NCBI RefSeq assembly: GCF_028826155.1
Contig: NZ_JAQGPN010000003.1
Location: 1 to 64,000, forward strand
Length of the DNA stretch: 64,000 nucleotides
Direction: 5' to 3'
Source: Mesorhizobium shangrilense
Lineage (GTDB): Bacteria; Pseudomonadota; Alphaproteobacteria; Rhizobiales; Rhizobiaceae
The translations under genes were made by a program, and so were the position numbers. Shown one piece after another: positions 1-64,000 of the stretch; within the stretch, counting starts at the first letter, position 1, and each line of letters starts with the position of its first letter. The notes beneath the pieces were generated by a model, which was given only the letters and a program-made list of their open reading frames with translations, had not been told where the DNA came from and ran no database searches.

Positions 1-903
1 GTGACGATGCCGGCGCAAAACAAAACCGACTGCGGGCGTGAGCCCGCAGTCATCGCCTTCAACGAGCGTCCGGTGCCGCTCAACATCTTTGCGTGGGGTG
101 ATCCCTCACAGCCGCCGTTGATCCTGATGCACGGATGGCGCGACCACGGTCGCAGTTGGGACCGGCACGCCATGAAGCTCGCCCGGTCCAGGTACGTCCT
201 GGTCCCGGAACTGCGCGGACACGGCGACAGCGGCTGGTCGGCCGATCGCGCCTATGGAAGCGCCGACCTCGTGCTGGACCTCCATGCGATCTGCTCGACC
301 ATGGCGGCGGGGCCCGTCGACATCGTGGCGCATTCCGCCGGCGCGGAGACGGCGCTGCGCTATGCGGCCGTGTTCCCGGAAAGGATCAGGCGCCTGGTTG
401 CAATCGAAGGGTTTGGCATGACGCCCGCCATGCGCGCCGCTCGGCTGTCGAAACCCATTCAGTCAAGGCTGCGAAGCTGGATCGAAGGTCACGCCGCGCT
501 GTCTCTCGGCGAACGCACCCGGCGTTTCGCCAGTCTCGCCGAGGCCTGCCAGCGATTCTGCGAGGTGCATCCGTCGTTCCCTGCCGAGCTTGTACGCCAT
601 CTCGTGCGCTACGGGCTCAAGGAGACGGGGGACGGCGGCTATGCCTGGAAGAATGACCCGGCCCTCAAGGTCTTTTCGCTGCTCGACCTGCCGTTGTCCG
701 ATCTGCACGCCCTCTGGGGCAGCATCGAAAGCCCCGTCCTGCACATCCGGGGCAGCGACACCTGGGCTTCCGATCCCTTCGTCGACGGTCAGTCGCAGCA
801 TTTCAGGAACGCCGTCTACCGGGAGTTCGAGGGAGCCGGACATTGGGTCCATCATGATCGCCCGGAAGAGACACAGGATGCCATTGTCGCCTTTCTCGGC
901 TGA
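1..903 (+). CDS. alpha/beta hydrolase (window-edge start)
   Basis: A 300-residue alpha/beta-hydrolase-fold protein, probably a soluble esterase or hydrolase of unknown substrate. Visible landmarks are the oxyanion segment LMHGWRDHG (about residues 42-50), the nucleophile elbow VAHSAGAE with Ser112, a late Asp253 in RGSDTW, and His281 in GAGHWVHHD, so a complete Ser-Asp-His triad can be assigned. The frame opens with GTG at the first base of the window. ATG at position 7 is an alternative, and the true start could lie further upstream. The stop is close to the TetR gene that follows on the same strand. Family assignment is secure; the substrate is not readable from the sequence. Confidence 0.85.
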   Translation: MTMPAQNKTDCGREPAVIAFNERPVPLNIFAWGDPSQPPLILMHGWRDHGRSWDRHAMKLARSRYVLVPELRGHGDSGWSADRAYGSADLVLDLHAICSTMAAGPVDIVAHSAGAETALRYAAVFPERIRRLVAIEGFGMTPAMRAARLSKPIQSRLRSWIEGHAALSLGERTRRFASLAEACQRFCEVHPSFPAELVRHLVRYGLKETGDGGYAWKNDPALKVFSLLDLPLSDLHALWGSIESPVLHIRGSDTWASDPFVDGQSQHFRNAVYREFEGAGHWVHHDRPEETQDAIVAFLG

Positions 904-992
904 GGATGCGGTCCTCCGCGATATTGCCGGCCGATGGGCGCATGACGTATTGGAGATTTGAACCATGTTCAATCTGCAGGCAAAGCCAAGCC

Positions 993-1670
993 ATGAAGCC
1001 AGCAACGAAATCCGGTCCGAAAACTCCGGTCCGCCGAGCCGAAGCGCGACAGGCGAAGCTGCGCGAGAACATTCTCGCCGCGGCGAGGGACCTGTTTGTC
1101 GCCAAGGGCTACAGCGGAACCAGCATCGCGGACATCACCGAACAGATCGGCGTCAGCGTCGGATCCCTGTACTATCACTATCCCAGCAAGGCCGACGTGT
1201 TCACTGCGTTGTGGGAGCAATATGGGGAGAGGCAGGTCGAGGCGACGCGTTCGACCATCGTCGCGTTCCGGTCGGTCGGTATCGACGACGGCGTCAAACT
1301 GTTCCTTGCCGGGACGCGCGCCTATCTCGTCTCCGCCTGGGAAAACCGGATAGCCATCCAGCTCTTCTATGGGGACGACGTGCCGGCTGGATTCTCCCGG
1401 GTCTTTCGCAAAGGTCCGAACTGGCTGCGCCAGAACCAGAGATTGCTGGAGGGGCTGGGCGCCTCGCACATCCGCGCCATCACGGCGATCCTCACCGGGT
1501 CGATGAGCGAGAACGTGCGGCAGGTGGCGGGCTACGAGACGCTTCAGGAAGCTGAAGTCTACATCAACGCCGTCATCGACATATTCGCCCATATCGCGGA
1601 GTTCAGGACAGCCAGTCACGCGGTAGGCAAAGAGCCGATCACGGCAGGAGAGAGTTTGGAGGACTTATGA
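993..1670 (+). CDS. TetR/AcrR family transcriptional regulator
   Basis: A 225-residue one-domain repressor of the TetR type. The N-terminal helix-turn-helix is clear ([17 protein letters not shown], then [20 protein letters not shown], about residues 25-65), followed by an all-helical ligand domain with no recognisable effector signature. I start at ATG 993 (MKPATKSG); the frame is open back to 906, but that extension looks non-coding. The last four bases overlap the etfB start (ATGA at 1667), so the regulator is translationally coupled to etfBA and probably controls that operon or a linked acyl-CoA catabolic function. Its effector is unknown; acyl-CoA is a guess from context. Confidence 0.85.
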
Positions 1671-2413
1671 AGGTAGTGGTTCCGGTCAAGCGGGTTGTCG
1701 ATGCGAACGTGAAGATCCGCGTCAAGGCGGACGGCTCGGGGGTCGAGCTGGCCAACGTCAAGATGTCGATGAATCCGTTCGACGAGATCAGCGTCGAAGA
1801 GGCGATCCGGTTGAAGGAGGCCGGCAAGGTCGAGGAGATCGTGGTGGTGGCGATCGGTCCGGCGCAGGCGCAGGAGACGCTGCGCACGGCACTCGCCATG
1901 GGCGCCGACCGCGCCATCCTGGTCAAGGTCGATGGCGAGGTCGAGCCGCTCGGCGTCGCCAAGGTGCTGAAGGGCGTGGTCGAGGCGGAGACGCCCGGCC
2001 TGGTCATCCTCGGCAAGCAGGCGATCGACGACGACGCCAACCAGACCGGCCAGATGCTGGCCGCGCTGCTCGGCTGGGCGCAGGGCACGTTTGCCTCCAA
2101 GGTCGAGATCGAGGGCGACAAGGCCAGGGTCACCCGCGAGGTCGACGGCGGCCTGCAGACGGTCGAGCTGAAGCTGCCGGCGATCGTCACCACCGACCTG
2201 CGCCTGAACCAGCCGCGCTACGCCTCGCTGCCCAACATCATGAAGGCCAAGAAGAAGCCGCTCGACGAGAAGAGCCCGGCCGATTTCGGCGCCGACGTCG
2301 CACCGCGCCTCAAGGTCCTGAAGACCGAGGAGCCGGGCGGCCGCAAGGCGGGCGTCAAGGTCAAGGACGTGGCCGAGCTGGTCTCGAGCCTCAAGTCCGC
2401 AGGCGTGATCTGA
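1667..2413 (+). CDS. etfB: electron transfer flavoprotein subunit beta
   Basis: The 248-residue beta subunit of the soluble ETF heterodimer, which takes electrons from acyl-CoA and related flavin dehydrogenases and passes them to ETF:quinone oxidoreductase. The N-terminus [20 protein letters not shown], the segment [19 protein letters not shown] and the AMP-binding region [11 protein letters not shown] with [14 protein letters not shown] are diagnostic of EtfB. Length matches the family. It overlaps the TetR gene by four bases and is followed by etfA after 23 bases, with a GGGAAAGGA Shine-Dalgarno in the gap. The two acyl-CoA dehydrogenases at 58319-60590 are natural electron donors. Confidence 0.97.
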
Positions 2414-2436
2414 GCGATCGGGAAAGGAACACGAAC

Positions 2437-3366
2437 ATGGCAATTCTCCTCATCGCCGAACACGACAATTCTTCGCTGTCGGACCAGACCGGCAAGGCGC
2501 TGTCGGCCGCGCTGCAGATCGGCGCCGACGTCGACGTGCTGGTCGCCGGCAAGAACGCCAAGGCGGCGGCCGACGCCGCATCGAAGCTGAAGGGCGTGCG
2601 CAAGGTGCTGCTGGCCGAGGCCGACGCGCTTGCCGAGCGCCTGGCCGAGCCGCTGGCGGCGACCGTCGTGGCGCTCGCCGGCAGCTACGACACCATCGTC
2701 GCGCCGGCCACGACCTCGGGCAAGAACGTCGCGCCGCGCATCGCCGCCCTGCTCGACGTCATGCAGGTCTCGGAGATCACCGAAGTGGTCTCGGTCGACA
2801 CCTTCAAGCGTCCGATCTATGCCGGCAACGCCATCCAGACGGTGCAGTCGACCGACGCCAAGAAGGTCGTCACCGTGCGCACCGCCTCGTTCCAGGCCGC
2901 CGGCGACGGCGGCGCGGCGCAAGTCGAGACGGTCGCTGCGGCGGCCGATCCCGGCCTCTCCGCCTTCGTCGAGAACAAGCTGTCGGAGAGCGACCGTCCG
3001 GAGCTGACCTCGGCCAAGATCATCATCTCGGGCGGCCGTGCGCTCGGCTCCTCGGAGAAGTTCCAGGAGGTCATCCTGCCGGTCGCCGACAAGCTGGGCG
3101 CCGCCGTCGGCGCCAGCCGCGCCGCCGTCGACGCCGGCTATGCGCCGAACGACTGGCAGGTCGGCCAGACCGGCAAGGTGGTCGCCCCGCAGCTCTACAT
3201 CGCCGTCGGCATCTCCGGCGCCATCCAGCATCTGGCCGGCATGAAGGACTCCAAGGTCATCGTCGCCATCAACAAGGACGAGGAGGCGCCGATCTTCCAG
3301 GTCGCCGACTACGGCCTCGTCGGCGACCTGTTCACCATCCTGCCGGAGCTGCAGGACCAGATCTAG
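2437..3366 (+). CDS. etfA: electron transfer flavoprotein subunit alpha
   Basis: The 309-residue FAD-binding alpha subunit of ETF. The C-terminal half carries the family FAD region: [54 protein letters not shown] and a closing [13 protein letters not shown]. The N-terminal half is the usual lower-conservation domain ([15 protein letters not shown]). Length is normal. It is the last gene of the tetR-etfB-etfA operon; a perfect 12-bp hairpin lies 73 bases after the stop. Confidence 0.97.
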
Positions 3367-3438
3367 CAGTCCAGGCTCGAAGTCGCTGCGTCGGCGGCCC
3401 TGCCGCGAACGCATCGGCAAACGCGACCACGGGCGCAA

Positions 3439-3465
3439 CAGGCTCCTCGACCATCGAGGAGCCTG
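3439..3465 (+). terminator. hairpin after etfA, terminator-like
   Basis: A perfect inverted repeat with 12-bp arms (CAGGCTCCTCGA / TCGAGGAGCCTG) and a CCA loop, 73 bases after the etfA stop. There is no T-run behind it, so it may be a Rho-assisted or 3'-end-protecting structure, not a classical intrinsic terminator. Confidence 0.55.
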
Positions 3466-3523
3466 CCCCGTCAAAGGGCCGCCATTCCAATATCTGACGC
3501 CTGGGCGGATCTCATGCCGCAGT

Positions 3524-3555
3524 CCTGGCCGAAGGTGATTCCTTCGGCGGCCAGG
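3524..3555. repeat. second palindromic hairpin in the etfA-kinase gap
   Basis: The left arm CCTGGCCGAAGG pairs with CCTTCGGCGGCCAGG across a TGATT loop; 12 base pairs form around a 3-base bulge (GCG) on the right side. This could be a second terminator or a short palindromic repeat element. I found no second copy by eye. Confidence 0.4.
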
Positions 3556-3885
3556 GCGGTTCAGTCCGGCCTCGGCGGACGAATCAGCGAAGAAGGCGTC
3601 ACCAATCCCGTGGGCCGCCGGGCCTTGTGAACCTTCTGTCGTCGCATCGTGGATCCGGAAGAGGCGTCGCCATTTGCCTCGGCGCGTTGATCTGCTATTT
3701 CCTTCCCACTGCAATGCCGGGCCGCCTGTATCCGATCAGCGTGGCGCCCCACCAGGGCGCATGCTCCCTACCGGGTTGGCCCCCGTCCATTTAGTCGATC
3801 AGCCAGCGCCTGCCATTCAGCGCAGGGGGAGCCTGACGGCTTTGTGATTTGCCCTTGTTGGGCTTCGAGGTTCAACGAGAGTGCT

Positions 3886-6800
3886 ATGGAACAACGTCAA
3901 ATATCTAAAGGGTCGCCGGGAACATTTGGCTTAGATCATAGTGTTGCTCTTGGTCTGGCATGCGCCATCCTCTTCTTCATCGTTAGTAGCCTTGTAGCCT
4001 ATTTCAATATCCAGTCGTTGCGTGTCGGCAACAACAAGATTGTCCAGACGCATAATTCCATTGTTGCGCTCGACGAACTGCTTTCGCTTGTGCAGGGTGC
4101 GGAAACGGGGCAGCGCGGCTTCCTGCTCACCAACGACGAAAGCTATCTTGCGCCTCACAATGCCGCGCTTCGGGCGATCCCTGTCAAGCTCGATGAGATC
4201 GGCCAGCAAACCAGCGGAAACGCCGGACAGGGCGAAAGGCTCATCGCACTCAGGCAGCATGTCGAGGCAAAACTCTCGGAACTCGGAGCGATCATTGACG
4301 TTCGCCGCACCCAGGGGCTCGATGCGGCGATCGCGATGATGAACTCGGACCGCGGCAAGGCCGAGATGGATGCGATTCGATCGCAGATCGCGGCCATGGC
4401 GGCGGGAGAGACGGCAGTCCGCGTCCAGCGCATTCTCGAAATGTCCAGCGCGCAGCAGACGGCATTCCTCAGCACCGTCCTGTCCGGTCTTGTCGGGATC
4501 GCGTTGACCGTGGCGATCGGCCTGATGATCCGTCGCACCAGCTTGGCTCGTCGACGGGACGAATGGCTGCAGTCCGGTCAGGTCGGACTGGCCTCGGCGA
4601 TGCTGGGCGAACAATCCGTCGAGCAACTCGGCAACAGCATTCTCGACTTCCTGGCGCGATATGTCGGAGCTGTCGCCGGCGCGGTCTTCACCACCAGCGG
4701 CAATCACCTTCAGCGGTCCTCGGTCTACGGGGTTCCCGACGAGACGAGCGTACCGACGCGTTTCATGCCCAGGGAAGGGTTGCTGGGACAGGCGGCGGCG
4801 GAAGGCAAGTCCATGGTGGTTGGCGAGGTGCCCGACGGATATCTCGCCTTCGGGTCGGCGCTCGGCAAGGACAAGCCGAAGCACCTGTTCATTGCGCCGG
4901 GCAGCGTTGACGGCGCCGTGAATACGGTGATCGAACTCGGCTTCCTGCGTCCGATCGACGAACGGATCATCGCCCTGCTGGAACGCGCATCGGAGGCGGT
5001 CGCCATTGCGGTCCGGTCGGCGACCTATCGCGGCGAACTCCAGAATCTCCTCGAGGAGACTCAGCGACAGTCCGAGGAACTGCAGACGCAGAGTGAGGAG
5101 CTCCGTGTTTCCAACGAAGAGCTGGAGGAGCAGAGCCGGGCGCTGAAAGAGTCGCAGGCGCGTCTCGAGCAGCAGCAGATCGAGCTGGAACAGACCAACT
5201 CGCAACTGGAAGAGCAAGCCCAGCAACTGGAGGTGCAGCGCGACGACCTCGAGCGCGCCAACGCCTCCGTCCAGCTCAAGGCGCGCGAGCTGGAGCAGGC
5301 CAGCCAGTACAAGTCGGACTTCCTGGCGAACATGTCCCACGAGCTCCGCACGCCGCTCAACTCCTCGCTGATCCTCGCCAAGCTTCTCGCCGACAACCCC
5401 GAGGACAACCTGACCGAGGAGCAGGTCAAATACGCAAGGACGATCCAGTCCTCCGGCAATGACCTTTTGAACCTCATCAACGACATCCTCGACCTCTCCA
5501 AGATCGAGGCCGGTCATGTCGAGATCCAGCCCGAGACCGTGTCCGTCGAGCGCCTGGCCAACAATCTGCGCCAGGTCTTCCAGCCGCTGGCGTCGGACAA
5601 GAAGCTCGACTTCGCGGTCGAGGTTGCGCCGGAGTGCGCCCCGACGATCGAGACCGATCCGCAGCGGCTCGAGCAAGTGCTCAAGAACCTGCTCTCGAAC
5701 GCGATCAAGTTCACCGAGGCGGGACGGGTCAGGCTCTCGATCCGTCGCGCCGCCGACGGCCATGTCGCCTTCTCGGTGTCCGACACCGGGATCGGCATTA
5801 CCAAGGAACAGCAGCGGACCGTCTTCGAGGCATTCCACCAGGCAGACGGCACGATCAGCCGCAGATATGGCGGCACGGGGCTTGGCCTGTCGATCTCGCG
5901 TCAGCTCGTGCGCCTTCTGGGTGGCGCAATCGAGCTGCAGAGCGAGCCGGGACAGGGCAGCACGTTCACGGTCACGATTCCCGAAAGCTATGATCCGGCG
6001 CAGGTGGCGCCCCGCGACCAGCTGGCGAGCGTCTCGGCCGTCATGGCGACGCCGGAGCCGGTTCCTTCGCCCTCGCGCATCAAGGCGCATCGCAAGCTCG
6101 ACGACGACCGTGATGCGCTGACGGAGGAGAAGCGCGTCCTGCTGGTCATCGAGGACGACGACACCTTCGCCGCCATCGTGCGCGACCTGTCGCGCGAGCT
6201 CGGCTTCCAGGCCATCGTGGCCGGCACGGCAGAGGAGGCGCTGAGCCTCGCCAAGGACTACATGCCCAGTGCGATCGTGCTGGATGTCGGCCTGCCGGAT
6301 CAGTCGGGCCTTGCCGTCCTCGACCGTCTCAAAAATGACGTCAGGACGCGGCACATCCCCATCCATGTCGTGTCCGCGGGCGATCACACCGAAACTGCCT
6401 ATTCGCTCGGCGCCGTCGGCTACATGGTCAAGCCCGTCAATCGCGAGCAGCTGGTCGATGTCCTCCAGAAGCTGGAGGCCAAGCTCTCACAGCGTGTCCA
6501 CCGCGTGCTGATCGTGGAGGATGATCCGGTGCAGCGGGAGGCGGTCGCAAGACTCCTCGGTTCGGCGGATGTCGAGACCGTCACGGCAAGTACGGCCGCC
6601 GAATGTCTCAACCTGCTCAAGGACGAGACCTTCGACTGCATGGTGCTGGATCTCTCCCTGCCGGACGCCTCGGGCTACTCGCTGCTGGAAACCCTCAGCC
6701 AGGAGAGCTCCTACGCATTTCCGCCGGTCATCGTCTACACGGGGCGGGAACTGTCGGCGGATGACGAGCAGCGGCTGCGCCGCTACTCGAAGTCCATCAT

Positions 6801-7317
6801 CATCAAGGGGGCGAAGTCGCCCGAGCGGCTGCTCGATGAGGTGAGCCTGTTCCTGCATCAGGTCATTTCGGATCTGCCGGCCGAGCAGCAGAAGATGATC
6901 CGCAAAGCCCGCAACCGGGACGCCCTGCTCGAAGGACGGCGCGTGCTCGTGGTCGAGGATGACGTGCGCAACGTCTATGCGCTTACCAACATCCTGCAGC
7001 CGCGCGGAGCGATCGTGGACATCGCGCGCAATGGCCGCGAGGCCCTGGAGGCCCTTCAAAAGGCTTCGACGGAGCAGGACACGCGGATCGACCTGGTGCT
7101 CATGGATGTCATGATGCCGGTCATGGACGGGCTGGCGGCCACCCGGGAGATCCGCCGGAACCCGGCGTGGAAGAAGCTGCCGATCATCACCCTGACCGCC
7201 AAGGCCATGCCCGACGACCAGCAGCGTTGCATCGAGGCCGGCGCCAACGACTACATGGCCAAGCCGCTCGACGTCGACAAGCTGCTGTCGCTGGTCCGCG
7301 TCTGGATGCCCAAATGA
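3886..7317 (+). CDS. CHASE3-GAF hybrid sensor histidine kinase with three receiver domains
   Basis: A 1143-residue membrane sensor kinase. Order of parts: TM1 (about 20-40), CHASE3 periplasmic sensor (about 45-190, with QGAETGQRGFLLTNDESYL), TM2 (192-215), GAF domain (about 240-380), a long Glu/Gln-rich coiled coil (390-475), HisKA with phosphoacceptor His485 in FLANMSHELRTPLN, HATPase_c with NLLSNAIKFT, DTGIGI and GGTGLGLSIS, then three receiver domains with acceptor Asp in IVLDVGLPDQSG, MVLDLSLPDASG and LVLMDVMMPVMDG. I start at ATG 3886; a GTG at 3844 is in frame but adds an unlikely leader. The stop overlaps the CheR-like gene by four bases. The three receivers suggest an internal phosphorelay or several output partners. 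Confidence 0.93.
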   Translation: MEQRQISKGSPGTFGLDHSVALGLACAILFFIVSSLVAYFNIQSLRVGNNKIVQTHNSIVALDELLSLVQGAETGQRGFLLTNDESYLAPHNAALRAIPVKLDEIGQQTSGNAGQGERLIALRQHVEAKLSELGAIIDVRRTQGLDAAIAMMNSDRGKAEMDAIRSQIAAMAAGETAVRVQRILEMSSAQQTAFLSTVLSGLVGIALTVAIGLMIRRTSLARRRDEWLQSGQVGLASAMLGEQSVEQLGNSILDFLARYVGAVAGAVFTTSGNHLQRSSVYGVPDETSVPTRFMPREGLLGQAAAEGKSMVVGEVPDGYLAFGSALGKDKPKHLFIAPGSVDGAVNTVIELGFLRPIDERIIALLERASEAVAIAVRSATYRGELQNLLEETQRQSEELQTQSEELRVSNEELEEQSRALKESQARLEQQQIELEQTNSQLEEQAQQLEVQRDDLERANASVQLKARELEQASQYKSDFLANMSHELRTPLNSSLILAKLLADNPEDNLTEEQVKYARTIQSSGNDLLNLINDILDLSKIEAGHVEIQPETVSVERLANNLRQVFQPLASDKKLDFAVEVAPECAPTIETDPQRLEQVLKNLLSNAIKFTEAGRVRLSIRRAADGHVAFSVSDTGIGITKEQQRTVFEAFHQADGTISRRYGGTGLGLSISRQLVRLLGGAIELQSEPGQGSTFTVTIPESYDPAQVAPRDQLASVSAVMATPEPVPSPSRIKAHRKLDDDRDALTEEKRVLLVIEDDDTFAAIVRDLSRELGFQAIVAGTAEEALSLAKDYMPSAIVLDVGLPDQSGLAVLDRLKNDVRTRHIPIHVVSAGDHTETAYSLGAVGYMVKPVNREQLVDVLQKLEAKLSQRVHRVLIVEDDPVQREAVARLLGSADVETVTASTAAECLNLLKDETFDCMVLDLSLPDASGYSLLETLSQESSYAFPPVIVYTGRELSADDEQRLRRYSKSIIIKGAKSPERLLDEVSLFLHQVISDLPAEQQKMIRKARNRDALLEGRRVLVVEDDVRNVYALTNILQPRGAIVDIARNGREALEALQKASTEQDTRIDLVLMDVMMPVMDGLAATREIRRNPAWKKLPIITLTAKAMPDDQQRCIEAGANDYMAKPLDVDKLLSLVRVWMPK

Positions 7318-8153
7318 CCGAGGTCGCAGCTCCCCAGAAGATCGAGGACATCGAGATCCGGCTTCTGTTGGAGGCTCTGTTCCTCAAGTACCACTACGAC
7401 TTCCGCAACTATGCGATGGCGTCGATCAAGCGACGCCTCAGGCAGGCCCGCGAGCAGCTGGGCTTTGCCACCTTCTCCGCGATGCAGGAAAGCCTGCTGC
7501 ATGATGCGTCGCTGTTGCCGCGGCTCCTGCGCTTTCTGACCGTCCAGGTCAGCGAGATGTTCCGCGATCCGAGCTACTTCAGGGCGATCCGCGAGAGGGT
7601 GGTGCCGCATCTGCGGACCTATCCCTCGCTCAAGGTCTGGGTCGCCGGCTGCAGCGGCGGGGAGGAGCTGTATTCGCTGGTGATCCTTTTCCGGGAGGAG
7701 GGGCTGGAAGACCGGACGATCTTTTACGCGACCGATATCAGCCACGAGGCGCTGCAAGCCGCCAGGGCGGGCATATTCCCGCTCGACCGGGCGCCGCTCT
7801 TCACCGAAAACCATCGGGAGTCGGGCGGCAAGTCCTCCCTGTCCGACTATTACCAGGCGGCCTATGGCGGGGTCTCCTTCGACAAGACCCTGCGCCGGAA
7901 CGTGGTGTTTTCCGACCATAGCCTGGTGACGGATGCCGTTTTCGGCGAGATGCATCTCATCTCCTGCCGCAATGTCATGATCTATTTCGATCGCGCCTTG
8001 CAGGACCGGGCGCTGGGACTTTTCAAGGACTCGCTTGCCCGAAAGGGCTTCCTCGGGCTCGGCGCCAAGGAGACCCTGCGGTTCTCCCAGCACGCCAGTG
8101 CGTTCGCCGACTTCGTGCGTGAGGAAAAAATCTATCAGAAGCGGGCGGCGTGA
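7314..8153 (+). CDS. CheR-type protein-glutamate O-methyltransferase
   Basis: A 279-residue S-adenosylmethionine-dependent methyltransferase of the CheR family. The N-terminal helical domain runs through about residue 75 (KYHYDFRNYAMASIKRRLRQ). The catalytic domain has SEMFRDPSYFRAIRE, the AdoMet motif VWVAGCSGGEELYSL, IFYATDIS and ISCRNVMIYFDR. Its start ATG overlaps the kinase stop (ATGA at 7314), and its own stop overlaps the CheB-like gene. There is no CheA, CheW or chemoreceptor gene nearby, so it probably modifies or regulates the adjacent kinases and not a chemotaxis array. This is inference from context. Confidence 0.9.
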   Translation: MTEVAAPQKIEDIEIRLLLEALFLKYHYDFRNYAMASIKRRLRQAREQLGFATFSAMQESLLHDASLLPRLLRFLTVQVSEMFRDPSYFRAIRERVVPHLRTYPSLKVWVAGCSGGEELYSLVILFREEGLEDRTIFYATDISHEALQAARAGIFPLDRAPLFTENHRESGGKSSLSDYYQAAYGGVSFDKTLRRNVVFSDHSLVTDAVFGEMHLISCRNVMIYFDRALQDRALGLFKDSLARKGFLGLGAKETLRFSQHASAFADFVREEKIYQKRAA

Positions 8154-8716
8154 TGTCCGTCGAGCCCGAAGCCGTGGTCATAGGCGCGTCGGCTGGCGCT
8201 CTCGATGCGCTTTCGATCATCCTGCCTGCGCTTCCCGCAGATTTTCGCCTGCCGATCCTGGTCGTGGTGCATGTGCCGCCCGATCGGCGCAGCATCATGG
8301 CCGACCTGTTCCGGTCGAAGTGCCAGCTGCTCGTGCGCGAGGCCGAGGACAAGGAACCGATCCGCGGGGGGACGATCTATTTCGCGCCGCCGGACTACCA
8401 TCTGCTCGTCGAAGTCGACCGGTCCCTTTCGCTCTCCAGCGATGAGCCGGTTCTTTTCTCCCGCCCATCGATCGACGTCCTTTTCGAAAGCGCCGCCGAT
8501 GCCTATGGCGTGGGCCTGATCGCGATCGTGCTGACCGGCGCCAACCAGGATGGCGCCAACGGCCTCCGGGCCGTGGGTGAAGCGGGTGGAACCGCTATCG
8601 TCCAGAACCCGGACGATGCCTTCGCATCCGCGATGCCCGAGGCCGCCCGAAATATGTGCCCCAGCGCCCGTGTCCTGTCGCTCGAGGCGATCGCACAATA
8701 CTTGAAAGAGGTTTGA
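8153..8716 (+). CDS. stand-alone CheB methylesterase domain protein
   Basis: A 187-residue protein consisting only of the CheB methylesterase domain; the usual N-terminal receiver domain is absent. The catalytic triad is assignable: Ser13 in VIGASAGALDAL, His40 in VVVHVPPDRR and Asp133 in VLTGANQDGANG. The start is ATG 8153, sharing bases with the TGA of the preceding gene; GTG at 8150 is a one-codon-longer option. Together with the CheR-like enzyme it forms a methylation/demethylation pair inside a two-component operon. Without its own receiver, its activity must be set by partners, perhaps the receiver domains of the neighbouring kinases. Confidence 0.9.
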   Translation: MSVEPEAVVIGASAGALDALSIILPALPADFRLPILVVVHVPPDRRSIMADLFRSKCQLLVREAEDKEPIRGGTIYFAPPDYHLLVEVDRSLSLSSDEPVLFSRPSIDVLFESAADAYGVGLIAIVLTGANQDGANGLRAVGEAGGTAIVQNPDDAFASAMPEAARNMCPSARVLSLEAIAQYLKEV

Positions 8717-8723
8717 AATATAT

Positions 8724-9782
8724 ATGGAGCCGGTTCCATTTCTACTGGTCGACGACCTGGAGGAAAACCTCTTGTCGCTGGAGGCGTTGCTGCGGCGGGA
8801 CGACATTCGCCTCCTGAAGGCGCGGTCGGGCGACGAGGCGCTCGAGCTTCTGCTCCAGCACGACGTGGCGCTGGCGCTCGTCGACGTGCAGATGCCGGGC
8901 CTCAACGGGTTCGAGCTGGCGGAGCTGATGCGCGGCAATGAGCGCACCCGCCGCGTGCCGATCATCTTCGTGACGGCCGGCACCGGCGACAGCCAGCGCC
9001 GGTTCCGCGGCTATGAGGCCGGCGCGGTCGACTTCATCCAGAAGCCGATCGAGCCGGACATCCTGCGCAGCAAGGTCGACGTCTTCTTCGAGCTCTATCG
9101 ACAGCGGCAGCAACTGGCGGCGCAGCGGGACGAACTGGCGGCCCAGGCCGAGGCGCTCAAGGAGGCGGCGCGGCACAAGGACATCCTGCTGCAGGAGATC
9201 AACCATCGGATCAAGAACCTCTTCAGCCTGGTGGCCGGCCTGATCTCGCTCAGCGCTCGCCCCGCCACCAGCGTGGCCGAACTCGAAGCCGATCTGAGGG
9301 CGCGCATGCACGCCCTGGCGCGGGCGCATGAACTCACCTTGCCCGAGCTCGTCAGGGAGACCGAACCAAGCGTGGCCGGAACGACGGTGGTTGCCCTGCT
9401 GAAGGCAATCGTGGCGCCTCACGAACACGAACAGGGCGCACGCATCGCCATCACCGGCGCTGACGCGCCGCTTGCCGGAAATTCGCTGACATCGCTGGCG
9501 CTCCTCCTGCACGAACTCACGACGAACGCCGTGAAATATGGCGCCCTTTCCTCGCCGACGGGAGAATTGAGCGTCGGGATCTCGGCGGTCGACCAAATGC
9601 TTCACCTGTCATGGGATGAGCGCGGTGGGCCCACCACTGCCCCGACGTCCTGCCGCGAAGGTTTTGGGACCACGCTCGAAAAAGCGGCGCTGAAGGGGCT
9701 GGATGGGACGATAGCGAAGGATTGGCGGTGCGACGGGCTCTCCCTGACGCTCACGGTTCCGCTGGCAAACCTAGTGCGATGA
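8724..9782 (+). CDS. response regulator fused to HWE-family histidine kinase
   Basis: A soluble 352-residue protein. Residues 1-125 are a receiver with acceptor Asp54 (ALVDVQMPGLNG) and the conserved Lys in FIQKPIE. A coiled-coil linker (about 125-152) leads to a HWE/HisKA_2-type kinase core with His161 in LLQEINHRIKNLFSL, the N-box LLLHELTTNAVKYGAL and the late motif LSWDERGGP then GFGTTL, typical of the HWE group. Such kinases are common in Rhizobiales and often feed the PhyR/EcfG stress pathway. It follows the CheB-like gene by seven bases and closes the signalling operon. Perfect EcfG-type promoter bases occur at 19530-19554, which fits a stress role but does not prove it. Confidence 0.88.
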   Translation: MEPVPFLLVDDLEENLLSLEALLRRDDIRLLKARSGDEALELLLQHDVALALVDVQMPGLNGFELAELMRGNERTRRVPIIFVTAGTGDSQRRFRGYEAGAVDFIQKPIEPDILRSKVDVFFELYRQRQQLAAQRDELAAQAEALKEAARHKDILLQEINHRIKNLFSLVAGLISLSARPATSVAELEADLRARMHALARAHELTLPELVRETEPSVAGTTVVALLKAIVAPHEHEQGARIAITGADAPLAGNSLTSLALLLHELTTNAVKYGALSSPTGELSVGISAVDQMLHLSWDERGGPTTAPTSCREGFGTTLEKAALKGLDGTIAKDWRCDGLSLTLTVPLANLVR

Positions 9783-9847
9783 ACCCGCGTGCGCTTGGCG
9801 GGACGTACGCCCCGTGACAATTGCCATGCGGGGCAGGGCATGCCTGG

Positions 9848-10351
9848 TCATGGGTGTTCTGGCTTGAACATCCGCATCAGGACGTCCGATCGCCGGACGA
9901 AATGCTGGACCAGGGCGCCGGCGATGTGAACGGCGATCGCGGCCAGCAGGACCGTCTGCAGCAACTCGTGCGCGACACCTGACGCTTCCACGCCAAGAAT
10001 CCAGGCGACAGCTCCGGTCACCGGCAGCGCCAGCAGAAGCAGGTAGATCAATCCATGCACAGCTTCCGAGAGGAACTGCAGCAATCGCGGCTCATCGGCT
10101 GGCGGTGAGGGCGCTCCGCGCGTCACCCGAAGATAGATGCGCGCCAGCATGAGCAGCAGTACGAGCGAGCCTGCCGCAATGTGCATGTAGGTCAACGCCA
10201 GGTGATCGGCGGGGGGCGGCTCGGCCCGCAGCCACGCGCGCCAGGACGCTTCGATGGCGTCATGCGCCAGGAACTGGAAGGCGACCAGGACGACCACGAT
10301 CCAGTGCAGCGCTACCTGGGCGCGGGAGTAGCCGGCGACCCTCCTAGCCAT
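9848..10351 (-). CDS. cytochrome b561 family protein
   Basis: A 167-residue integral membrane protein with four predicted helices and the four histidines expected to ligate two b-type haems: HWIVVVLVAFQFL near the N-terminus, TYMHIAAGSLVLLL, EAVHGLIYLLLLALP and AAIAVHIAGALVQH. Bacterial b561 proteins shuttle electrons between quinol and periplasmic acceptors, or scavenge superoxide. It is convergent with the HWE kinase gene and divergent from the dehydrogenase-oxidase operon, with about 200 bases between the two starts, so it may serve the same periplasmic electron pool. Confidence 0.9.
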   Translation of the reverse strand: MARRVAGYSRAQVALHWIVVVLVAFQFLAHDAIEASWRAWLRAEPPPADHLALTYMHIAAGSLVLLLMLARIYLRVTRGAPSPPADEPRLLQFLSEAVHGLIYLLLLALPVTGAVAWILGVEASGVAHELLQTVLLAAIAVHIAGALVQHFVRRSDVLMRMFKPEHP

Positions 10352-10498
10352 TGCTCGCCGCTCCGGCGCGTCTCTCGGTCATGTGAGCAAACCCTCTTCT
10401 CCTCGTCACGATCGCCGCGGATGCGGGGCAATGGTCCTATCCAGCACGTCTCCGGCGGCCCGCCCGTATTGATAATTCAAACGATTGCCATTCGTTCC

Positions 10499-10523
10499 GG
10501 AACCTTGTCGCCGCCGCGCAGTT
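10499..10523 (+). promoter_or_regulatory. possible EcfG-type promoter of the dehydrogenase-oxidase operon
   Basis: GGAAC at 10499-10503, 16 bases, then AGTT at 10520-10523. This matches the known alphaproteobacterial EcfG consensus GGAAC-N16/17-CGTT except for one base in the -10 element. It lies 29 bases before the TTG start of the first gene and before its GAGGGGAT ribosome-binding site. The single mismatch keeps confidence low. Confidence 0.35.
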
Positions 10524-10551
10524 ACCGTCACTCGAAGGCAGCGAGGGGATT

Positions 10552-11286
10552 TTGACGGTTTCGCGGATTTCAAGACGGCGGATGCTTTTGGCGACGGTGC
10601 TGGGCAGCGCGCCACTCTTCGTCCCGAGCGCTCTTTCAAGGACGCTTTCGGGCTCCATTCCATGGATTTCCGGCACATCGCCCGCCCCCCGGGGGTTTGA
10701 TGCGGCGCGCTTCTTCACGGCGGCAGAACGACGATGCGTCGACGCCCTCGTTTCCAGGCTGATCCCGACAGATGAGCTCGGTCCCGGCGCGCGAGAGGCC
10801 GGCGTGGTGGACTTCATCGACAACCAGCTCGCCGGTTCGTTCGGACGCGGCGAGCGCTGGTACATGAAGGGTCCGTTCGCCGATGGGCTCGAGACACAGG
10901 GCTATCAAAGCGAGCATGCTCCCGCCGCGCTTTATCGCGCCGGCATCGCCGCGCTCGACAACCATTGCCGGCAGCGCTTTGCAGGCCGCGTGTTCGCGGA
11001 GCTTGGCGAGGAAGACCAGGACGCACTGCTGAAACAGATCGAGGACGAGGGACTCGAGTTTGAGGACGTGTCCGCGACGGCCTTTTTCGGAATGCTGCAG
11101 GACAACGCGATCGAGGGCTTCTTCTCCGATCCGATCTACGGCGGCAACCGCGACATGGTCGGCTGGAAGCTGGTCGGGTTTCCGGGCGCCCGCTACGACT
11201 ACCGGGATTACCTCGATCACAACGGCGCTCGGATTTCGATCGAGCCGGTAGGCCTTTCCGGCCGGCCGGCATGGAGCGCCGAGTGA
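10552..11286 (+). CDS. gluconate 2-dehydrogenase subunit 3 family protein (small subunit)
   Basis: A 244-residue exported small subunit of a membrane-associated FAD dehydrogenase of the gluconate/glucose dehydrogenase type. The N-terminus SRISRRRMLLATVLGS is a twin-arginine signal, expected because this subunit carries its folded FAD partner through Tat. Family features follow: RCVDALVSRLIPTDELGPGA, VDFIDNQLAGSFG and the C-terminal GFFSDPIYGGNRDMVGWKLVGFPG. The start is TTG 10552 behind GAGGGGAT. The large GMC subunit follows 39 bases downstream and the cytochrome c after that, giving the standard three-subunit order. Confidence 0.9.
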   Translation: MTVSRISRRRMLLATVLGSAPLFVPSALSRTLSGSIPWISGTSPAPRGFDAARFFTAAERRCVDALVSRLIPTDELGPGAREAGVVDFIDNQLAGSFGRGERWYMKGPFADGLETQGYQSEHAPAALYRAGIAALDNHCRQRFAGRVFAELGEEDQDALLKQIEDEGLEFEDVSATAFFGMLQDNAIEGFFSDPIYGGNRDMVGWKLVGFPGARYDYRDYLDHNGARISIEPVGLSGRPAWSAE

Positions 11287-11325
11287 ACGCATCCCGGCAA
11301 TTGAAGGCAGGCAAGGAGAAACAGG

Positions 11326-13086
11326 ATGGTGCGGAAGCTCCCGCCGGTTGACGTGGTGCTTGTCGGATTCGGCTGGACGGGCGCTATCCTAGCGCAGGAA
11401 CTGACGGAAGACGGGCTGGACGTGCTCGCCATCGAGCGTGGGGGATGGCGCGACACGCCGAGCCATTTCCCCACCACGGTCGCACAGGACGAATTGCGTT
11501 GGTACTGGCGCAAGGAGATGTTCCAGTCCGCCGCGCGCGATACGCTGACATTCCGCAACAACGGGAGCCAGACCGCGCTGCCCATGCGGCGCTGGGGATC
11601 GTTCCTCCCGGGCGAAGGCGTCGGCGGGGGCGGCGTGCACTGGAATGGACAGACCTGGCGCTTCCTGCCCTCGGATTTTTTGGCCGCCAGCCACAACATC
11701 GGACGCTACGGGCCGATGCCTGAGGGTCTCACCGTGCAGGACTACGGCGTCACCTATGGCGAACTCGAGCCGCACTACGATCGTTTCGAGAAGCTGTGCG
11801 GCATCGGCGGCAAGGCCGGCAATCTGAACGGCGAGATTCACGAAGGCGGCAACCCCTTCGAAGGGCCGCGCAGCGCCGAATATCCGAGCCCGCCGATGCA
11901 CATGACCTTCGCGCAGCATCGCTTCGAGGCTGCCGCAAAGGAACTTGGGCTGAAGCCGTTTCCCGGCCCCTCCGCCAATATGAGCCAGCCCTATGTCAAT
12001 CCGCTCGGCTGCCAGCTCGCGCCCTGCACCTACTGCGGGTTCTGCGAGAAGTACGGCTGCGGCAACTATTCCAAGGCCAGCCCCCAGACGACCATCCTGC
12101 CGGTGCTGATGAGCAAACCGAACTTCAGCCTGAAGGTCCACAACGAGGTGTTGCGGATCAAGCTCGACAGCACGGGAAGCCGCGCCACCGGCGTCATCCA
12201 TGTCGACCAGAACGGCGAGGAATACGAGCAGCCGGCCGACCTCGTCATCCTGTGCGCCTATCAGCTCTCCAACACGCGGCTGATGATGCTCTCCGGCATC
12301 GGCGAGATCTACAACCCCGCGACCGGCGAGGGGCTGGTCGGCAAGAACTATTGCTACCAGGTGATGTCGGGCGCCGATGTCTTCTTCGATGACAAGTACA
12401 CCAACGAGTTCGTCGGCGCCGGGGCGCTCGGCATGTGCGTCGACGACTACAACGGCGACAATTTCGACCATTCCGGACTGGATTTCATCGGCGGCGGCTA
12501 CATCTCGTGCTGGACCACCCACAACCGTCCCATCGAACGGCAGCGTACGCCCGAGGGCACGCCGACCTGGGGTTCGGCCTGGAAGAAGGCGGTGGCGGAG
12601 AATTATCTGAAGTCGACCAATGTTGGCGCTCACGGCGCTTCGATGGCCCATGCCGGCAATCACCTCGACCTCGACCCGACCTACACCGACGTCTATGGCC
12701 GCCCGCTGATGCGGATGACATTCGACTTCACCCCCAACGACAGGGCGATGTCGGCCTTCCTGACGGAACGCGTCCGCGAGATCGCCGAGCGCATGGGCGG
12801 CCGGGAGATCAAGCTCAGTCCGCGCGAGGGTCCATATGACTCCATGCCCTACCAGACGACGCACAACACCGGCGGCACGATCATGGGCACGAATCCGTCG
12901 AACAGCGTCGTCAACCGCTACCTGCAGAGCTGGGACGTATCGAACCTGTTCGTGATGGGCGCCGGCGTGTTTCCGCAGAACGCCGGCTACAATCCGACCG
13001 GTACCGTGGCGGCGCTCGCCTACTGGGCGGCCGACGCCATCCGCGCGCAATATTTCAAGAGCCCCGGCGCGTTGGTGCAGGCATGA
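11326..13086 (+). CDS. GMC family oxidoreductase, FAD subunit of periplasmic dehydrogenase
   Basis: A 586-residue FAD-dependent alcohol/sugar/sugar-acid dehydrogenase large subunit. The N-terminal dinucleotide fold is VVLVGFGWTGAILAQEL. The C-terminal catalytic region has HNTGGTIMGTNPSNSVV and the closing FVMGAGVFPQNAGYNPTGT. A cysteine cluster in the middle (CQLAPCTYCGFCEKYGC, about residues 228-245) resembles the region that holds an Fe-S cluster in bacterial FAD glucose dehydrogenase; this is from family knowledge. It has no signal peptide of its own, in keeping with export by the TAT small subunit. The substrate (gluconate, 2-ketogluconate, sorbitol or another) cannot be told. It overlaps the cytochrome gene by four bases. 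Confidence 0.92.
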   Translation: MVRKLPPVDVVLVGFGWTGAILAQELTEDGLDVLAIERGGWRDTPSHFPTTVAQDELRWYWRKEMFQSAARDTLTFRNNGSQTALPMRRWGSFLPGEGVGGGGVHWNGQTWRFLPSDFLAASHNIGRYGPMPEGLTVQDYGVTYGELEPHYDRFEKLCGIGGKAGNLNGEIHEGGNPFEGPRSAEYPSPPMHMTFAQHRFEAAAKELGLKPFPGPSANMSQPYVNPLGCQLAPCTYCGFCEKYGCGNYSKASPQTTILPVLMSKPNFSLKVHNEVLRIKLDSTGSRATGVIHVDQNGEEYEQPADLVILCAYQLSNTRLMMLSGIGEIYNPATGEGLVGKNYCYQVMSGADVFFDDKYTNEFVGAGALGMCVDDYNGDNFDHSGLDFIGGGYISCWTTHNRPIERQRTPEGTPTWGSAWKKAVAENYLKSTNVGAHGASMAHAGNHLDLDPTYTDVYGRPLMRMTFDFTPNDRAMSAFLTERVREIAERMGGREIKLSPREGPYDSMPYQTTHNTGGTIMGTNPSNSVVNRYLQSWDVSNLFVMGAGVFPQNAGYNPTGTVAALAYWAADAIRAQYFKSPGALVQA

Positions 13087-14324
13087 GGAAAGGGCTTCTC
13101 GTCGCAACCGCGCTTGCAACGACTCTCCTGGCTGGGGTCGTCCCTGTCACCGCGCAGGATACCGACTACGCGCAGGTGGAGCGCGGGCGCTACGCGCTGA
13201 TCACCGGCAACTGCCAGGGCTGCCATACGGCGCCGGGCGAAGAGCCGTTCGCAGGAGGGCGCGGCCTGGAAACGCCATTCGGCACCATCTACACGCCCAA
13301 CATCACCTTCGACCCGGAGACGGGGCTGGGCCGCTGGTCGCGTGACGATTTCCGGCGCGCCATGCATGAGGGCATCGCCCCCGACGGGTCGCGACTCTAC
13401 CCGGCATTCCCCTACACGCATTTCTCCAGGATGCCCCGCGAGGAGGTTGACGCGCTCTACGACTATTTGTCGACGCTGCCTCGGGTGAAGAAGGAGAAGC
13501 CGGAGAACGGGCTGCCGTGGCCGCTCTCCTGGCGCGTGTCGCTGGCCGGCTGGCGATGGCTGTTCTTCGAGCCCGAGCCGTTTCGGCCCGACCCGGAGAA
13601 ATCGCAGCAGTGGAACCGCGGCGCCTATCTGGTTGAGGGGCCGGGCCATTGCGCGGGCTGCCACACCGAGAAGAACCTGGCCGGCGCCGACAAGAAGGAC
13701 CGCCATCTGATGGGCGGGCAGCTCGAGAACTGGTCGGCGCCCGACATCCGCGGCGGGCCGAATGGCGGGCTGGAGGACTGGAGCGAGGACGACATCGTCG
13801 ACTTCCTCAGGAACGGGCGCAATGTTCACACGGCCGCCTTTTCCATCATGTCGGAGGTGATCGAGTATTCGACGCAGCACATGGTCGAGGAAGATGTGCG
13901 GGCGATCGCCGTCTACCTCAAGGATCTGGAGGGGGAGGAACGACCCTCGCCTTCCGAACCGGACAGCGCGACGATGGAGGCGGGCGCGGCGATCTATTTC
14001 GACAATTGCAGCGCCTGCCACGTCTCTGGCGGGCAGGGGGTGCCGCGCTTCTTCGCCCCTCTGGCCGGTTCGGGCAAGGTGAACAATCAAGACGCCACGA
14101 CGGTTGTCCGCGTCATCCTCGAGGGCGCGCGCGCCGTGCCGACCAAGGCGCATCCGACGCCGCTCACCATGCCCGCCTTCGACTGGAAGCTGACCGACGA
14201 GCAGGTCGCGGCGGTCGCCACCTATGTTCGGTCGAGCTGGGGCAACCGAGGCGGCGCGGTTTCGCCTGCCGACGTCGCCGCTCTCAGGGAGCGGCTTGCC
14301 GACAGCATGGGGCCGGATCGATAG
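13083..14324 (+). CDS. triheme cytochrome c subunit of the GMC dehydrogenase
   Basis: A 413-residue periplasmic cytochrome with a cleavable signal peptide (about 1-24, ending VPVTAQ) and three haem c motifs: CQGCH (44-48), CAGCH (about residue 196) and CSACH (about residue 313). Distal Met ligands are plausible, for example in LTMPAFDWKL. This is the standard electron-accepting subunit of FAD gluconate/glucose-type dehydrogenases. The start overlaps the GMC gene (ATGA). It is followed after 89 bases by a caa3-type oxidase operon on the same strand, which suggests that its electrons go to that oxidase. Confidence 0.92.
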   Translation: MRKGLLVATALATTLLAGVVPVTAQDTDYAQVERGRYALITGNCQGCHTAPGEEPFAGGRGLETPFGTIYTPNITFDPETGLGRWSRDDFRRAMHEGIAPDGSRLYPAFPYTHFSRMPREEVDALYDYLSTLPRVKKEKPENGLPWPLSWRVSLAGWRWLFFEPEPFRPDPEKSQQWNRGAYLVEGPGHCAGCHTEKNLAGADKKDRHLMGGQLENWSAPDIRGGPNGGLEDWSEDDIVDFLRNGRNVHTAAFSIMSEVIEYSTQHMVEEDVRAIAVYLKDLEGEERPSPSEPDSATMEAGAAIYFDNCSACHVSGGQGVPRFFAPLAGSGKVNNQDATTVVRVILEGARAVPTKAHPTPLTMPAFDWKLTDEQVAAVATYVRSSWGNRGGAVSPADVAALRERLADSMGPDR

Positions 14325-14413
14325 CGCGCGAGGGAGGAAGGATAGCCGACTTGGCCAGACGAACGCGGCGTCCGGGCCGCTCCGGCAGGAAGGCACCTGG
14401 AAGGTTCGCAACG

Positions 14414-15463
14414 ATGGAGAGGGCCATCAGCCGCAACGAGTTGCCCGAACGGGTTGAAGGACGACCGGCCGCTTCCTCGCGCGCCGGTCCATGTCGCGCT
14501 GGCGCGCTGCTGGCGGGGTCGCCGCTGCTCGCCTCGTGCAGCGGCGTCCAGTCCGCACTCGACCCGGCCGGCGATGAGGCAAGCCAGGTCGCGACCCTGT
14601 TCTGGACGATGACGATCGGCGGCGCCGTCATCTGGGCGTGTGTCGTCGCGCTGTCGCTCTATGCCGCGCGCTGGAACCGCAGTCCGATCTCGGAGGAGGC
14701 GGCGGGCAGGCTGATCCTGTGGGCCGGCGTGGTGTTCCCGGTCAGCGTGCTCACCGCGCTGCTGGCCTATGCGTTCTGGCTGATGCCGTCGCTGCGGCCC
14801 TTTGCAGGCCACGAGCAGACGGGGCTTCGCGTCGAAGTGGCGGGCAGCCAGTTCTGGTGGCATGTCGTCTACCATCGCCCGGACGGTTCACGCATCGTCT
14901 CGGCAAACGAGGTTCGGCTGCCCGTCGGCCAGCGCGTCGAGTTCTCGCTGGAGAGCCGCGACATGATCCATTCTTTCTGGATCCCGGCGCTCGGCGGCAA
15001 GATGGACCTCATTCCCGGCCGCACCAACCGCCTGTCGCTGCTGGGCACCAAGGCGGGCGTCTATCGCGGCCAGTGCGCCGAATTCTGCGGGACGTCGCAC
15101 GCGCTGATGGCGTTTGCCGCGATCGTCATGGAGCCGCCCGAGTTCGAGGCCTGGCTCGATGCGCGCAGTACGCCCTCGCCCGGGATCGGCGGGCGCGGCC
15201 AGGACATCTTCCTGCGCGAAGGCTGCGGCGACTGCCACCGCGTCGACGGCACGCCGGCGCAGGGCGCTTCCGGACCGGACCTCTCGCATGTCGGCTCGCG
15301 CCTCACCATCGGCGCAGCGCTGATGAAAAACGACCCCGAAGCCCTGGCCCGCTTCGTCGCCCATCCGGGCTCCCTCAAGCCGTTGAGCCAGATGCCGTCC
15401 TACCTCGACCTGTCTGCCGAGGAGCTGGCCGAGATCGCCGCCTGGCTGAAAGGGTTGCAATGA
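14414..15463 (+). CDS. coxB: cytochrome c oxidase subunit II with fused cytochrome c domain (caa3 type)
   Basis: A 349-residue exported oxidase subunit. The N-terminus has a lipobox-like end (PLLASC), then two membrane helices (about 60-85 and 100-125), the cupredoxin domain with the CuA ligands in CAEFCGTSHALM, and a C-terminal cytochrome c domain with one haem motif (CGDCH) and a Met-rich end (LSQMPSYL). I use ATG 14414, preceded by GGAAGG. TTG 14351 is in frame behind GGGAGGAAGG and would add 21 residues, so the start is uncertain. The fused haem domain lets the enzyme take electrons directly from a periplasmic cytochrome such as the one encoded upstream. Its stop overlaps the subunit I gene. 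Confidence 0.93.
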   Translation: MERAISRNELPERVEGRPAASSRAGPCRAGALLAGSPLLASCSGVQSALDPAGDEASQVATLFWTMTIGGAVIWACVVALSLYAARWNRSPISEEAAGRLILWAGVVFPVSVLTALLAYAFWLMPSLRPFAGHEQTGLRVEVAGSQFWWHVVYHRPDGSRIVSANEVRLPVGQRVEFSLESRDMIHSFWIPALGGKMDLIPGRTNRLSLLGTKAGVYRGQCAEFCGTSHALMAFAAIVMEPPEFEAWLDARSTPSPGIGGRGQDIFLREGCGDCHRVDGTPAQGASGPDLSHVGSRLTIGAALMKNDPEALARFVAHPGSLKPLSQMPSYLDLSAEELAEIAAWLKGLQ

Positions 15464-17967
15464 GCGACGCTCCGATATCCCGTCGCAATGGCGCCGAAGA
15501 GGAGGCGCAGCTGCGCGCGGTCTGGGCGGCGCCGAAGGGCTGGCGCTACTGGACTTCGGTCAACAACACCCAGGTCGGCCTCTGGTACGGCTCGGCCGCC
15601 TTCGCCTTCATGCTGTTCGCCGGGCTCCTCGGCCTGCTCATCCGCGCGCAGCTGACCGTCCCGGAGAACGACCTGCTGTCGGCCGAGTTCTACAATCAGG
15701 TCTACACGCTGCACGGCACCGTGATGATGTTCCTGTTCGCCGTGCCGATCTTCGAGGCGGTGGCGATCTTCCTGTTGCCGCCAATGCTGGGGGCCCGCGA
15801 ACTCCCGTTTCCGCGGCTCGGCGCCTTCGGCTTCTGGAGTTTCCTGATCGGCGGCGTCTTCGTCTGCGGGTCGATCTTCTTCGGCGCAGCGCCCAATTCC
15901 GGCTGGTTCATGTACCCGCCTCTCGCAACCAGCGAACAGGCCGGGATCGGCGCCGACATCTGGTTGCTCGGCCTCTCCTTCATCGAAGTGGCGTCGCTCG
16001 CGGCCGCCGTCGAGCTCATCGTCGGCATCATGAAGTGCCGGGCGCCGGGCATGCGGGTCAACCTGATGCCGCTGTTCGCCTGGTACCTCTTGATCGTCGC
16101 GGGGATGATCCTGTTCGCGTTTCCGCCCCTGATCGCGGGCGACCTGCTGTTCGAGATGCAGCGCATGTTCGACTGGCCGTTCTTCGACCCGGCCCGCGGA
16201 GGCGATCCGCTGCTCTGGCAGCACCTGTTCTGGATCTTCGGGCACCCGGAGGTCTACATCATCTTCCTGCCGGCGATCGCGCTGCTGGCGATGATCATCC
16301 CGACCTTCGCCGGGCGTCCCATCGTCGGCTATTCCTGGATCGTGCTCGCCGCCGTCGGCACCGGCTTCCTGTCCTTCGGCCTGTGGGTGCACCACATGTT
16401 CGCGACCGGCCTGCCGCAGATTTCGCTGGCCTTCTTCTCGGCGGCGTCGGAGGCCGTGGCCATCCCGACAGCGGTGCAGATCTTCGTCTTCATCGCCACG
16501 ATGCTCGCCGGCCGGGTGATCTTCTCGACGCCGATGCTGTTCGCGATGGGCGGCATCGCCATCTTCGTCATGGGCGGACTGACCGGCGTGATGGTGGCGC
16601 TGGCTCCCTTCGACTGGCAGGCGCACGACACCTACTTCATCGTGGCGCATCTGCACTACGTCCTGATCGGCGGCATGCTGTTTCCGGTCTTCGCCGGGCT
16701 CTACTACTATTACCCGCTCATCGACGGGAAGCACATGTCGGACCGGGTCGGCCGGTTTGCGTTCTGGTTGATGTTCTGCGGCTTCAACATCGCCTTCTTC
16801 CCGATGCACCTGGCCGGGCTCCGCGGCATGCCGCGGCGCGTCTACACGTATCCGGCCGACATCGGCTGGGACTGGCTGAACCTGATCTCCACCCTGGGCG
16901 CCGTGATCCTCGGCATCGGCATGTTCGCGGTGGTCGTCGACGTCACGCTCAACCGCCGGCGCAAGCGGCGCGGCGAGCAGAACCCGTGGAACGCCGGTAC
17001 GCTGGAATGGATCAACGAGCCGGAGGAGAACTGGGGCGTCCGTTCCATCCCGCGCATCGAGAGCCGCTATCCGCTATGGGACCAGAAGGACCTCGCCCGC
17101 CAGGTCAACGACGGCGAATGGTACCTTCCGGACGCCAGGGAAGGCCGCCGGGAAACGCTGGTGACCTCCGTCCTCGACGCCGAGCCCGAACAGGTCCTGC
17201 GCGTGGGCGGCACTTCCTACGTCACCGTCGTCAGCGCAGCGACGCTGGGAACGGTCTTCATCGCGCTGACCTTCAAATGGTGGATCGTCTCGCTCCTGTC
17301 CGGACTGGCCTTCATCGCGGCGGTGATCTGGTGGCTGTGGACCGGCACGGGTGAAATCCCCGAGAAGGAAGAGAAGGACATCGGTCGCGGCGTCAGCCTG
17401 CCGCTCTACGCCTCCGGCGTGAAGTCGACCGGCTGGTGGGCCATGTTCATCACCATGACCGGCGACGGGACGGCCTTCGCCAGCCTCGTGTTCGGCTATT
17501 TCTTCTTCTGGACCATCCATGAGGATTTCACCGGCGGCACGGCAGGCCCCGGAATGTTCTGGCCGCTCGTGGCGCTGCTGCTGTTCGCAGCCGCGTGGGC
17601 CGCCACGATCGCGGCGCGCGAGATCAACCGACGCGGCGGCATCGCGGCGACGCGCCTCCTCTTGGCGGGCGGGGCCCTGCTTTCGGCATTGGCCTGCGCG
17701 GCTGGGCTCGCGGGACCGTGGACGACCGGCATGGACCCCACCGCCCATGTCTATCCGGCCATCGTGTGGATCCTCGTGCTCTGGACCGCCATCCACGGCA
17801 TCCTGGGCATCCTTATGCAGGCCTATTGCCTTGCCCGCAGCATCGCCGGCCGGCTGACGCCCCGGTACGACATGGAACTTCACAACATCACGCTCTACTG
17901 GCACTTCATGCTGATCACGGCGGTCATCACCTTCTCGGTCGTCGGCCTGTTCCCGGAGGCGATCTGA
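15460..17967 (+). CDS. ctaD: cytochrome c oxidase subunit I-III fusion
   Basis: An 835-residue multi-pass membrane protein that joins the haem-copper catalytic subunit to a subunit III-like domain. Subunit I landmarks: TLHGTVMMFLFAVPIF (haem a ligand His), WIFGHPEVYIIFLP with CuB His and the A1-type Glu, WVHHMFATGLPQ, and HDTYFIVAHLHYVLIGG with the haem a3 ligands. A hydrophilic linker (about 500-600) is followed by a C-terminal region with WWAMFITMTGDGTAFASLV and HNITLYWHFMLITAVI, typical of subunit III. The start overlaps coxB and the stop overlaps the next gene. It reduces O2 to water and pumps protons. Confidence 0.95.
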   Translation: MSDAPISRRNGAEEEAQLRAVWAAPKGWRYWTSVNNTQVGLWYGSAAFAFMLFAGLLGLLIRAQLTVPENDLLSAEFYNQVYTLHGTVMMFLFAVPIFEAVAIFLLPPMLGARELPFPRLGAFGFWSFLIGGVFVCGSIFFGAAPNSGWFMYPPLATSEQAGIGADIWLLGLSFIEVASLAAAVELIVGIMKCRAPGMRVNLMPLFAWYLLIVAGMILFAFPPLIAGDLLFEMQRMFDWPFFDPARGGDPLLWQHLFWIFGHPEVYIIFLPAIALLAMIIPTFAGRPIVGYSWIVLAAVGTGFLSFGLWVHHMFATGLPQISLAFFSAASEAVAIPTAVQIFVFIATMLAGRVIFSTPMLFAMGGIAIFVMGGLTGVMVALAPFDWQAHDTYFIVAHLHYVLIGGMLFPVFAGLYYYYPLIDGKHMSDRVGRFAFWLMFCGFNIAFFPMHLAGLRGMPRRVYTYPADIGWDWLNLISTLGAVILGIGMFAVVVDVTLNRRRKRRGEQNPWNAGTLEWINEPEENWGVRSIPRIESRYPLWDQKDLARQVNDGEWYLPDAREGRRETLVTSVLDAEPEQVLRVGGTSYVTVVSAATLGTVFIALTFKWWIVSLLSGLAFIAAVIWWLWTGTGEIPEKEEKDIGRGVSLPLYASGVKSTGWWAMFITMTGDGTAFASLVFGYFFFWTIHEDFTGGTAGPGMFWPLVALLLFAAAWAATIAAREINRRGGIAATRLLLAGGALLSALACAAGLAGPWTTGMDPTAHVYPAIVWILVLWTAIHGILGILMQAYCLARSIAGRLTPRYDMELHNITLYWHFMLITAVITFSVVGLFPEAI

Positions 17968-18350
17968 TGTGGCGTCTCCTGCCGAAACAGGTCGAGTCGC
18001 TCTGGACTCTGTTCACCGCGCCGGTGGTCTGGGCGCTGCATTTCCTCGTCTGCTATGTCGGCGCGGCCATCTTCTGCGAGAAGCCTGCCCTGCTCGGCGG
18101 GGATTTCGGCAATCTGCGTATCGCAATCGCGGTAGTGACCGTGCTTTCGCTCGCGATGATCGCGCTCTCCGCCACGCTGGCCTGGCGGCAGTGGGGTTTC
18201 GGCACGGGCGACCCGCCGCATGATGACCCCACGCGCAGGGATCGCCTGCTTTTCCAGGGCTACGCGACCCTTTTGCTTTCCGGCCTGAGCTTCGTCGCGG
18301 TCATCTTCACCGCGCTGCCGGCGCTCTTCTTGACGGGGTGCCTGCGGTGA
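17967..18350 (+). CDS. small membrane protein of the caa3 oxidase operon
   Basis: A 127-residue hydrophobic protein with about three membrane helices (PVVWALHFLVCYVGAAIF, IAIAVVTVLSLAMIALSATL, ATLLLSGLSFVAVIFTALPAL). I do not recognise a defined catalytic family. Proteins of this size occur between the fused oxidase subunit and ctaG in related alphaproteobacterial operons, where they may act as subunit IV or an assembly factor. The start shares bases with the preceding stop (TGATG), and its end overlaps the ctaG start. Confidence 0.75.
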   Translation: MWRLLPKQVESLWTLFTAPVVWALHFLVCYVGAAIFCEKPALLGGDFGNLRIAIAVVTVLSLAMIALSATLAWRQWGFGTGDPPHDDPTRRDRLLFQGYATLLLSGLSFVAVIFTALPALFLTGCLR

Positions 18351-19000
18351 AACGTCTTGCGCTCTCGCTGGGGCTCGTGGTGCTGGCGCTGATCTGGTTC
18401 GGTCCGTTGCTGGGGAGCTGGCGAGAATCCTTCGCGGCGCACATGCTCGCCCATATGGGCGTCATCGCCATTGCCGCGCCGCTGATCGCGATCGGATTGC
18501 CCAGCAGGTGGCAGTTCGGTCCGACCATGCCTGCCGCGCTGCCGGTGCTGGCGTCCGTCATGGAGCTGTTTGCGGTCTGGACCTGGCACGCCCCCGTCAT
18601 GCGCGCGGCGGCCGAGGCGTCCCTGCTCGCGACCGTGGCCGAGCAGGCGACGTTTCTCGGCGTTGGCGTCCTGCTCTGGTCGTCCAGCCTCGCGGCGTCC
18701 GGCGAACGAAGACACGCCGCTGCGGGCGCCGGGGCGCTTCTGCTCACCTCCATCCACATGACCCTGCTCGGCGCGCTCCTGGCCCTCAGTCCGCGTTCGC
18801 TCTATGGAATCGGCGAAGTGACCTGTTTCGGGACGGTGCTGGACAGCGGCCAGGACCAGCAGCTCGGCGGCACCATCATGCTGTTCGTCGGCGCGGTGGT
18901 CTACCTGGTGGGCGGCCTGTCCCTGGTTTCCCGGCTCCTGGCCGCGCCACCGACCGCGGCGACACACTCGCATGATGAGGGAAATTCGGCCGCGCTATAG
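18347..19000 (+). CDS. ctaG: cytochrome c oxidase assembly protein, CtaG (caa3) family
   Basis: A 217-residue polytopic membrane protein of the caa3-type CtaG family, needed for assembly of caa3 oxidases. Conserved histidines sit in the membrane segments HMLAHMGVIAIAAPLIAIG, VWTWHAPVMRAA and LLTSIHMTLLGALLALSP, together with a late LGGTIMLFVGAVVYLVGG. I choose GTG 18347, which overlaps the stop of the preceding gene (GTGA); GTG 18338 is possible. It is the last gene of the long plus-strand respiratory operon and is convergent with the stress gene at 19025-19504. Confidence 0.85.
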   Translation: MKRLALSLGLVVLALIWFGPLLGSWRESFAAHMLAHMGVIAIAAPLIAIGLPSRWQFGPTMPAALPVLASVMELFAVWTWHAPVMRAAAEASLLATVAEQATFLGVGVLLWSSSLAASGERRHAAAGAGALLLTSIHMTLLGALLALSPRSLYGIGEVTCFGTVLDSGQDQQLGGTIMLFVGAVVYLVGGLSLVSRLLAAPPTAATHSHDEGNSAAL

Positions 19001-19024
19001 GCCGACGCGCGGCCGGCGCTATCC

Positions 19025-19504
19025 CTACTTCATGTTCACGTGCGCGACGCTGTCCTTGTAGTCCTCTTTGGGATCTCCCATGCCGAGGAACAGTTTCACG
19101 CCGGCGACGAAGCTCGAGGCGTCCTTCCAGATCTCGGCGTCCCTCGGATCGAACCTCAGCAAACACAGTTTTGGATCGTCCTTGCCCTGCTCGAACCAGG
19201 CAGCGACGTAGCGGTTCCACAGCCGATCGATAACGGCTCGGTCGTTGTCGATCTGAAGCGTCCCGTTCACGCTGGCGAACAGGTCGTGCCCCTTGGCGGC
19301 ATAGGTGACGTTCGCCTCCTTGCCGGTTGAAACGGCTTCCGCAAGGTCGGTGTCCTTTGCCGTGAAGAAGTAGATCACGGGGCGATCTCCGTCGAACTGG
19401 GCGGTCATGGGCCGCGGCGAGACCCCGGCGACGCCGACCATGGCGGTCATGTCGGACCGGATCGAGTCCCAGAACTTGGTCTTGAATTCCCTATCGTTGG
19501 ACAC
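19025..19504 (-). CDS. general stress protein, pyridoxamine 5'-phosphate oxidase-like FMN-binding fold
   Basis: A 159-residue split-barrel protein of the general-stress-protein-26 / pyridoxamine phosphate oxidase-like group. Typical parts are MVGVAGVSPRPMTAQFDG, VIYFFTAKDTDLAEAV, NVTYAAKGHDLFASVNGTL, LWNRYVAAWFEQGKDDP and LLRFDPRDAEIWKDASSF. I start at GTG 19504, six bases behind AGGAGA; the frame stays open to 19675 but the extra residues look non-coding. A perfect EcfG-type promoter lies just upstream. The role is probably a flavin- or cofactor-binding protein of the general stress response; no enzymatic activity can be assigned. Confidence 0.87.
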   Translation of the reverse strand: MSNDREFKTKFWDSIRSDMTAMVGVAGVSPRPMTAQFDGDRPVIYFFTAKDTDLAEAVSTGKEANVTYAAKGHDLFASVNGTLQIDNDRAVIDRLWNRYVAAWFEQGKDDPKLCLLRFDPRDAEIWKDASSFVAGVKLFLGMGDPKEDYKDSVAHVNMK

Positions 19505-19529
19505 GGCTCTTCTCCTGTTGAGCTCGGCA

Positions 19530-19554
19530 AACGCTGGGTCGAAATCTTGGTTCC
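19530..19554 (-). promoter_or_regulatory. EcfG (general stress sigma factor) promoter of the stress gene
   Basis: Read on the minus strand: GGAAC (19554-19550), 16 bases, CGTT (19533-19530). This matches the published alphaproteobacterial EcfG consensus exactly. It lies 26 bases before the GTG start at 19504, which leaves room for a short leader with AGGAGA. The gene behind it belongs to a family known from general stress regulons. Confidence 0.72.
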
Positions 19555-19677
19555 TTGCCCGAGGCCGGCGGGGGCGGCGATGCCGCTCCACCCAGCCTGT
19601 CTGCGCCAGGCGACGCGCTGTTATCCCGGCACAATGAAGGGGTGTCGCCGCTGGGGGAAAATTCGAATCCGACACGC

Positions 19678-19706
19678 TTGACCCTGTCCTAATTCATATA
19701 TATGAC
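19678..19706 (+). promoter_or_regulatory. promoter and candidate operator of the biotin-carboxylase operon
   Basis: TTGACC (19678-19683), 17 bases, TATGAC (19701-19706). The -10 overlaps the perfect palindrome CATATATATG at 19695-19704. The same ATATATATGA block sits on the -10 of the promoters at 26743 and 31222. The predicted leader is about 37 bases to ATG 19750. Confidence 0.6.
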
Positions 19707-19749
19707 ATGTATCACATAGGGGTTAGTGCTCCGATTCAGGGAGGTCGAT

Positions 19750-21120
19750 ATGACGCTGCACAGAGTCCTCGTGGCAAACCGGGGCGAGATCGCCGTTCGC
19801 ATTATCCGTGCTTGTCGTGACCTCGGGATGGAGACGGTTCAGGTTCACTCGTCGGCCGACGAGAATTCGCTGCCCGTCAAGCTTGCCGACGAAAGCGTGC
19901 TGATCGGCCCGCCTCCGGCATCGCAGAGCTATCTCCTGCCCAAGGTGCTCGTGGAAGCGGCCTTGAAGACGGGCTGCGATGCAGTGCACCCGGGCTACGG
20001 CTTCCTCTCCGAGAACGCCGAATTCGCCGAACTCTGCGCGCAGGCCGGGCTTCGCTTCATCGGTCCCTCGGCCGAAGTGATCAGGCTGATGGGGGACAAA
20101 TCGGCTGCGCGCCGTGCCGCCATCGAGGCTGGCGTTCCCGTCACGCCAGGGTCGACAGATCCGATCGTCGATCGCGCCGAAGGTCTGAAGCTGGCGAGGG
20201 AGATCGGGTTTCCGGTGCTGATCAAGGCGTCTGCCGGCGGTGGCGGGCGCGGCATGAGGGTGGTGGAATCGGAGGCCGGCTTCGACGCCGCGCTCGATTC
20301 AGCGACCCGCGAGGCCGAAAGCGCCTTCGGCAACGGCGAAGTCTATATCGAGAAGTATCTCCCGCGCGTGCGCCACATCGAGGTGCAGATCATGGGCGAT
20401 GGCGTCGATATCGTCCATTTCGGGGAGCGCGATTGTTCGATCCAGCGCCGCCACCAGAAGCTGGTTGAAGAAAGCCCATCCCCCGCGCTCAGCGAGAAGC
20501 AGCGCGCCGACATTGCCGACGCCGCCTGCCGGCTGGCCAGGAAGGTCGCGTATTGCGGGGCAGGGACCATGGAGTTTATCCTCGATCCTGCCAGCGGCGA
20601 CTTCTACTTCATCGAGATGAACACGCGCATCCAGGTCGAGCACCCGGTGACCGAAATGGTCACGAATTCCGACCTGGTGAAGATGCAGCTGGTCATCGCC
20701 GATACCGGAAAGCTGCCGGTCACCCAGGACGACGTCGTGTTTTGCGGGCACGCGATCGAGTGCCGGATCAACGCCGAGGACCCCGAGCGCGGATTCATGC
20801 CGAAGCCGGGCAAGCTGACCGACCTGATCTTGCCCTCGGGGCCGGGCGTGCGCGTCGACAGCCATGTCTACCAGGGCTACGACCTGCCTCCCTACTACGA
20901 CTCGCTGATGGCCAAAGTCATCACATGGGGGCGTGACCGCGAGGAAGCGCTGGCCCGCATGAAGCGTGCGCTTGGCGAGATGGAGATCACGGGCGTGCCC
21001 TCCACCGTTGCGTTCCATCAACGGCTTCTTTCGGAACCTGCATTCCTCGAGGGCGACGTCCATACCCGCTTCGTGCGCGAGAGCATGTGGGCCGGCCATC
21101 CGATGCAGGGCATGCTTTAG
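19750..21120 (+). CDS. accC: biotin carboxylase subunit
   Basis: A 456-residue ATP-grasp enzyme that carboxylates the biotin of a carrier protein with bicarbonate and ATP. Landmarks: N-terminal VLVANRGEIAVRIIRACRDL, VHPGYGFLSENAEFAELC, the glycine-rich loop KASAGGGGRGMRVV, the region ERDCSIQRRHQKLVEESPS and the active-site signature EMNTRIQVEHPVTE. Length is that of free-standing AccC. I start at ATG 19750 behind GGGAGG; an in-frame codon at 19726 is less likely. It is the first gene of the seven-gene unit 19750-26646 and the only biotin carboxylase in the window, so it may serve both carrier proteins (22688 and 33701). Confidence 0.95.
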   Translation: MTLHRVLVANRGEIAVRIIRACRDLGMETVQVHSSADENSLPVKLADESVLIGPPPASQSYLLPKVLVEAALKTGCDAVHPGYGFLSENAEFAELCAQAGLRFIGPSAEVIRLMGDKSAARRAAIEAGVPVTPGSTDPIVDRAEGLKLAREIGFPVLIKASAGGGGRGMRVVESEAGFDAALDSATREAESAFGNGEVYIEKYLPRVRHIEVQIMGDGVDIVHFGERDCSIQRRHQKLVEESPSPALSEKQRADIADAACRLARKVAYCGAGTMEFILDPASGDFYFIEMNTRIQVEHPVTEMVTNSDLVKMQLVIADTGKLPVTQDDVVFCGHAIECRINAEDPERGFMPKPGKLTDLILPSGPGVRVDSHVYQGYDLPPYYDSLMAKVITWGRDREEALARMKRALGEMEITGVPSTVAFHQRLLSEPAFLEGDVHTRFVRESMWAGHPMQGML

Positions 21121-21132
21121 GGGATCTTGGAA

Positions 21133-22656
21133 ATGGCATTTGAAAAGGTTTTGGGCGAGCTCGATCGGCGTCGGAAGAAGGCCCTTGCGATGGGCGGCGA
21201 GGCCAAGCTGGCCAAGCGGCGCGAAGAGGGGCATCTGAACGCGCGCGAGCGGCTGGACGCCCTGCTCGATGCGGACAGCTTCATCGAGAGCGGCATGCTG
21301 GCGACGTCGCATCTCCCGAACATGCGCGAAAAGACCCCGGCCGACGGCAAGATTGCCGGCTATGGCAAGGTTGCCGGCCGCGGGGTCGCCATCGTCTCGA
21401 ACGACTTTACGGTGGTGGGAGCGTCAAGCTCCGTCATCAACGGCAAGAAGATCCGGCATATGCGCGAGGTAGCAACCAAGCGCGGCCTGCCGATGGTCTT
21501 CCTGGGTGAATCGACGGGCGCGCGGATGCCGGACCGGATGGGCGCGCAGGGCCGCGCCATCCTCGGCCAGGATCCGGCGGAATATTTGCGCAACCGCAAG
21601 ACGCCGTGGGTCTCGGCTCAGCTGGGGGCCTGCTACGGCTCTTCGACCTGGTACGGCCACATGTCCGACTTCGTCGTCATGCGCAAGGGCGCCACGATGG
21701 CGGTCGCCAGCGGCAAGGTCACGTCGCTGGCGATCAACCAGCCGGTCGACTCCGAGGAGCTTGGCGGGTGGCGTCTTCATGCCGACAAGACGGGCCGTGT
21801 CGACATGGTCGTCGACACCGACGAACAAGCCCTCGAAGCCGTCAAGCGCTTCCTCAGCTATGTGCCGTCCCACAATGGCGAAGCGCCGCCGGTGGCGCCC
21901 TCACAGGAAGCGGGCGGGGAGGCGGACGACATACTGAAGATCCTTCCCGAGAGTTCCACGCAGGTCTACGATGTTCGCAAGATCATCGCCGCCATCGCCG
22001 ATCGCGACAGCCTGTTCGAACTCAAGGGCCGCTTCGGCAAGTCCATCACCACCATGCTCGCGCGCCTTGACGGGCACAGCGTCGGTTTCCTCGCCAACAA
22101 TACCTTCTTCAAGGGTGGGGCAATCGATGTGGACGCCTGCAACAAGGCGATCAGCTTCCTCGTGCTCTGCGACAGCTACAACATTCCGGTCGTCTTCCTC
22201 GTCGATCAGCCCGGTTTCATGATCGGGCTGGAGGGCGAACTGCGCGGTGCGGCGGGCAGGATCATCAACTGGATGAACGCGCTGTCGTTGATGACCGTGC
22301 CGAAGATCTCGGTGATCATGCGCAAGAGCTATGGCCAAGCCTACCTGAACATGGGCGGCGGCAAGAATTCAGACGAAGTGCTGACCTGGCCTACCGCGGA
22401 TCTCGGGTTCATGGCGCCTGAAGTCGGCGTCAACGTTCTCTACGGCGTGACCAAGCAGGGCGACCCCGAACGCTTTGCCGAGCTGGTCGAGCAGATCAGC
22501 CGCGACAGCTCGGCCTGGCAGCTTGCCGAACTCTACGAAGGGCATGAAGTGATCGACCCGCGCGAGACCCGCCACCGGCTGATCGGGCTGCTCGAAGTGC
22601 ATCGCGGCGACGGCGTCGGGCAGCATGTGCTCGCAACCTGGCCAACCAGCTACTGA
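21133..22656 (+). CDS. acyl-CoA carboxyltransferase, PccB/MmdA (12S)-like
   Basis: A 507-residue fused carboxyltransferase of the propionyl-CoA carboxylase beta / methylmalonyl-CoA decarboxylase alpha / transcarboxylase 12S family. Two crotonase-fold halves are visible: RREEGHLNARERLDALLD with GKVAGRGVAIVSNDFTVVGA in the first, and VYDVRKIIAAIADRDSLFEL, VDQPGFMIGLEGE and ISVIMRKSYGQAYLNMGGG in the second. It transfers CO2 between biotin and an acyl-CoA; the acyl group is not readable. I start at ATG 21133; TTG 21127 is two codons earlier. A 73-residue biotin carrier follows 31 bases downstream. Confidence 0.93.
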   Translation: MAFEKVLGELDRRRKKALAMGGEAKLAKRREEGHLNARERLDALLDADSFIESGMLATSHLPNMREKTPADGKIAGYGKVAGRGVAIVSNDFTVVGASSSVINGKKIRHMREVATKRGLPMVFLGESTGARMPDRMGAQGRAILGQDPAEYLRNRKTPWVSAQLGACYGSSTWYGHMSDFVVMRKGATMAVASGKVTSLAINQPVDSEELGGWRLHADKTGRVDMVVDTDEQALEAVKRFLSYVPSHNGEAPPVAPSQEAGGEADDILKILPESSTQVYDVRKIIAAIADRDSLFELKGRFGKSITTMLARLDGHSVGFLANNTFFKGGAIDVDACNKAISFLVLCDSYNIPVVFLVDQPGFMIGLEGELRGAAGRIINWMNALSLMTVPKISVIMRKSYGQAYLNMGGGKNSDEVLTWPTADLGFMAPEVGVNVLYGVTKQGDPERFAELVEQISRDSSAWQLAELYEGHEVIDPRETRHRLIGLLEVHRGDGVGQHVLATWPTSY

Positions 22657-22687
22657 GCCCAGCGCAAGAATTCGTCGAGGAAAGATC

Positions 22688-22909
22688 ATGAGCGACATTC
22701 AAGTAGAAGCTTCGTTGACGGGCACCATCTGGAAGATCCTGGTCACGGAAGGCGAGACGGTTTCCGAGAACCAGACGGTTGCCATCATCGAGGCGATGAA
22801 GATGGAGATTCCCGTCGTCGCCAGCGACAGCGGCGTGGTGCGCACGGTCCATGTGAAGGAGGGCGACGCAATCGCGGAAGGCGACAGCGTCGTCACCATC
22901 GACGGCTGA
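22688..22909 (+). CDS. minimal biotin carrier protein (1.3S / BCCP-like)
   Basis: A 73-residue protein that is only a biotinyl domain, with the acceptor Lys38 in IEAMKMEIPV and the paired strands VEASLTGTIWKILVTEGETV and VKEGDAIAEGDSVVTIDG. It lacks the N-terminal AccC-binding segment and linker of a normal AccB. Its size fits stand-alone carriers that accompany PccB-like subunits. The start ATG 22688 has AGGAAAG upstream. It probably shuttles carboxybiotin from the biotin carboxylase to the PccB-like enzyme directly upstream, and possibly to the 5S-like enzyme at 34217. Confidence 0.93.
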   Translation: MSDIQVEASLTGTIWKILVTEGETVSENQTVAIIEAMKMEIPVVASDSGVVRTVHVKEGDAIAEGDSVVTIDG

Positions 22910-23010
22910 GCCACGCTCATGCCCGACTGCCGGCGCGATCGCCCTTGCGGCCCGCGCGTCGGTCCCGCCCTGCGCGCTGAACGTTGCCGCGCCGATACGG
23001 AGCAATCCGC

Positions 23011-24066
23011 ATGAAGAAGCATTGCATCGTCGCCGGCGCCCTGGGCATCTCCGGGCGCGCCCTTCTCGAACATCTCGAGAAAGACGAGACATGGGACGTC
23101 ACCGCGATATCGCGCCGGCGCCCCGATTTCGCAACACGGGCGAACTTTCTAGCGCTCGACCTGATGTCGGCTGAGGACTGCGCCCGGGCGTTGCGGGATC
23201 TGTCCAGCGTCACCCATGTCTTCTACGGCGCACATGTTCGGCACGCCGACCCTACACGGGAGGCGGCGCTGAACCTTCAGATGCTGCGCAACCTCGTCGA
23301 GGGCATCGAGGCGGCCAGTCCTCGTCTCAGCCGGGTCGTGCTCCTGCATGGCACCAAGTGGTATGGCAACCACCTGGGGCCCTTCAAGACCCCGGCCCGG
23401 GAGGACGACCCGCGCCACATGCCGCCGAATTTCTACTACGACCAGCAGGACTGGATCGCGGAACATCAGAAGGGCAAATCCTGGGCATGGAGCGCGCTGC
23501 GCCCGCACTGCATCTGCGGGCCTGCGATCGGCAGCCCGATGAGCCACCTGCTCGGGCTCTGCCTCTATGCCGCGATCTCGCGCGAGCTCGGTTTGCCGTT
23601 GTGTTTTCCGGGCGCCAAGGGCGCTTTCGAGGCGATGTACCAGTTCACGGACGCTGCCTTGCTCGCGCAGGCGATGGTCTGGGCGGGAACGGAGCCCGGC
23701 TGCGCCAACGAGGCCTTCAACATGACCAATGGAGAGGTCGAGCGCTGGTGCAACCTGTGGCCGCACCTGGCGCGGCAGTTCGGGATGGAAGCCGGGCCTG
23801 TCCGGACGATCAGCCTGGCAAAATACATGGCCGACAAGGAGCCGCTGTGGCAGCAGATCTGTGCGCGGCGCGGTCTCGAATACCATCGTATGGATGAGCT
23901 CGTGGACTGGTCGTTCCTCGATTGGGCCTATGGGGCCGACTACGACCAGGTCTCGTGCCTGGGTAAGGCGCGGCGGGCCGGATGGACGGCATCGGTCGAC
24001 GCCCGGGAGATGTTCGAACGGCAGATCGGACGGCTCGTCGAGATGCGGATCATTCCCGGGCCCTGA
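23011..24066 (+). CDS. PRISE-type short-chain reductase (progesterone 5beta-reductase / iridoid synthase-like)
   Basis: A 351-residue extended SDR. The nucleotide-binding motif is VAGALGISGRALLEHL with SRRRPDF behind it, suggesting NADPH. The PRISE-family signature is present: LLHGTKWYG with Lys116, and PPNFYYDQQDW with Tyr142/143, in place of the usual YxxxK pair. Known PRISE enzymes reduce the C=C bond of enones or enals by 1,4-hydride addition. I start at ATG 23011; the frame extends 27 bases further. Its place in an acyl-CoA/biotin operon suggests that the catabolised substrate, or an intermediate, is an alpha,beta-unsaturated carbonyl compound. Confidence 0.85.
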   Translation: MKKHCIVAGALGISGRALLEHLEKDETWDVTAISRRRPDFATRANFLALDLMSAEDCARALRDLSSVTHVFYGAHVRHADPTREAALNLQMLRNLVEGIEAASPRLSRVVLLHGTKWYGNHLGPFKTPAREDDPRHMPPNFYYDQQDWIAEHQKGKSWAWSALRPHCICGPAIGSPMSHLLGLCLYAAISRELGLPLCFPGAKGAFEAMYQFTDAALLAQAMVWAGTEPGCANEAFNMTNGEVERWCNLWPHLARQFGMEAGPVRTISLAKYMADKEPLWQQICARRGLEYHRMDELVDWSFLDWAYGADYDQVSCLGKARRAGWTASVDAREMFERQIGRLVEMRIIPGP

Positions 24067-24117
24067 GCCGCGCAAATTTTGGCTCCGGCAGTGTCGGCAA
24101 GAGGTGGAGGAGACGGC

Positions 24118-24432
24118 ATGAGACAAGCTGTCGTGGTCATGTACGACGCGGAGGCTGAACTCGACGAGTGGATGCATGGACCCCACTATGACGAGGTGCT
24201 GGCCACGCCGGGCGTTGTCGCCGTCCAGCGCTTGCGTGTGACCGAGGGGCCTGAAGGAAGCCGCAGGTACATCGCCATCATAGAGACGAGCGATCTCGAG
24301 GCCACGCTTGCCTGGCGCAACAGCCCGGCCGGAAAGCGGTCGCAGGATGAGGCGAACGAGCGTGGTGTCAGCCGCCGATGTTCCATGCTTGCCGATGTGA
24401 TCTTCGACGCAAGCGCTGCGCATGATCGTTGA
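24118..24432 (+). CDS. small dimeric alpha/beta-barrel protein
   Basis: A 104-residue protein with the pattern of ferredoxin-like dimeric barrels: AVVVMYDAEAELDEWMHGPHYDEVLATPGVVAVQRLRV and a second strand RRYIAIIETSDLEATLAWRN, given here in parts as AVVVMYDAEAELDEW, HGPHYDEVLATPG and RRYIAIIETSD. Such proteins (EthD, muconolactone-isomerase and DUF4286 types) often isomerise or bind small cyclic compounds. The start is ATG 24118 after GGTGGAGGAG. It ends inside the leader of the ATP-grasp gene, overlapping that frame but not its likely start at 24449. Confidence 0.65.
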   Translation: MRQAVVVMYDAEAELDEWMHGPHYDEVLATPGVVAVQRLRVTEGPEGSRRYIAIIETSDLEATLAWRNSPAGKRSQDEANERGVSRRCSMLADVIFDASAAHDR

Positions 24433-24448
24433 TCAAGGAGAGTTTGAG

Positions 24449-25174
24449 ATGTCCATGGACAGGCAGAAGGTGGCCGAATATGTCGTGCAGGCAGCGCGCG
24501 CCGGCCGGCCCTTGCTCAGGGAGGCCGAAGCAAAATCGGTGCTCGAGAGCTTCGGGCTGCGCGTGCCGCGCGGTGTGACCCTGGCCTTCGACGAGGATCC
24601 GGCGGCTGCGGTAGGAACCCTCAGGCCTCCCTTCGTCGTCAAGGTGATGTCGGAGCGGATCGTTCACAAGACCGAGCACGGCGGCGTGGCGCTCAACTTG
24701 CAGGATCTGGAGGCCGTTCGGGCAGCGATCGCGGACATGAAGTCGCGGCTCGGATCACTGATGGCCCCCTCGGATGGCTGGCTGGTCGAGGAAAGCATCC
24801 CCCGCGGAACCGAAATCGTCGTCGGCGGCGCCATCGATCCGCGTTTCGGACCGACCGTCATGTTCGGCCTGGGCGGCATCCTGGTCGAACTGATGGCGGA
24901 CGTGGCTTTCCGGATCTGTCCGATTACGCGCGCCGACGCCAGGGACATGATTGCCGAGCTGAAGGGGCGCAAGCTGCTCGACGGATGGCGCGGTTCGCAG
25001 GCGGTCGACCTCGAGACGATCGAGGAGACGCTGCTGGCGATCGGCGGCGAGGGTGGGCTTCTGCTCGCGTTGGAAGAGGCGGTCTCGGAACTCGACATCA
25101 ATCCCATGATCGCCACCGCAGACGGGGTCGTGGCGGTCGATGCGCGGATCATTCTCAAGGGAGACGTTCACTGA
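24449..25174 (+). CDS. NDP-forming acyl-CoA synthetase, ATP-grasp (beta) subunit
   Basis: A 241-residue ATP-grasp protein matching the beta subunit or C-terminal domain of ADP-forming acetyl-CoA synthetase. Landmarks: FGLRVPRGVTLAFD, PFVVKVMSERIVHKTEHGGV, VEESIPRGTEIVVGGAIDP, FGPTVMFGLGGILVELM and SELDINPMIA. It binds nucleotide and transfers phosphate to or from the alpha-subunit histidine during acyl-CoA formation. The start ATG 24449 lies behind AAGGAGAG. Its stop overlaps the alpha-subunit gene (TGATG). The acyl substrate is unknown. Confidence 0.9.
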   Translation: MSMDRQKVAEYVVQAARAGRPLLREAEAKSVLESFGLRVPRGVTLAFDEDPAAAVGTLRPPFVVKVMSERIVHKTEHGGVALNLQDLEAVRAAIADMKSRLGSLMAPSDGWLVEESIPRGTEIVVGGAIDPRFGPTVMFGLGGILVELMADVAFRICPITRADARDMIAELKGRKLLDGWRGSQAVDLETIEETLLAIGGEGGLLLALEEAVSELDINPMIATADGVVAVDARIILKGDVH

Positions 25175-26646
25175 TGGATACGATCGCATCGCAGCGCGAT
25201 CTCGGTGCCCTGTTCGCTCCGCGCGCAGTCGCTGTCGTCGGCGCCTCGGCGACGGGGGATTCGGTCGCCAACCGTTTCTTGCGCAACCTTCGCCGGCTGT
25301 CCTTCGAGGGCGAGGTCTACGTCATCCATCCCAAGGCCGCCGAGGTCGAAGGGTTTCGCACCTATCCGTCCTTGGCGGAAATGCCCGGGGAAGTGGACTA
25401 CGCCTACATCGCCGTCGCGGCCGAACGCACGCCGGGATTGTTCGCCGGGGCGGCGAACAAGGTGAGGTTCGCGCAGGTGGTCTCGAGCGGCTTCGCGGAA
25501 GTCGGCCGGCACGACCTGCAAGACGAATTGTTGGAGGCTTGCGGCGCCGCGGGCGTACGTCTCCTCGGGCCGAACTGCATCGGAACCCATTCAAGTGGGG
25601 GCCGGATTTCATTTCACGCGCAGCCGACCACGCTGAAGTCCGGTCCTGTCGGGATCATTTCACAAAGCGGCGGGCTTTCGACGGATATCCTCACGCGCGG
25701 CCGGATGAGGGGAGTGGGTTTCCACTCGGTCATCTCGGTCGGCAACAGTGCGGACCTTGGACCCGTCGAACTGCTGGAACACATGCTGGCCGATCCCGCC
25801 ATTCGGGTCGTTGGCCTCTATCTGGAGGATATCGTCAGGGGCCGCGCCTTCTTTGACGTGCTGCGCCGCGCCGGCGCCGCCAAGCCGGTGGTCATCCTGA
25901 AGGGCGGCCGCACGGCGGCCGGGCAGCGAGCCTCGATGTCCCATACGGGCGCGCTGATGGCCGACGACCGGATCTGGCAGGCGCTGGCCCGCCAGACCGG
26001 CGCGGTGCTGGTCGAGAGCCTCGACCGTTTCGTCAACGCGTTGCTTGTCTTCCAGACCGTCGCGCCGCGCACGGACCGTGCGACGCGAAGGGTCTCGCTG
26101 TTCGGCAATGGCGGGGGAACGAGCGTTCTGGCCGCCGATGCGTTCAGCCGTGTTGGCTTGGACGTTCCGGCGCTCTCGCAAGCGGCGAACGATGCGCTGG
26201 AGGCGCTGAAGCTGCCCCCCGGAACCAGCATCGCCAATCCCATCGACGCTCCCGGCACCACCCTCAAGCTGGACAGCGGAAGGATCGGGGTCGAGATCTT
26301 GAAGGGCATCATGCTCGACCGGGACATCGATCTGATCGTCACCCACATCAACATGTCGGTGATGCTCGGATATCAGGATCGCGAGATCGTGCCCAATTTC
26401 GTCAACGGCGCGGCAGCCCTGCGCCATCAGGAGTCGAACGCGCCCCACCTGGCGCTGGTGCTGCGTTCAGGCGGCGAGCCGGAGGTCGAAGAGGGGCGGA
26501 ATGCGCTGCGCGAGCATCTTCTGGGCCTCGGCATTCCGGTGTTCGACGAGCTGGAGGACGCGGCTCTCGCTTTCTCGGCACTGGCCGTCCATGAGAGTTT
26601 TCTGCGCCGCTCGCAAGCCGGGCACGAACATCTTGATGCCGCATAA
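25174..26646 (+). CDS. NDP-forming acyl-CoA synthetase, CoA-binding (alpha) subunit
   Basis: A 490-residue protein with a CoA-binding Rossmann domain (LFAPRAVAVVGASATGDSVA, then YVIHPKAAEVEG), a succinyl-CoA-ligase-like flavodoxin domain (GIISQSGGLSTDIL, HSVISVGNSADL) and the phosphohistidine region GGRTAAGQRASMSHTGALM. It pairs with the ATP-grasp subunit just upstream to make acyl-CoA plus ADP and phosphate, or to run in reverse with ATP gain. Split subunits are typical of bacterial and archaeal ACD enzymes. It closes the first unit of the island; a promoter for the next unit follows within 100 bases. Confidence 0.92.
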   Translation: MDTIASQRDLGALFAPRAVAVVGASATGDSVANRFLRNLRRLSFEGEVYVIHPKAAEVEGFRTYPSLAEMPGEVDYAYIAVAAERTPGLFAGAANKVRFAQVVSSGFAEVGRHDLQDELLEACGAAGVRLLGPNCIGTHSSGGRISFHAQPTTLKSGPVGIISQSGGLSTDILTRGRMRGVGFHSVISVGNSADLGPVELLEHMLADPAIRVVGLYLEDIVRGRAFFDVLRRAGAAKPVVILKGGRTAAGQRASMSHTGALMADDRIWQALARQTGAVLVESLDRFVNALLVFQTVAPRTDRATRRVSLFGNGGGTSVLAADAFSRVGLDVPALSQAANDALEALKLPPGTSIANPIDAPGTTLKLDSGRIGVEILKGIMLDRDIDLIVTHINMSVMLGYQDREIVPNFVNGAAALRHQESNAPHLALVLRSGGEPEVEEGRNALREHLLGLGIPVFDELEDAALAFSALAVHESFLRRSQAGHEHLDAA

Positions 26647-26742
26647 GTCCTGTAAAAACAAGCAGATGGAGCAACGCTAGAGCTCTGCAATCGGCGATGT
26701 GGATAGGGCTCTGCGTGCTCCGCGTTCGGCATCGATATATGA

Positions 26743-26770
26743 TTGACCTAAGATAAATCATATATATGAT
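26743..26770 (+). promoter_or_regulatory. promoter and candidate operator of the NMT1-type importer operon
   Basis: TTGACC (26743-26748), 16 bases, TATGAT (26765-26770). The -10 is the right half of a perfect 14-bp palindrome ATCATATATATGAT at 26757-26770. A partial copy, GATATATGAT, overlaps the -35 at 26734-26743. The same AT block is found at 19695 and 31239. The leader to ATG 26879 is about 100 bases. Confidence 0.6.
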
Positions 26771-26878
26771 GTCTATGTTTTCAGCCGTCGCGCTTCTCAA
26801 TTCCGGCGGGGTTGAGCTGCTCGGGGAGAGGTCCGAGACAGGCTGAAGTAATCGGCAATCCTGGGAGGTAATGCCATC

Positions 26879-27979
26879 ATGAGGTCGAAAGACAAGACGT
26901 CGGAGCTGGCTCGCGGCCGGGCGCGGGTTTCTACCGCCATGTCAGCGTTGGTCGTCGCGTTCGGAAGCGTTTTCGCAACGCTTCAGGGCGCCAGCGCCGA
27001 AACCAAGACCTGCGAAAAGCAGGACGAGATCAAGCTCCAGGAATATGCCGGGCTGATCCAGAACATCGTCGCTTGGGCGGGGATCGAATCCGGCACGTTT
27101 GAGCGGCATTGTCTCAAGGCTGTCATGGTTCCGATCCCGTCGGCGCCGGCCGCCTATGCAGCGTCGGTGCAGGGCGGCGTGCATTTCGTGTCGACGGCGC
27201 CGGAAACCGCGCTCGTGCCCTACAGCCAGGGCATGGACATCAAGATCGTGGCCGGGATGAACTCCACCATCCACTACGCGCTCGTCGTCCGCAAGGATCT
27301 TGAAATGCCCCATGAGGCCGAAGGCTACCCGGCCGTCATGAAGGATCTCGTCGGCAAGAGGATCGGGGTCAATGCCCTGGGCTCGACGACCAACGCGCTC
27401 GCTCGTGCGAACTTCATCGCGGCCGGGCTCAACCCCGACGATGCCAATTGGGTCGCATACGGTGCGCCGCCGGCCGGCATCGCCGCGCTGCAGAATGGTA
27501 CGGTCGACGCCATTCAGCTGTGGAGCGATGGCATGGACATCGCTGCGACCCTCACGGGCGGAAAGGTCATCGGCGACCTCCGGGATCCGGAGACGAAGAC
27601 CTTGCCGGTGATCGCCACCATGCGCGGAGCCTCTTTGGAGTGGGCGGCCCAGTCGAGCTACATCGAGGAGAACCCGGAGGTGGTCGAGCGCTTCGTCGCG
27701 GCCAACAGCGAAGCCATCGCCTGGATCAAGGATCCCGCCAATTTCGATGCAGTGGTCGGCATCGTTCGCGAGCGGGCGCCCTCGCCCGAGGGGGTGGCCG
27801 ATCGCGAAGCCCTGCTTCTCCAGCGTGTCAGGCAATTCATACCCCAGGTCAGCGCCGAACTCAGTGTAAGCGCGCTCCAGGGGTGGGCCCAGTTCGCCTA
27901 TGACAACGGGCGGGTCCCCGAACTGATCGATGTCAAGTCCCTGATCTGGGAAGGCTCGAAAGACATCATAGTGCCCTAA
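26879..27979 (+). CDS. ABC transporter substrate-binding protein, NMT1/TauA-like
   Basis: A 366-residue periplasmic binding protein with an N-terminal signal region (about 1-40, cleavage near QGASA). The NMT1/THI5-like fold is indicated by GLIQNIVAWAGIESGTFE, FVSTAPETALVPYSQGMDIK, VVRKDLE, DLVGKRIGVNALGSTTNALA and GIAALQNGTVDAIQLW. Relatives bind taurine, sulfonates, thiamine precursors or aromatic acids. The start ATG 26879 follows GGGAGG. It is first in a five-gene unit with its ATPase and permease, and a strong hairpin just after its stop could favour higher expression of this subunit. Confidence 0.9.
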   Translation: MRSKDKTSELARGRARVSTAMSALVVAFGSVFATLQGASAETKTCEKQDEIKLQEYAGLIQNIVAWAGIESGTFERHCLKAVMVPIPSAPAAYAASVQGGVHFVSTAPETALVPYSQGMDIKIVAGMNSTIHYALVVRKDLEMPHEAEGYPAVMKDLVGKRIGVNALGSTTNALARANFIAAGLNPDDANWVAYGAPPAGIAALQNGTVDAIQLWSDGMDIAATLTGGKVIGDLRDPETKTLPVIATMRGASLEWAAQSSYIEENPEVVERFVAANSEAIAWIKDPANFDAVVGIVRERAPSPEGVADREALLLQRVRQFIPQVSAELSVSALQGWAQFAYDNGRVPELIDVKSLIWEGSKDIIVP

Positions 27980-27989
27980 GCCTGGCCTA

Positions 27990-28015
27990 GGAGCGCCGCC
28001 TGGCGGCGGCGCTCC
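27990..28015 (+). promoter_or_regulatory. intercistronic hairpin behind the binding-protein gene
   Basis: A perfect inverted repeat: 11-bp arms GGAGCGCCGCC / GGCGGCGCTCC with a TGGC loop, between the binding-protein stop (27979) and the ATPase start (28043). There is no T-run. In ABC importer operons such structures protect the upstream message from 3' decay, giving more binding protein than ATPase or permease. Confidence 0.6.
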
Positions 28016-28042
28016 ATCCGTCTCCAAATAATGGGAATTGAG

Positions 28043-28825
28043 ATGAGTGGTAAAACCGTAACCCTCACCGACGTGGCGCATTGGTTTGCGCCCAAATCGC
28101 CGGGCGACAAGCCGGTGCAAGTGCTGCGCAAGACCGATCTTGTCATCAAGAAACAGGAGTTCGTTGCACTGGTCGGCCCGAGCGGGTGCGGCAAGACGAC
28201 GGTGCTGAACATGGTGGCGGGGTTGATCGACCCATTCGCCGGCAGCGTGCGCCTCGACGGACAGAAGCCCAAGGTCGGGGACCGCGACGTCGGTTATCTT
28301 CTCGCGCGTGACGCCTTGATGCCGTGGCGAACGGCGGTCCAGAACGTCTCGCTCCCGTTGGAGCTGCGGGGGATTTCTCGCCGGAAGGCCGAAGACGCGG
28401 CCGCGGCCTCCCTGAAGGCGGTGGGACTCGGGGCGTTCATCAACTCCTATCCTGCCCAGCTCTCGCACGGCATGCGCCAGCGGGTCGCAGTGGCAAGGAC
28501 GCTTGTCACCGAGCCGACCACGGTCCTGATGGACGAGCCGTTCTCGGCCCTCGACGCCCAGACCCGTCTCAGCCTCCAGCAGCAGTTCCTCAGCCTTTGG
28601 GAAAGGCTGAATTCAACCGTCCTTTTCGTCACTCACGACCTGACCGAGGCGATCCTTATGGCCGACCGGGTGCTGGTCTTCTCAGCGCGGCCGGGCGCCA
28701 TCAAGGCCGATTTCAAGATCGAGCTCGAACGCCCGCGTTCCCTGAGTGAGTTGCAGGGAAGCGACAAGTTCCATGCGCTGTTCCAGGAAATCTGGAACGT
28801 GTTCCGCGATGAGGTTCAGATATGA
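28043..28825 (+). CDS. ABC transporter ATP-binding protein (nitrate/sulfonate/taurine type)
   Basis: A 260-residue ATPase: Walker A GPSGCGKTTVL, Q-loop region in the SsuB/TauB style (LLARDALMPWRTAVQNV), signature LSHGMRQRVAVAR, Walker B VLMDEPFSALD and switch His in FVTHDLTEA. The signature reads LSHGM where LSGGM is usual, a variant common in this subfamily. I start at ATG 28043; ATG 28031 is in frame four codons earlier. The stop overlaps the permease start by four bases. Confidence 0.93.
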   Translation: MSGKTVTLTDVAHWFAPKSPGDKPVQVLRKTDLVIKKQEFVALVGPSGCGKTTVLNMVAGLIDPFAGSVRLDGQKPKVGDRDVGYLLARDALMPWRTAVQNVSLPLELRGISRRKAEDAAAASLKAVGLGAFINSYPAQLSHGMRQRVAVARTLVTEPTTVLMDEPFSALDAQTRLSLQQQFLSLWERLNSTVLFVTHDLTEAILMADRVLVFSARPGAIKADFKIELERPRSLSELQGSDKFHALFQEIWNVFRDEVQI

Positions 28826-29703
28826 CGAGTTCGCAGGCGACTACGATGTCGCGCGCGCCCACGGCCCGCGATGATGACTCCGGCGTGGCCGCGGCAATGC
28901 CCGTGGCGCGACCGCGCAAGAACCTGGCAAACTCGCCTGTCGCCGTGGCTCTCGGATGGGCCACGATCAGCGTGCTGTTCCTCGGCCTCTGGGAGTGGGC
29001 AGGGCAGACGAAGCAGATCAACGTGCTGTTCTTCAGCTATCCCTCCGCGATCTGGGATCAGCTGCTGAAAGGTCTGGCGACCGACCTGCTCACCGTGGAT
29101 ACCAGAACCACGCTCCTGTCGGCCTTTTCGGGCTTTGTCGTCGCCGCCGTGGCGGGGGTTCTGCTCGCCTTCGCGCTGTCGCAACTGCCCTATGTGAACA
29201 AGGTCCTGCGCCCCTTCTTCACGGCGTTCAACAGCCTGCCGCGCATCGCCCTGGCTCCGCTCTTCATCATGTGGTTCGGCATCGGCGTCTTCTCCAATGC
29301 GGTCATGGCCGGCAGCCTCACCTTCTTCGTCGTCTTCGCCAACACGATGGCTGGTTTCGAAGGGGTGGACCAGGACCACCTGCTGCTTTCGCGCCTTCAG
29401 GGCGCGACGCGGTGGCAGGTGTTCCGGTATTTCGTCATCCCTTCGGCGCTGCCAAGCATCTTCGTGGGGCTGGAACTCGGCTTCATCTTCGGAATGCTGG
29501 GCGCAGTGGGCGGCGAAATGATCGCCGGCGAGCGCGGCCTCGGCGTCCGCCTGCAGCGGGACGCCGGCGTCTTCAATACGGCTGGCTACTTCGCCACGCT
29601 GTTCATGCTGATCATCATCAGCTCGATCCTGATGGCGCTGTTCCAGCTCATCAAGCGGCGCATGGTGCGGTGGCAGGATGCGCACCTGATCAAGAGGGCG
29701 TGA
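28822..29703 (+). CDS. ABC transporter permease (nitrate/sulfonate/taurine type)
   Basis: A 293-residue inner-membrane permease with six or so helices after a 40-residue cytoplasmic N-terminus. The EAA-type loop is DHLLLSRLQGATRWQVFRYFVIPSAL in part (QGATRWQVFRYFVIPSALP), and the segment FFTAFNSLPRIALAPLFIMW is typical of the SsuC/TauC family. It forms the membrane channel for the importer with the ATPase upstream. Its stop is two bases before the GTG start of the EthD-like gene. Confidence 0.93.
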   Translation: MTSSQATTMSRAPTARDDDSGVAAAMPVARPRKNLANSPVAVALGWATISVLFLGLWEWAGQTKQINVLFFSYPSAIWDQLLKGLATDLLTVDTRTTLLSAFSGFVVAAVAGVLLAFALSQLPYVNKVLRPFFTAFNSLPRIALAPLFIMWFGIGVFSNAVMAGSLTFFVVFANTMAGFEGVDQDHLLLSRLQGATRWQVFRYFVIPSALPSIFVGLELGFIFGMLGAVGGEMIAGERGLGVRLQRDAGVFNTAGYFATLFMLIIISSILMALFQLIKRRMVRWQDAHLIKRA

Positions 29704-29705
29704 CG

Positions 29706-30344
29706 GTGGAACACATCGTCCGCATCGGACTGTCCCGGCGATCCGAGGGGCTTACCCGGGCCGCCGCCCAGGCCTACTGGCGGACAGTCCATGCGGACGT
29801 GTTCCGCAAGCTGCCCAAGCTCGTCTCCTATGTGCAGAACCACGCCGTTCTGGTCGACGAAGACCATGCTCTCCTAGATGATTGTCCTTTCGACATCTTC
29901 GCCGAGGTGACCTTCGCGACCAGGCAGGATCTCACTGAAGCGAGCAGCAGCGAGTACTATCGCAGCGCCATCCTGCCCGACGAGGCGAACCTCCTGGTTC
30001 CCGAAGGGCGCAGCTTCCTTCTCCTCCAACGTGATGCGCTGCGGCCGCCGGCTCCTGCGCAAGTCACGCTGGCTGCCTTCCTGTCCGAAAAATGGAATCC
30101 GGCGGCCGGCGGACAGGCGCCGGCGATGATCGAGCGGGTCGAGGAGGGCTCCGGACCCATCGGATCGCGGACGCGCTTTTATGCGCAATGGCGCTGCGAT
30201 ACGGCGGCTGGCGCCTTGTCGCTGTACCAGACCCTTCGTGGCGAAAGCTGCTTTGCGGGCAGCCTTGTGGCGGCGACGGTGGTGCGGCCCAACGTGGTGG
30301 TCGGCTCTGCCGCGGGGGGACGCTGCTGCGCAGCGCAAGACTGA
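29706..30344 (+). CDS. EthD-domain protein of unknown function
   Basis: A 212-residue protein starting at GTG 29706. The first 110 residues look like an EthD/dimeric-barrel domain: HIVRIGLSRRSEGLTRAAAQ, YWRTVHADVFRKLPKLVSYV and FDIFAEVTFAT. The remaining part (about 120-210) may be a second, diverged copy of the same fold (VERVEEGSG-like segments and FYAQWRC). EthD proteins accompany ether- and ring-degrading systems. It is placed between the importer and a TauE-type permease, so it probably acts on the imported compound or its first product. The exact reaction is unknown. Confidence 0.7.
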   Translation: MEHIVRIGLSRRSEGLTRAAAQAYWRTVHADVFRKLPKLVSYVQNHAVLVDEDHALLDDCPFDIFAEVTFATRQDLTEASSSEYYRSAILPDEANLLVPEGRSFLLLQRDALRPPAPAQVTLAAFLSEKWNPAAGGQAPAMIERVEEGSGPIGSRTRFYAQWRCDTAAGALSLYQTLRGESCFAGSLVAATVVRPNVVVGSAAGGRCCAAQD

Positions 30345-30355
30345 AGCATTCGCAT

Positions 30356-31111
30356 ATGGAATTCTCCCTTGACGCCCAGGCGCACGTCATTCTAGGCGTC
30401 GCGGCCCTTCTCGCGGGGCTCGCAAAGGGGCTCGCCGGCTTCGGGTCGGCGCTGGTGTTCATGCCTCTGGCCAGCGCAGCCGTCGGACCCGTCGTGGCCG
30501 GGCCGATCTTCATCGTGATCGATTGCATCACCTCGTTCCCGCTGGCCCGAATAAGCTGGGCCTTTGCCGACCGGGCCGCTGTCGCCCGTATTGGCCTGGT
30601 CGCCGGAATTGGCCTTCCTGTCGGCATCGGCATCCTGGTCTCGGTGGATCAGACAATGATCCGCTGGATGATCTCGCTGTTCTGCCTTGCCAGCGTCTTC
30701 GTCCTGATGCTCGGCCTGCGTGTCGACGGCAGGCTGCAACGCGCGTCGACCTTTGTCACGGGTCTGCTTTCCGGCATCTTCCACGGTATTGCGCAAATCG
30801 GCGGCCCGCCCGTCCTTCTGCTCTGGATCGCGCAGGGACACGCCAAGGCAACGATCCGGGCCAACGCCTTGCTCTATTTCGCGCTGCTGACCATCGCAAC
30901 GTTCATCATCTTCGTGGCGATCGGCATCTTCAGCTGGACCTCCTTCACTTATGCGCTGATCCTCCTGCCGATCTATGCTGGCGGGCTGGTCGCGGGCGGC
31001 TGGCTCTTCGGCAGGACAAGCGATCGATGGTTTCGCGCCGCGTCCTACGCGCTGATCGTCGGCGCGGCCATCGCCGGGCTGCCTGTGCTGGATGGTCTCC
31101 TGGGCGACTGA
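30356..31111 (+). CDS. sulfite exporter TauE/SafE family permease
   Basis: A 251-residue membrane protein with seven to eight helices and the duplicated TauE/SafE motif: ALLAGLAKGLAGFGSALVFM near the N-terminus and TGLLSGIFHGIAQIGGPPVL in the second half. Family members move sulfite, sulfoacetate or other small organic anions. It is the last gene of the importer unit, 11 bases after the EthD-like gene, and is probably a second transporter for an anion in the same pathway, for uptake or release. The TauA-like importer plus TauE-like permease may hint at a sulfonated substrate, but no sulfonate-cleaving enzyme is seen. Confidence 0.88.
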   Translation: MEFSLDAQAHVILGVAALLAGLAKGLAGFGSALVFMPLASAAVGPVVAGPIFIVIDCITSFPLARISWAFADRAAVARIGLVAGIGLPVGIGILVSVDQTMIRWMISLFCLASVFVLMLGLRVDGRLQRASTFVTGLLSGIFHGIAQIGGPPVLLLWIAQGHAKATIRANALLYFALLTIATFIIFVAIGIFSWTSFTYALILLPIYAGGLVAGGWLFGRTSDRWFRAASYALIVGAAIAGLPVLDGLLGD

Positions 31112-31221
31112 GACCGGGCGCTCGTTCTGTAGATGGCCGGCCACGTTCCGGCGGTCTTCGCCGTCCACAGCCTGCATCCCCGTCCACCGATTTCGGCAGA
31201 ATCTGAGGTGCCGCCTTTAGA

Positions 31222-31250
31222 TTGCGCTGGACAAAATAGATATATATGAC
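31222..31250 (+). promoter_or_regulatory. promoter and candidate operator of the amidohydrolase operon
   Basis: TTGCGC (31222-31227), 17 bases, TATGAC (31245-31250). The -10 lies in GATATATATGA (31239-31249), the same block as at 19695 and 26759. The predicted leader is about 40 bases to ATG 31298, which has GGAGGAAG. Confidence 0.55.
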
Positions 31251-31297
31251 ATGGTTGTTTTAGATGAATGCTATCATGCGAACAGCGGAGGAAGCGT

Positions 31298-32173
31298 ATG
31301 ATCACTCCACCCATCATTGACATGCGACTGAGGCCGCCGATCCCGGCCTGGACCCGCGGGACCGTCTTCAAGACCGCGATGCACTACCCGCGCCATTTCT
31401 TCACCTTCAAGGGGGCGCGTTCGGCCTGGACAGAATCCGTCGACATGCTGTTCGAGGAGATGGATTCGGCCGGCATCAAATACGGCGTCCTCGTCGGCAG
31501 GGCCTCGGCCGGAGCCGGCAATCTCGGTGGCGTCGAGAATCGCGAGATCGTCGAGGCCGTCACCACCTATTCCGACCGCTTCCTCGGCTTTCTGGGGATC
31601 GATCTCGACAATATCGAGCAAGGTCTGGCCGAGGTGCGGGAATTCGCTTCCTGTTCCAACATCAAGGGCATCTCGATCGAGCCGGGTTCGGCCCGCGAAC
31701 CCCGCTGGTCCGACGATGCCAGCCTGACCCCGATCTACGAACTGGCGCTCGAGCTGGACCTGCCGGTCTCCATCTCGCTTTCCGGCCTGCTCTCGGCGCT
31801 GGCGGGACACGACATTACCTGGTCAAGTCCGGTTTCGATCCAGAGGGTGGCGCGGCGGTATCCGGATCTGAAGATCATCGTGTCCCATGCGGCATGGCCT
31901 TACGCGGACGAGATGGTCGTCGTCGCCCTGGCGTGTCCCAACATCTATGTCTCGCCCGATCTCTACGCCGCGACCGCAGGCATGATCTGCGCCGACAGCT
32001 ACGTGAAGGGCGCGAACCTCTTTCTGGAAGACAGGATGCTGTTTGGAACGGCCTATCCCGTCAAGGACATCCAGGAATCGCTGCGCGACTTCCTCGGGAT
32101 GGGCTGGCGGCCGGACATCATCCACAAGCTGCTCTGGGGCAATGCCGCCAAGCTTCTGAAGGTAACCGCCTGA
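31298..32173 (+). CDS. amidohydrolase-2 family protein
   Basis: A 291-residue TIM-barrel protein of the amidohydrolase_2 (ACMSD-like) family, whose members are metal-dependent decarboxylases and hydrolases. Visible parts: IIDMRLRPPIPAW at the N-terminus, YGVLVGRASAGAG, GFLGIDLDN, KIIVSHAAWPYADEMV (barrel His), and MLFGTAYPVKD followed by KLLWGNAAKLL at the C-terminus. The usual N-terminal HxH metal motif reads DMRLRPP here, so both histidines are missing, as in some non-metal lactonase-like subgroups. The start ATG 31298 follows GGAGGAAG. It is first in the third unit of the island. Confidence 0.87.
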   Translation: MITPPIIDMRLRPPIPAWTRGTVFKTAMHYPRHFFTFKGARSAWTESVDMLFEEMDSAGIKYGVLVGRASAGAGNLGGVENREIVEAVTTYSDRFLGFLGIDLDNIEQGLAEVREFASCSNIKGISIEPGSAREPRWSDDASLTPIYELALELDLPVSISLSGLLSALAGHDITWSSPVSIQRVARRYPDLKIIVSHAAWPYADEMVVVALACPNIYVSPDLYAATAGMICADSYVKGANLFLEDRMLFGTAYPVKDIQESLRDFLGMGWRPDIIHKLLWGNAAKLLKVTA

Positions 32174-32245
32174 GATAGCGGCAAGCTCGATCGCCGAGCG
32201 GCGTCGCATTCGTAGACAGCAAGAAGATTCAAAGGAAACAAGTCC

Positions 32246-33610
32246 ATGAACATGCCGGTAACGCGCATGATCGCGGAGCGAGTCAGTGAAATATCCCTGG
32301 CCGATATTCCGCATGAGAGCGTGGATTACGCGAAAACACTCATGCTGAGCGCGATCGGCGCCATCGTGCAGGGTCCCGATTGCACGGGCGGCGACATCAT
32401 CGAGCGCTATGTCGAGCGCACCGGCGGGGCCGAAGAGGCAATGCTCTTCGCCACCGGACGCCGACTGCCGATGGAGGCCGCCGCGCTGGCCAACGCGACC
32501 TTCGCGCATGCGACGGAATATGAAGACGACAGCTTTCCGGAGGCCGTGTCGAGCTACACGATCGTGCCGGCCGTTCTCGCGGTGGCGGAACAATGCGGCG
32601 CCTCAGGTGCGGACATGATCGCCGCCTTCGTGGCGGGCTATGAGACGCAGGCGCGCATAGGGCTTGCCTGCCGCGAGGCGCGTCGGCGCGGATACATGGT
32701 GCTCAGTCTTGCAGGTTCGATCGGCTGCGCTGCGGCTGCAGCAAGGCTCATGGGGCTCGATGCGGAGCGCACCGCCCATGCCCTCAGCATCGCCGCCTCG
32801 CAGGCGAACGGGCTCGGATACCAGACCGGCACCATGGCGCATATTGTCGAGATGGGGTTTTCGGCGCGCAACGGCATCTGTGCCGCGCTTCTGGCGAAGG
32901 ATGGATACACCGGGCAGCTGGACATCCTCGAGGCGCCGCGCGGCCTGTTCAATCTGATCTGCGCCGACAATGTCGACGCGCCAGAAAAGATCATCGAAGA
33001 CTGGGGCCGGCCCTACCGCATCCACGAGGTCGGCATCAAGGAGTTCCCCTGCTGCTATCACCTGCAGCGCATGATCGAAACCGCGCTCGAGCTGCGTGAA
33101 AGCGAGGGACTTCGCCCGGACCAGATCGAGGAGATCGAGGTCCACGTGAACGCCTTCTTCCCGACGGTCGTCCAGCATGACGATCCGTCGAACGAGATCG
33201 AGGCGCAATTCAGTCTGCCGCACGCCTTTGCGGTTGGTCTGCTCGAAGACGTCATAGATCAATCGAGCTTCGCTGTAGAGCGCATTGGCGACCCCCGCTT
33301 CAGCCATGTCAGAAGCCTCGTCAGAACCGTCGTCCGCGACGACTGGGGTTGGAGCCCGACGGGATGGACGCCCCGCATTGCCTTCACGCTCAAGGACGGT
33401 CGCCAGATCCTGCGCGAACCCGAGCATTCGCGAGGGCAGCCGCCGAACCTTTTCAGCTTCGACGAATGCGAGCCGAAATTCCGCAAATGCGTGACCGCGC
33501 GCCTTGGCGAGGATGCGATCCAGACGGTGCTCAAGGACCTCTCGGTGCTCGAGCAACTGGATGACGTTTCGAGGCTCGTCGCCGCCCTGGCAAGCGGCGC
33601 CCGACGCTAG
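32246..33610 (+). CDS. MmgE/PrpD family protein
   Basis: A 454-residue protein of the MmgE/PrpD family, which includes 2-methylcitrate dehydratase and cis-aconitate decarboxylase. Landmarks: ERVSEISLADIPHESVDYAK, AALANATFAHATEYEDDSF (the family HAxEYDD-like site), IAAFVAGYETQARIG, LSIAASQANGL, GFSARNGICAALLAKDGYTG and KEFPCCYHLQRMIET. The family includes dehydratases, decarboxylases and several proteins of unknown activity. The ATG 32246 follows AAAGGAAACAAG. With an amidohydrolase before it and a biotin carrier after it, it probably acts on a hydroxylated di- or tricarboxylic intermediate; that is inference. Confidence 0.9.
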   Translation: MNMPVTRMIAERVSEISLADIPHESVDYAKTLMLSAIGAIVQGPDCTGGDIIERYVERTGGAEEAMLFATGRRLPMEAAALANATFAHATEYEDDSFPEAVSSYTIVPAVLAVAEQCGASGADMIAAFVAGYETQARIGLACREARRRGYMVLSLAGSIGCAAAAARLMGLDAERTAHALSIAASQANGLGYQTGTMAHIVEMGFSARNGICAALLAKDGYTGQLDILEAPRGLFNLICADNVDAPEKIIEDWGRPYRIHEVGIKEFPCCYHLQRMIETALELRESEGLRPDQIEEIEVHVNAFFPTVVQHDDPSNEIEAQFSLPHAFAVGLLEDVIDQSSFAVERIGDPRFSHVRSLVRTVVRDDWGWSPTGWTPRIAFTLKDGRQILREPEHSRGQPPNLFSFDECEPKFRKCVTARLGEDAIQTVLKDLSVLEQLDDVSRLVAALASGARR

Positions 33611-33700
33611 CCGCCATTTCCGCAGGCCCCGGCATGGCGCGCAGTTTCCCTGCAACGCCAGCCGGCTCGCCTGGCAGCAGAGCCCTACATCGAGGACAAA

Positions 33701-34210
33701 ATGACTGCATCCAGCTTGACGCACGAAGACGTCACCCAGACGCTGCGCCTGGTCGAGGAGTTGCCTGACGGCGAACTCGTTCTGACGAAAGGCGATTTTT
33801 CGCTGACCATCCGGAAGGGGATGACGGGCGCCGGCGCGCCCGCTCCCGTAGCCGCAGCGCGGTCCGAACCGCCCGCTCCGGCCCCTGTACCGCAGACGGC
33901 GCCGGTTGCCGAAACCCGGGAAGCGACTGCTCCCGCTTCATCTCCGGCAGACGTTTCGGCCGACGAAGGGCATTTCGTCATGAGGGCGCCGATGCTGGGA
34001 TGCTTCTATCGCGCGGCCTCTCCCGACGAGCCGCCGCTCGTGGATGTCGGTTCCCACGTGGCAGCCGGCGATACGGTCTGCCTGATCGAGGTGATGAAGC
34101 TCTTCAACACGATCGGCGCGGAAATTTCCGGGCGCGTGGTCGCCGTCCATGCCGAGAACGGCGCGATGGTCGATGCCGGCGCGCCGCTGTTCACCATCAT
34201 GCCGGATTGA
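33701..34210 (+). CDS. accB: AccB-like biotin carboxyl carrier protein
   Basis: A 169-residue carrier of the acetyl-CoA carboxylase type. Residues 1-43 form the N-terminal region (LTHEDVTQTLRLVEELPDGE), 44-86 an Ala/Pro linker, and 90-169 the biotinyl domain with the thumb segment APMLGCFYRAASPDEPPLV and acceptor Lys133 in IEVMKLFNTI. It differs clearly from the 73-residue carrier at 22688. It lies six bases upstream of the 5S-like carboxyltransferase, so it probably carries CO2 to or from that enzyme; a biotin carboxylase is not present in this unit and must come from 19750 or elsewhere. Confidence 0.93.
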   Translation: MTASSLTHEDVTQTLRLVEELPDGELVLTKGDFSLTIRKGMTGAGAPAPVAAARSEPPAPAPVPQTAPVAETREATAPASSPADVSADEGHFVMRAPMLGCFYRAASPDEPPLVDVGSHVAAGDTVCLIEVMKLFNTIGAEISGRVVAVHAENGAMVDAGAPLFTIMPD

Positions 34211-34216
34211 TCTGCC

Positions 34217-35713
34217 ATGGCCCTTGACCCTCTCGCAACGCCGGGCAGCTCCGATCGCGGACGCAGGATCGGCATCATCGACACGACCCTGCGCGACGCC
34301 CAGCAGTGTCTTTGGACGACGCGCATGACGGCGGGCATGATGGCCCCCATCGCGCCAACCATGGATCGGGCCGGCTACGACCAGATCGATTTTATGGCCC
34401 CGGTGCAGTTCGACGTCTGCGTGCGCTATCTGCGCGAAGATCCGTGGGAAAAGGCGCGCTTTTTCCGCCAGCAGTTCCAGCGCACGCCGCTCAGGGGCTA
34501 TTGCCGCAGCAAAAGCCTTCTCGGCTTTGCCATGGTGCCGGATGACATCGTCGAGCTTTGGATCGAACGTTTGTGCGCCAACGGCTTCTCCGTGGTCGGC
34601 ACGCTCGACGCGCTGTTCGACGTCGACAACATGGTGGTCAGCCTGCGTCGCGCGAAGGCGCTGGGCATGCGGGCGATCGGGGCGCTCGTCTTCTGCGAAA
34701 GCGAGGTCCACACCGATGAGCTCTATGCACAGACCGCCAAGGCCCTGGTCGAACGCGCCGATATCGACGGCATCATGATCAAGGACTCCGGCGCGCTGCT
34801 CACGCAGGATCGCATCCGGACGCTGGTGCCCGCGCTCAAGGCGGTGCTGGGGCATCGCAGCCTCGAGCTCCACAGCCATTGCAACACCGGGCTGGCGCCG
34901 GTCGTCTACCTCGAGGCCGCCCGCCTGGGGATCGACCAGCTGCACACGGCCGTCGCGCCGCTCGCGGGTGGGCCGGCGCAACCTTCCGCCCAGCAAACCC
35001 GCCACAATCTGGAGCAGATCGGGTTCGCCACCGACCTCGACATGCAGGCGATCGAGGAGATCAGCGAGTATATCCGCAACGTCGCCGCACAGGAGGGCTT
35101 TCCGCTCGGCGCGGCGATGGACTACGACGTCTTCCACTACAAGCACCAGATGCCGGGCGGCATGCTCGCCAACTGGCGCTTCCAGCTTCGGCAGGCGGGG
35201 CTGGAGGATCGTTTCGACGAGATCCTGGAGGAAATCGTACGGATCCGGCGCGAGCTGGCATGGCCGATCATGGTCACTCCGTTCTCGCAGATCATTGCCG
35301 TGCAGGCGATGCTGAACGTGGTTGGAGGCGAGCGCTATGCTTCCGTTCCGGACGAGGTCAAGATGTATGCCCTCGGTCATTTCGGCAAGCTGCTGGCGCC
35401 TGTCGATCCGGATGCACTCGACCGCATCGTCGCGAACGGGGCGAGCAGCATTCCGCTGGCGCCGGTTCCCCTGGAGCCGGCTCTTCCCCAGCTTCGGCGC
35501 AAGTATCCGAACGCCAGCGACGACGAGCACCTGTTGCGCTTCATGTTCCCGGGCAACGACGTCGAGGAGATGATCGCGGCTGGGCCGCTGCGGACGGAAT
35601 ACTCGCTCAACCAGCCGATCGAGAGGCTTCTCAAGGGGCTGGGGTCCCAGAAACGCCTGACGCATCTGTCAGTCTCGAAGGGCAGGGATCGCATCTCCTA
35701 CACGCGAGGCTGA
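34217..35713 (+). CDS. stand-alone carboxyltransferase of the pyruvate carboxylase / transcarboxylase 5S family
   Basis: A 498-residue HMGL-like TIM barrel followed by the conserved carboxylase C-terminal domain. The metal site is complete: Asp27 in DTTLRDAQQ, the lysine expected to be carbamylated (Lys189 in IMIKDSGALL), and His219 and His221 in LELHSHCNTG. The C-terminal part keeps MPGGMLANWRFQLRQAG and VTPFSQIIAVQAMLNVVGGE. The substrate loop reads FMAPVQFDVCVRYLREDPWE where pyruvate enzymes usually have GGATFD, so the 2-oxo acid may not be pyruvate. It has no biotin domain; the AccB-like carrier six bases upstream supplies it. A hairpin follows the stop. Confidence 0.9.
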   Translation: MALDPLATPGSSDRGRRIGIIDTTLRDAQQCLWTTRMTAGMMAPIAPTMDRAGYDQIDFMAPVQFDVCVRYLREDPWEKARFFRQQFQRTPLRGYCRSKSLLGFAMVPDDIVELWIERLCANGFSVVGTLDALFDVDNMVVSLRRAKALGMRAIGALVFCESEVHTDELYAQTAKALVERADIDGIMIKDSGALLTQDRIRTLVPALKAVLGHRSLELHSHCNTGLAPVVYLEAARLGIDQLHTAVAPLAGGPAQPSAQQTRHNLEQIGFATDLDMQAIEEISEYIRNVAAQEGFPLGAAMDYDVFHYKHQMPGGMLANWRFQLRQAGLEDRFDEILEEIVRIRRELAWPIMVTPFSQIIAVQAMLNVVGGERYASVPDEVKMYALGHFGKLLAPVDPDALDRIVANGASSIPLAPVPLEPALPQLRRKYPNASDDEHLLRFMFPGNDVEEMIAAGPLRTEYSLNQPIERLLKGLGSQKRLTHLSVSKGRDRISYTRG

Positions 35714-35731
35714 CTGTTCACAGAGGTGGTG

Positions 35732-35761
35732 CTGGAAAGGCTCCCACGCGAGCCTTTCCAG
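35732..35761 (+). terminator. hairpin after the 5S-like gene, terminator-like
   Basis: Perfect 12-bp arms CTGGAAAGGCTC / GAGCCTTTCCAG with a CCACGC loop, 18 bases after the 34217-35713 gene and before the gntR promoter region. It has no T-run. It probably separates the third unit from the regulator gene. Confidence 0.55.
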
Positions 35762-35782
35762 ACGGCATATTCCTATAGATAA

Positions 35783-35800
35783 TGTAGAAGTTTCGCTACA
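35783..35800 (+). promoter_or_regulatory. inverted repeat upstream of the GntR gene
   Basis: TGTAG (35783-35787) and CTACA (35796-35800) form an inverted repeat with an 8-base spacer, next to an AT-rich TATAGATAAT that could be a -10. Its place 40-58 bases before the gntR start suggests an autoregulatory site. The sequence is not the ATATATATGA block found at the other three promoters. Confidence 0.35.
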
Positions 35801-35840
35801 AGTACGGTACCTACGGCAAAACAGCGGTACTGGATGCGCC

Positions 35841-36650
35841 ATGGATGAAACGCAGGACACCGAAACCCAATCGATGGCACAGAAAGGACGCGTCCACAGG
35901 CGCGCCCTGAGTGCCGTCTTCGGTGACGGATCGCGGCCTCTCTACAAGGAGGTGAAGCTGGCGCTGACGCGCCTGCTTTCAAGCGGCGATGTCGGTCCCG
36001 GGGAAGCAATCCCGACCGAGAAGCAGCTTTGCGAACAGTTCGGCGTGAGCATCGGGACGATCCGCAAGGCCATCGACGAGCTGGTGGCCGAACGGGTTCT
36101 GGTTCGCCAGCAGGGGCGCGGCACCTTTCTCGTGAGCCATACGCCCGAACGCATGCTGAACCGGTTCTGGCGGATTGTCGGGCGCAACGGCGCGCGCGAG
36201 ATCCCGATCGTTCAGACGCTGACCTTCAAGCGGTCCGTGGCCGACGACGCCATTGCCGCGGCCCTGGGTATCGCCAAGGGGGATGCGGTCTTTTCCATCG
36301 TGAACCTGCAGCTTCTGGGCGGAGCTCCGGTCGTGCTCGATGAAATCATCCTGCCGCACGCCGCATTCCCGAACCTCACCGAACAAGGCCTGCGTACGCG
36401 CGACACCACGATGTATGGCTATTACCAGGAAGCCTTCGGCGTCAACATCATCAACGTCTTTGACAAGCTGAGTGCGATCAAGGCGGACAAGTTCGTCGCC
36501 GAGCATCTTTCGGTCAAGGTCGGAGAGCCCATTCTCAAGGTGCAACGCATTGCGTGCACGTTCGACAACCAGCCTGTCGAGCTGCGTTATTCGCAGATCC
36601 AGACGGAGAACTACGAATACCACAACACCATGGGCATGCAGTCGACCTAA
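35841..36650 (+). CDS. GntR family regulator, HutC/UTRA subfamily
   Basis: A 269-residue regulator. The winged helix-turn-helix spans about residues 30-100 (SRPLYKEVKLALTRLLSSGD, AIPTEKQLCEQFGVSIGTIR, ERVLVRQQGRGTFLVS). The UTRA effector domain follows (about 115-265, with GDAVFSIVNLQLLGGAPVVL and LRYSQIQTENYEYH). UTRA regulators sense small metabolites of the pathway that they control. It sits at the end of the 19678-36650 island, and HutC-type proteins are known to bind AT-rich palindromes such as those at the three unit promoters, so it is the prime candidate regulator of the island. Confidence 0.92.
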   Translation: MDETQDTETQSMAQKGRVHRRALSAVFGDGSRPLYKEVKLALTRLLSSGDVGPGEAIPTEKQLCEQFGVSIGTIRKAIDELVAERVLVRQQGRGTFLVSHTPERMLNRFWRIVGRNGAREIPIVQTLTFKRSVADDAIAAALGIAKGDAVFSIVNLQLLGGAPVVLDEIILPHAAFPNLTEQGLRTRDTTMYGYYQEAFGVNIINVFDKLSAIKADKFVAEHLSVKVGEPILKVQRIACTFDNQPVELRYSQIQTENYEYHNTMGMQST

Positions 36651-36661
36651 AGCGGTTTGCA

Positions 36662-36681
36662 GCCAGGCGAAATCGTCTGGC
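36662..36681. terminator. hairpin in the convergent gntR / reductase gap
   Basis: GCCAGGCGA pairs with TCGTCTGGC (one G-U pair) around an AA loop, 11 bases after the gntR stop. A smaller hairpin GCATTC/GAATGC follows at 36723-36738. The gap is between convergent genes, so either could act on both strands. No T-run is seen. Confidence 0.35.
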
Positions 36682-36813
36682 GTCGCACAAATGCGATTCA
36701 ACGATAACAGAGCGGCAGAATTGCATTCCTCAGAATGCCCGCCGCTCTAGCCGCTGACGGGCCCAGCCGACCGGGAAGTCACGACTGCGCGCCGCCTCTT
36801 GCCGGGCCTGGCA

Positions 36814-38064
36814 TCAGGCCACGCGCCGCGAGCCGTCTGCACCGGCCTCGCTCGCCCATGTCCGGAACGCGTCGCTGACGCGGCCGGCATGGATATCCGC
36901 TTCGTCCGGCGTGTAGCCGGCGGCGATCATCTTGCGGCCGAGCATGTGGTCTGCGGGCCGGTTGATGGTGTCGATGGCGACCAGCCGGTCGCGCCGGAAA
37001 TGATAGACGGCAAATGCGCCGCCCGCCGGATCGCCGGCGACAAGGTGGCGATCCGCGTTTGCCGACAGCCCGACCATCTGCAGCTTCATGTCGGCGGTGT
37101 CCGACCAGAACCAGGGGACGGCTCTGTAGGGATCGGACTTGCCCATGATGACGCCGGCGACGTGCCGCGCCTGGTCGGTCGCGTTCTGCACGGATTCCAG
37201 ACGAACCGGTTGGCCGAGCTGCCAATGCGGAAAGCGGACGCAGTCGCCGATGGCGTAGACGCCGCTCGCCGAGCAACGCAGCAAGTCGTCGGCGACGATG
37301 CCTGCATCGACCGCCAACCCGGCCTCCACGGCCAGCGCAACGTCCGGATCGGCGCCGATGCCCACGATCACCATGTCGGCCGCGATGGTCTCGCCGGTGA
37401 CGGTGAGCACGGCCCGGACGGCTTCATCGCCGGCAAAGGCGCGGGCCTGCGTGCCGAAGCGCACCTCCACGCCGCCTTGCGTCAGCCGCGACAGTACATG
37501 GGCGGAGACGACGGGAGACACGGCACGCGCCAGAAGCCGCTCGCCGATCTCCAGCACGGTGACGCGTTTTCCGGACGCGGCCATGGTCGCGGCGGTCTCC
37601 AGCCCGATGAAGCCGCCGCCCACGATGACGACGCTCTCGGCCTGGGCCATGTGCTGCTTGATGCCGCGCGCATCGACGGCGGTGCGCAGCGCGAACACCC
37701 CGGCCAGGCCGATGCCTTCGATATCGGGCGTCCGGGAGACGGCCCCGGTTGCAAGGATGAGTTCGTCGAAGGCGATCTCGCCATCGTCCAGCACGCAGTT
37801 GCGCATCTCGAGGTCGATGCGGCGCACCCGCGCGCCGGGGCGATAGTCGATGCTGCTGGATTCGTAGACGCCATCGCCGCGCAATGGTTGCAGCCTGCCG
37901 TCGCCGTCCTTCAGGAAGGCCTTGGAGAGGGGCGGGCGATGGTAGGGGTAGCCGTGCTCGGCCCCGATCAGGGTGATGGCGCCGGCGTAGCCTTCCTGGC
38001 GCAGTGAAACCGCCGCCTGCGAACCGCCGTGGCCGGCTCCGATGATGACGACGCCCGGCTTCAT
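36814..38064 (-). CDS. ferredoxin/rubredoxin reductase-like FAD-dependent oxidoreductase
   Basis: A 416-residue pyridine-nucleotide-disulfide-fold reductase of the rhodocoxin/putidaredoxin reductase group. FAD site [19 protein letters not shown], then [15 protein letters not shown], the second FAD motif [15 protein letters not shown], the NAD site [20 protein letters not shown] and the third FAD motif [12 protein letters not shown]. Such enzymes reduce a 2Fe-2S ferredoxin for a P450 or oxygenase. No ferredoxin, P450 or oxygenase gene is nearby, so the partner is elsewhere or the enzyme has another role. I start at ATG 38064, which overlaps the stop of the preceding FAD enzyme by four bases. 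Confidence 0.9.
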
Positions 38065-39482
38065 GACGCCTTCTGCACGGCTTGATGGCTGGGCAACCGC
38101 TCGATCTCGTCGGCGGGAAGGTGCTTCACCTGGTCCCACAGCCGCGATTTCGCGGAGTTCAGCAGCCCGTGCGGATCGAGCCGCTTCTTCCAGGCGAGAT
38201 GCCGGAAATCCGGCTTCATGGAACCGCCCTCCACATAGGGCACATGCGGATTGGACGTGGGGCAGCCGTGATCGTCATAGATCTTCGCGAGTTCGAAGAG
38301 GCGCTGGTCGGTGGTGTAGCGCACCACCGGCAGGTCGAAGGCCACGAGCTGCTCGTTGAGCAGCGCGAACTCGTGGTGCATCAGCACCTCGTCGCCCAGC
38401 ACCGCCTGCAACTCGTCGATCTTGGCGCCATCGAGGGGCGGCCGGAAGGTCACCTGCAGGTTGGTGACGGTGCGGTCGTGCTTGAGCACCTGCAGGGTCG
38501 TGTGGTTGTAAGAAAACTCGGTGAGGGTGGGCAGGCCGGAAGCCTTCATCGCCACGTTGTCGAGTTCGAGTTCCTTGACACCGCCATGCGCGGCGATGAT
38601 GCGAAGCGTCTCGTCCGCATGCTCCTCGGCGACCATGACCAGCAACAGGTCGCGGCGGCGTTTGGCGATGTCTCCAAGCTGCGTGATCGACGCGGCGACC
38701 CGGGCGTCGATCGTCGTCAGCAGCTTCAGGTTGAGATGACGGGCCGTGCCCAGCTCGATGCCCGCCTCGAAGGCGCGCCTGTAGGTGTCGAAGGAGGCGA
38801 CGATGTTGATCCACCGGGCGGAGGGCACGGTGCCGAGCACGAGATCGGTGATGACGCCGTTGAGGCCCCAGGCATGGTGGATGGCCGAGATGTCCTTGCC
38901 GGAGAATTCCTGGCGCCTCGGTTCGCGCTCGACCGACAGAACGGCGATCCGCTCGATGTTCTTGCCGTCGCGCAGCATGCCGTGGCGGATCGAGCCGATG
39001 CCGCCCGAGCCGCCCGCGATGAAGCCGCCGATGGTGGCAATCGCCTCGGTCGAAGGGAACAGCGGCAGCTCGCGGCCCTTTTCGGCCAGCGCTTCGTTGA
39101 TCGCACCGATCCTGGCGCCCGCCTCGACGTGAACCGTGTCGTCGCCGATCTCGATGATGCGATTGAGCCCCGTCATGTCGACGATGAGGCCGCCCTGCAT
39201 CGGCACGGCCTGGCCGTAGTTCCCGGTGCCGCCACCGCGCACCACGACGGGCGCGTTCCGGTCGACGGCGGTAGCGAGGCACGCAGACAGTTCTTCGACC
39301 GATTTCGGGACGGCGACCAGATCGCCGAAGCACGAAGATAGCTCCCGGCTCAGGATCGGGCTGTACCAGAAGAAGTCGCGGGAACGCTTCTTCACCATCG
39401 AGGGCGTGTCTATCGTCTCGACCTCGCCGAGCGCGTCGGCGAACGCCTTCCAGTCGATGTCGGTCTTTCCGGAAATGGACAT
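38061..39482 (-). CDS. FAD-binding oxidoreductase (GlcD/VAO type)
   Basis: A 473-residue flavoenzyme of the FAD_binding_4 (p-cresol methylhydroxylase/vanillyl alcohol oxidase) superfamily. The PP-loop is [20 protein letters not shown] with [13 protein letters not shown], and the second FAD region is [20 protein letters not shown] followed by [17 protein letters not shown]. The rest is the substrate cap. Relatives oxidise 2-hydroxy acids, aldonolactones or alcohols. It overlaps the ferredoxin-reductase-like gene by four bases and follows the creatininase gene by 18 bases, forming a three-gene group on the minus strand. Confidence 0.9.
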
Positions 39483-39500
39483 GTTTCCTCCGTCGTTCTC

Positions 39501-40313
39501 TCAGCCGGCGCGGTGCTGTTGATCGTGCAGGTCGCAGAAGCGCTCGAACTCGCCAAGGAAGCAGGCGAAGTTCCGGGCGGCCGTCTCGAGCAGCTCCTCG
39601 CCGATCTGCGGCGTGGCGGCTGCCGCATTGCCACAGGCGCCCGATGCGCTGATGTCCTCGATTGTCCAGGCTGGCCGCGCGCGGCCGGGGGACAGGCCGA
39701 TATGGGCGAAATCCCGCTGCCAGGCTTCGGCCTCGCTGGCGAAGTCACCGGTCCGGTTCATCGCGACGAGACCGGGATTCAACGCCAGCATGGCGCTCGT
39801 TTCGATCAGTCCGGCATGGATGCCGAAGGCGTTCTCGCGCCGATCGCCATGGCGCTCGGCCTCGTTGAAGTTGTACCAGTTGCAGGTCGCGATGCTCAGG
39901 CCGTGCGCGATCTTGAGGTCGCGGGCGGCGATCTCGAGAACGGGCGCGTTGCCACCGTGGGCGTTGAGGAGGACGAGCCTGCGGAACCCGGTTCTGACCA
40001 GGCTGGCGGCGAGATCGCCCAGGATGGCGAGCAGCGTCTGGGCCGAGAGCGACAGCGTTCCCGGTATCGCGCCGTGCTCGTTGCTCTTGCCGTAGGCAAA
40101 GCCCGGCAGGGCCAGCACCGGCAGCCCGTCCCTGACATGGTCGAGCGCCCGCTCCAGCACAGCCTCCGCGAGATCGCGGTCGACGGACACCGGCAGGTGT
40201 GGGCCGTGCTGCTCGATGGCGCCGACGGGCAGGACAACGATCGTGCGCGCCCGGTCCATGTCTGCGAAATCGGGCCGCGACAGGTCGGCCCAGCGGAAAG
40301 CGAGGCGTGTCAT
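39501..40313 (-). CDS. creatininase family protein
   Basis: A 270-residue metal-dependent amidohydrolase-like protein. The family metal-binding elements are clear: VVLPVGAIEQHGPHLPVSVD with its Glu and His, ALPGFAYGKSNEHGAIPGTL, LLNAHGGNAPVL and GIHAGLIETSAML. Family members include creatinine amidohydrolase, 3-dehydro-scyllo-inosose hydrolase and the formamide hydrolase of riboflavin/F420 synthesis, and often open a ring or cleave a small amide. In a sugar or polyol locus, hydrolysis of an oxidised cyclic intermediate is a reasonable idea; it is inference. Confidence 0.9.
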   Translation of the reverse strand: MTRLAFRWADLSRPDFADMDRARTIVVLPVGAIEQHGPHLPVSVDRDLAEAVLERALDHVRDGLPVLALPGFAYGKSNEHGAIPGTLSLSAQTLLAILGDLAASLVRTGFRRLVLLNAHGGNAPVLEIAARDLKIAHGLSIATCNWYNFNEAERHGDRRENAFGIHAGLIETSAMLALNPGLVAMNRTGDFASEAEAWQRDFAHIGLSPGRARPAWTIEDISASGACGNAAAATPQIGEELLETAARNFACFLGEFERFCDLHDQQHRAG

Positions 40314-40569
40314 GCAAATGGCTCCGGGGATGGCGTCGCGCGGACGGGATCGACGGCTATGCCGCCGATGATCCGATGATGAATGGAGGCCGGTCTGGTA
40401 CAGGCTTGGTCGAGCATATCGCTTCTCCGCTGGTCGCTGCGCGACCGGTCGAATTGCGGCTCGTTCCTTGGAAGCCCTGTGCCATGGGGTGCGGGGAATC
40501 TTGTCGATGACGCCCTTGCTGTCAAGGCGGGCGGCGCCGGTGACCCCTCGCGAACATATGCTGCGGCGT

Positions 40570-40591
40570 CCCGCCGGTCGTGACCAGCGGG
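40570..40591 (-). terminator. hairpin after the enolase-superfamily gene
   Basis: CCCGCCGGTC / GACCAGCGGG with one mismatch and a two-base centre, 14 bases beyond the minus-strand stop at 40605. It may end or attenuate transcription between the importer group and the creatininase group. The 291-base gap 40314-40604 holds nothing else that I recognise, though a separate promoter for the creatininase gene could lie there. Confidence 0.35.
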
Positions 40592-40604
40592 CCGCCGGAC
40601 GTTT

Positions 40605-41735
40605 CTACTGATAGGATGCACCCGGGATGAATGGGTACTTTCGGATCAGGCTTTCATCGATGTCGACGCCCAGTCCGGGACCTTCCGGTGCGCTGATCGC
40701 GCCGTCGACGATCTCCAGCGGCGTGCCAAGCTCGTCCCTGAAGGCGTTGATGGCCGACACGTCGGCCTCGTAGATGAACGCATTGGGCGCGACCGACAGC
40801 ACATGCGTCGAAGCCGCCGTGCTCAGCACGGAGGCGCTGGTGTGCGGCGCGAACTGCAGGTGCCAGGCGCCGGCGAGGGCGGCGATCTTGAGGATCTCGG
40901 TGATGCCGCCGGTCTTGCAGCAATCCGCCTGCACGAACTGTATCACCTGCTCGCTGATCAGCGCCCGCAGCTCGTGGCGCGTGAAATGGTTCTCGCCTGC
41001 CGCCAGCGGCGTCGAGGTGACGTCGCGCAGGCGGCGGTAGCCTGGCAGGTTGTCGGGCGTGAACGGCTCTTCAAGCCACGCCAGCTTGCCGGCTTCGCAG
41101 ATCTCCGCGATGCGGTGCACGTCGGCCGTGCGGTAGCGGGTGCCGGCGTCGGCGGCCAGCACGATGTCGTCGCCGAATGCGGCGCGCACGCCTGCCACGC
41201 GCTCCAGATCCTTCTCCAGCCTGTCGCCGACGCGCAGCTTCATGAAGCCGTAGCCCTTGGCGACATAGCGCTCGATTTCGGCGTTGAGTTCATCGACGGG
41301 CTGGAAGCCGAGGCTGATCCCGCCGGCATAGGCCGGAATCGGACGCCGCTTGCCGCCGAGCAGCTTGTAGACCGGCTGTCCGAGATCCTTGCCCTTGATG
41401 TCCCACAGAGCCAGGTCGACGCCCGACAGCCCGATCACCGCGGCAGCGCCGGGGCCGTGCGTGGCGATGTAGCGGCGATAGCTGGCGTCCCAGATTGCCT
41501 CCGTCTCGTGCGCGTCCATGCCCAGGATGGACGGGCCGAGCGCGTCGTTGATGAAGGCTGCGATGGTGCTCGGCGTCTGCGCGTGGTGCGCCTCGCCGTA
41601 CCCGACGATGCCGTCCTGGGTCTCGATGCGCACCAGCACCATGTCACGCTTTGCCGAGCGGCCGACCGCGAAGGTCGCGCCGCCGGGCGTCGGACAGGAC
41701 AGGGCGTAGGCGTTTACGCTTTTGATCTTGGTCAT
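40605..41735 (-). CDS. mandelate racemase / muconate lactonizing enzyme family protein
   Basis: A 376-residue enolase-superfamily enzyme. N-terminal capping domain to about 125, then a barrel with GYGFMKLRVG (Lys-x-Arg on strand two), metal ligands in LAADAGTRYR (Asp), AWLEEPF (Glu) and PLAAGENHFT (Glu), the strand-six region VQADCCKTGGITE and His in LQFAPHTSASVL. Members dehydrate sugar acids, epimerise or cycloisomerise. The Lys-x-Arg in place of Lys-x-Lys leaves the subgroup open. It follows the importer permease by 19 bases, so a sugar-acid step in this pathway is likely. Confidence 0.92.
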   Translation of the reverse strand: MTKIKSVNAYALSCPTPGGATFAVGRSAKRDMVLVRIETQDGIVGYGEAHHAQTPSTIAAFINDALGPSILGMDAHETEAIWDASYRRYIATHGPGAAAVIGLSGVDLALWDIKGKDLGQPVYKLLGGKRRPIPAYAGGISLGFQPVDELNAEIERYVAKGYGFMKLRVGDRLEKDLERVAGVRAAFGDDIVLAADAGTRYRTADVHRIAEICEAGKLAWLEEPFTPDNLPGYRRLRDVTSTPLAAGENHFTRHELRALISEQVIQFVQADCCKTGGITEILKIAALAGAWHLQFAPHTSASVLSTAASTHVLSVAPNAFIYEADVSAINAFRDELGTPLEIVDGAISAPEGPGLGVDIDESLIRKYPFIPGASYQ

Positions 41736-41754
41736 CGTCTGAAAAAGTCTCCGG

Positions 41755-42651
41755 TCAGCCCTTCACCGCACCGCCGCCGACGCCGGAAACCAGGTGCTTC
41801 TGAAGGAAGAAGAATACGAGCAATATCGGAGCGGCCGTGATCACGCCGCCAGCCATCAGCATGCCCCAGTCGGTCGTGTACTGGCCGATCAGGCCCGAGA
41901 GGCCGAGCGGCAGCGTCCGGTTCTTGTCCGACAGGATGAAGGTCGAGGCGTAGAGGAACTCGTTCCAGGTGTGGATCATCACCCATGTCGCGACGGCCAC
42001 GATGCCCGGTCGCGCCATCGGCAGGATGACGCGCCAGAAAGCCTGCCAGCGCGTGCAGCCGTCCAGCCGCGCGGCGTCCTCCAGCGAGTGGGGAACCTGG
42101 GCGAAGAAGCCGCGCATGAGCCAGACGCACAGCGGCAGCATGTAACTCAGATAGACCGGGATCAGGCCGTACAGGCTGTCCAGCCAGCCGAGGAAGCGAA
42201 GCTGGATGTAGAACGGGATCAGGAGCAGCACCGGCGGGAACATCTGCCCGTAGAGCATGAACAGCGGCAGCATCACCGAGCCCTTGAACTTGTGGCGCGC
42301 CATGGCGTAGCCGGCGGTGACCGCAAGCAGCACGCTGATGGCGGTCACGCTGATCGTCAGGATCAGGCTGTTCATGGCGAAACGCCAGAACTCCGCTCCG
42401 ATCAGCAGGTCCACATAGTTCTGGAAGGTGATGGAGTGCGGCAGGATCGAGGGCGGCCGCGCAAAGATCTCGTCCTTTGCGCGCAGCGAGGTGGCGATCA
42501 TCCAGTAGAACGGGAAGACGCACCAGATGAATGCGGCCCACAGGCCGACGTAGAGCAGGCCGAGCCGGACCGCCTTCGGCGTACGTGTGCGCTTGAGCGG
42601 CGCGCTTGAGCGCGTGCTGGCCATTCCGGCCTCCATGGTGGCTGACGACAT
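41755..42651 (-). CDS. carbohydrate ABC transporter permease (MalG type)
   Basis: A 298-residue CUT1 permease with six membrane helices. The N-terminal segment GLWAAFIWCVFPFYWMIATS and the EAA loop EDAARLDGCTRWQAFWRVIL followed by PMARPGIVAVATW are typical of MalG/UgpE proteins. ATG 42651 is used; the internal Met at residue 10 is also possible. It is one base downstream of the partner permease and forms the channel with it. Confidence 0.94.
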   Translation of the reverse strand: MSSATMEAGMASTRSSAPLKRTRTPKAVRLGLLYVGLWAAFIWCVFPFYWMIATSLRAKDEIFARPPSILPHSITFQNYVDLLIGAEFWRFAMNSLILTISVTAISVLLAVTAGYAMARHKFKGSVMLPLFMLYGQMFPPVLLLIPFYIQLRFLGWLDSLYGLIPVYLSYMLPLCVWLMRGFFAQVPHSLEDAARLDGCTRWQAFWRVILPMARPGIVAVATWVMIHTWNEFLYASTFILSDKNRTLPLGLSGLIGQYTTDWGMLMAGGVITAAPILLVFFFLQKHLVSGVGGGAVKG

Positions 42652-42652
42652 C

Positions 42653-43597
42653 TCAGTCGGCTTCCTTGGCCTGGATCAATTTGAGGTAGAGCGTGGTTGC
42701 GATGACCAGGCCGACGAAGAGCATGGTCGCCACGGCCGACGCCATGCCGAGATCGAAGCGCTGGAAGCCGTATTTGTAGGCCAGCGTGAACAGGATCTCG
42801 GACGAATTCAGCGGTCCGCCTTCGGTCATCAGCCAGATGGCGTTGAAGTTGTTGACCGTGAGGATGAAGGTCAGCACCGCGGCGATGGCGAACGAGACGC
42901 GGATCTGCGGCAGGATCACATGCCACAGTTTTCGCCAGCCCGACGCGCCATCCATCGAGGCGGCCTCCAGGATGGATTTCGGCACCAGCTGCAGGGCCGC
43001 GAGCAGAAGCAGCATAACGAACGGCGTGCCCTTCCAGATGCTTTCGACGGTCACCGCGTAGAGGGCCGTCGCGGTGTCGCCCAGCCAGGGATGATAGGCG
43101 TCGATGACGCCGAGCCGCACGAGGATTTCGTTCACGATGCCGACGCTGGGGTCGTACATCCACCGCCAGGTGAGCACCGCAACGACGCTCGGCACCACCC
43201 ACGGCACCAGGATGCCCGAACGGAAGAAGCCGATGCCCGGCACGATGCGATGCAGCAGAAGCGCCAGCGCCAGACCGAAGCCCAGCTGCGCCACGACGTT
43301 GAGCACCACCCAGACAAGCGTGTTGAGCGAGGCGAGGACGAAGTTGGGGTCGGCGAAGACCCGCTCGAAGTTGCGCAGGCCGATGAACGGCATGTCGCCG
43401 CTGTTGAGCGTGCGCAGCGTCACGTCATGGAAGGCGGAGGTGATGCCCGACAGCACCGGGTACACCACCACGCCGATGGCGATCAGGATGGCCGGCATGA
43501 CCATCAGGTAGGGATAGAGACGCGCACCCGTGCCGTTCTCGAAGATCGAGGACCAGTGCGGCTTCAGTCGCGTCGTTTCACGGGTGCGCGTTGTCAT
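42653..43597 (-). CDS. carbohydrate ABC transporter permease (MalF type)
   Basis: A 314-residue CUT1 permease: six helices after a short cytoplasmic N-terminus (YLMVMPAILIAIGVVVYPVL), with the EAA loop EAASMDGASGWRKLWHVILP. It pairs with the MalG-type permease downstream and the ATPase encoded divergently at 49472. The binding-protein gene ends one base before its start. Confidence 0.94.
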   Translation of the reverse strand: MTTRTRETTRLKPHWSSIFENGTGARLYPYLMVMPAILIAIGVVVYPVLSGITSAFHDVTLRTLNSGDMPFIGLRNFERVFADPNFVLASLNTLVWVVLNVVAQLGFGLALALLLHRIVPGIGFFRSGILVPWVVPSVVAVLTWRWMYDPSVGIVNEILVRLGVIDAYHPWLGDTATALYAVTVESIWKGTPFVMLLLLAALQLVPKSILEAASMDGASGWRKLWHVILPQIRVSFAIAAVLTFILTVNNFNAIWLMTEGGPLNSSEILFTLAYKYGFQRFDLGMASAVATMLFVGLVIATTLYLKLIQAKEAD

Positions 43598-43598
43598 C

Positions 43599-44828
43599 TT
43601 ACTTGGCCAGCAGGCTTTCGACTTCTGTATTGGCCTTGGCCATCGCCTCGGCCGCCGGGGTTCCGCGGATCACGGAATCCCACATGTTGCCGAAGACGTC
43701 GCCATGCATCTGGCTCCACGACGCCACGACCGGACGGGGATGGCCCGCGCCGGCCTGCGCCATGAAGGGCTGCAGGTCTTCGGGCAGCTTGGCGATCGCT
43801 TCCGGCGTGGTGGCCGCTGCCGTCGCCGACAGGCGGTTGTACTTGCCCATCAGCTCGATGCTGCGCTCGCCGGTGAGCCATTCGATCAGCTGGAAGGAGG
43901 CTTCCGGAGACGCCGTGCCCTCGCGGATGGCGAGGTTGTAGCCGCCGATGACGGTTGCCGCTTCCTTGCCCTTGGGAAGGGGGTGGATCGAGAAGTCGAG
44001 GTTCGGCGCGTTCTTCTTGATGGCGGCGATCGCCCAGTCGCCGCTGACCACCATGCCGGCGCGCTCCTGCACGAAGGGCGCGTGGACCTCGTCCCAGTTG
44101 CCGGCGGTCAGGACCGAGTCCGGCATCGCCTTGTTCTCGGTGTAGAGCTTGGCCAGGAAATCGATCGCCTCGACTGCTTCAGGCGCTCCGACGTGGGACT
44201 TGCCGTCCTGGTCGATGAGCTCGCCGCCCGCCTGCCAGATGAAGGAATAGATCTGGAAAGCGCCCATGCGGTTGGAGCCGAAGCTGATGCCGTAGGTGCC
44301 CTTGGCGGCATCGGTCATTGCGACGGCTGCCTTGCGCAGCTCTTCCCAGTTGGTCGGAGCCTTGTCGATGCCGGCGTCGGCCAGCATCTTGTCATTGACG
44401 ATGAGCGCCACGTTGTTGGTGTAGAGCGGCAGTGCGTACTGCTTGCCCTGGTAGCGGCCGGACGCCAGCGGACCCGGCTGGTACTGCGCGGCCAGCGGCT
44501 CGGACTGCGCGGTCACGTCCTTCAGCAGACCTGCGTCGGCGAGGCCCGCCACCCAGGCGATGTCCAGCGCCATGACGTCCGGACCCGCTCCGCCGGACAT
44601 GGCGACGAACAGGTTGCGCTCCATTTCCATGTGCGGAACGGCCTGGACCTCGACCGTATGGCCGGTTTTCTCCTCGAACGCCTTGAGTTCGGCGTAGAGC
44701 GGCGCATCGGCGCCGGAGGCGAGCGGGGCGTTTACCCACAGCACCAGATTATCGGCCCAGGCGGGCGCTGCTCCCAGTCCGGCAATGATTGCAGCGGCCA
44801 TGGCGCTGCTCTTCAGCAAGTTCTTCAT
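43599..44828 (-). CDS. sugar ABC transporter substrate-binding protein (CUT1)
   Basis: A 409-residue extracellular solute-binding protein (family 1) with a signal peptide (MKNLLKSSAMAAAIIAGLGA, cleavage near APAWA). Typical parts are LVLWVNAPLASGADA, FEEKTGHTVEV, DVMALDIAWVAGLADAGLL, LPLYTNNVALIVN, FVQERAGMVVSGDWAI and LPKGKEAATVIGGYNLAI. I start at ATG 44828 behind GGAGGAAG; the longer frame to 44870 is not credible. It captures a mono- or oligosaccharide for the two permeases that follow. The ligand is presumably the substrate or product of the GH31 enzyme encoded upstream. Confidence 0.94.
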   Translation of the reverse strand: MKNLLKSSAMAAAIIAGLGAAPAWADNLVLWVNAPLASGADAPLYAELKAFEEKTGHTVEVQAVPHMEMERNLFVAMSGGAGPDVMALDIAWVAGLADAGLLKDVTAQSEPLAAQYQPGPLASGRYQGKQYALPLYTNNVALIVNDKMLADAGIDKAPTNWEELRKAAVAMTDAAKGTYGISFGSNRMGAFQIYSFIWQAGGELIDQDGKSHVGAPEAVEAIDFLAKLYTENKAMPDSVLTAGNWDEVHAPFVQERAGMVVSGDWAIAAIKKNAPNLDFSIHPLPKGKEAATVIGGYNLAIREGTASPEASFQLIEWLTGERSIELMGKYNRLSATAAATTPEAIAKLPEDLQPFMAQAGAGHPRPVVASWSQMHGDVFGNMWDSVIRGTPAAEAMAKANTEVESLLAK

Positions 44829-44882
44829 GCTACTTCCTCCACATTTCCGCCAGCAGGCGGTGCTCGTCACATTCCTGAGGAT

Positions 44883-44900
44883 GCGGCAGCGTGCTGCCGC
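44883..44900 (-). promoter_or_regulatory. intercistronic hairpin ahead of the sugar-binding-protein gene
   Basis: GCGGCAGC and GCTGCCGC form a perfect 8-bp inverted repeat with only GT between, between the GH31 stop (44908) and the binding-protein start (44828). It could terminate part of the transcription, or mark an RNA-processing point that stabilises the downstream binding-protein message. Confidence 0.4.
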
Positions 44901-44907
44901 GCCGTCA

Positions 44908-46857
44908 TCATCCGATGGCGTTCGTCCATTCGATGCCGGCGCCGAACCAGCGCGCGAAGGCAGCCAGTTCCACCGGTTGTTCCGCGCTCGCGGACGTGCC
45001 GCCCTTCACGACGCCGACCGCCTCGATCTTCCAGCCATCCTGGCCGCGCGGCACGGCATCGCCGTCGCCGAACACGATCTCGACCGCGCGGCGCGTCTTG
45101 CCATCGAGCGCCAGCACGAGGCGCGCGCCCTTGCGCACGAAAATTGGCATCTTCTCGAGCGGCACATCGTGGATGCGCCACGCCGGTCCTTGGACATAGC
45201 CGCCCGAAAGCACGTCCAGCCATTCGCCGTCAGGCAAGTAGACGGCGCGCGTGTTTCCGTAGAAGGCCACCGGGGCGACGAGCACGTCGTCGCCCAGCAT
45301 GTACTGCTGGTCCCAGTCGTTGATGGCGGACCAGTCCACGCCGGGGAAGGCCAGCGGCATCATGCGCATGAGGGGCAGGCCGCCGTCTGCGGCTTCCCGG
45401 CCGTAGCGCTGGAAGACCGGCAACAGGGCGAGGTGCAGGCGCGCATAGTCCTCGTAGACGGCGATCGATGTCGCGTCCATGTCCCATGGCTCGCGGCAGC
45501 CCAGCCCGTGCAGCATCATCAGCGGCGTGAAGCAGGAGAACTGCGTCCAGCGTGCGAAGACCTGCGTGGTCGGCGTGCCGAAATAGCCGCCCAGATCGCT
45601 GCCGACGAATGACCAGCCGCTGAAGGCTGCGCTCTGGACGGCGCGCACCGCCGAGGGCAGGCCGGTCTTCGGGCAGAAGTCGGACGTCTGGTCGCCGCTC
45701 CAGATGGGAGCGCGCACGCGCGGCGAACCCGAACGGCTGATGATCGCCGGGACCTTGCCGTCGAAGGCCGCGATCGTCGCGTCGAGATAGTAGCGCACGA
45801 AGGCGTTGTGCGCGCGTCCGCCCGTCTCGCCGGAATGCAGCAGCGCATGCTCGGGAAGCTGTTCGCCGAAGTCCGCCTTGAAGCCCTTGATGCCGCGCTG
45901 CAGGAGGCTGCGCAGGTTCTGCGACCACCATGCGCTGGCGTCCGGGTTGGAGAAGTCGATCAGCGCGGCGACGATGTTGGGATTGGCGCCCGGCCGCCGC
46001 GTGATGAGCTCTCCATTCGCATCCCTGATCGTGTAGCCCTTGGCGCTCGCATAGTCGAATGACTTGGTGCCGACGACCACCCACGGGCAAAGCCACAGAT
46101 AGATCTCGGTCCCGTCCGCGGCCATGCGCGCAACCATCTCCCATGCGTCGGGATACTTCTGGGTGTCGAACTCGAAGGAGTGGACCTCGTTTGCCCAGTA
46201 GGCGTCGATCAGCTTGACCGCCATGGGCAGGGCGAGGTTGCGGTGACCGTCGATGTCGGCCTGCACCGTCTTCGCGTTCTCGATGCGCCAGTCGCCGGCC
46301 TTCCACAGTCCGAAGAAGGAATCCTCCGGCATGATCGGCGGACCGATGCGCTCGATCAGCGCCGCATGGAGCTCATCGAGCGTTCCGACTTGGATCTCGA
46401 CCTCGAGCCGGTTGCCCTCGACCTGGATGCGCAGCACGTTCGGGTCGAACGGCGCGGCGATGTGGAAGACGGCGGCCGCCTCGTCCGGAAGATAGACGCC
46501 ATAGCCCAGCGAGGTGGCGATCCAGGGCGAGGGCAGGTAAGTGCCGTTGCCCAGGCCGAAATTCTCCAGATAGAACCGCACCGACTGGCCGCGCAGGTCG
46601 AGGGTCTCGAAGCGCTCGCCGCCGCCGAAGGCCTGGAACCGCTTCGGCACCGCGAAGGCGATCTCGATCGCATCGGCGTGCGGATGCGTTACCGTCACTC
46701 GCCAGTTCCGGCCGTTGCGGGTCGTCTCGACGGACAGCTCGCCCGGTTCGGCCGGTGCCGCGCTGGTCCAGGATCCCTCTTTCGCGCGCCAGCCGATGCT
46801 GGCGGGGCGATAAGCCGCGTCGGCCGGGATGGTCGACATGTCCAGGGCCTCAGACAT
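44908..46857 (-). CDS. glycoside hydrolase family 31 (alpha-xylosidase/alpha-glucosidase-like)
   Basis: A 649-residue retaining alpha-glycosidase without a signal peptide, hence cytoplasmic. An N-terminal beta-sandwich (with FQAFGGGERFETLDLRG) leads to the catalytic barrel: nucleophile Asp329 in GIKGFKADFGEQLP, acid/base Asp389 in APIWSGDQTSDF, and SDLGGYFGTPTTQ. The layout around YWANEVHSFEFDTQKYPD resembles YicI alpha-xylosidase. The KRVMW segment that binds the sulfonate in sulfoquinovosidase YihQ is absent. I start at ATG 46857, overlapping the isomerase-like gene by eight bases. It probably hydrolyses an imported alpha-glycoside of a sugar that the neighbouring kinase and aldolase can use. 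Confidence 0.9.
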   Translation of the reverse strand: MSEALDMSTIPADAAYRPASIGWRAKEGSWTSAAPAEPGELSVETTRNGRNWRVTVTHPHADAIEIAFAVPKRFQAFGGGERFETLDLRGQSVRFYLENFGLGNGTYLPSPWIATSLGYGVYLPDEAAAVFHIAAPFDPNVLRIQVEGNRLEVEIQVGTLDELHAALIERIGPPIMPEDSFFGLWKAGDWRIENAKTVQADIDGHRNLALPMAVKLIDAYWANEVHSFEFDTQKYPDAWEMVARMAADGTEIYLWLCPWVVVGTKSFDYASAKGYTIRDANGELITRRPGANPNIVAALIDFSNPDASAWWSQNLRSLLQRGIKGFKADFGEQLPEHALLHSGETGGRAHNAFVRYYLDATIAAFDGKVPAIISRSGSPRVRAPIWSGDQTSDFCPKTGLPSAVRAVQSAAFSGWSFVGSDLGGYFGTPTTQVFARWTQFSCFTPLMMLHGLGCREPWDMDATSIAVYEDYARLHLALLPVFQRYGREAADGGLPLMRMMPLAFPGVDWSAINDWDQQYMLGDDVLVAPVAFYGNTRAVYLPDGEWLDVLSGGYVQGPAWRIHDVPLEKMPIFVRKGARLVLALDGKTRRAVEIVFGDGDAVPRGQDGWKIEAVGVVKGGTSASAEQPVELAAFARWFGAGIEWTNAIG

Positions 46858-48202
46858 GGTCGACCTGCACGCCGAGCTGGCGTCCCAGATGCAACACGGC
46901 ATCGGCCCAGCGCCCGTAGACGGCGGTCACGTGATGCTCGTAGCCCTCGTCGATGAAGTGTCGCACGAGGGTTTCGGAGTCCGCCACGTCAGGACGGAAA
47001 AAGCCTGCAGCGCGATTGGCCTTCGACTTCTCGGCAAGCATATCGCCTTCGCTGACGAAGATGCGAAGCTGTCCGTCGGCGCGCAGCGAAAGGCGCAGCA
47101 GCGTCACGGGACCGGCCTTCAGCGGAAATGTCTCCTGCTTCAGCACCGGGTCGAGCGAGCGCGGACCGTCGGCCAGGCGGGGGCTTACGCCATAGTGCCA
47201 GAGCACCAGCCGGTTGTTGGCGCGGTCGATGCCGGAAATATCCGTCAGGAAGGGGAGGGAGGCCTCGTCGAAGGCGCGCGCGACCAGCGCCGTCACCGCG
47301 CCCATGACGTCGCCTTCCGGCGCCAGCGGCACGCTACGGTCCGACAGTTCGCCGAGCGCGCCCCAGGTGCCCTTGAAATCCTCCGCATAGAGGATTTCCG
47401 GCCAGTCCCGGATGGCGACCGCGTCAGCCTTCACCTCGTCGAGGCCGGCCGCGAGCCGTGCATAGGTCCGGCCCAGGGCCTTGCGGCCGGCGTCTTCCTC
47501 GCCGCCGTCGAAGCTGGCTTCCGCCCAGCGCCGCGCGGCCTCGGCCTCATCGTCGGCGGTGGCCTTGCAGCCGTCAAGGAACTTCACGAGCGTCATCTGC
47601 TCGATCGTCACGTCGAGGTGCTGGCGGATTGACCAGGGATCGACGGCGAGATTGGTGAACCAGTCGGCATGCGCGCCGATGAGCGCGATGCGCGCGCCGC
47701 GGATGCGCCGGTGGGCGCGGGATGCGGCGGCGAAAGCGGCCAGCTCCGCGGCCAGCCCCTCGTCGTCGGGATTGCCGAGCAGCAGGGTGAAGCCATGGCC
47801 GAACCGCGTCAGGGTCGAGGCCCAGAGCTGCGCGCCGCACAGCGAGTTGGTGACGATCTGGTCAGTCTCTTCCAGCGCCCACAGCGCAATCGGCAGACGC
47901 CGGTCGCCCAGATGCGACAGTACCTCGTGCAGCAACTCCGCCGTGGCAAAGGTGGAAAGCTGGATCACCAGCGCATCCAGGCTGTCGAGGTCGAGCTGTG
48001 CGAATGCCTCGGCGCAGCTCGTACGGTCGCGAGCCAGCTTCGATCCGACGACAAAGCTGCCGGCCAGGCTTCCCGTGTCGACGAGCGCGGAGGTGCGCGC
48101 GACAAGCTCGGTCGCGGCGGCTTCCGAAAAGAGCGGCGAGGCAATGAAGACGACGCCTACGCGGCCGGCGGATGCGGCCTTCGGCGAAATTCTGGACGGC
48201 AT
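46850..48202 (-). CDS. L-fucose/L-arabinose isomerase-like protein
   Basis: A 450-residue protein with the fold and length of the L-fucose/L-arabinose isomerase superfamily. Readable parts: [20 protein letters not shown] at the N-terminus, [58 protein letters not shown], a metal-site-like segment [25 protein letters not shown] and a C-terminal [20 protein letters not shown]. Aldose-ketose isomerisation is the likely activity, but the sugar cannot be told; sulfoquinovose isomerases of Bacillus belong to the same broad superfamily. It begins directly after the ROK gene. Confidence 0.8.
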
Positions 48203-49396
48203 TCAGGCAATCTCCTCCATCGCAACGGGTTGGTCGGGTCTCTCGTCGAGACCGCCGCTGCGTACAAAACAATAGGCTGCGTAGTGCAACGCGGCCTTGG
48301 GATCGTTTCCGATCGACGACTCGATGAAGGACAGTCCCAGGCGCTCGCGCGAATATCCGCCGAGCAGGCTCTGGTTCAGCCCTTCCGCTATGGCCGCGCG
48401 ATCGCCCTCCGGCATCAGCGATGGCCAGCCGCTGACGACCACCTTGGGCACGGGATGCAGGTTGAGCGCGTTGCCCAGCGCCAGGCCGAGCAGGAACTGG
48501 CGCTCCCGCAGCGTCGCACGCGCCACGGGATCGACGCTCACGGCTTCCATGAAATGGTCGCCTCTGGTCAGGATGTCGGCGTCGCTGATGCCGATGATCT
48601 GCGACACCGCGCGCAGCGAGGTGTAGGCCTCCACGCAGCCCTTGTGTCCGCACCGGCAGGGCAAGCCGTCGCGTTCGATCACCATGTGGCCGATCTCGAA
48701 GGCCTGGAAGGCGTCGATCGGCGCGGTGTCGTTGACGATGACGCCGGCGACGCCATGCCCGACGAACAGGAAGAGGTGGTCGCCCGAGATGCTGTAGCCG
48801 CCGGGCTGCGAGTAGCGATGGAACGCGGCCTGGGCGATCACCGAGTTGGTGAGGGTCAGCGGCACGTCGGGCAACACCCTGTCCAGGAACACATGCATGC
48901 GCTCCATGTCCCAGGGATAGATCGGATTGCCGGCCTCGCGGCCGTAACCCGGGATCGACATTGCGGCGTGGCGCAGCGCTATGCCGCGCGCTGTCGTCCA
49001 TTCGCGGACGGCCGCCGCGCTGTCGGAGAAAAGCTGTTCGAATTCCTGCTGGGAAAGCTGCGGCGAGGCCGGCATGCGCTCCACGTAGTCCAGCGTTCCG
49101 TTGAGGTCGCCGACGCCGAACGAAAGGCGGCTGTTGGACAGCTCTATGCCGAGAACGGCGATATCCTTGCTCAGTGTAACGAGGGCCGTTGGTGCACCGG
49201 CGTGGCTCGTCTGTCGGCGCGTCTCAGCGACAATATTTTCTTTGCGCAATTCGTTGAGGATGCGCGAGACGCTGGCTTCCGTGAGATTGGAATCCCGCGC
49301 AATGCCCGTACGAAATGCACCTTTCGAACGCAGAAGGCTCTCGAGAACGCTGGCTCGCGTCTCTCTCCTGCTTCGTGGCACAAATCTCCCGGACAT
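48203..49396 (-). CDS. ROK family transcriptional regulator
   Basis: A 397-residue repressor/kinase-fold regulator. N-terminal helix-turn-helix (about 10-65: [20 protein letters not shown]), then an ASKHA-type domain with the ROK zinc motif [14 protein letters not shown] and [20 protein letters not shown]. As in NagC/XylR-type ROK proteins it probably binds a sugar or sugar phosphate and releases DNA. It is the first gene on the minus arm and sits next to a perfect 13-bp palindrome in the divergent promoter region, so it very likely controls both arms, including its own gene. Confidence 0.92.
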
Positions 49397-49410
49397 TTCT
49401 CGACCACATA

Positions 49411-49440
49411 TTTACACTGTGTAATTATTCTGCTTATGAA
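49411..49440 (+). promoter_or_regulatory. divergent promoter region with ROK-type palindrome
   Basis: TTACACTGTGTAA at 49412-49424 is a perfect inverted repeat (6-bp arms, one central base). On the plus strand TTTACA (49411-49416), 18 bases, TATGAA (49435-49440) could be the promoter for the ATPase arm. A TTGACA reads on the minus strand at 49454-49449. The palindrome thus overlaps both promoters. The plus -10 covers the ATG at 49436, which favours GTG 49472 as the ATPase start. Confidence 0.55.
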
Positions 49441-49471
49441 ATGGCTGTTGTCAACAGGGAGCGAGAAGAAA

Positions 49472-50563
49472 GTGGCTGAGTTGACACTGCGCGGAGTGCG
49501 CAAGCGCTTCGGCACCGTGGATGCGGTGAAGGCGGTGGACCTTGATGTGCGCGATGGCGAGTTCGTCGTGCTCGTGGGGCCATCCGGATGTGGAAAGAGC
49601 ACCCTCCTGCGCATGATCGCGGGGCTGGAGGAAATCAGCGGCGGCGAGATCAAGCTCGACGGTCGCGGCCTCAATTCCGTTGCGCCCCGCGACAGGGACA
49701 TGGCGATGGTCTTCCAGGACTACGCGCTCTATCCGCACATGACGGTTTCGGAGAATCTAGGCTTCGCGCTCAAGATGCGCGACCTTCCCGCTCAAGCGAT
49801 CGACGCCAAGGTGCGCGAAGTCGCGCGGATGCTGGAGCTCGAGCCCTATCTCGAGCGCAAACCCCGCGCGCTTTCGGGCGGCCAGCGCCAGCGCGTGGCG
49901 CTGGGGCGCGCGCTCATCCGCGATCCCAAGGTTTTCCTCTTCGACGAGCCGCTCTCGAACCTCGACGCCAAGCTGCGCGTCGGCATGCGGATGGAAATCC
50001 GCAAGCTGCAGGCGACGCTCGGCACCACCAGCATCTACGTGACGCACGACCAGATCGAAGCCATGACCATGGCCGACCGGATCGTGGTGCTGAAGCTGGG
50101 CGAGGTGCAGCAGATCGGGACGCCGAATGAAATCTACCAGCGCCCCGTGAACAGTTTTGTCGGCACCTTCATCGGGTCTCCCCCGATGAGCCTCGTACCG
50201 GCGGCGATCGGCGCCGGCAACGGCGGCGCCGTGCTCGACTTCGGCGAAGGCCAGCAATTGCTGCTGCCGGCCGATCGGGCCGAAGCAGCGAAGAGGGCGG
50301 GCGTGACCCGCGTCGATGTCGGCCTGCGCGCCGAGCATATCGGCCTGGCCGGCGAAGACGCCGCCGGCGTCTTCGTGTCCGATATCGTCCTGCTCGAGGA
50401 CCACGGCGCCGACTCGATCGCCGTGGTCAGGCTGGGCGGGCGCGAGGTCATGGCGCGCGTGCGCCCCGGCAGCGTGCAGGTTGGCGAGAAGGCGCGACGC
50501 TTTGCGGTCGACCTTGACGCGATCCACCTGTTCCACCCCGAGACGGGGATGCGTCTTGTCTAG
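49472..50563 (+). CDS. sugar ABC transporter ATP-binding protein (MalK/UgpC type)
   Basis: A 363-residue ATPase starting at GTG 49472 ([14 protein letters not shown]), behind GGGAG. Walker [15 protein letters not shown]-loop [13 protein letters not shown], signature [13 protein letters not shown], Walker [17 protein letters not shown], switch [15 protein letters not shown]. The C-terminal TOBE/regulatory domain (about 240-363) is that of CUT1 ATPases. It energises the importer whose binding protein and permeases lie on the opposite arm (41755-44828). It overlaps the PfkB kinase gene by eight bases. Confidence 0.95.
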
Positions 50564-51494
50564 CGAGCGCCACCGCTCCGTCTTCTGCGTGGGGCTCGCA
50601 CTCCAGGACACGATCCTGACGCTCGACCGGATCCCGGATCGTCCGGTGAAGGTTTATGCCAAAGACCGCGGCGAGGTCGGCGGCGGTCCTGCTGCAACCG
50701 CCTCCGTGACGGTGGCGAGGCTCGGGGGACGCGCCTCGATTGCCGCTCGCATCGGCGACGACAATGTCGGGACGGCCATCCGCCGCGAGTTCGAGGCGGC
50801 CGGCGTCGGTACGGATTGGCTGCGCGCATTTCCGGATGTGCGCTCCTCCGGGGCCGTCGTGCTGGTGGACGAAAAAGGCGAACGGCTCATCGTGGCCTAC
50901 ACAGATCCCCGGCTGCCCGCGGACGCGGACTGGCTGCAGCCGCAAGACTGGGGCGACGCCGTCCTCTGCGACCTGACCTGGCCCGAGGGCGCGCTGCGCT
51001 GCCTGCGCGCCGCCCGCGCCGCCGGCATACCCTCGGTGCTCGATGCCGACATCTCGCGCCACGCGCCGGAGACGGTGGCCACGATCGTCGAAGCGGCCGG
51101 TCATGTCATCTTTTCGCGCCCGGGTCTTGCGCAGTTCACCGGTACGGAAGCGATCGAGGAAGGCCTCAAGGCCGCGAGCCGGCCGGAACACAGATTGGTC
51201 GGGGTGACGGACGGCGCGGAGGGACTCTACTGGCTGGAGGACGGCGTGCTTCGCAACGCTGCGCCGGCCCGCGTCGACGTGGTCGACACGACCGGAGCCG
51301 GCGATGCGTTCCACGGCGCATTCGCGCTGGCGCTCGCGCACAGACGTCCGATCCCGGACGCCATCGCCCTTTCCAACGCGGTCGCTGCGCTGAAGTGCAC
51401 CCGCCCCGGCGGCCGCGCGGGCCTTCCCGGCCCCGCCGATCTTGCCTGCTTCGCTCCCGAACTCAATCTCGACTGGATGACGATCCATGACTGA
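50556..51494 (+). CDS. PfkB family carbohydrate kinase
   Basis: A 312-residue ribokinase-fold sugar kinase starting at TTG 50556 ([17 protein letters not shown]), overlapping the ATPase stop. GTG 50589 is a shorter alternative. Motifs: [20 protein letters not shown] for sugar binding, [12 protein letters not shown], and the anion-hole/catalytic site [18 protein letters not shown]. It probably phosphorylates the ketose made by the isomerase-like enzyme of the other arm, preparing it for the aldolase-like protein that follows with an 8-base overlap. Confidence 0.92.
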
Positions 51495-52545
51495 CAAGGC
51501 CAACGTTCCCGGCGCGGCGATGACGCGCGACACCCGCCTCGACGACAAGCTTGCGGCGATCCGTCGCGATCCGTCCGGCAGCAAGGAGTTCCTGATCTGC
51601 GACGCCAAGGACCCGGACATGGCGCGCGGCGTCAACGCGCTCGGCCTGGTGCGCGGCGCGGACGGCCGGGATCGGCCACAGGATCGGCGCGGCTTCCTCG
51701 AAACCGTGCGCGCCATCGTGCGCCAGGACATCGTCGACCTGATGCTGCTGTCGCCCTACAACCTGCACCAGCTGGCCATCGAGGAAGAGTTCTTCACCGG
51801 CAGCAGGATGGCGCGCGCCGCGCGCGTCAACGACACCAGCGAGATCTGGCTGCCGCGCCATGGGACCTACCGCGCCACCGCGTCAAAGCCGTTCCGCACC
51901 GCCGACCTGTCGCGGGTGATGCACGGCGGTCGCCCGCCTCTCGCAAATGGCGTGGCCGGCGCAGATCTGGGCCTCTACAGCCTGACATTCACCAATGATG
52001 TGGAAGCCGACTATCAGACGCTCGGCGCCTACAATGCGTTCCGCGCGGAGTGCAACGCCCTCGGTTTCCGCCACTTCCTCGAGGTCTTCAACCCGAATGT
52101 CGGGACGCTGGCCGGGGCCGAGGTCGGCGAATACGTCAACGACTGCATCGTGCGTTGCCTTGCCGGCGTCGACAGGCAAGCCGCGCCGGTGTTCCTGAAG
52201 GTCGCCTATAACGGGCCGAGGGCGATGGAGGAACTGGTCCGCTATGACGACCAGATGATCGTCGGCGTGCTTGGCGGCAACGCCGGCACCACCCGCGACA
52301 CGCTCGAACTCCTGTATCAGTCGAAGCGCTATGGCGCGCGGCTGGCGCTGTTCGGCCGCAAGATCAACCAGGCCGAGTCGCCGCTCGACCTGATCGAGAT
52401 CCTCCGGCGCGTCGCCGACGACGAGTTGAAGCCGGCGGAGGGCGTCGCCATCTATCATGATCGCCTGGCAAAAGCCGGCTTGATTGCACGCCGCGGACTT
52501 GACGAGGACGGCAGCGTGAGCCAACCCGTGCTCCAGGCTGCCTGA
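51487..52545 (+). CDS. putative class I aldolase-like protein
   Basis: A 352-residue protein that I place tentatively with DeoC/LacD-like class I aldolases. It opens with [20 protein letters not shown], has a barrel-like run of strands ([44 protein letters not shown]), and a candidate Schiff-base lysine in [17 protein letters not shown], followed by [20 protein letters not shown], a phosphate-binding-like loop. Its position between a PfkB kinase and an aldehyde dehydrogenase fits cleavage of a ketose phosphate into a triose phosphate and an aldehyde. The family call is inference. Confidence 0.6.
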
Positions 52546-52565
52546 CGCGGCGAAGGAGAATGTGC

Positions 52566-54014
52566 GTGACTGACCGGATCGAATACCCCTCCACCCAGCT
52601 TTTCATCAACGGACAGTGGCGGGATGCCGCCGACGGCCGGACGATCGACGTGATCGATCCTGCGACCGGCGAGGTCGTCGGCAAGGTTGCCCACGCGACC
52701 CGCGCCGATCTGGACGCAGCCCTTGCCGCGGCGGAACGGGGTTTCGCCATCTGGAGCGCCACGTCTGCCTATGACCGCGCGAAGACGATGCGGCGCGCCG
52801 CCGAACTCCTGCGCCAGCGTGCGGACCGCATCGCCGTCATCATGACGCGCGAGCAGGGAAAGCCGGTCGTCGAGGCGCGCATGGAGACGCTCGCGGCTGC
52901 CGACATCATCGAATGGTTCGCCGAGGAAGCGCGGCGCACCTACGGCCAGGTCGTGCCGGCGCGCGCGCCCGGCGTCACCCAGATGGTGCTGAAGCTGCCG
53001 GTCGGCCCGGTAGCGGCCTTCACGCCGTGGAATTTCCCCATCAACCAGGTTGTGCGCAAGCTGTCTGCGGCGGTGGCGGCCGGCTGCTCGATCATCGTCA
53101 AGGCGCCTGAGGAAACCCCCGCATCGCCGGCCGAACTGATCCGTGTCTTCGTCGACGCCGGCATTCCGGAAGGGGTCGTCAACCTGGTCTACGGCGTGCC
53201 GGCCGAGATATCGGAATACCTCATTCCGCATCCGGTCATCCGCAAGATCTCCTTCACCGGCTCGACGCCGGTCGGCAAGCAGCTCGCCGCGCTGGCCGGC
53301 GCGCACATGAAGCTCGCCACCATGGAACTGGGCGGCCATGCGCCGGCACTCGTCTTCGACGATGGCGATGTCGGCAAGGCAGTCAAGGTGCTTGCCGGGT
53401 CGAAATTCCGCAACGCCGGTCAGGTCTGCGTGTCGCCGACGCGCTTCCTGGTGCAGGACGGGGTCTATGACGGCTTCCTCGAGGCGTTCACCGATGCGGC
53501 CAGGGCCATCAAGGTCGGCAACGGCCTGGAGGAAGGCGTCCAGATGGGGCCGCTCGCCAACGAGCGCCGCATCCCCGCACTCGAAACCCTTGTCAACGAT
53601 GCTGTCTCCCGGGGCGCGGATCTGAAACTCGGCGGCCGTCGCATCGGCAACGAGGGCAATTTCTTCGAGCCTACGGTTCTAGCCAACGTGCCGACCGATG
53701 CGCGCATCATGAACGAGGAGCCGTTCGGCCCCGTCGCGATCGTCAACCGCTTCTCCACAGTGGAAGAGGCGATCGCGGAGGCGAACCGGCTGCCCTACGG
53801 CCTCGCCAGCTACGCCTTCACGCGCTCGACTGAAACGGCCGACGCGCTCGGCAAGCGCATCGTCGCCGGCATGACGACCATCAACCACAACGGGCTGGCG
53901 CTGCCGGAGGTGCATTTCGGCGGCGTGCGCGATTCCGGCTATGGCAGCGAAGGCGGTACGGAGGCGATCAACGCCTACCTGACGCCCAAGCTGGTTTCGC
54001 TCTCCGCAGGCTGA
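52566..54014 (+). CDS. NAD(P)-dependent aldehyde dehydrogenase (succinate-semialdehyde dehydrogenase-like)
   Basis: A 482-residue ALDH of the GabD group. Cofactor region [10 protein letters not shown], general base Glu254 in [13 protein letters not shown], nucleophile Cys288 in [15 protein letters not shown], and [14 protein letters not shown] near the C-terminus. I use GTG 52566 ([10 protein letters not shown]), five bases behind AAGGAGAA; ATG 52560 is too close to that site. It probably oxidises the aldehyde released by the upstream aldolase-like enzyme, as sulfolactaldehyde or lactaldehyde dehydrogenases do in comparable pathways. A strong terminator follows. Confidence 0.93.
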
Positions 54015-54047
54015 CGTCGGGCTGCTTGCCTCTGAGATGACCGCTCC

Positions 54048-54090
54048 TGCGCCGGATGGATCGACGATCCGTCCGGCGCAGTGCGTTTTT
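54048..54090 (+). terminator. intrinsic terminator of the kinase-aldolase-ALDH arm
   Basis: CTGCGCCGGA (54048-54057) pairs with TCCGGCGCAG (54072-54081), the stem extending inward by GG/CC, and is followed by TGCG and a five-T run ending at 54090. It lies 33 bases after the ALDH stop. It is the clearest intrinsic terminator in the window. Confidence 0.8.
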
Positions 54091-54143
54091 GGTCCGGCTC
54101 AGAGGGGCAGCGGCCGAAGGGCTGATTTCGGCACTGCTCCCGG

Positions 54144-54386
54144 ATGATCCCGCCCCGGCTCGGCATCGACATTGACCTCTACATCACCCGCTGGCAGGAT
54201 CCGATCAGGCCGGTCGAGGAGGCGATGACCATGCCGTTTCCTCTCAAGAAGTCCGGCAAGATCCGCGCCATCGGCATCAGTAGCGCCGCCTTCCAGGCAC
54301 AGGCCGGAACGGCTCGGCGCGGCGCGGACAATCTCGTTGCGATCGCCGCCGCGATGGGACAGCATCCAGGTCAGGTTTCAGGTTGA
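54144..54386 (+). pseudogene. aldo-keto reductase remnant
   Basis: An 80-codon frame in the 380-base gap between the terminator and the GMC gene. It reads GIDIDLYITRWQDPIRPVEE and KKSGKIRAIGISSAAF, which match the aldo-keto reductase signature around IDLYQLHWPD...GKIRAIGVSN. It then jumps to DNLVAIAAAMGQHPGQVSG, like the later helix before the QVALAW motif, with the stretch between missing. The N-terminal half with the catalytic Tyr is absent. It is thus a decayed 3' part with an internal deletion, and is unlikely to be functional. Confidence 0.65.
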
Positions 54387-54394
54387 GCGTCCGC

Positions 54395-56005
54395 ATGCAG
54401 GATCGTTTGGATTTAGGCGCCTACGACTATGTGATCGTCGGCGCGGGGTCGTCCGGGTGCGTCCTGGCCAACCGGCTGAGCGCGGATGCGGGCAAGCGTG
54501 TGCTGCTGCTGGAAGCCGGCGGTTCCGACAACTACCACTGGATCCACATCCCCGTCGGCTATCTCTACTGCATGGGCAATCCGCGCACCGACTGGGGCTT
54601 TCGCACGGTGGCGGAGCCCGGGCTCAACGACCGCTCCCTGGCCTATCCGCGCGGCAAGGTCATGGGCGGCTGCTCGTCCATCAACGGCATGATCTACATG
54701 CGCGGACAGGCCGCCGACTACGACGGCTGGCGTCAGCTCGGCAATGCCGGCTGGGGCTGGGACGACGTGCTGCCGCTGTTCAGGAAGTCCGAGGACCATC
54801 AGCGCCTTGCCGGTCCGTTCCACGGCCAGGGCGGCGAATTGCGGGTCGAGCGCCAGCGCCTGTCGTGGCCGATCCTCGACGCCGTTCGCGAGGCGGCGGA
54901 AGAGCTCGGCGTGCCCAAGGTCGACGACTTCAACGCCGGCGACAATTTCGGCTCGTCCTATTTCGAGGTGAACCAGAAGGCGGGTTTCCGTTTCAACGCG
55001 GTGCGCGCCTTCATCCGGCCGGTGCGGCAGCGCCGGAACCTGACCATCCTCACCCAAGCCCAGGTCGAACGCATCGTCTTTTCCGGCAGGCGTGCAACGG
55101 GCCTGGAACTGCGCCTGAAGGGCAAGCCGGCGCGGGTGAGCGTCAGCGGCGAGGTGGTGCTGTCGGCGGGCGCGATCGGCACGCCGCAGCTTCTGCAGCT
55201 GTCGGGCGTCGGCGGCGGGGCATTGCTGCAAAGGCACGGCATCCCGGTGCTGCACGAGCTGCCCGGTGTGGGCGAGAACCTGCAGGATCACCTGCAGATC
55301 CGCACCGCGTTCAAGATCACCGGCGCCCAGACGCTCAACGAACGCCAGGCGACGCTGGCCGGCAAGGCCCGCATCGCACTCGAATACGCGTTCCGACGCT
55401 CAGGCCCGATGTCGATGGCGCCGAGCCAGCTCGGGATCTTCATGAAGTCGGATGAGCGGTTCGAGACCCCCAACATCGAATTCCACGTGCAGCCGCTGTC
55501 GCTGGAGGCGTTCGGACAACCCTTGCATCATTTCCCGGCAATCACGGTGTCGGTCTGCAACCTGCGCCCGGAATCGCGCGGCCATGTGCGCATCGCCTCG
55601 CCGCGGCCGGAGGATCATCCCGAGATCGCGCCGAACTACCTGTCGACCGAGGGCGACCGCGACGTCGCCGCCGCATCGATCACCGCGGCGCGCCGCCTGA
55701 TGGCGACACGACGGATGGCCGCGTATCGTCCGGAGGAGTTCAAGCCCGGCCCCCACATAGCCGGGCCGGAAGCGCTTGCCCGCGCCGCCGGCGATATCGC
55801 CACCACGATCTTCCATCCGGTGGGGACGGCAAAGATGGGCTCGGACGACATGGCCGTGGTCGATGACGGACTGAGGGTGCGCGGGCTCGAGGCCCTCCGC
55901 GTGGTCGACTGCTCGATCATGCCGACCATCGTCTCCGGCAACACCCATGCGCCCGCCGTCATGATCGCCGAAAAGGCGGCCGGGATGCTGGTCGGGCGCG
56001 CCTGA
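54395..56005 (+). CDS. GMC family oxidoreductase (choline dehydrogenase-like)
   Basis: A 536-residue FAD flavoprotein: FAD motif DYVIVGAGSSGCVLANRLS, LLLEAGGSDNYHW, the GMC signature 1 region YPRGKVMGGCSSINGMIYMR, signature 2 SAGAIGTPQLLQLSGVG, and the C-terminal catalytic residues in FHPVGTAKMG and VSGNTHAPAVMIAEKAA. It oxidises an alcohol to an aldehyde or ketone. The substrate is unknown; choline, polyethylene glycol and long-chain alcohols are used by relatives. ATG 54395 is chosen; TTG 54383 is possible. It is convergent with the beta-oxidation operon. Confidence 0.92.
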   Translation: MQDRLDLGAYDYVIVGAGSSGCVLANRLSADAGKRVLLLEAGGSDNYHWIHIPVGYLYCMGNPRTDWGFRTVAEPGLNDRSLAYPRGKVMGGCSSINGMIYMRGQAADYDGWRQLGNAGWGWDDVLPLFRKSEDHQRLAGPFHGQGGELRVERQRLSWPILDAVREAAEELGVPKVDDFNAGDNFGSSYFEVNQKAGFRFNAVRAFIRPVRQRRNLTILTQAQVERIVFSGRRATGLELRLKGKPARVSVSGEVVLSAGAIGTPQLLQLSGVGGGALLQRHGIPVLHELPGVGENLQDHLQIRTAFKITGAQTLNERQATLAGKARIALEYAFRRSGPMSMAPSQLGIFMKSDERFETPNIEFHVQPLSLEAFGQPLHHFPAITVSVCNLRPESRGHVRIASPRPEDHPEIAPNYLSTEGDRDVAAASITAARRLMATRRMAAYRPEEFKPGPHIAGPEALARAAGDIATTIFHPVGTAKMGSDDMAVVDDGLRVRGLEALRVVDCSIMPTIVSGNTHAPAVMIAEKAAGMLVGRA

Positions 56006-56013
56006 GCAAGGTC

Positions 56014-56038
56014 ACGGCAGGCTTGCTGCGCCTGCCGT
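56014..56038. terminator. bidirectional hairpin between convergent genes
   Basis: ACGGCAGGC (56014-56022) and GCCTGCCGT (56030-56038) form a perfect 9-bp stem with a TTGCTGC loop, between the GMC stop (56005) and the fusion-gene stop (56056). It has no T-run on either side. It probably serves the 3' ends of both genes. Confidence 0.5.
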
Positions 56039-56055
56039 TGAGCCAGCGGGTCGGC

Positions 56056-57894
56056 TCAGGCCGCCGCAGCGGCAAGCAGGCCGCCGGCGCGCCGCAGCGC
56101 GGCTACCATGCCCTCTTCAAGCTCGCGCACGATCTCGGCAAGCGGAGCCGTTTCGGTGATCGCGCCGAGGCTTTGGCCAGCCGATAGGACGCCGCGGCTG
56201 ATGTCGCCCGTCTCATAGGCGCGCCGCGCGATCTTGCCGCTGACCAGCGGCAGCAGGTCCTGGATGCCCACGTCGGGCCTTTCGGCCTCGATCTGGCGCA
56301 GTTCCCGCATCGTATCGTTGGCGAGCGCCCGCACGGTGTTGCGGACGGTGTGCATGCCGACCGCCGTATCGCGTTCCGTGGCGTCGATCAGCGCCTGCTT
56401 GTAGGCCGAATGCGCACGGATTTCGTCGGCGACGAGGAAGCGCGTGCCGATCACCACGCCCGCCCCGCCCATCGCCAGCACGGCCGCCACCTGCGCGCCG
56501 GCGCCGATACCGCCGCCGATCAGCCAGGGAATGGTGAGGCGCGAGGCGGCGAGCCCTGCATTCACCATGCTGCCGATCATCTCGACGCCGGGATGGCCGC
56601 CGCATTCCGCGCCGACGATGGACACGGCGTCGACGCCGATGCTCTGGGCCTTCACCGCGTGGCGCAGGCTCGACACCTTGTGCAGCACCTTGATGCCCGC
56701 CGCGCGGGTGATCGCGAGATAGTCTTCGGGGCTGCGCCCCGAGGTCTCGACGAAGGAAACGCCTTCCTCGGCCGCCAGTTCGAACACCTGCCGGATGCGA
56801 TCGCCCTCGACCAGCTTGGGCAGCATGGAGATGTTCACGCCGAAGGGCAGATCGCCCACCATGTCGCGGCAGCGCCGGATCTCGGCGCGCAGGGCTTCGG
56901 GCTCGGCAAAGCTCGCCGCGGTGATAAAGCCCATGATGCCGGCTTTGGCGGCCGCGGCGACGTAGTCCGCATCGGCCAGCCACATTAATCCGCCGGCCAC
57001 GATCGGCAGACGGACGCCGAACATGCGCGTCGCGTCGGTCTCGACCGCGGCCCGTCTCTGCGGATCCGAAGAGGTCGGGACTGGAAAGGCCGGCACGCGC
57101 TTCTCCTTGAAGGCGCCGATCCCGGCGGCGGCCTCGGCGGAGCCGAGCGCGCGCGCCATGGCGGGTTTTTCGCGGTCGAGCTGCGCGTCGAAACCCGCCC
57201 GATCCGGCGCGTCGAGAAGCGCCAGGATTTCCGTTTGCGCCTGCCTTGCCCCGCGCGCCATCCCGGCCGCCATGTCGAGGGCCATGTCCAGCGCGCCCCC
57301 TGCCGGCGCCAGGCGATTGACCACGCCCAGGGCCGCCAGCCGGCCGGCCGGCATGCGCTCGCCCAGAAGCGCCATCTCGGCGGCGAGCTGCGGCGGCAGG
57401 GCGCGGCTGAGAAAGCCCGTCGCGCCGCCGTCCGGCACCAGGCCGGCCTTGACGTAGGAGAGTGCGAAGTAGCTGTCTTCCGCGGCCACGATCATGTCGG
57501 CGGCGAAGGCGAGCGATGCGCCGGCGCCGGCTGCGCCGCCCTCGATCGCCGCGATCACCGGTTTCGGAAACGCCCGCAGCAGGCGCACCACCCGGTGCAG
57601 TTCCTCGATGCGTTCTTCGCGCTGCGACACCGGCAGGGCCGCCCGCTCGGACAGGGCGCGCAGATCGCCCCCGGCGCAGAAGAAACCGTCTGCTCCCTGA
57701 ACCACGATGACGGCGACGTCGGGATTGGTTCGCGCCTGCCCAAGCAACTCGGTCAGCCGCCGATACATCTCCGGGCTGAGCACATTGCGCTTTCCCGGCG
57801 TGTTGAGCGTCAGGACGAGGGTCTGGCCGAGGATGCCGGCCAGTACAGGGTCATGCGCAGGCTCCGCCATGGTCGCTGTGCCGCCTTTCGTCAT
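56056..57894 (-). CDS. fusion of enoyl-CoA hydratase/isomerase and nitronate monooxygenase (NPD/FabK-like) domains
   Basis: A 612-residue two-domain protein in one uninterrupted frame. Residues about 12-268 are a complete crotonase (oxyanion region GADGFFCAGGDLRAL, KPVIAAIEGGAAGAGASLAF, GLVPDGGATGFLSR, closing GAFKEKRVPAF). A short linker (270-288) leads to a full 2-nitropropane-dioxygenase/FabK-like FMN barrel (FGVRLPIVAGGLMW, FGVNISMLPK, catalytic-type His434 in GAECGGHPG, GGIGAGAQVAAVLAMGGAGV). The first crotonase catalytic Glu is replaced by Ala, as in isomerase-like members, with Asp155 at the second site. The start ATG 57894 overlaps the thioesterase stop. It might combine hydration or isomerisation with flavin-dependent reduction of an enoyl-CoA. 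Confidence 0.88.
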   Translation of the reverse strand: MTKGGTATMAEPAHDPVLAGILGQTLVLTLNTPGKRNVLSPEMYRRLTELLGQARTNPDVAVIVVQGADGFFCAGGDLRALSERAALPVSQREERIEELHRVVRLLRAFPKPVIAAIEGGAAGAGASLAFAADMIVAAEDSYFALSYVKAGLVPDGGATGFLSRALPPQLAAEMALLGERMPAGRLAALGVVNRLAPAGGALDMALDMAAGMARGARQAQTEILALLDAPDRAGFDAQLDREKPAMARALGSAEAAAGIGAFKEKRVPAFPVPTSSDPQRRAAVETDATRMFGVRLPIVAGGLMWLADADYVAAAAKAGIMGFITAASFAEPEALRAEIRRCRDMVGDLPFGVNISMLPKLVEGDRIRQVFELAAEEGVSFVETSGRSPEDYLAITRAAGIKVLHKVSSLRHAVKAQSIGVDAVSIVGAECGGHPGVEMIGSMVNAGLAASRLTIPWLIGGGIGAGAQVAAVLAMGGAGVVIGTRFLVADEIRAHSAYKQALIDATERDTAVGMHTVRNTVRALANDTMRELRQIEAERPDVGIQDLLPLVSGKIARRAYETGDISRGVLSAGQSLGAITETAPLAEIVRELEEGMVAALRRAGGLLAAAAA

Positions 57895-58319
57895 TTGTGA
57901 ATGATCTTGAACGTTGCCGTGGCGGTGGCGAGCAGGCGGCCATCCTGATGGCTGAGCTTGGCTTCCGCGAATTTCAGGCTGCGTCCGCCGCCGGTGACGC
58001 GGCCGGTCGCCGTGACGCGGCCGCCGCCAGCGCCGGCGATGAAGTTCACGGTGAGCCCGATGGTCACCACAGCCGCATCGGGGTCTCCGATCGCATTCCG
58101 CACGGCGACGCCGCAGCTGTTGTCGAGCAGCATGGAGACGAAGCCGCCATGCAGGAGGCCCAGCCTGTTCAGATGGCGCGCCTCGACGAGCAGGGTGCAT
58201 TCGCCTCCCGTTTCCTCCAGCATCGACGAGCGGTAGCCGACGAGGTCGCGGGCTCCCGACTGGTCGACGGGCAGCATGTCGTGCGCCTCGGCTGCGCTGT
58301 CGCGATCCGGTGCGGGCAT
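57891..58319 (-). CDS. PaaI-type hotdog thioesterase
   Basis: A 142-residue acyl-CoA thioesterase of the PaaI/4HBT group. The hotdog helix reads LLHGGFVSMLLDNSCGVAV, preceded by RHLNRLG, and the C-terminal strands run VTATGRVTGGGRSLKFAEAK and LLATATATFKI. It probably clears acyl groups from CoA during degradation of unusual or dead-end acyl-CoAs. The start ATG 58319 and the stop both overlap neighbouring genes by a few bases, so it is tightly coupled in the operon. Confidence 0.9.
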   Translation of the reverse strand: MPAPDRDSAAEAHDMLPVDQSGARDLVGYRSSMLEETGGECTLLVEARHLNRLGLLHGGFVSMLLDNSCGVAVRNAIGDPDAAVVTIGLTVNFIAGAGGGRVTATGRVTGGGRSLKFAEAKLSHQDGRLLATATATFKIIHK

Positions 58320-59401
58320 CACGCCGCCTCGGCTCCGCGCGGCATGGCGGCCAGGCGCAGCGCGTGGTCGTGGCGGTCGCCGAGTTGGTGGTCGATCATG
58401 ACCAGCCGCTTGGCGTAGTGCGAGACCGGGTATTCCCAGGTCATGCCGATGCCGCCATGCAGCTGGATCGCCTCCTCCGCGATCCTTGGGCCCATCCGGC
58501 CGATGAGGTTCTTGGCCATGGCTGCGTGGCGCGCCTGGTCGGGCGTACCGAAGCTGGCGGCCGCGCGGATGATGATCGACCGGCACTGCTCCAGTTCCAT
58601 CACCATGTCGACCACGCGGTGCCGCAATTCCTGGAACGACGACAGGGCGCGGCCGAACTGCCGGCGCTGCCGGACATAGTCGATGGTCATTTCGATCAGC
58701 CTGTCCATTGCGCCCACCGCTTCGGCGCCGAGCGCAATCCGGCCGAGGTCCAGCACGTCGTCGATCGCCGGCAGGGCGTCTGCGGCGAGGCATTCCGCCG
58801 GCAGTCCCTCCATGACGATGTCGGCCACGCCGCCGCCATCGATCATCGAGGTGGCCGCCAGTTCGGCGTCGCGCACCAGGAACAGGCCGATCCCGGCCTC
58901 GCTGCGCGCCGCGACGAGCAGCAGATCTGCGCCCGGCGCGCCGTAGACGGCGGACTTGCGGCCCGAAAGCAGCCAGCCGTCCCCTGCCTGGCGCGCTTGC
59001 GCCTCGATCGCGTCGAGATTGCAGGCGACCTGCGGCTCGACGACGGCAAGAGCTGCCCGGCTCTCGCCGGAGACGATCGCCTCGACCAGGTCATGCCTGC
59101 CGAAACCGGCGAGCAGGCGGACGCCCATCAATGTGCCCAGCAGCGGTTCGGCGCAGAGCGCGCGCCCGATCTCCTCGAAGATCACCGCAACGACTGCGGC
59201 GCCGCCGCCGAAGCCGCCATCCGCTTCGCTGACGAAACCGCCCATGACACCGAGCCCCGCCAGGTCGGACCACACGCTTGCCGCGTGATAGGGTGCGCCA
59301 TTGGCATGCGCGTTGCGTCGCGCGAGGTCGTAATTGTCGGAGAAGTAGCGGCGCAGGCTCTCGGACAGAAGCCGGCGCTCTTCGGAAAGCGTGAAGTCCA
59401 T
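58319..59401 (-). CDS. acyl-CoA dehydrogenase (short form)
   Basis: A 360-residue FAD acyl-CoA dehydrogenase-like protein: N-terminal MDFTLSEERRLLSESLRRYF, central beta domain with VEPQVACNLDAIEAQ and WLLSGRKSAVYGAPG, and C-terminal helical part EEAIQLHGGIGMTWEYPVSH with the Glu expected near the active site. It is about 30 residues shorter than the next gene's product. Such pairs of small and full-length ACADs form heteromeric enzymes for sterol side chains and other bulky acyl-CoAs in actinobacteria and proteobacteria; that is known for FadE-type pairs and is an inference here. Confidence 0.92.
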   Translation of the reverse strand: MDFTLSEERRLLSESLRRYFSDNYDLARRNAHANGAPYHAASVWSDLAGLGVMGGFVSEADGGFGGGAAVVAVIFEEIGRALCAEPLLGTLMGVRLLAGFGRHDLVEAIVSGESRAALAVVEPQVACNLDAIEAQARQAGDGWLLSGRKSAVYGAPGADLLLVAARSEAGIGLFLVRDAELAATSMIDGGGVADIVMEGLPAECLAADALPAIDDVLDLGRIALGAEAVGAMDRLIEMTIDYVRQRRQFGRALSSFQELRHRVVDMVMELEQCRSIIIRAAASFGTPDQARHAAMAKNLIGRMGPRIAEEAIQLHGGIGMTWEYPVSHYAKRLVMIDHQLGDRHDHALRLAAMPRGAEAA

Positions 59402-59405
59402 GCGG

Positions 59406-60590
59406 TCAATCCCCGAACAGTTGCTTGGCTACGATGTTGCGCTGGATTTCGTTGGAGCCGCCGAAGATCGACAGCTTGCGGTGGTTGAAATAAGCCGCCG
59501 CAGCGCGCGCCGCGTCCGCCGGCACCGCAAGTTCCGCATCGGCGAGGCCGTTTGCGTCGGGCGCCGCCAGCGGCCCGAGCACCGAGCGGAAAAGGGATTG
59601 CAGGTCCTGGCGGATCTGCGTGCCCTTGATCTTCAAGAGCGAGCTGCCGATGCCGGCCGCCGCGCCATCCCGCGCCGTCGCGAGCAGGCGCAGATTGGTG
59701 ATGCGCAGGGCCTCGAGATCGGCCTCGAGCTCCGCTGCGCGCGCGGCATAGAGCGGGTTTTCCGAAAGCCTGCGCCCGTCGCGCCGCATGGTGGCGGCGA
59801 GAGCATGATAGCGGGCCAGATCCTTGGTCGAAAAACCGATGCCGGCAATATTTGTCCGCTCATGGGTCAGCAGGTACTTGGCGATCGTCCAGCCCTGGTT
59901 CTCCTCGCCGACGAGGTTTGACGCCGGCACCCCCACATCGGTGAAGAACACCTCGTTGACCTCGCAGCCTCCGTCGATCAGCCGGATCGGCCGCACCTCG
60001 ACGCCGGGCGTGTCGAGATCGATCAGGAGGAAGCTGATGCCCGCCTGCGGGTTGCCTTCGGTGGAGGTGCGGACGAGACAGAAGATGCGATTGGCGTGCT
60101 GGCCGAGCGTCGTCCATGTCTTCTGGCCGTTGACGACATAGACGTCGCCGTCTCGCACCGCGCGGGTGCGCAGGCTTGCCAGGTCCGAGCCGGCGTCCGG
60201 TTCGGAAAAGCCCTGGCACCACCAGTCGCGGCCGTCGAGGATGCGCGGCAGGATCTCCTGCTTCTGCGCCTGCGTGCCGAAGCGGATCACCACCGGTCCG
60301 AGCATGGTGAGCCCGAAGGGCACGAGCCGCGGGGCGTCGTGCAGGGCGCATTCCTCGGAAAAGATGTGACGCTGAACCGCGCTCCAGCCGGGGCCGCCAT
60401 GTTCCTGCGGCCAGGTCGCCGCCAGCCACCCGCGCGCGTTGAGCATCGCATGCCAGCGCTCCATGTCCGCCTTGGCAAGCTCCTTGCCGGCAGCCACTTT
60501 CGCGGCGATGTCGTCAGGCAGCTCCTTCCTCAGGAAATTGCGGACCTCGTCGCGGAAGGCGCGTTCCTCGGCTGTGTATTCCAGGTCCAT
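59406..60590 (-). CDS. acyl-CoA dehydrogenase
   Basis: A 394-residue acyl-CoA dehydrogenase: MDLEYTAEERAFRDEVRNFL, WWCQGFSEPDAGSDLASLRT for FAD and substrate binding, YVVNGQKTWTTLGQHANRIF, and the C-terminal RKLSIFGGSNEIQRNIVAKQ. Length and motifs are complete. It is separated from the short acyl-CoA dehydrogenase by only four bases. Electrons should pass to the ETF encoded at 1667-3366, if the two loci are expressed together. Confidence 0.94.
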   Translation of the reverse strand: MDLEYTAEERAFRDEVRNFLRKELPDDIAAKVAAGKELAKADMERWHAMLNARGWLAATWPQEHGGPGWSAVQRHIFSEECALHDAPRLVPFGLTMLGPVVIRFGTQAQKQEILPRILDGRDWWCQGFSEPDAGSDLASLRTRAVRDGDVYVVNGQKTWTTLGQHANRIFCLVRTSTEGNPQAGISFLLIDLDTPGVEVRPIRLIDGGCEVNEVFFTDVGVPASNLVGEENQGWTIAKYLLTHERTNIAGIGFSTKDLARYHALAATMRRDGRRLSENPLYAARAAELEADLEALRITNLRLLATARDGAAAGIGSSLLKIKGTQIRQDLQSLFRSVLGPLAAPDANGLADAELAVPADAARAAAAYFNHRKLSIFGGSNEIQRNIVAKQLFGD

Positions 60591-60594
60591 GGCG

Positions 60595-62700
60595 CTACCT
60601 ACCGTCGGAGTTGGCCGTGTTCAGGTCGTTGAAGCTGCCGCCGCTTTCGGCCAGCTGGCGCAAGAGGCCGGGCGTCTGCCAGTAGTGGCTGTCCTCGCGC
60701 GCATAGGCCTCGATCCGTTCGACCAGCTGGCGTGCGCCGATGCGGTCGGCATGGTTGAGCGGTCCTCCGAGATGGCGCGGGAAGCCGTAGCCGAACAGGA
60801 ACACCGCATCGACGTCGATCGGATGCAGCGCAATGCCGTCCTCGACCACGCGGGCGGACTCCGAGATCATCGCGGTCATGTAGCGGGCGACGATTTCCTC
60901 CGGCGTGAAGGTGCGCGCCTGGATACCGTTGGCGGCGCGTTCGGCCTCCACGATGGCCAGGACGTCGGGGTTCGGGACCCGCCCGCCGGCATCGTCGTAG
61001 AGATAGTAGCCGCGCCCGGATTTGCGTCCGAACCAGCCCGCCTCGCAGATCCGGTCGGCGATCGCCACATAGCGTTCCTCGGCCGGCCGCGTGGGCGCCT
61101 TGCGCTTGCGGGTAGCCCAGCCGATGTCGAGGCCCGCGAGGTCGGCGACGGCGAACGGTCCCATGGCAAAGCCGAAATCCTCCAGCGCGCGATCGATCTC
61201 CTCGTAGGAGGCGCCGTCGAGCAACATGTAGTCCGCGGCCTTGCGGTAGTGGGCGAGGATGCGGTTGCCGATGAAGCCGTCGCACACGCCCGAGCGGACC
61301 GCCACCTTCTTCATGCGCGCGGCGAGCTCGAAGGCCGTCGCAACGATTTCAGGCGCGGTCTTCTCGGCGACGACCACTTCCAGCAGCCGCATGACATGGG
61401 CAGGGGAGAAGAAGTGCAGTCCGATCACATTCTGCTGCCGCGACGTTGCGGCGGCGATCTGGTTCACGTCGAGATAGGACGTGTTGGTCGCGAGGATGGC
61501 GCCCGCCTTGCAGATGCGGTCGAGTTGTCCGAACAGGCCGGTCTTGACCGCCATGTCCTCGAACACCGCCTCGACCACCAAGTCGACCGCAGCAAGCTTC
61601 TCCAGCTCCGTGGTCGTGTCGAACGCCGCGACAAGCCGGTCGCGCTGTTCGGCGGCGAGCTTGCCCCGCTTCACCGCGCCGTCAAGATTGCCGATCACCT
61701 TGGCCCGGGCCCGCTCGGCGCCCTCGGCGCTCGTTTCCACGAGGGTTGTCTTGATCCCGGCCTGCAGCAGCGCCGTGGCGATCCCCACGCCCATCGTGCC
61801 GCCGCCAATGACGCCGGCGCTGGCGACGGGCCGGGGCGCTGCGCCGGCTTCGGGAATCCGCTTGACGGCCCGCTCGGCGTTGAAGGCGTGGATGAGGCCC
61901 TGGCGGTCGGGACCGTCCATCAGCTCCAGGAAAAGGGCGCGTTCCGCCTTCAGTCCCTCGCCGATCGGATGGCCTGCATATGAAATCGCCTCGACGGCTT
62001 TGATCGGCGCTGCAAGGGCCGGTCGCTTCTTCTGGAGCCTGGCGGCGGCCGATGCGATGGTCGCCGGATCGATGGCGACGGCGATGTCTCCGGTGCGCCG
62101 GGTCGGTAGCGATCCGTCGAGGACGGCGCGCGCGGCGTCGAGTGCGGCCTGGCGCGGTTCGGCCTGCGAAAGCCGGTCCAGGATGCCGAGCGACTGCGCT
62201 TCCTCCGCCGGAACCTGCCGGCCCGAGGAAATGATCTCGATGGCGGCCTCGAGCGGGATCAGGCGGGGCAGGCGCTGCGTGCCGCCTGCGCCCGGAAGCA
62301 GGCCGAGCGTGACTTCGGGCAGGCCCACCCGCGCGCCGGCCAGGCCGACGCGTGCATGGGCGGCAAGCGCCACCTCCAGCCCGCCGCCGAAAGTGGGGCC
62401 ATGCACCACGGCCACGACCGGCTTGGCGCAGGCCTCGATGCGATTGCAGACATCGGGCAGCTTGGGATCGACCGGAGGCTTGCCGAACTCCCTGATGTCA
62501 GCGCCTGCCGAGAATGCGCGGCCTGTCCCGTAAAGGGCTACGACCTGCACCTGCGGGTCGCGCTCGAGTGTTTCCAGCGCCTGCGCCAATCCTTGCCGGA
62601 CGGCCGCGCCCAGTGCGTTGACCGGCGGATTGTCGATGCGCACGAGGCCGATCGCGCCTTCCAGTTCGATCGAAACCACGGCTTGTGTCTGTTCAGTCAT
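60595..62700 (-). CDS. bifunctional enoyl-CoA hydratase / 3-hydroxyacyl-CoA dehydrogenase (FadJ-like)
   Basis: A 701-residue trifunctional-type alpha protein. Residues 1-190 are an enoyl-CoA hydratase with both catalytic Glu (PTFGGGLEVALAAHAR, PEVTLGLLPGAGGTQRLP). A linker leads to the NAD domain (VIGGGTMGVGIATALLQAGI, about residue 300) and the 3-hydroxyacyl-CoA dehydrogenase domain with the catalytic His in NVIGLHFFSPAHVMRLLEVV and VCDGFIGNRILAHY. The start is ATG 62700 after an AGGAGG in the leader. It does the second and third steps of beta-oxidation, between the acyl-CoA dehydrogenases and the thiolase of the same operon. Confidence 0.94.
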   Translation of the reverse strand: MTEQTQAVVSIELEGAIGLVRIDNPPVNALGAAVRQGLAQALETLERDPQVQVVALYGTGRAFSAGADIREFGKPPVDPKLPDVCNRIEACAKPVVAVVHGPTFGGGLEVALAAHARVGLAGARVGLPEVTLGLLPGAGGTQRLPRLIPLEAAIEIISSGRQVPAEEAQSLGILDRLSQAEPRQAALDAARAVLDGSLPTRRTGDIAVAIDPATIASAAARLQKKRPALAAPIKAVEAISYAGHPIGEGLKAERALFLELMDGPDRQGLIHAFNAERAVKRIPEAGAAPRPVASAGVIGGGTMGVGIATALLQAGIKTTLVETSAEGAERARAKVIGNLDGAVKRGKLAAEQRDRLVAAFDTTTELEKLAAVDLVVEAVFEDMAVKTGLFGQLDRICKAGAILATNTSYLDVNQIAAATSRQQNVIGLHFFSPAHVMRLLEVVVAEKTAPEIVATAFELAARMKKVAVRSGVCDGFIGNRILAHYRKAADYMLLDGASYEEIDRALEDFGFAMGPFAVADLAGLDIGWATRKRKAPTRPAEERYVAIADRICEAGWFGRKSGRGYYLYDDAGGRVPNPDVLAIVEAERAANGIQARTFTPEEIVARYMTAMISESARVVEDGIALHPIDVDAVFLFGYGFPRHLGGPLNHADRIGARQLVERIEAYAREDSHYWQTPGLLRQLAESGGSFNDLNTANSDGR

Positions 62701-62726
62701 GATGTCCTCCTGTTTCGATCCGCCCG

Positions 62727-63917
62727 TCAGGCTACGCGCTCGATGACCATGGCGATGCCCTGGCCGACGCCGACGCACATCGACAGGCAGGCGTAGCGGC
62801 CGCCGCTCTGCTCGAGCTGGCGCATTGCGGTCAGCACCAGGCGCGCCCCGGACGCGCCGAGCGGATGGCCGATGGCGATCGCGCCGCCGTTGGGGTTCAG
62901 GCGGCTGTCGGCGGCGTCGAGGCCGAGCTGCTTGCAGCAGGCGAGCACCTGCGAGGCGAAGGCCTCGTTGATCTCGATCACGTCCATGTCCGCCAGCGTC
63001 AGGCCGGCGCGCTCCAGCGCCTTGGGCACGGCGAAGCCCGGCCCGATGCCCATGATGCGCGGCGGCACGCCGGCGACGGCGCCCGAGACGATGCGGGCGC
63101 GGGGCTTTGGTCCCAGCGTGCGCGATCCGATGAGGAGGGCCGCCGCGCCGTCATTGACGCCGGAGGCATTGGCCGCCGTCACCACGCCGCCCTCGAAGAT
63201 CGGCTTCAGCGTGGACATCTTCTCCAGCGTCGTGTCGGGCCGGGGATGTTCGTCCGCCGCGACCATATCCGTCGCGCCCTTGCGGCCGGCAAGCTCGATG
63301 GGCAGGATTTCGTCCTTGAAGAAGCCGGCGGCGCGGGCGCGCTCGTATTTCTGCTGGCTGGCGTGGGCGAAGGCGTCGGATTCGGCGCGGCCGATCTCAT
63401 AGTCCCGGGCCAGGTTGTCGGCGGTCTGCGGCATGGTGTAGTCGCCGAAGGCCTTGGCGAACGCCTTGTTCGGAAAACGCGTGCCGATGGTCGAATCGTA
63501 GATTTCCGGCTGGCGATGCCATGCCGCCGGCGACTTGGCCAGCACGAAGGGCGCGCGGCTCATGCTCTCCACGCCGCCGGCAAGATAGAGGTCCGCCTCG
63601 CCCACCGTTACCGAACGGGCAGCATCCAGCGCCGCCGCCATGCCGGAGCCGCACAGCCGGTTGACCGTCAGTCCGCCGGCTTCCTCGCGGACGCCGCCCA
63701 GCAGGCCGGCAAAGCGCGCGATGTTGCGGCTGTCCTCTCCCGACTGGCAGACATTGCCGAGCACCACATCCTCTATGCGCTCCACCGGCAGGGGAGAACG
63801 CGCCACCAGGGCGCGGATGACCTGCGCGGCCAGATCGTCCGGCCGAATGCCGGAGAGCGCACCGGCGTGGCGGCCGAACGGGCTGCGCAAACCGTCATAG
63901 ATGTATGCCTGGAGCAT
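62727..63917 (-). CDS. acetyl-CoA acyltransferase (thiolase)
   Basis: A 396-residue degradative thiolase. Nucleophile Cys89 in TVNRLCGSGMAAALDA, ELYLAGGVESMSRAPFV-like region, ANASGVNDGAAALLIGS, INEAFASQVLACC, His in NPNGGAIAIGHPLGASGARL and the second Cys in LSMCVGVGQG. I start at ATG 63917 behind GGAAGAGG; an upstream in-frame Met at 63938 is less likely. It cleaves 3-ketoacyl-CoA made by the FadJ-like enzyme and may be of the beta-ketoadipyl-CoA type. It is separated by 26 bases from the FadJ-like gene. Confidence 0.94.
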   Translation of the reverse strand: MLQAYIYDGLRSPFGRHAGALSGIRPDDLAAQVIRALVARSPLPVERIEDVVLGNVCQSGEDSRNIARFAGLLGGVREEAGGLTVNRLCGSGMAAALDAARSVTVGEADLYLAGGVESMSRAPFVLAKSPAAWHRQPEIYDSTIGTRFPNKAFAKAFGDYTMPQTADNLARDYEIGRAESDAFAHASQQKYERARAAGFFKDEILPIELAGRKGATDMVAADEHPRPDTTLEKMSTLKPIFEGGVVTAANASGVNDGAAALLIGSRTLGPKPRARIVSGAVAGVPPRIMGIGPGFAVPKALERAGLTLADMDVIEINEAFASQVLACCKQLGLDAADSRLNPNGGAIAIGHPLGASGARLVLTAMRQLEQSGGRYACLSMCVGVGQGIAMVIERVA

Positions 63918-63934
63918 GAGACCTCTTCCCTTCG

Positions 63935-64000
63935 TCAATGGCGCCCTTGGCGGACGAACTGCTGCTCGGCCCGACCGGCTTTCGCGCCGCGCGACGACAG
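63935..64000 (-). CDS. possible 3' end of an upstream minus-strand gene
   Basis: The last 66 bases read on the minus strand as 21 residues ending GRAEQQFVRQGRH and a TGA, 17 bases before the thiolase start. The spacing is normal for the next gene of the operon, and a short basic tail of this sort is plausible for an acyl-CoA synthetase or similar protein. The fragment is too short to assign, and no stop interrupts it to the window edge. Confidence 0.35.
   Translation of the reverse strand: MSSRGAKAGRAEQQFVRQGRH

Follow-up and report, generated by a model that had tools for sequence, protein, structure and literature searches.

Gene content of the cluster

The window analysed here is a stretch of 64,000 nucleotides of Mesorhizobium shangrilense (contig NZ_JAQGPN010000003.1, positions 1 to 64,000). 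A catabolic gene cluster, or island, lies at 19,750-36,650 of the window, with all genes on the plus strand. Start codons are those of a gene-picking script, except for that of BCCP2 (33701), which is taken from another gene list, the script having chosen a shorter start. The first gene encodes a biotin carboxylase (BC; 19750..21120, family match). It is followed by CTb (21133..22656; Carboxyl_trans), a carboxyltransferase (CT) of the PccB/12S fold from a distinct subfamily marked by CYGSSTWY and RKSYGQAYLNMGGG, and by BCCP1 (22688..22909; Biotin_lipoyl), a 1.3S-like biotin carrier of 73 residues. A reductase assigned to the PRISE family by family match (23011..24066) has HGTKWYG and NFYYD, which we take to be the catalytic motifs of that family. 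EthD1 (24133..24432) is a small DUF4286/DUF1330-like protein with matches below the Pfam cut-offs. An ADP-forming acyl-CoA synthetase is split into an ATP-grasp subunit, AcdB (24422..25174), and a CoA-binding subunit, AcdA (25174..26646; Succ_CoA_lig), the ATP-grasp_5 and Succ_CoA_lig call spanning 24422-26646.

The middle of the cluster encodes an NMT1/SsuA-like ABC importer (26939..29703), consisting of a binding protein (26939-27979), an ATPase (28031-28825) and a permease (28846-29703), followed by an EthD-domain protein (29700..30344; Pfam) and a TauE/SafE exporter (PF01925; 30356..31111). AmH (31322..32173; Pfam) has the Amidohydro_2 fold and lacks both HxH and the terminal Asp, presumably the usual metal ligands of the amidohydrolase family, so that 'amidohydrolase' serves as a family name only; its nearest solved sequence is 3irs, an uncharacterised protein. 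The next gene encodes an MmgE/PrpD-family protein (32246..33610), whose nearest solved sequence is IDS-epimerase. BCCP2 (33701..34210; family match) is an AccB-like carrier, and biotin-lysine motifs are seen in both carriers (EAMKM in BCCP1, EVMKL in BCCP2). CT5S (34217..35713; HMGL-like and PYC_OADA) is a CT of the 5S/PYC_OADA fold, placed by the tree in a clade of ketone-carboxylase type. A GntR/UTRA regulator (35841..36650; Pfam) closes the cluster. Every part named in the first-pass annotation (BC, the PccB/12S-like and 5S-like CTs, the 1.3S-like and AccB-like carriers, PRISE, the split synthetase, MmgE/PrpD, the amidohydrolase and two transporters) was thus recovered by Pfam/NCBIfam searches.

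Conservation and distribution

BC, CTb, BCCP1, PRISE, AcdA/AcdB, AmH, MmgE/PrpD, BCCP2 and CT5S form a core that is present in all nine genomes whose CT5S is 68-71% identical to that of the window, and hence in 10/10 clusters including the window's (group A). The co-occurrence of the 5S-like, PRISE and 12S-like genes, proposed earlier as a check, is seen in each of the nine relatives, bearing out the suggestion of one conserved biotin-dependent gene set. Exactly one BC is found per cluster, while transporters and gene order differ. BCCP1 adjoins CTb in all ten clusters and BCCP2 adjoins CT5S in nine, the distance between the latter two being about 12.5 kb in L038/L134. AmH is 76-82% identical across all nine relatives. 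Homologues of the regulator occur in eight of them, with none seen in L038/L134, and those of EthD1 in four; a thiolase is near two. A TPP enzyme is near seven of the nine, but the window's genome offers no match to it above 33% identity, and it was rejected as a core member. Cultured bacteria with the cluster include Marivibrio halodurans (L045) and Modicisalibacter muralis (L038).

Among the 71 other CT5S loci kept, CTb (at least 50% identity, matches with a query coverage of 50% or more, many loci being cut short by contig ends) is near one (L057). CT5S at E<=1e-120 was found in 2/297 genomes of the family, namely the window's own and that carrying L144, a CT5S-BCCP-BC locus without CTb. 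AmH at E<=1e-90 was found in 1/385 genomes of the class, again the window's. CTb at E<=1e-150 was found in 5/297 and 2/398 sampled genomes, the window's being positive both times. The cluster appears to be a conserved, rare and sporadically distributed catabolic gene set.

Lineages of the carboxyltransferases and the biotin carboxylase

CT5S is 31% identical to 5S and 35% identical to OadA and PycB among proteins of known structure. In the CT tree the group-A CT5S sequences form one clade (100/100) within a clade of 41 rows (100/100, branch 1.81), which stands apart from OadA/PycB/5S and from pyruvate carboxylase (PC). The motif WGGAT[FY]D is shared by OadA/PycB/5S, L011 and PC (nine rows of nine) and is absent from all 41 rows of the CT5S clade. 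CT5S was rejected as a 5S orthologue on both of these grounds. The equivalent of the pyruvate-carboxylate-binding arginine is kept in 38/41 rows of the clade, including all ten of group A, and thus a 2-oxo acid or another acid is a possible substrate.

Relatives of CT5S occur in CT5S-BCCP-BC operons, and the island CT5S and BC group with these in the trees. These other operons resemble those of HpeCBA/XccBCA-type ketone carboxylases. A 3-oxoacid CoA-transferase or thiolase neighbours a minority of them (16-17 of 44 group-C loci), as does BKACE (6 of 27 group-B loci). HpeCBA catalyzes ATP-dependent carboxylation of ketones, in this case phospho-hydroxyphenylethanones, to 3-oxo acids (PMC9618137, excerpt); XccBCA is a biotin-dependent ketone carboxylase (PMC8461187, excerpt), and AcvCDE is mentioned as a carboxylase of the same kind (PMC13101465, excerpt). 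In all three of these (phospho)aryl ketone carboxylases, BCCP, BC and CT are separate subunits, as are the island BC, BCCP2 and CT5S. The CT of HpeCBA probably belongs to the CT5S clade, judging from neighbour genes and subunit sizes. The CTs of operons labelled Hpe-like (L035-L037) are 34-41% identical to the island CT5S, this label resting on annotated neighbours and not on characterised Hpe, Xcc or Acv sequences. The island differs from these systems in having CTb/BCCP1, AcdAB, PRISE, MmgE and AmH in addition, and from the Hpe/Acv pathway in that neither a kinase nor an HpeD-like phosphatase is among its genes.

CTb shares 32-33% identity with 3n6r PccB and 1on3 12S, and has CYGSSTWY and KSYGQAY in place of GGA-Y and YGG-Y, which we take to be the canonical oxyanion-hole motifs of acyl-CoA carboxylase CTs. 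As in a PCC-like acyl-CoA carboxylase, this PccB-fold protein comes with a carrier and with a supply of CoA esters, AcdAB being encoded 1.5 kb downstream, and it would presumably act in the direction of acyl-CoA carboxylation.

The island BCs form one clade (100/100), split (95/91) from all five BCs that the tree includes from CTb-only clusters; the fork uniting the island BCs with the nearest ketone-type BCs has a support of only 87/88. A CTb-lineage BC is missing from all ten clusters, although CTb modules at other loci (L162 and L163 in the window's genome, L138, L141) come with their own, different BC. The BC lies directly beside CTb-BCCP1 in six clusters, beside BCCP2-CT5S in three, and beside neither in one. 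The first-pass annotation held that independent occurrence of the two halves would speak against a joint system. Relatives of each half do occur elsewhere, each with its own BC, but here the halves are joined, with one BC in the cluster.

A possible organosulfur substrate

Putative sulfite/sulfate exporters (TauE, PF03601) are enriched around CTb relative to 77 control loci in phmmer searches, and both exporter counts are valid on this phmmer footing only, since phmmer missed TauE genes near G321 and G324 that were found by Pfam and the controls were counted by phmmer. The enrichment raises the possibility of an organosulfur substrate, and the compound degraded is possibly an organosulfonate. 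Several results speak against this idea. In G323, G325 and G326, further genes separate PF03601 from CTb over a distance of 12-13 kb, and in G327 and G329 neither TauE nor PF03601 was found close to the cluster. Eight of 13 CTb-only modules have neither family; outside the window's and group-A genomes an exporter is found at 3/9 of them (L034, L168, L171). A genome carries 4-11 TauE genes. Family matches to SsuA, including that of the window's importer, and to Xsc were below the cut-offs.

Proposed pathway and alternatives

From the computed gene set, its conservation, the BC and CT5S lineages and the neighbourhood statistics, we infer a sharing of the BC, an order of reactions, a kind of substrate and a direction for CTb. 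The most probable reading, at a probability of roughly 0.5, is that two biotin-dependent carboxylases, one for a ketone and one for an acyl-CoA, use a single BC within one pathway. A water-soluble acid, possibly an organosulfonate, would enter via ABC or TRAP importers. PRISE would probably reduce an enone or enal ahead of ketone carboxylation, in which BC, BCCP2 and CT5S would act as an ATP-dependent ketone (or keto-acid) carboxylase yielding a 3-oxo acid, like HpeCBA/XccBCA. AcdAB would form a CoA thioester, and CTb and BCCP1 would carboxylate the acyl-CoA, BCCP1 being charged by the same BC that serves BCCP2. MmgE and AmH might carry out further steps. In mycobacteria, the BC subunit AccA3 serves several AccD subunits, a likeness to the single BC proposed here for more than one CT. 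In AccA3, however, BC and carrier are fused and all substrates are acyl-CoAs, whereas the island has two types of carrier as proteins of their own, and a CT with the ketone/pyruvate fold. Among the matches listed from open-licence papers, the combination of two carboxylases with one BC was not found.

Alternatively, the two carboxylases might act in one pathway but independently, the island BC charging BCCP2/CT5S only and another cellular BC charging BCCP1/CTb. We regard this as a tentative second choice. The window's genome indeed has the BCs of L162 and L163 and several further ones, and in two of the nine relatives (G324 and G327) the contig that carries the cluster has, about 30 kb from it, another CTb module that includes a BC. 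On the other hand, seven of the nine relatives hold a single CTb (E <= 1e-100), and the frequent position of the BC beside CTb-BCCP1 argues for its sharing.

The first-pass annotation likened the parts to the propionibacterial transcarboxylase (12S-1.3S-5S). The three folds are the same, but this transcarboxylase has no BC and a single 1.3S carrier bridging 12S and a 5S of the pyruvate-type CT lineage. Membership of this system is unsupported, because a BC is always present, there are two carriers, and the CT5S clade stands apart from 5S/OadA/PycB and PC; both CTs also differ in their motifs. The passage of CO2 from an acyl-CoA to an acceptor, as the annotation suggested, is possible in itself. 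In such a relay, CO2 would move from a malonyl-type acyl-CoA through CTb/BCCP1 to CT5S and onto a ketone or 2-oxo acid, with the BC priming or topping up. The retention of both CTs and both carriers in 10/10 clusters and the lack of a CTb-lineage BC are consistent with this relay, which is nevertheless unlikely, as each carrier type is tied to its own CT, the BC is kept throughout, and the CTs depart from 5S and 12S as described above. We know of no case of carrier-to-carrier CO2 transfer. The Na+-dependent decarboxylases (OadA/MmdA with a beta subunit and a carrier) share the CT folds; this type was rejected for the lack of a membrane beta subunit, OAD_beta (PF03977) giving no match in the whole window genome while the control search was positive in two of 14 named genomes.

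An ordinary propionyl-CoA carboxylase and a two-subunit PC as chance neighbours, as family-level annotation names and the nearest solved sequences would have it, are improbable and were rejected, since a conventional PC of one chain is encoded elsewhere in the genome (C1:781340), CT5S falls outside the 2-oxo-acid CTs and lacks their motif, CTb is distant from PccB and 12S, and the set is conserved in ten genomes. A long shot is a new kind of transcarboxylase in the breakdown of a sulfonated ketone or acid, in which CTb would, at a late stage, decarboxylate a carboxylated acyl-CoA and CT5S, acting on the incoming ketone, would receive the CO2 by way of BCCP1 and then the shared BC/BCCP2; if so, CO2 would be recycled, ATP saved, and sulfite expelled by the TauE or PF03601 exporters.

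Collectively, the cluster seems to encode a pathway not described before, and not the transcarboxylase of propionibacteria. Should the two carboxylases share the BC, one BC would feed two carriers and two CTs of different folds, acting on ketones and acyl-CoAs, and biotin-dependent ketone carboxylation (PMC9618137, excerpt) would be extended to another type of pathway. With few genes, and kept in ten genomes, the set is open to testing.

Gene set and its occurrence

The island consists of 17 genes, all on the + strand (19,750-36,650), encoding a biotin carboxylase (BC), a carboxyltransferase of the PccB/12S fold (CTb), a 1.3S-like biotin carrier of 73 aa (BCCP1), a PRISE reductase, a small EthD-like protein, AcdB and AcdA of an ADP-forming acyl-CoA synthetase, an NMT1-type ABC importer (three genes), an EthD-domain protein, TauE, an Amidohydro_2 protein (AmH), MmgE/PrpD, an AccB-like carrier (BCCP2), a carboxyltransferase of the HMGL/PYC_OADA fold (CT5S) and a GntR regulator. 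All five biotin-system parts named in the first-pass annotation (biotin carboxylase, 12S-like, 1.3S-like, AccB-like and 5S-like) are present on this one strand. The island lies on a contig of 198 kb in a genome of 5.5 Mb, which also encodes an ordinary one-chain pyruvate carboxylase. Just upstream, a single run (11326-19000) encodes a GMC oxidoreductase, a multihaem cytochrome c, cytochrome c oxidase subunits II and I, and CtaG. On the - strand, 36814-49249 encodes GH31, an isomerase, a sugar-type ABC importer, an MR_MLE dehydratase, a creatininase-family protein and an FAD oxidase; the sole NCBIfam match of the isomerase is sulfoquinovose isomerase (131 bits against a cut-off of 700).

The gene set is real and conserved. 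A scan of genome contigs with CT5S gave at least 550 relatives, of which the best 80 were used. Nine of these loci (L038-L046), here called group A, share 68-71% identity with CT5S. When these loci were extended, BC, CTb, BCCP1, PRISE, AcdA/AcdB, AmH, MmgE, BCCP2 and CT5S were found in 9/9 genomes, bearing out the co-occurrence of 5S-like, PRISE and 12S-like genes for which a search elsewhere had been proposed. The nine are Xanthobacteraceae and other Hyphomicrobiales MAGs, an unplaced proteobacterial MAG, Marivibrio, Polaromonas and Modicisalibacter; L039, L040 and L042 are near kin in the carboxyltransferase tree, as are L044 and L046. Their CTb is 68-72% and their AmH 76-82% identical to the window copies. 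Gene order varies, and AcdA/AcdB form a single fused frame in L045 and L134 (paired numbers such as L038/L134 refer to one cluster). The adjoining importer is NMT1 ABC in the window, L044 and L046, and TRAP in L038-L042 and L045; none was seen beside the L043 cluster. The halves of L039/L135 are on two contigs, and therefore linkage is not visible there. In L038/L134, BCCP2 is about 12.5 kb from CT5S, with transposase-like genes (identified by eye), a TPP enzyme and a GMC oxidoreductase in between.

Near the other 71 of the best 80 CT5S loci, many of which end at contig edges, matches spanning at least half of the query revealed a CTb of at least 50% in L057 only, and no PRISE. The set is rare: CT5S was found at E<=1e-120 in 2/297 same-family genomes, one of which is the island's own. 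No published description of such a gene set was found in the open-licence papers searched.

Of all proteins in the set, AmH (31322-32173) is the best conserved across the relatives. In place of the expected HxH and GSDYP-like metal sites it has IDMRLRPP and FGTAYP; the corresponding sequences of 3irs/BB4693 are IDFRLRPP and FGTAYP.

Lineage of CT5S

In a carboxyltransferase tree of 50 rows, group A is a single clade (100/100) enclosed in a 41-row clade (100/100, branch 1.81), whose other members are mostly linked to BCCP and BC and which is separate from OadA/PycB/5S and PC. WGGAT[FY]D is found in 9/9 rows of the other kind (four OadA/PycB/5S, L011 and four PC) versus 0/41 of the CT5S clade. 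With a BC and two carriers also present, membership of the transcarboxylase family is not supported. The RD..Q and TP motifs are retained in every row that spans them, and the Arg scored here, which we take to be the pyruvate-binding Arg, in 38/41 rows of the clade (missing in L036, L037 and L010).

Among the best 80, the two other sets of CT5S relatives have 3-oxoacid CoA-transferase genes (16/44 loci) and thiolase (17/44) as neighbours in group C, and BKACE (6/27 loci) in group B, these names coming from annotated records of a few loci, with the remaining members assigned by similarity. Such neighbours are consistent with a 3-oxo acid product, as in the ketone carboxylase HpeCBA, whose product is a 3-oxo acid according to published accounts (PMC9618137; also PMC13101465, PMC8461187). 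L035-L037 were labelled as the HpeCBA kind from their annotated neighbours.

Also among the best 80, 12/27 group-B loci (L047-L073) have a gene whose product is related to a gamma-glutamyltranspeptidase-family protein of L047, the copy on which the family call was made. Actinobacterial CT5S-BCCP-BC operons (L031, L101 and their kin), some with BioY, CoA-transferase and thiolase, may represent a widespread uncharacterised ketone carboxylase.

One BC, proposed to serve two carboxyltransferases

In a BC tree of 48 rows, the ten island BCs (the window and nine relatives) form one clade (100/100), separated by a 95/91 branch from the five BCs of clusters having CTb without CT5S (L032-L034, L138, L141) and from the BC of L163 (tree row L008) in the island's own genome. 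The BC of the L162 module in the same genome, outside the tree, is 49% identical to the island BC and 64% to that of L141. BC directly adjoins CTb-BCCP1 in 6/10 clusters (window, L039/L135, L040, L041/L137, L042, L043), BCCP2-CT5S in 3/10 (L044, L045, L046) and neither in L038/L134. The MK biotin motif is retained in 10/10 BCCP2 and 13/13 BCCP1 rows, the latter with certain genomes counted twice, and the CTb active-site motifs are of their own type, common to the BC-bearing CTb modules L138 and L141. On the simplest reading, CTb-BCCP1 were added to a ketone carboxylase and would now use the BC of that enzyme. The main rival of this reading, that another BC of the cell charges BCCP1 in trans, is favoured by two genomes (G324, G327) with a second CTb module bearing a BC about 30 kb from the cluster, but a second CTb at E<=1e-100 is absent from 7/9 relatives.

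The island's own chromosome carries two more CTb modules (L162, 2239-12579; L163, 6280-17797), each including a BC and a BCCP of its own. One also contains AcdAB, TauE, TctC and PF03601; in the other, the additional genes are for CoA-transferase III, a further carboxyltransferase and an ABC importer of the NMT1 type.

Transporters and a possible link to sulfur

By phmmer, TauE or PF03601 is near 6/10 group-A clusters, 5/13 CTb-only modules (8/13 having neither) and 1/77 CT5S loci without CTb. Against the last class, Fisher p is 3e-6 for the group-A clusters and 1e-7 when every place with a CTb is included, in a comparison with unequal stretch lengths, close kin among the genomes and certain genomes counted both as group A and via a module. 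Seven of the 20 PF03601 copies in 15 CTb genomes are within 15 kb of a CTb versus 0.19 expected (Poisson 1e-9; about 2e-8 minus one close relative). TauE by Pfam is in the cluster or within about 6 kb, as read by eye, in 6/10 genomes (G000, G321, G322, G324, G325, G328) versus 0.67 expected, and in 5/8 versus 0.47 with kin removed. The best NCBIfam families, both below cut-off, are SsuA for the importer binding protein and sulfoacetaldehyde acetyltransferase for the TPP neighbour. The TauE and PF03601 transporters may carry other anions, and a connection of the CTb clusters to sulfur is suggestive only.

A TPP enzyme is found near 7/9 relatives (L038, 6191-7879; L041, 4343-6040; L043, 1481-3178; L135, L136, L139, L142), 63-67% identical to the L038 copy and adjoining a GMC oxidoreductase in three cases; the best match in the window's genome is 33%.

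Proposed pathway

From the gene families, we infer a scheme in which a substrate would be imported, an enone reduced by PRISE, and the ketone carboxylated by BC, BCCP2 and CT5S using ATP. AcdAB would then form a CoA ester, to be carboxylated by CTb and BCCP1 with the same BC serving, and AmH and MmgE would also take part. The enoyl-CoA hydratase and 3-hydroxyacyl-CoA dehydrogenase in the interior of the L134 cluster, and the thiolases near L038 and L045, would fit a beta-oxidation-like end. The island looks like a ketone carboxylase together with an acyl-CoA carboxylase.
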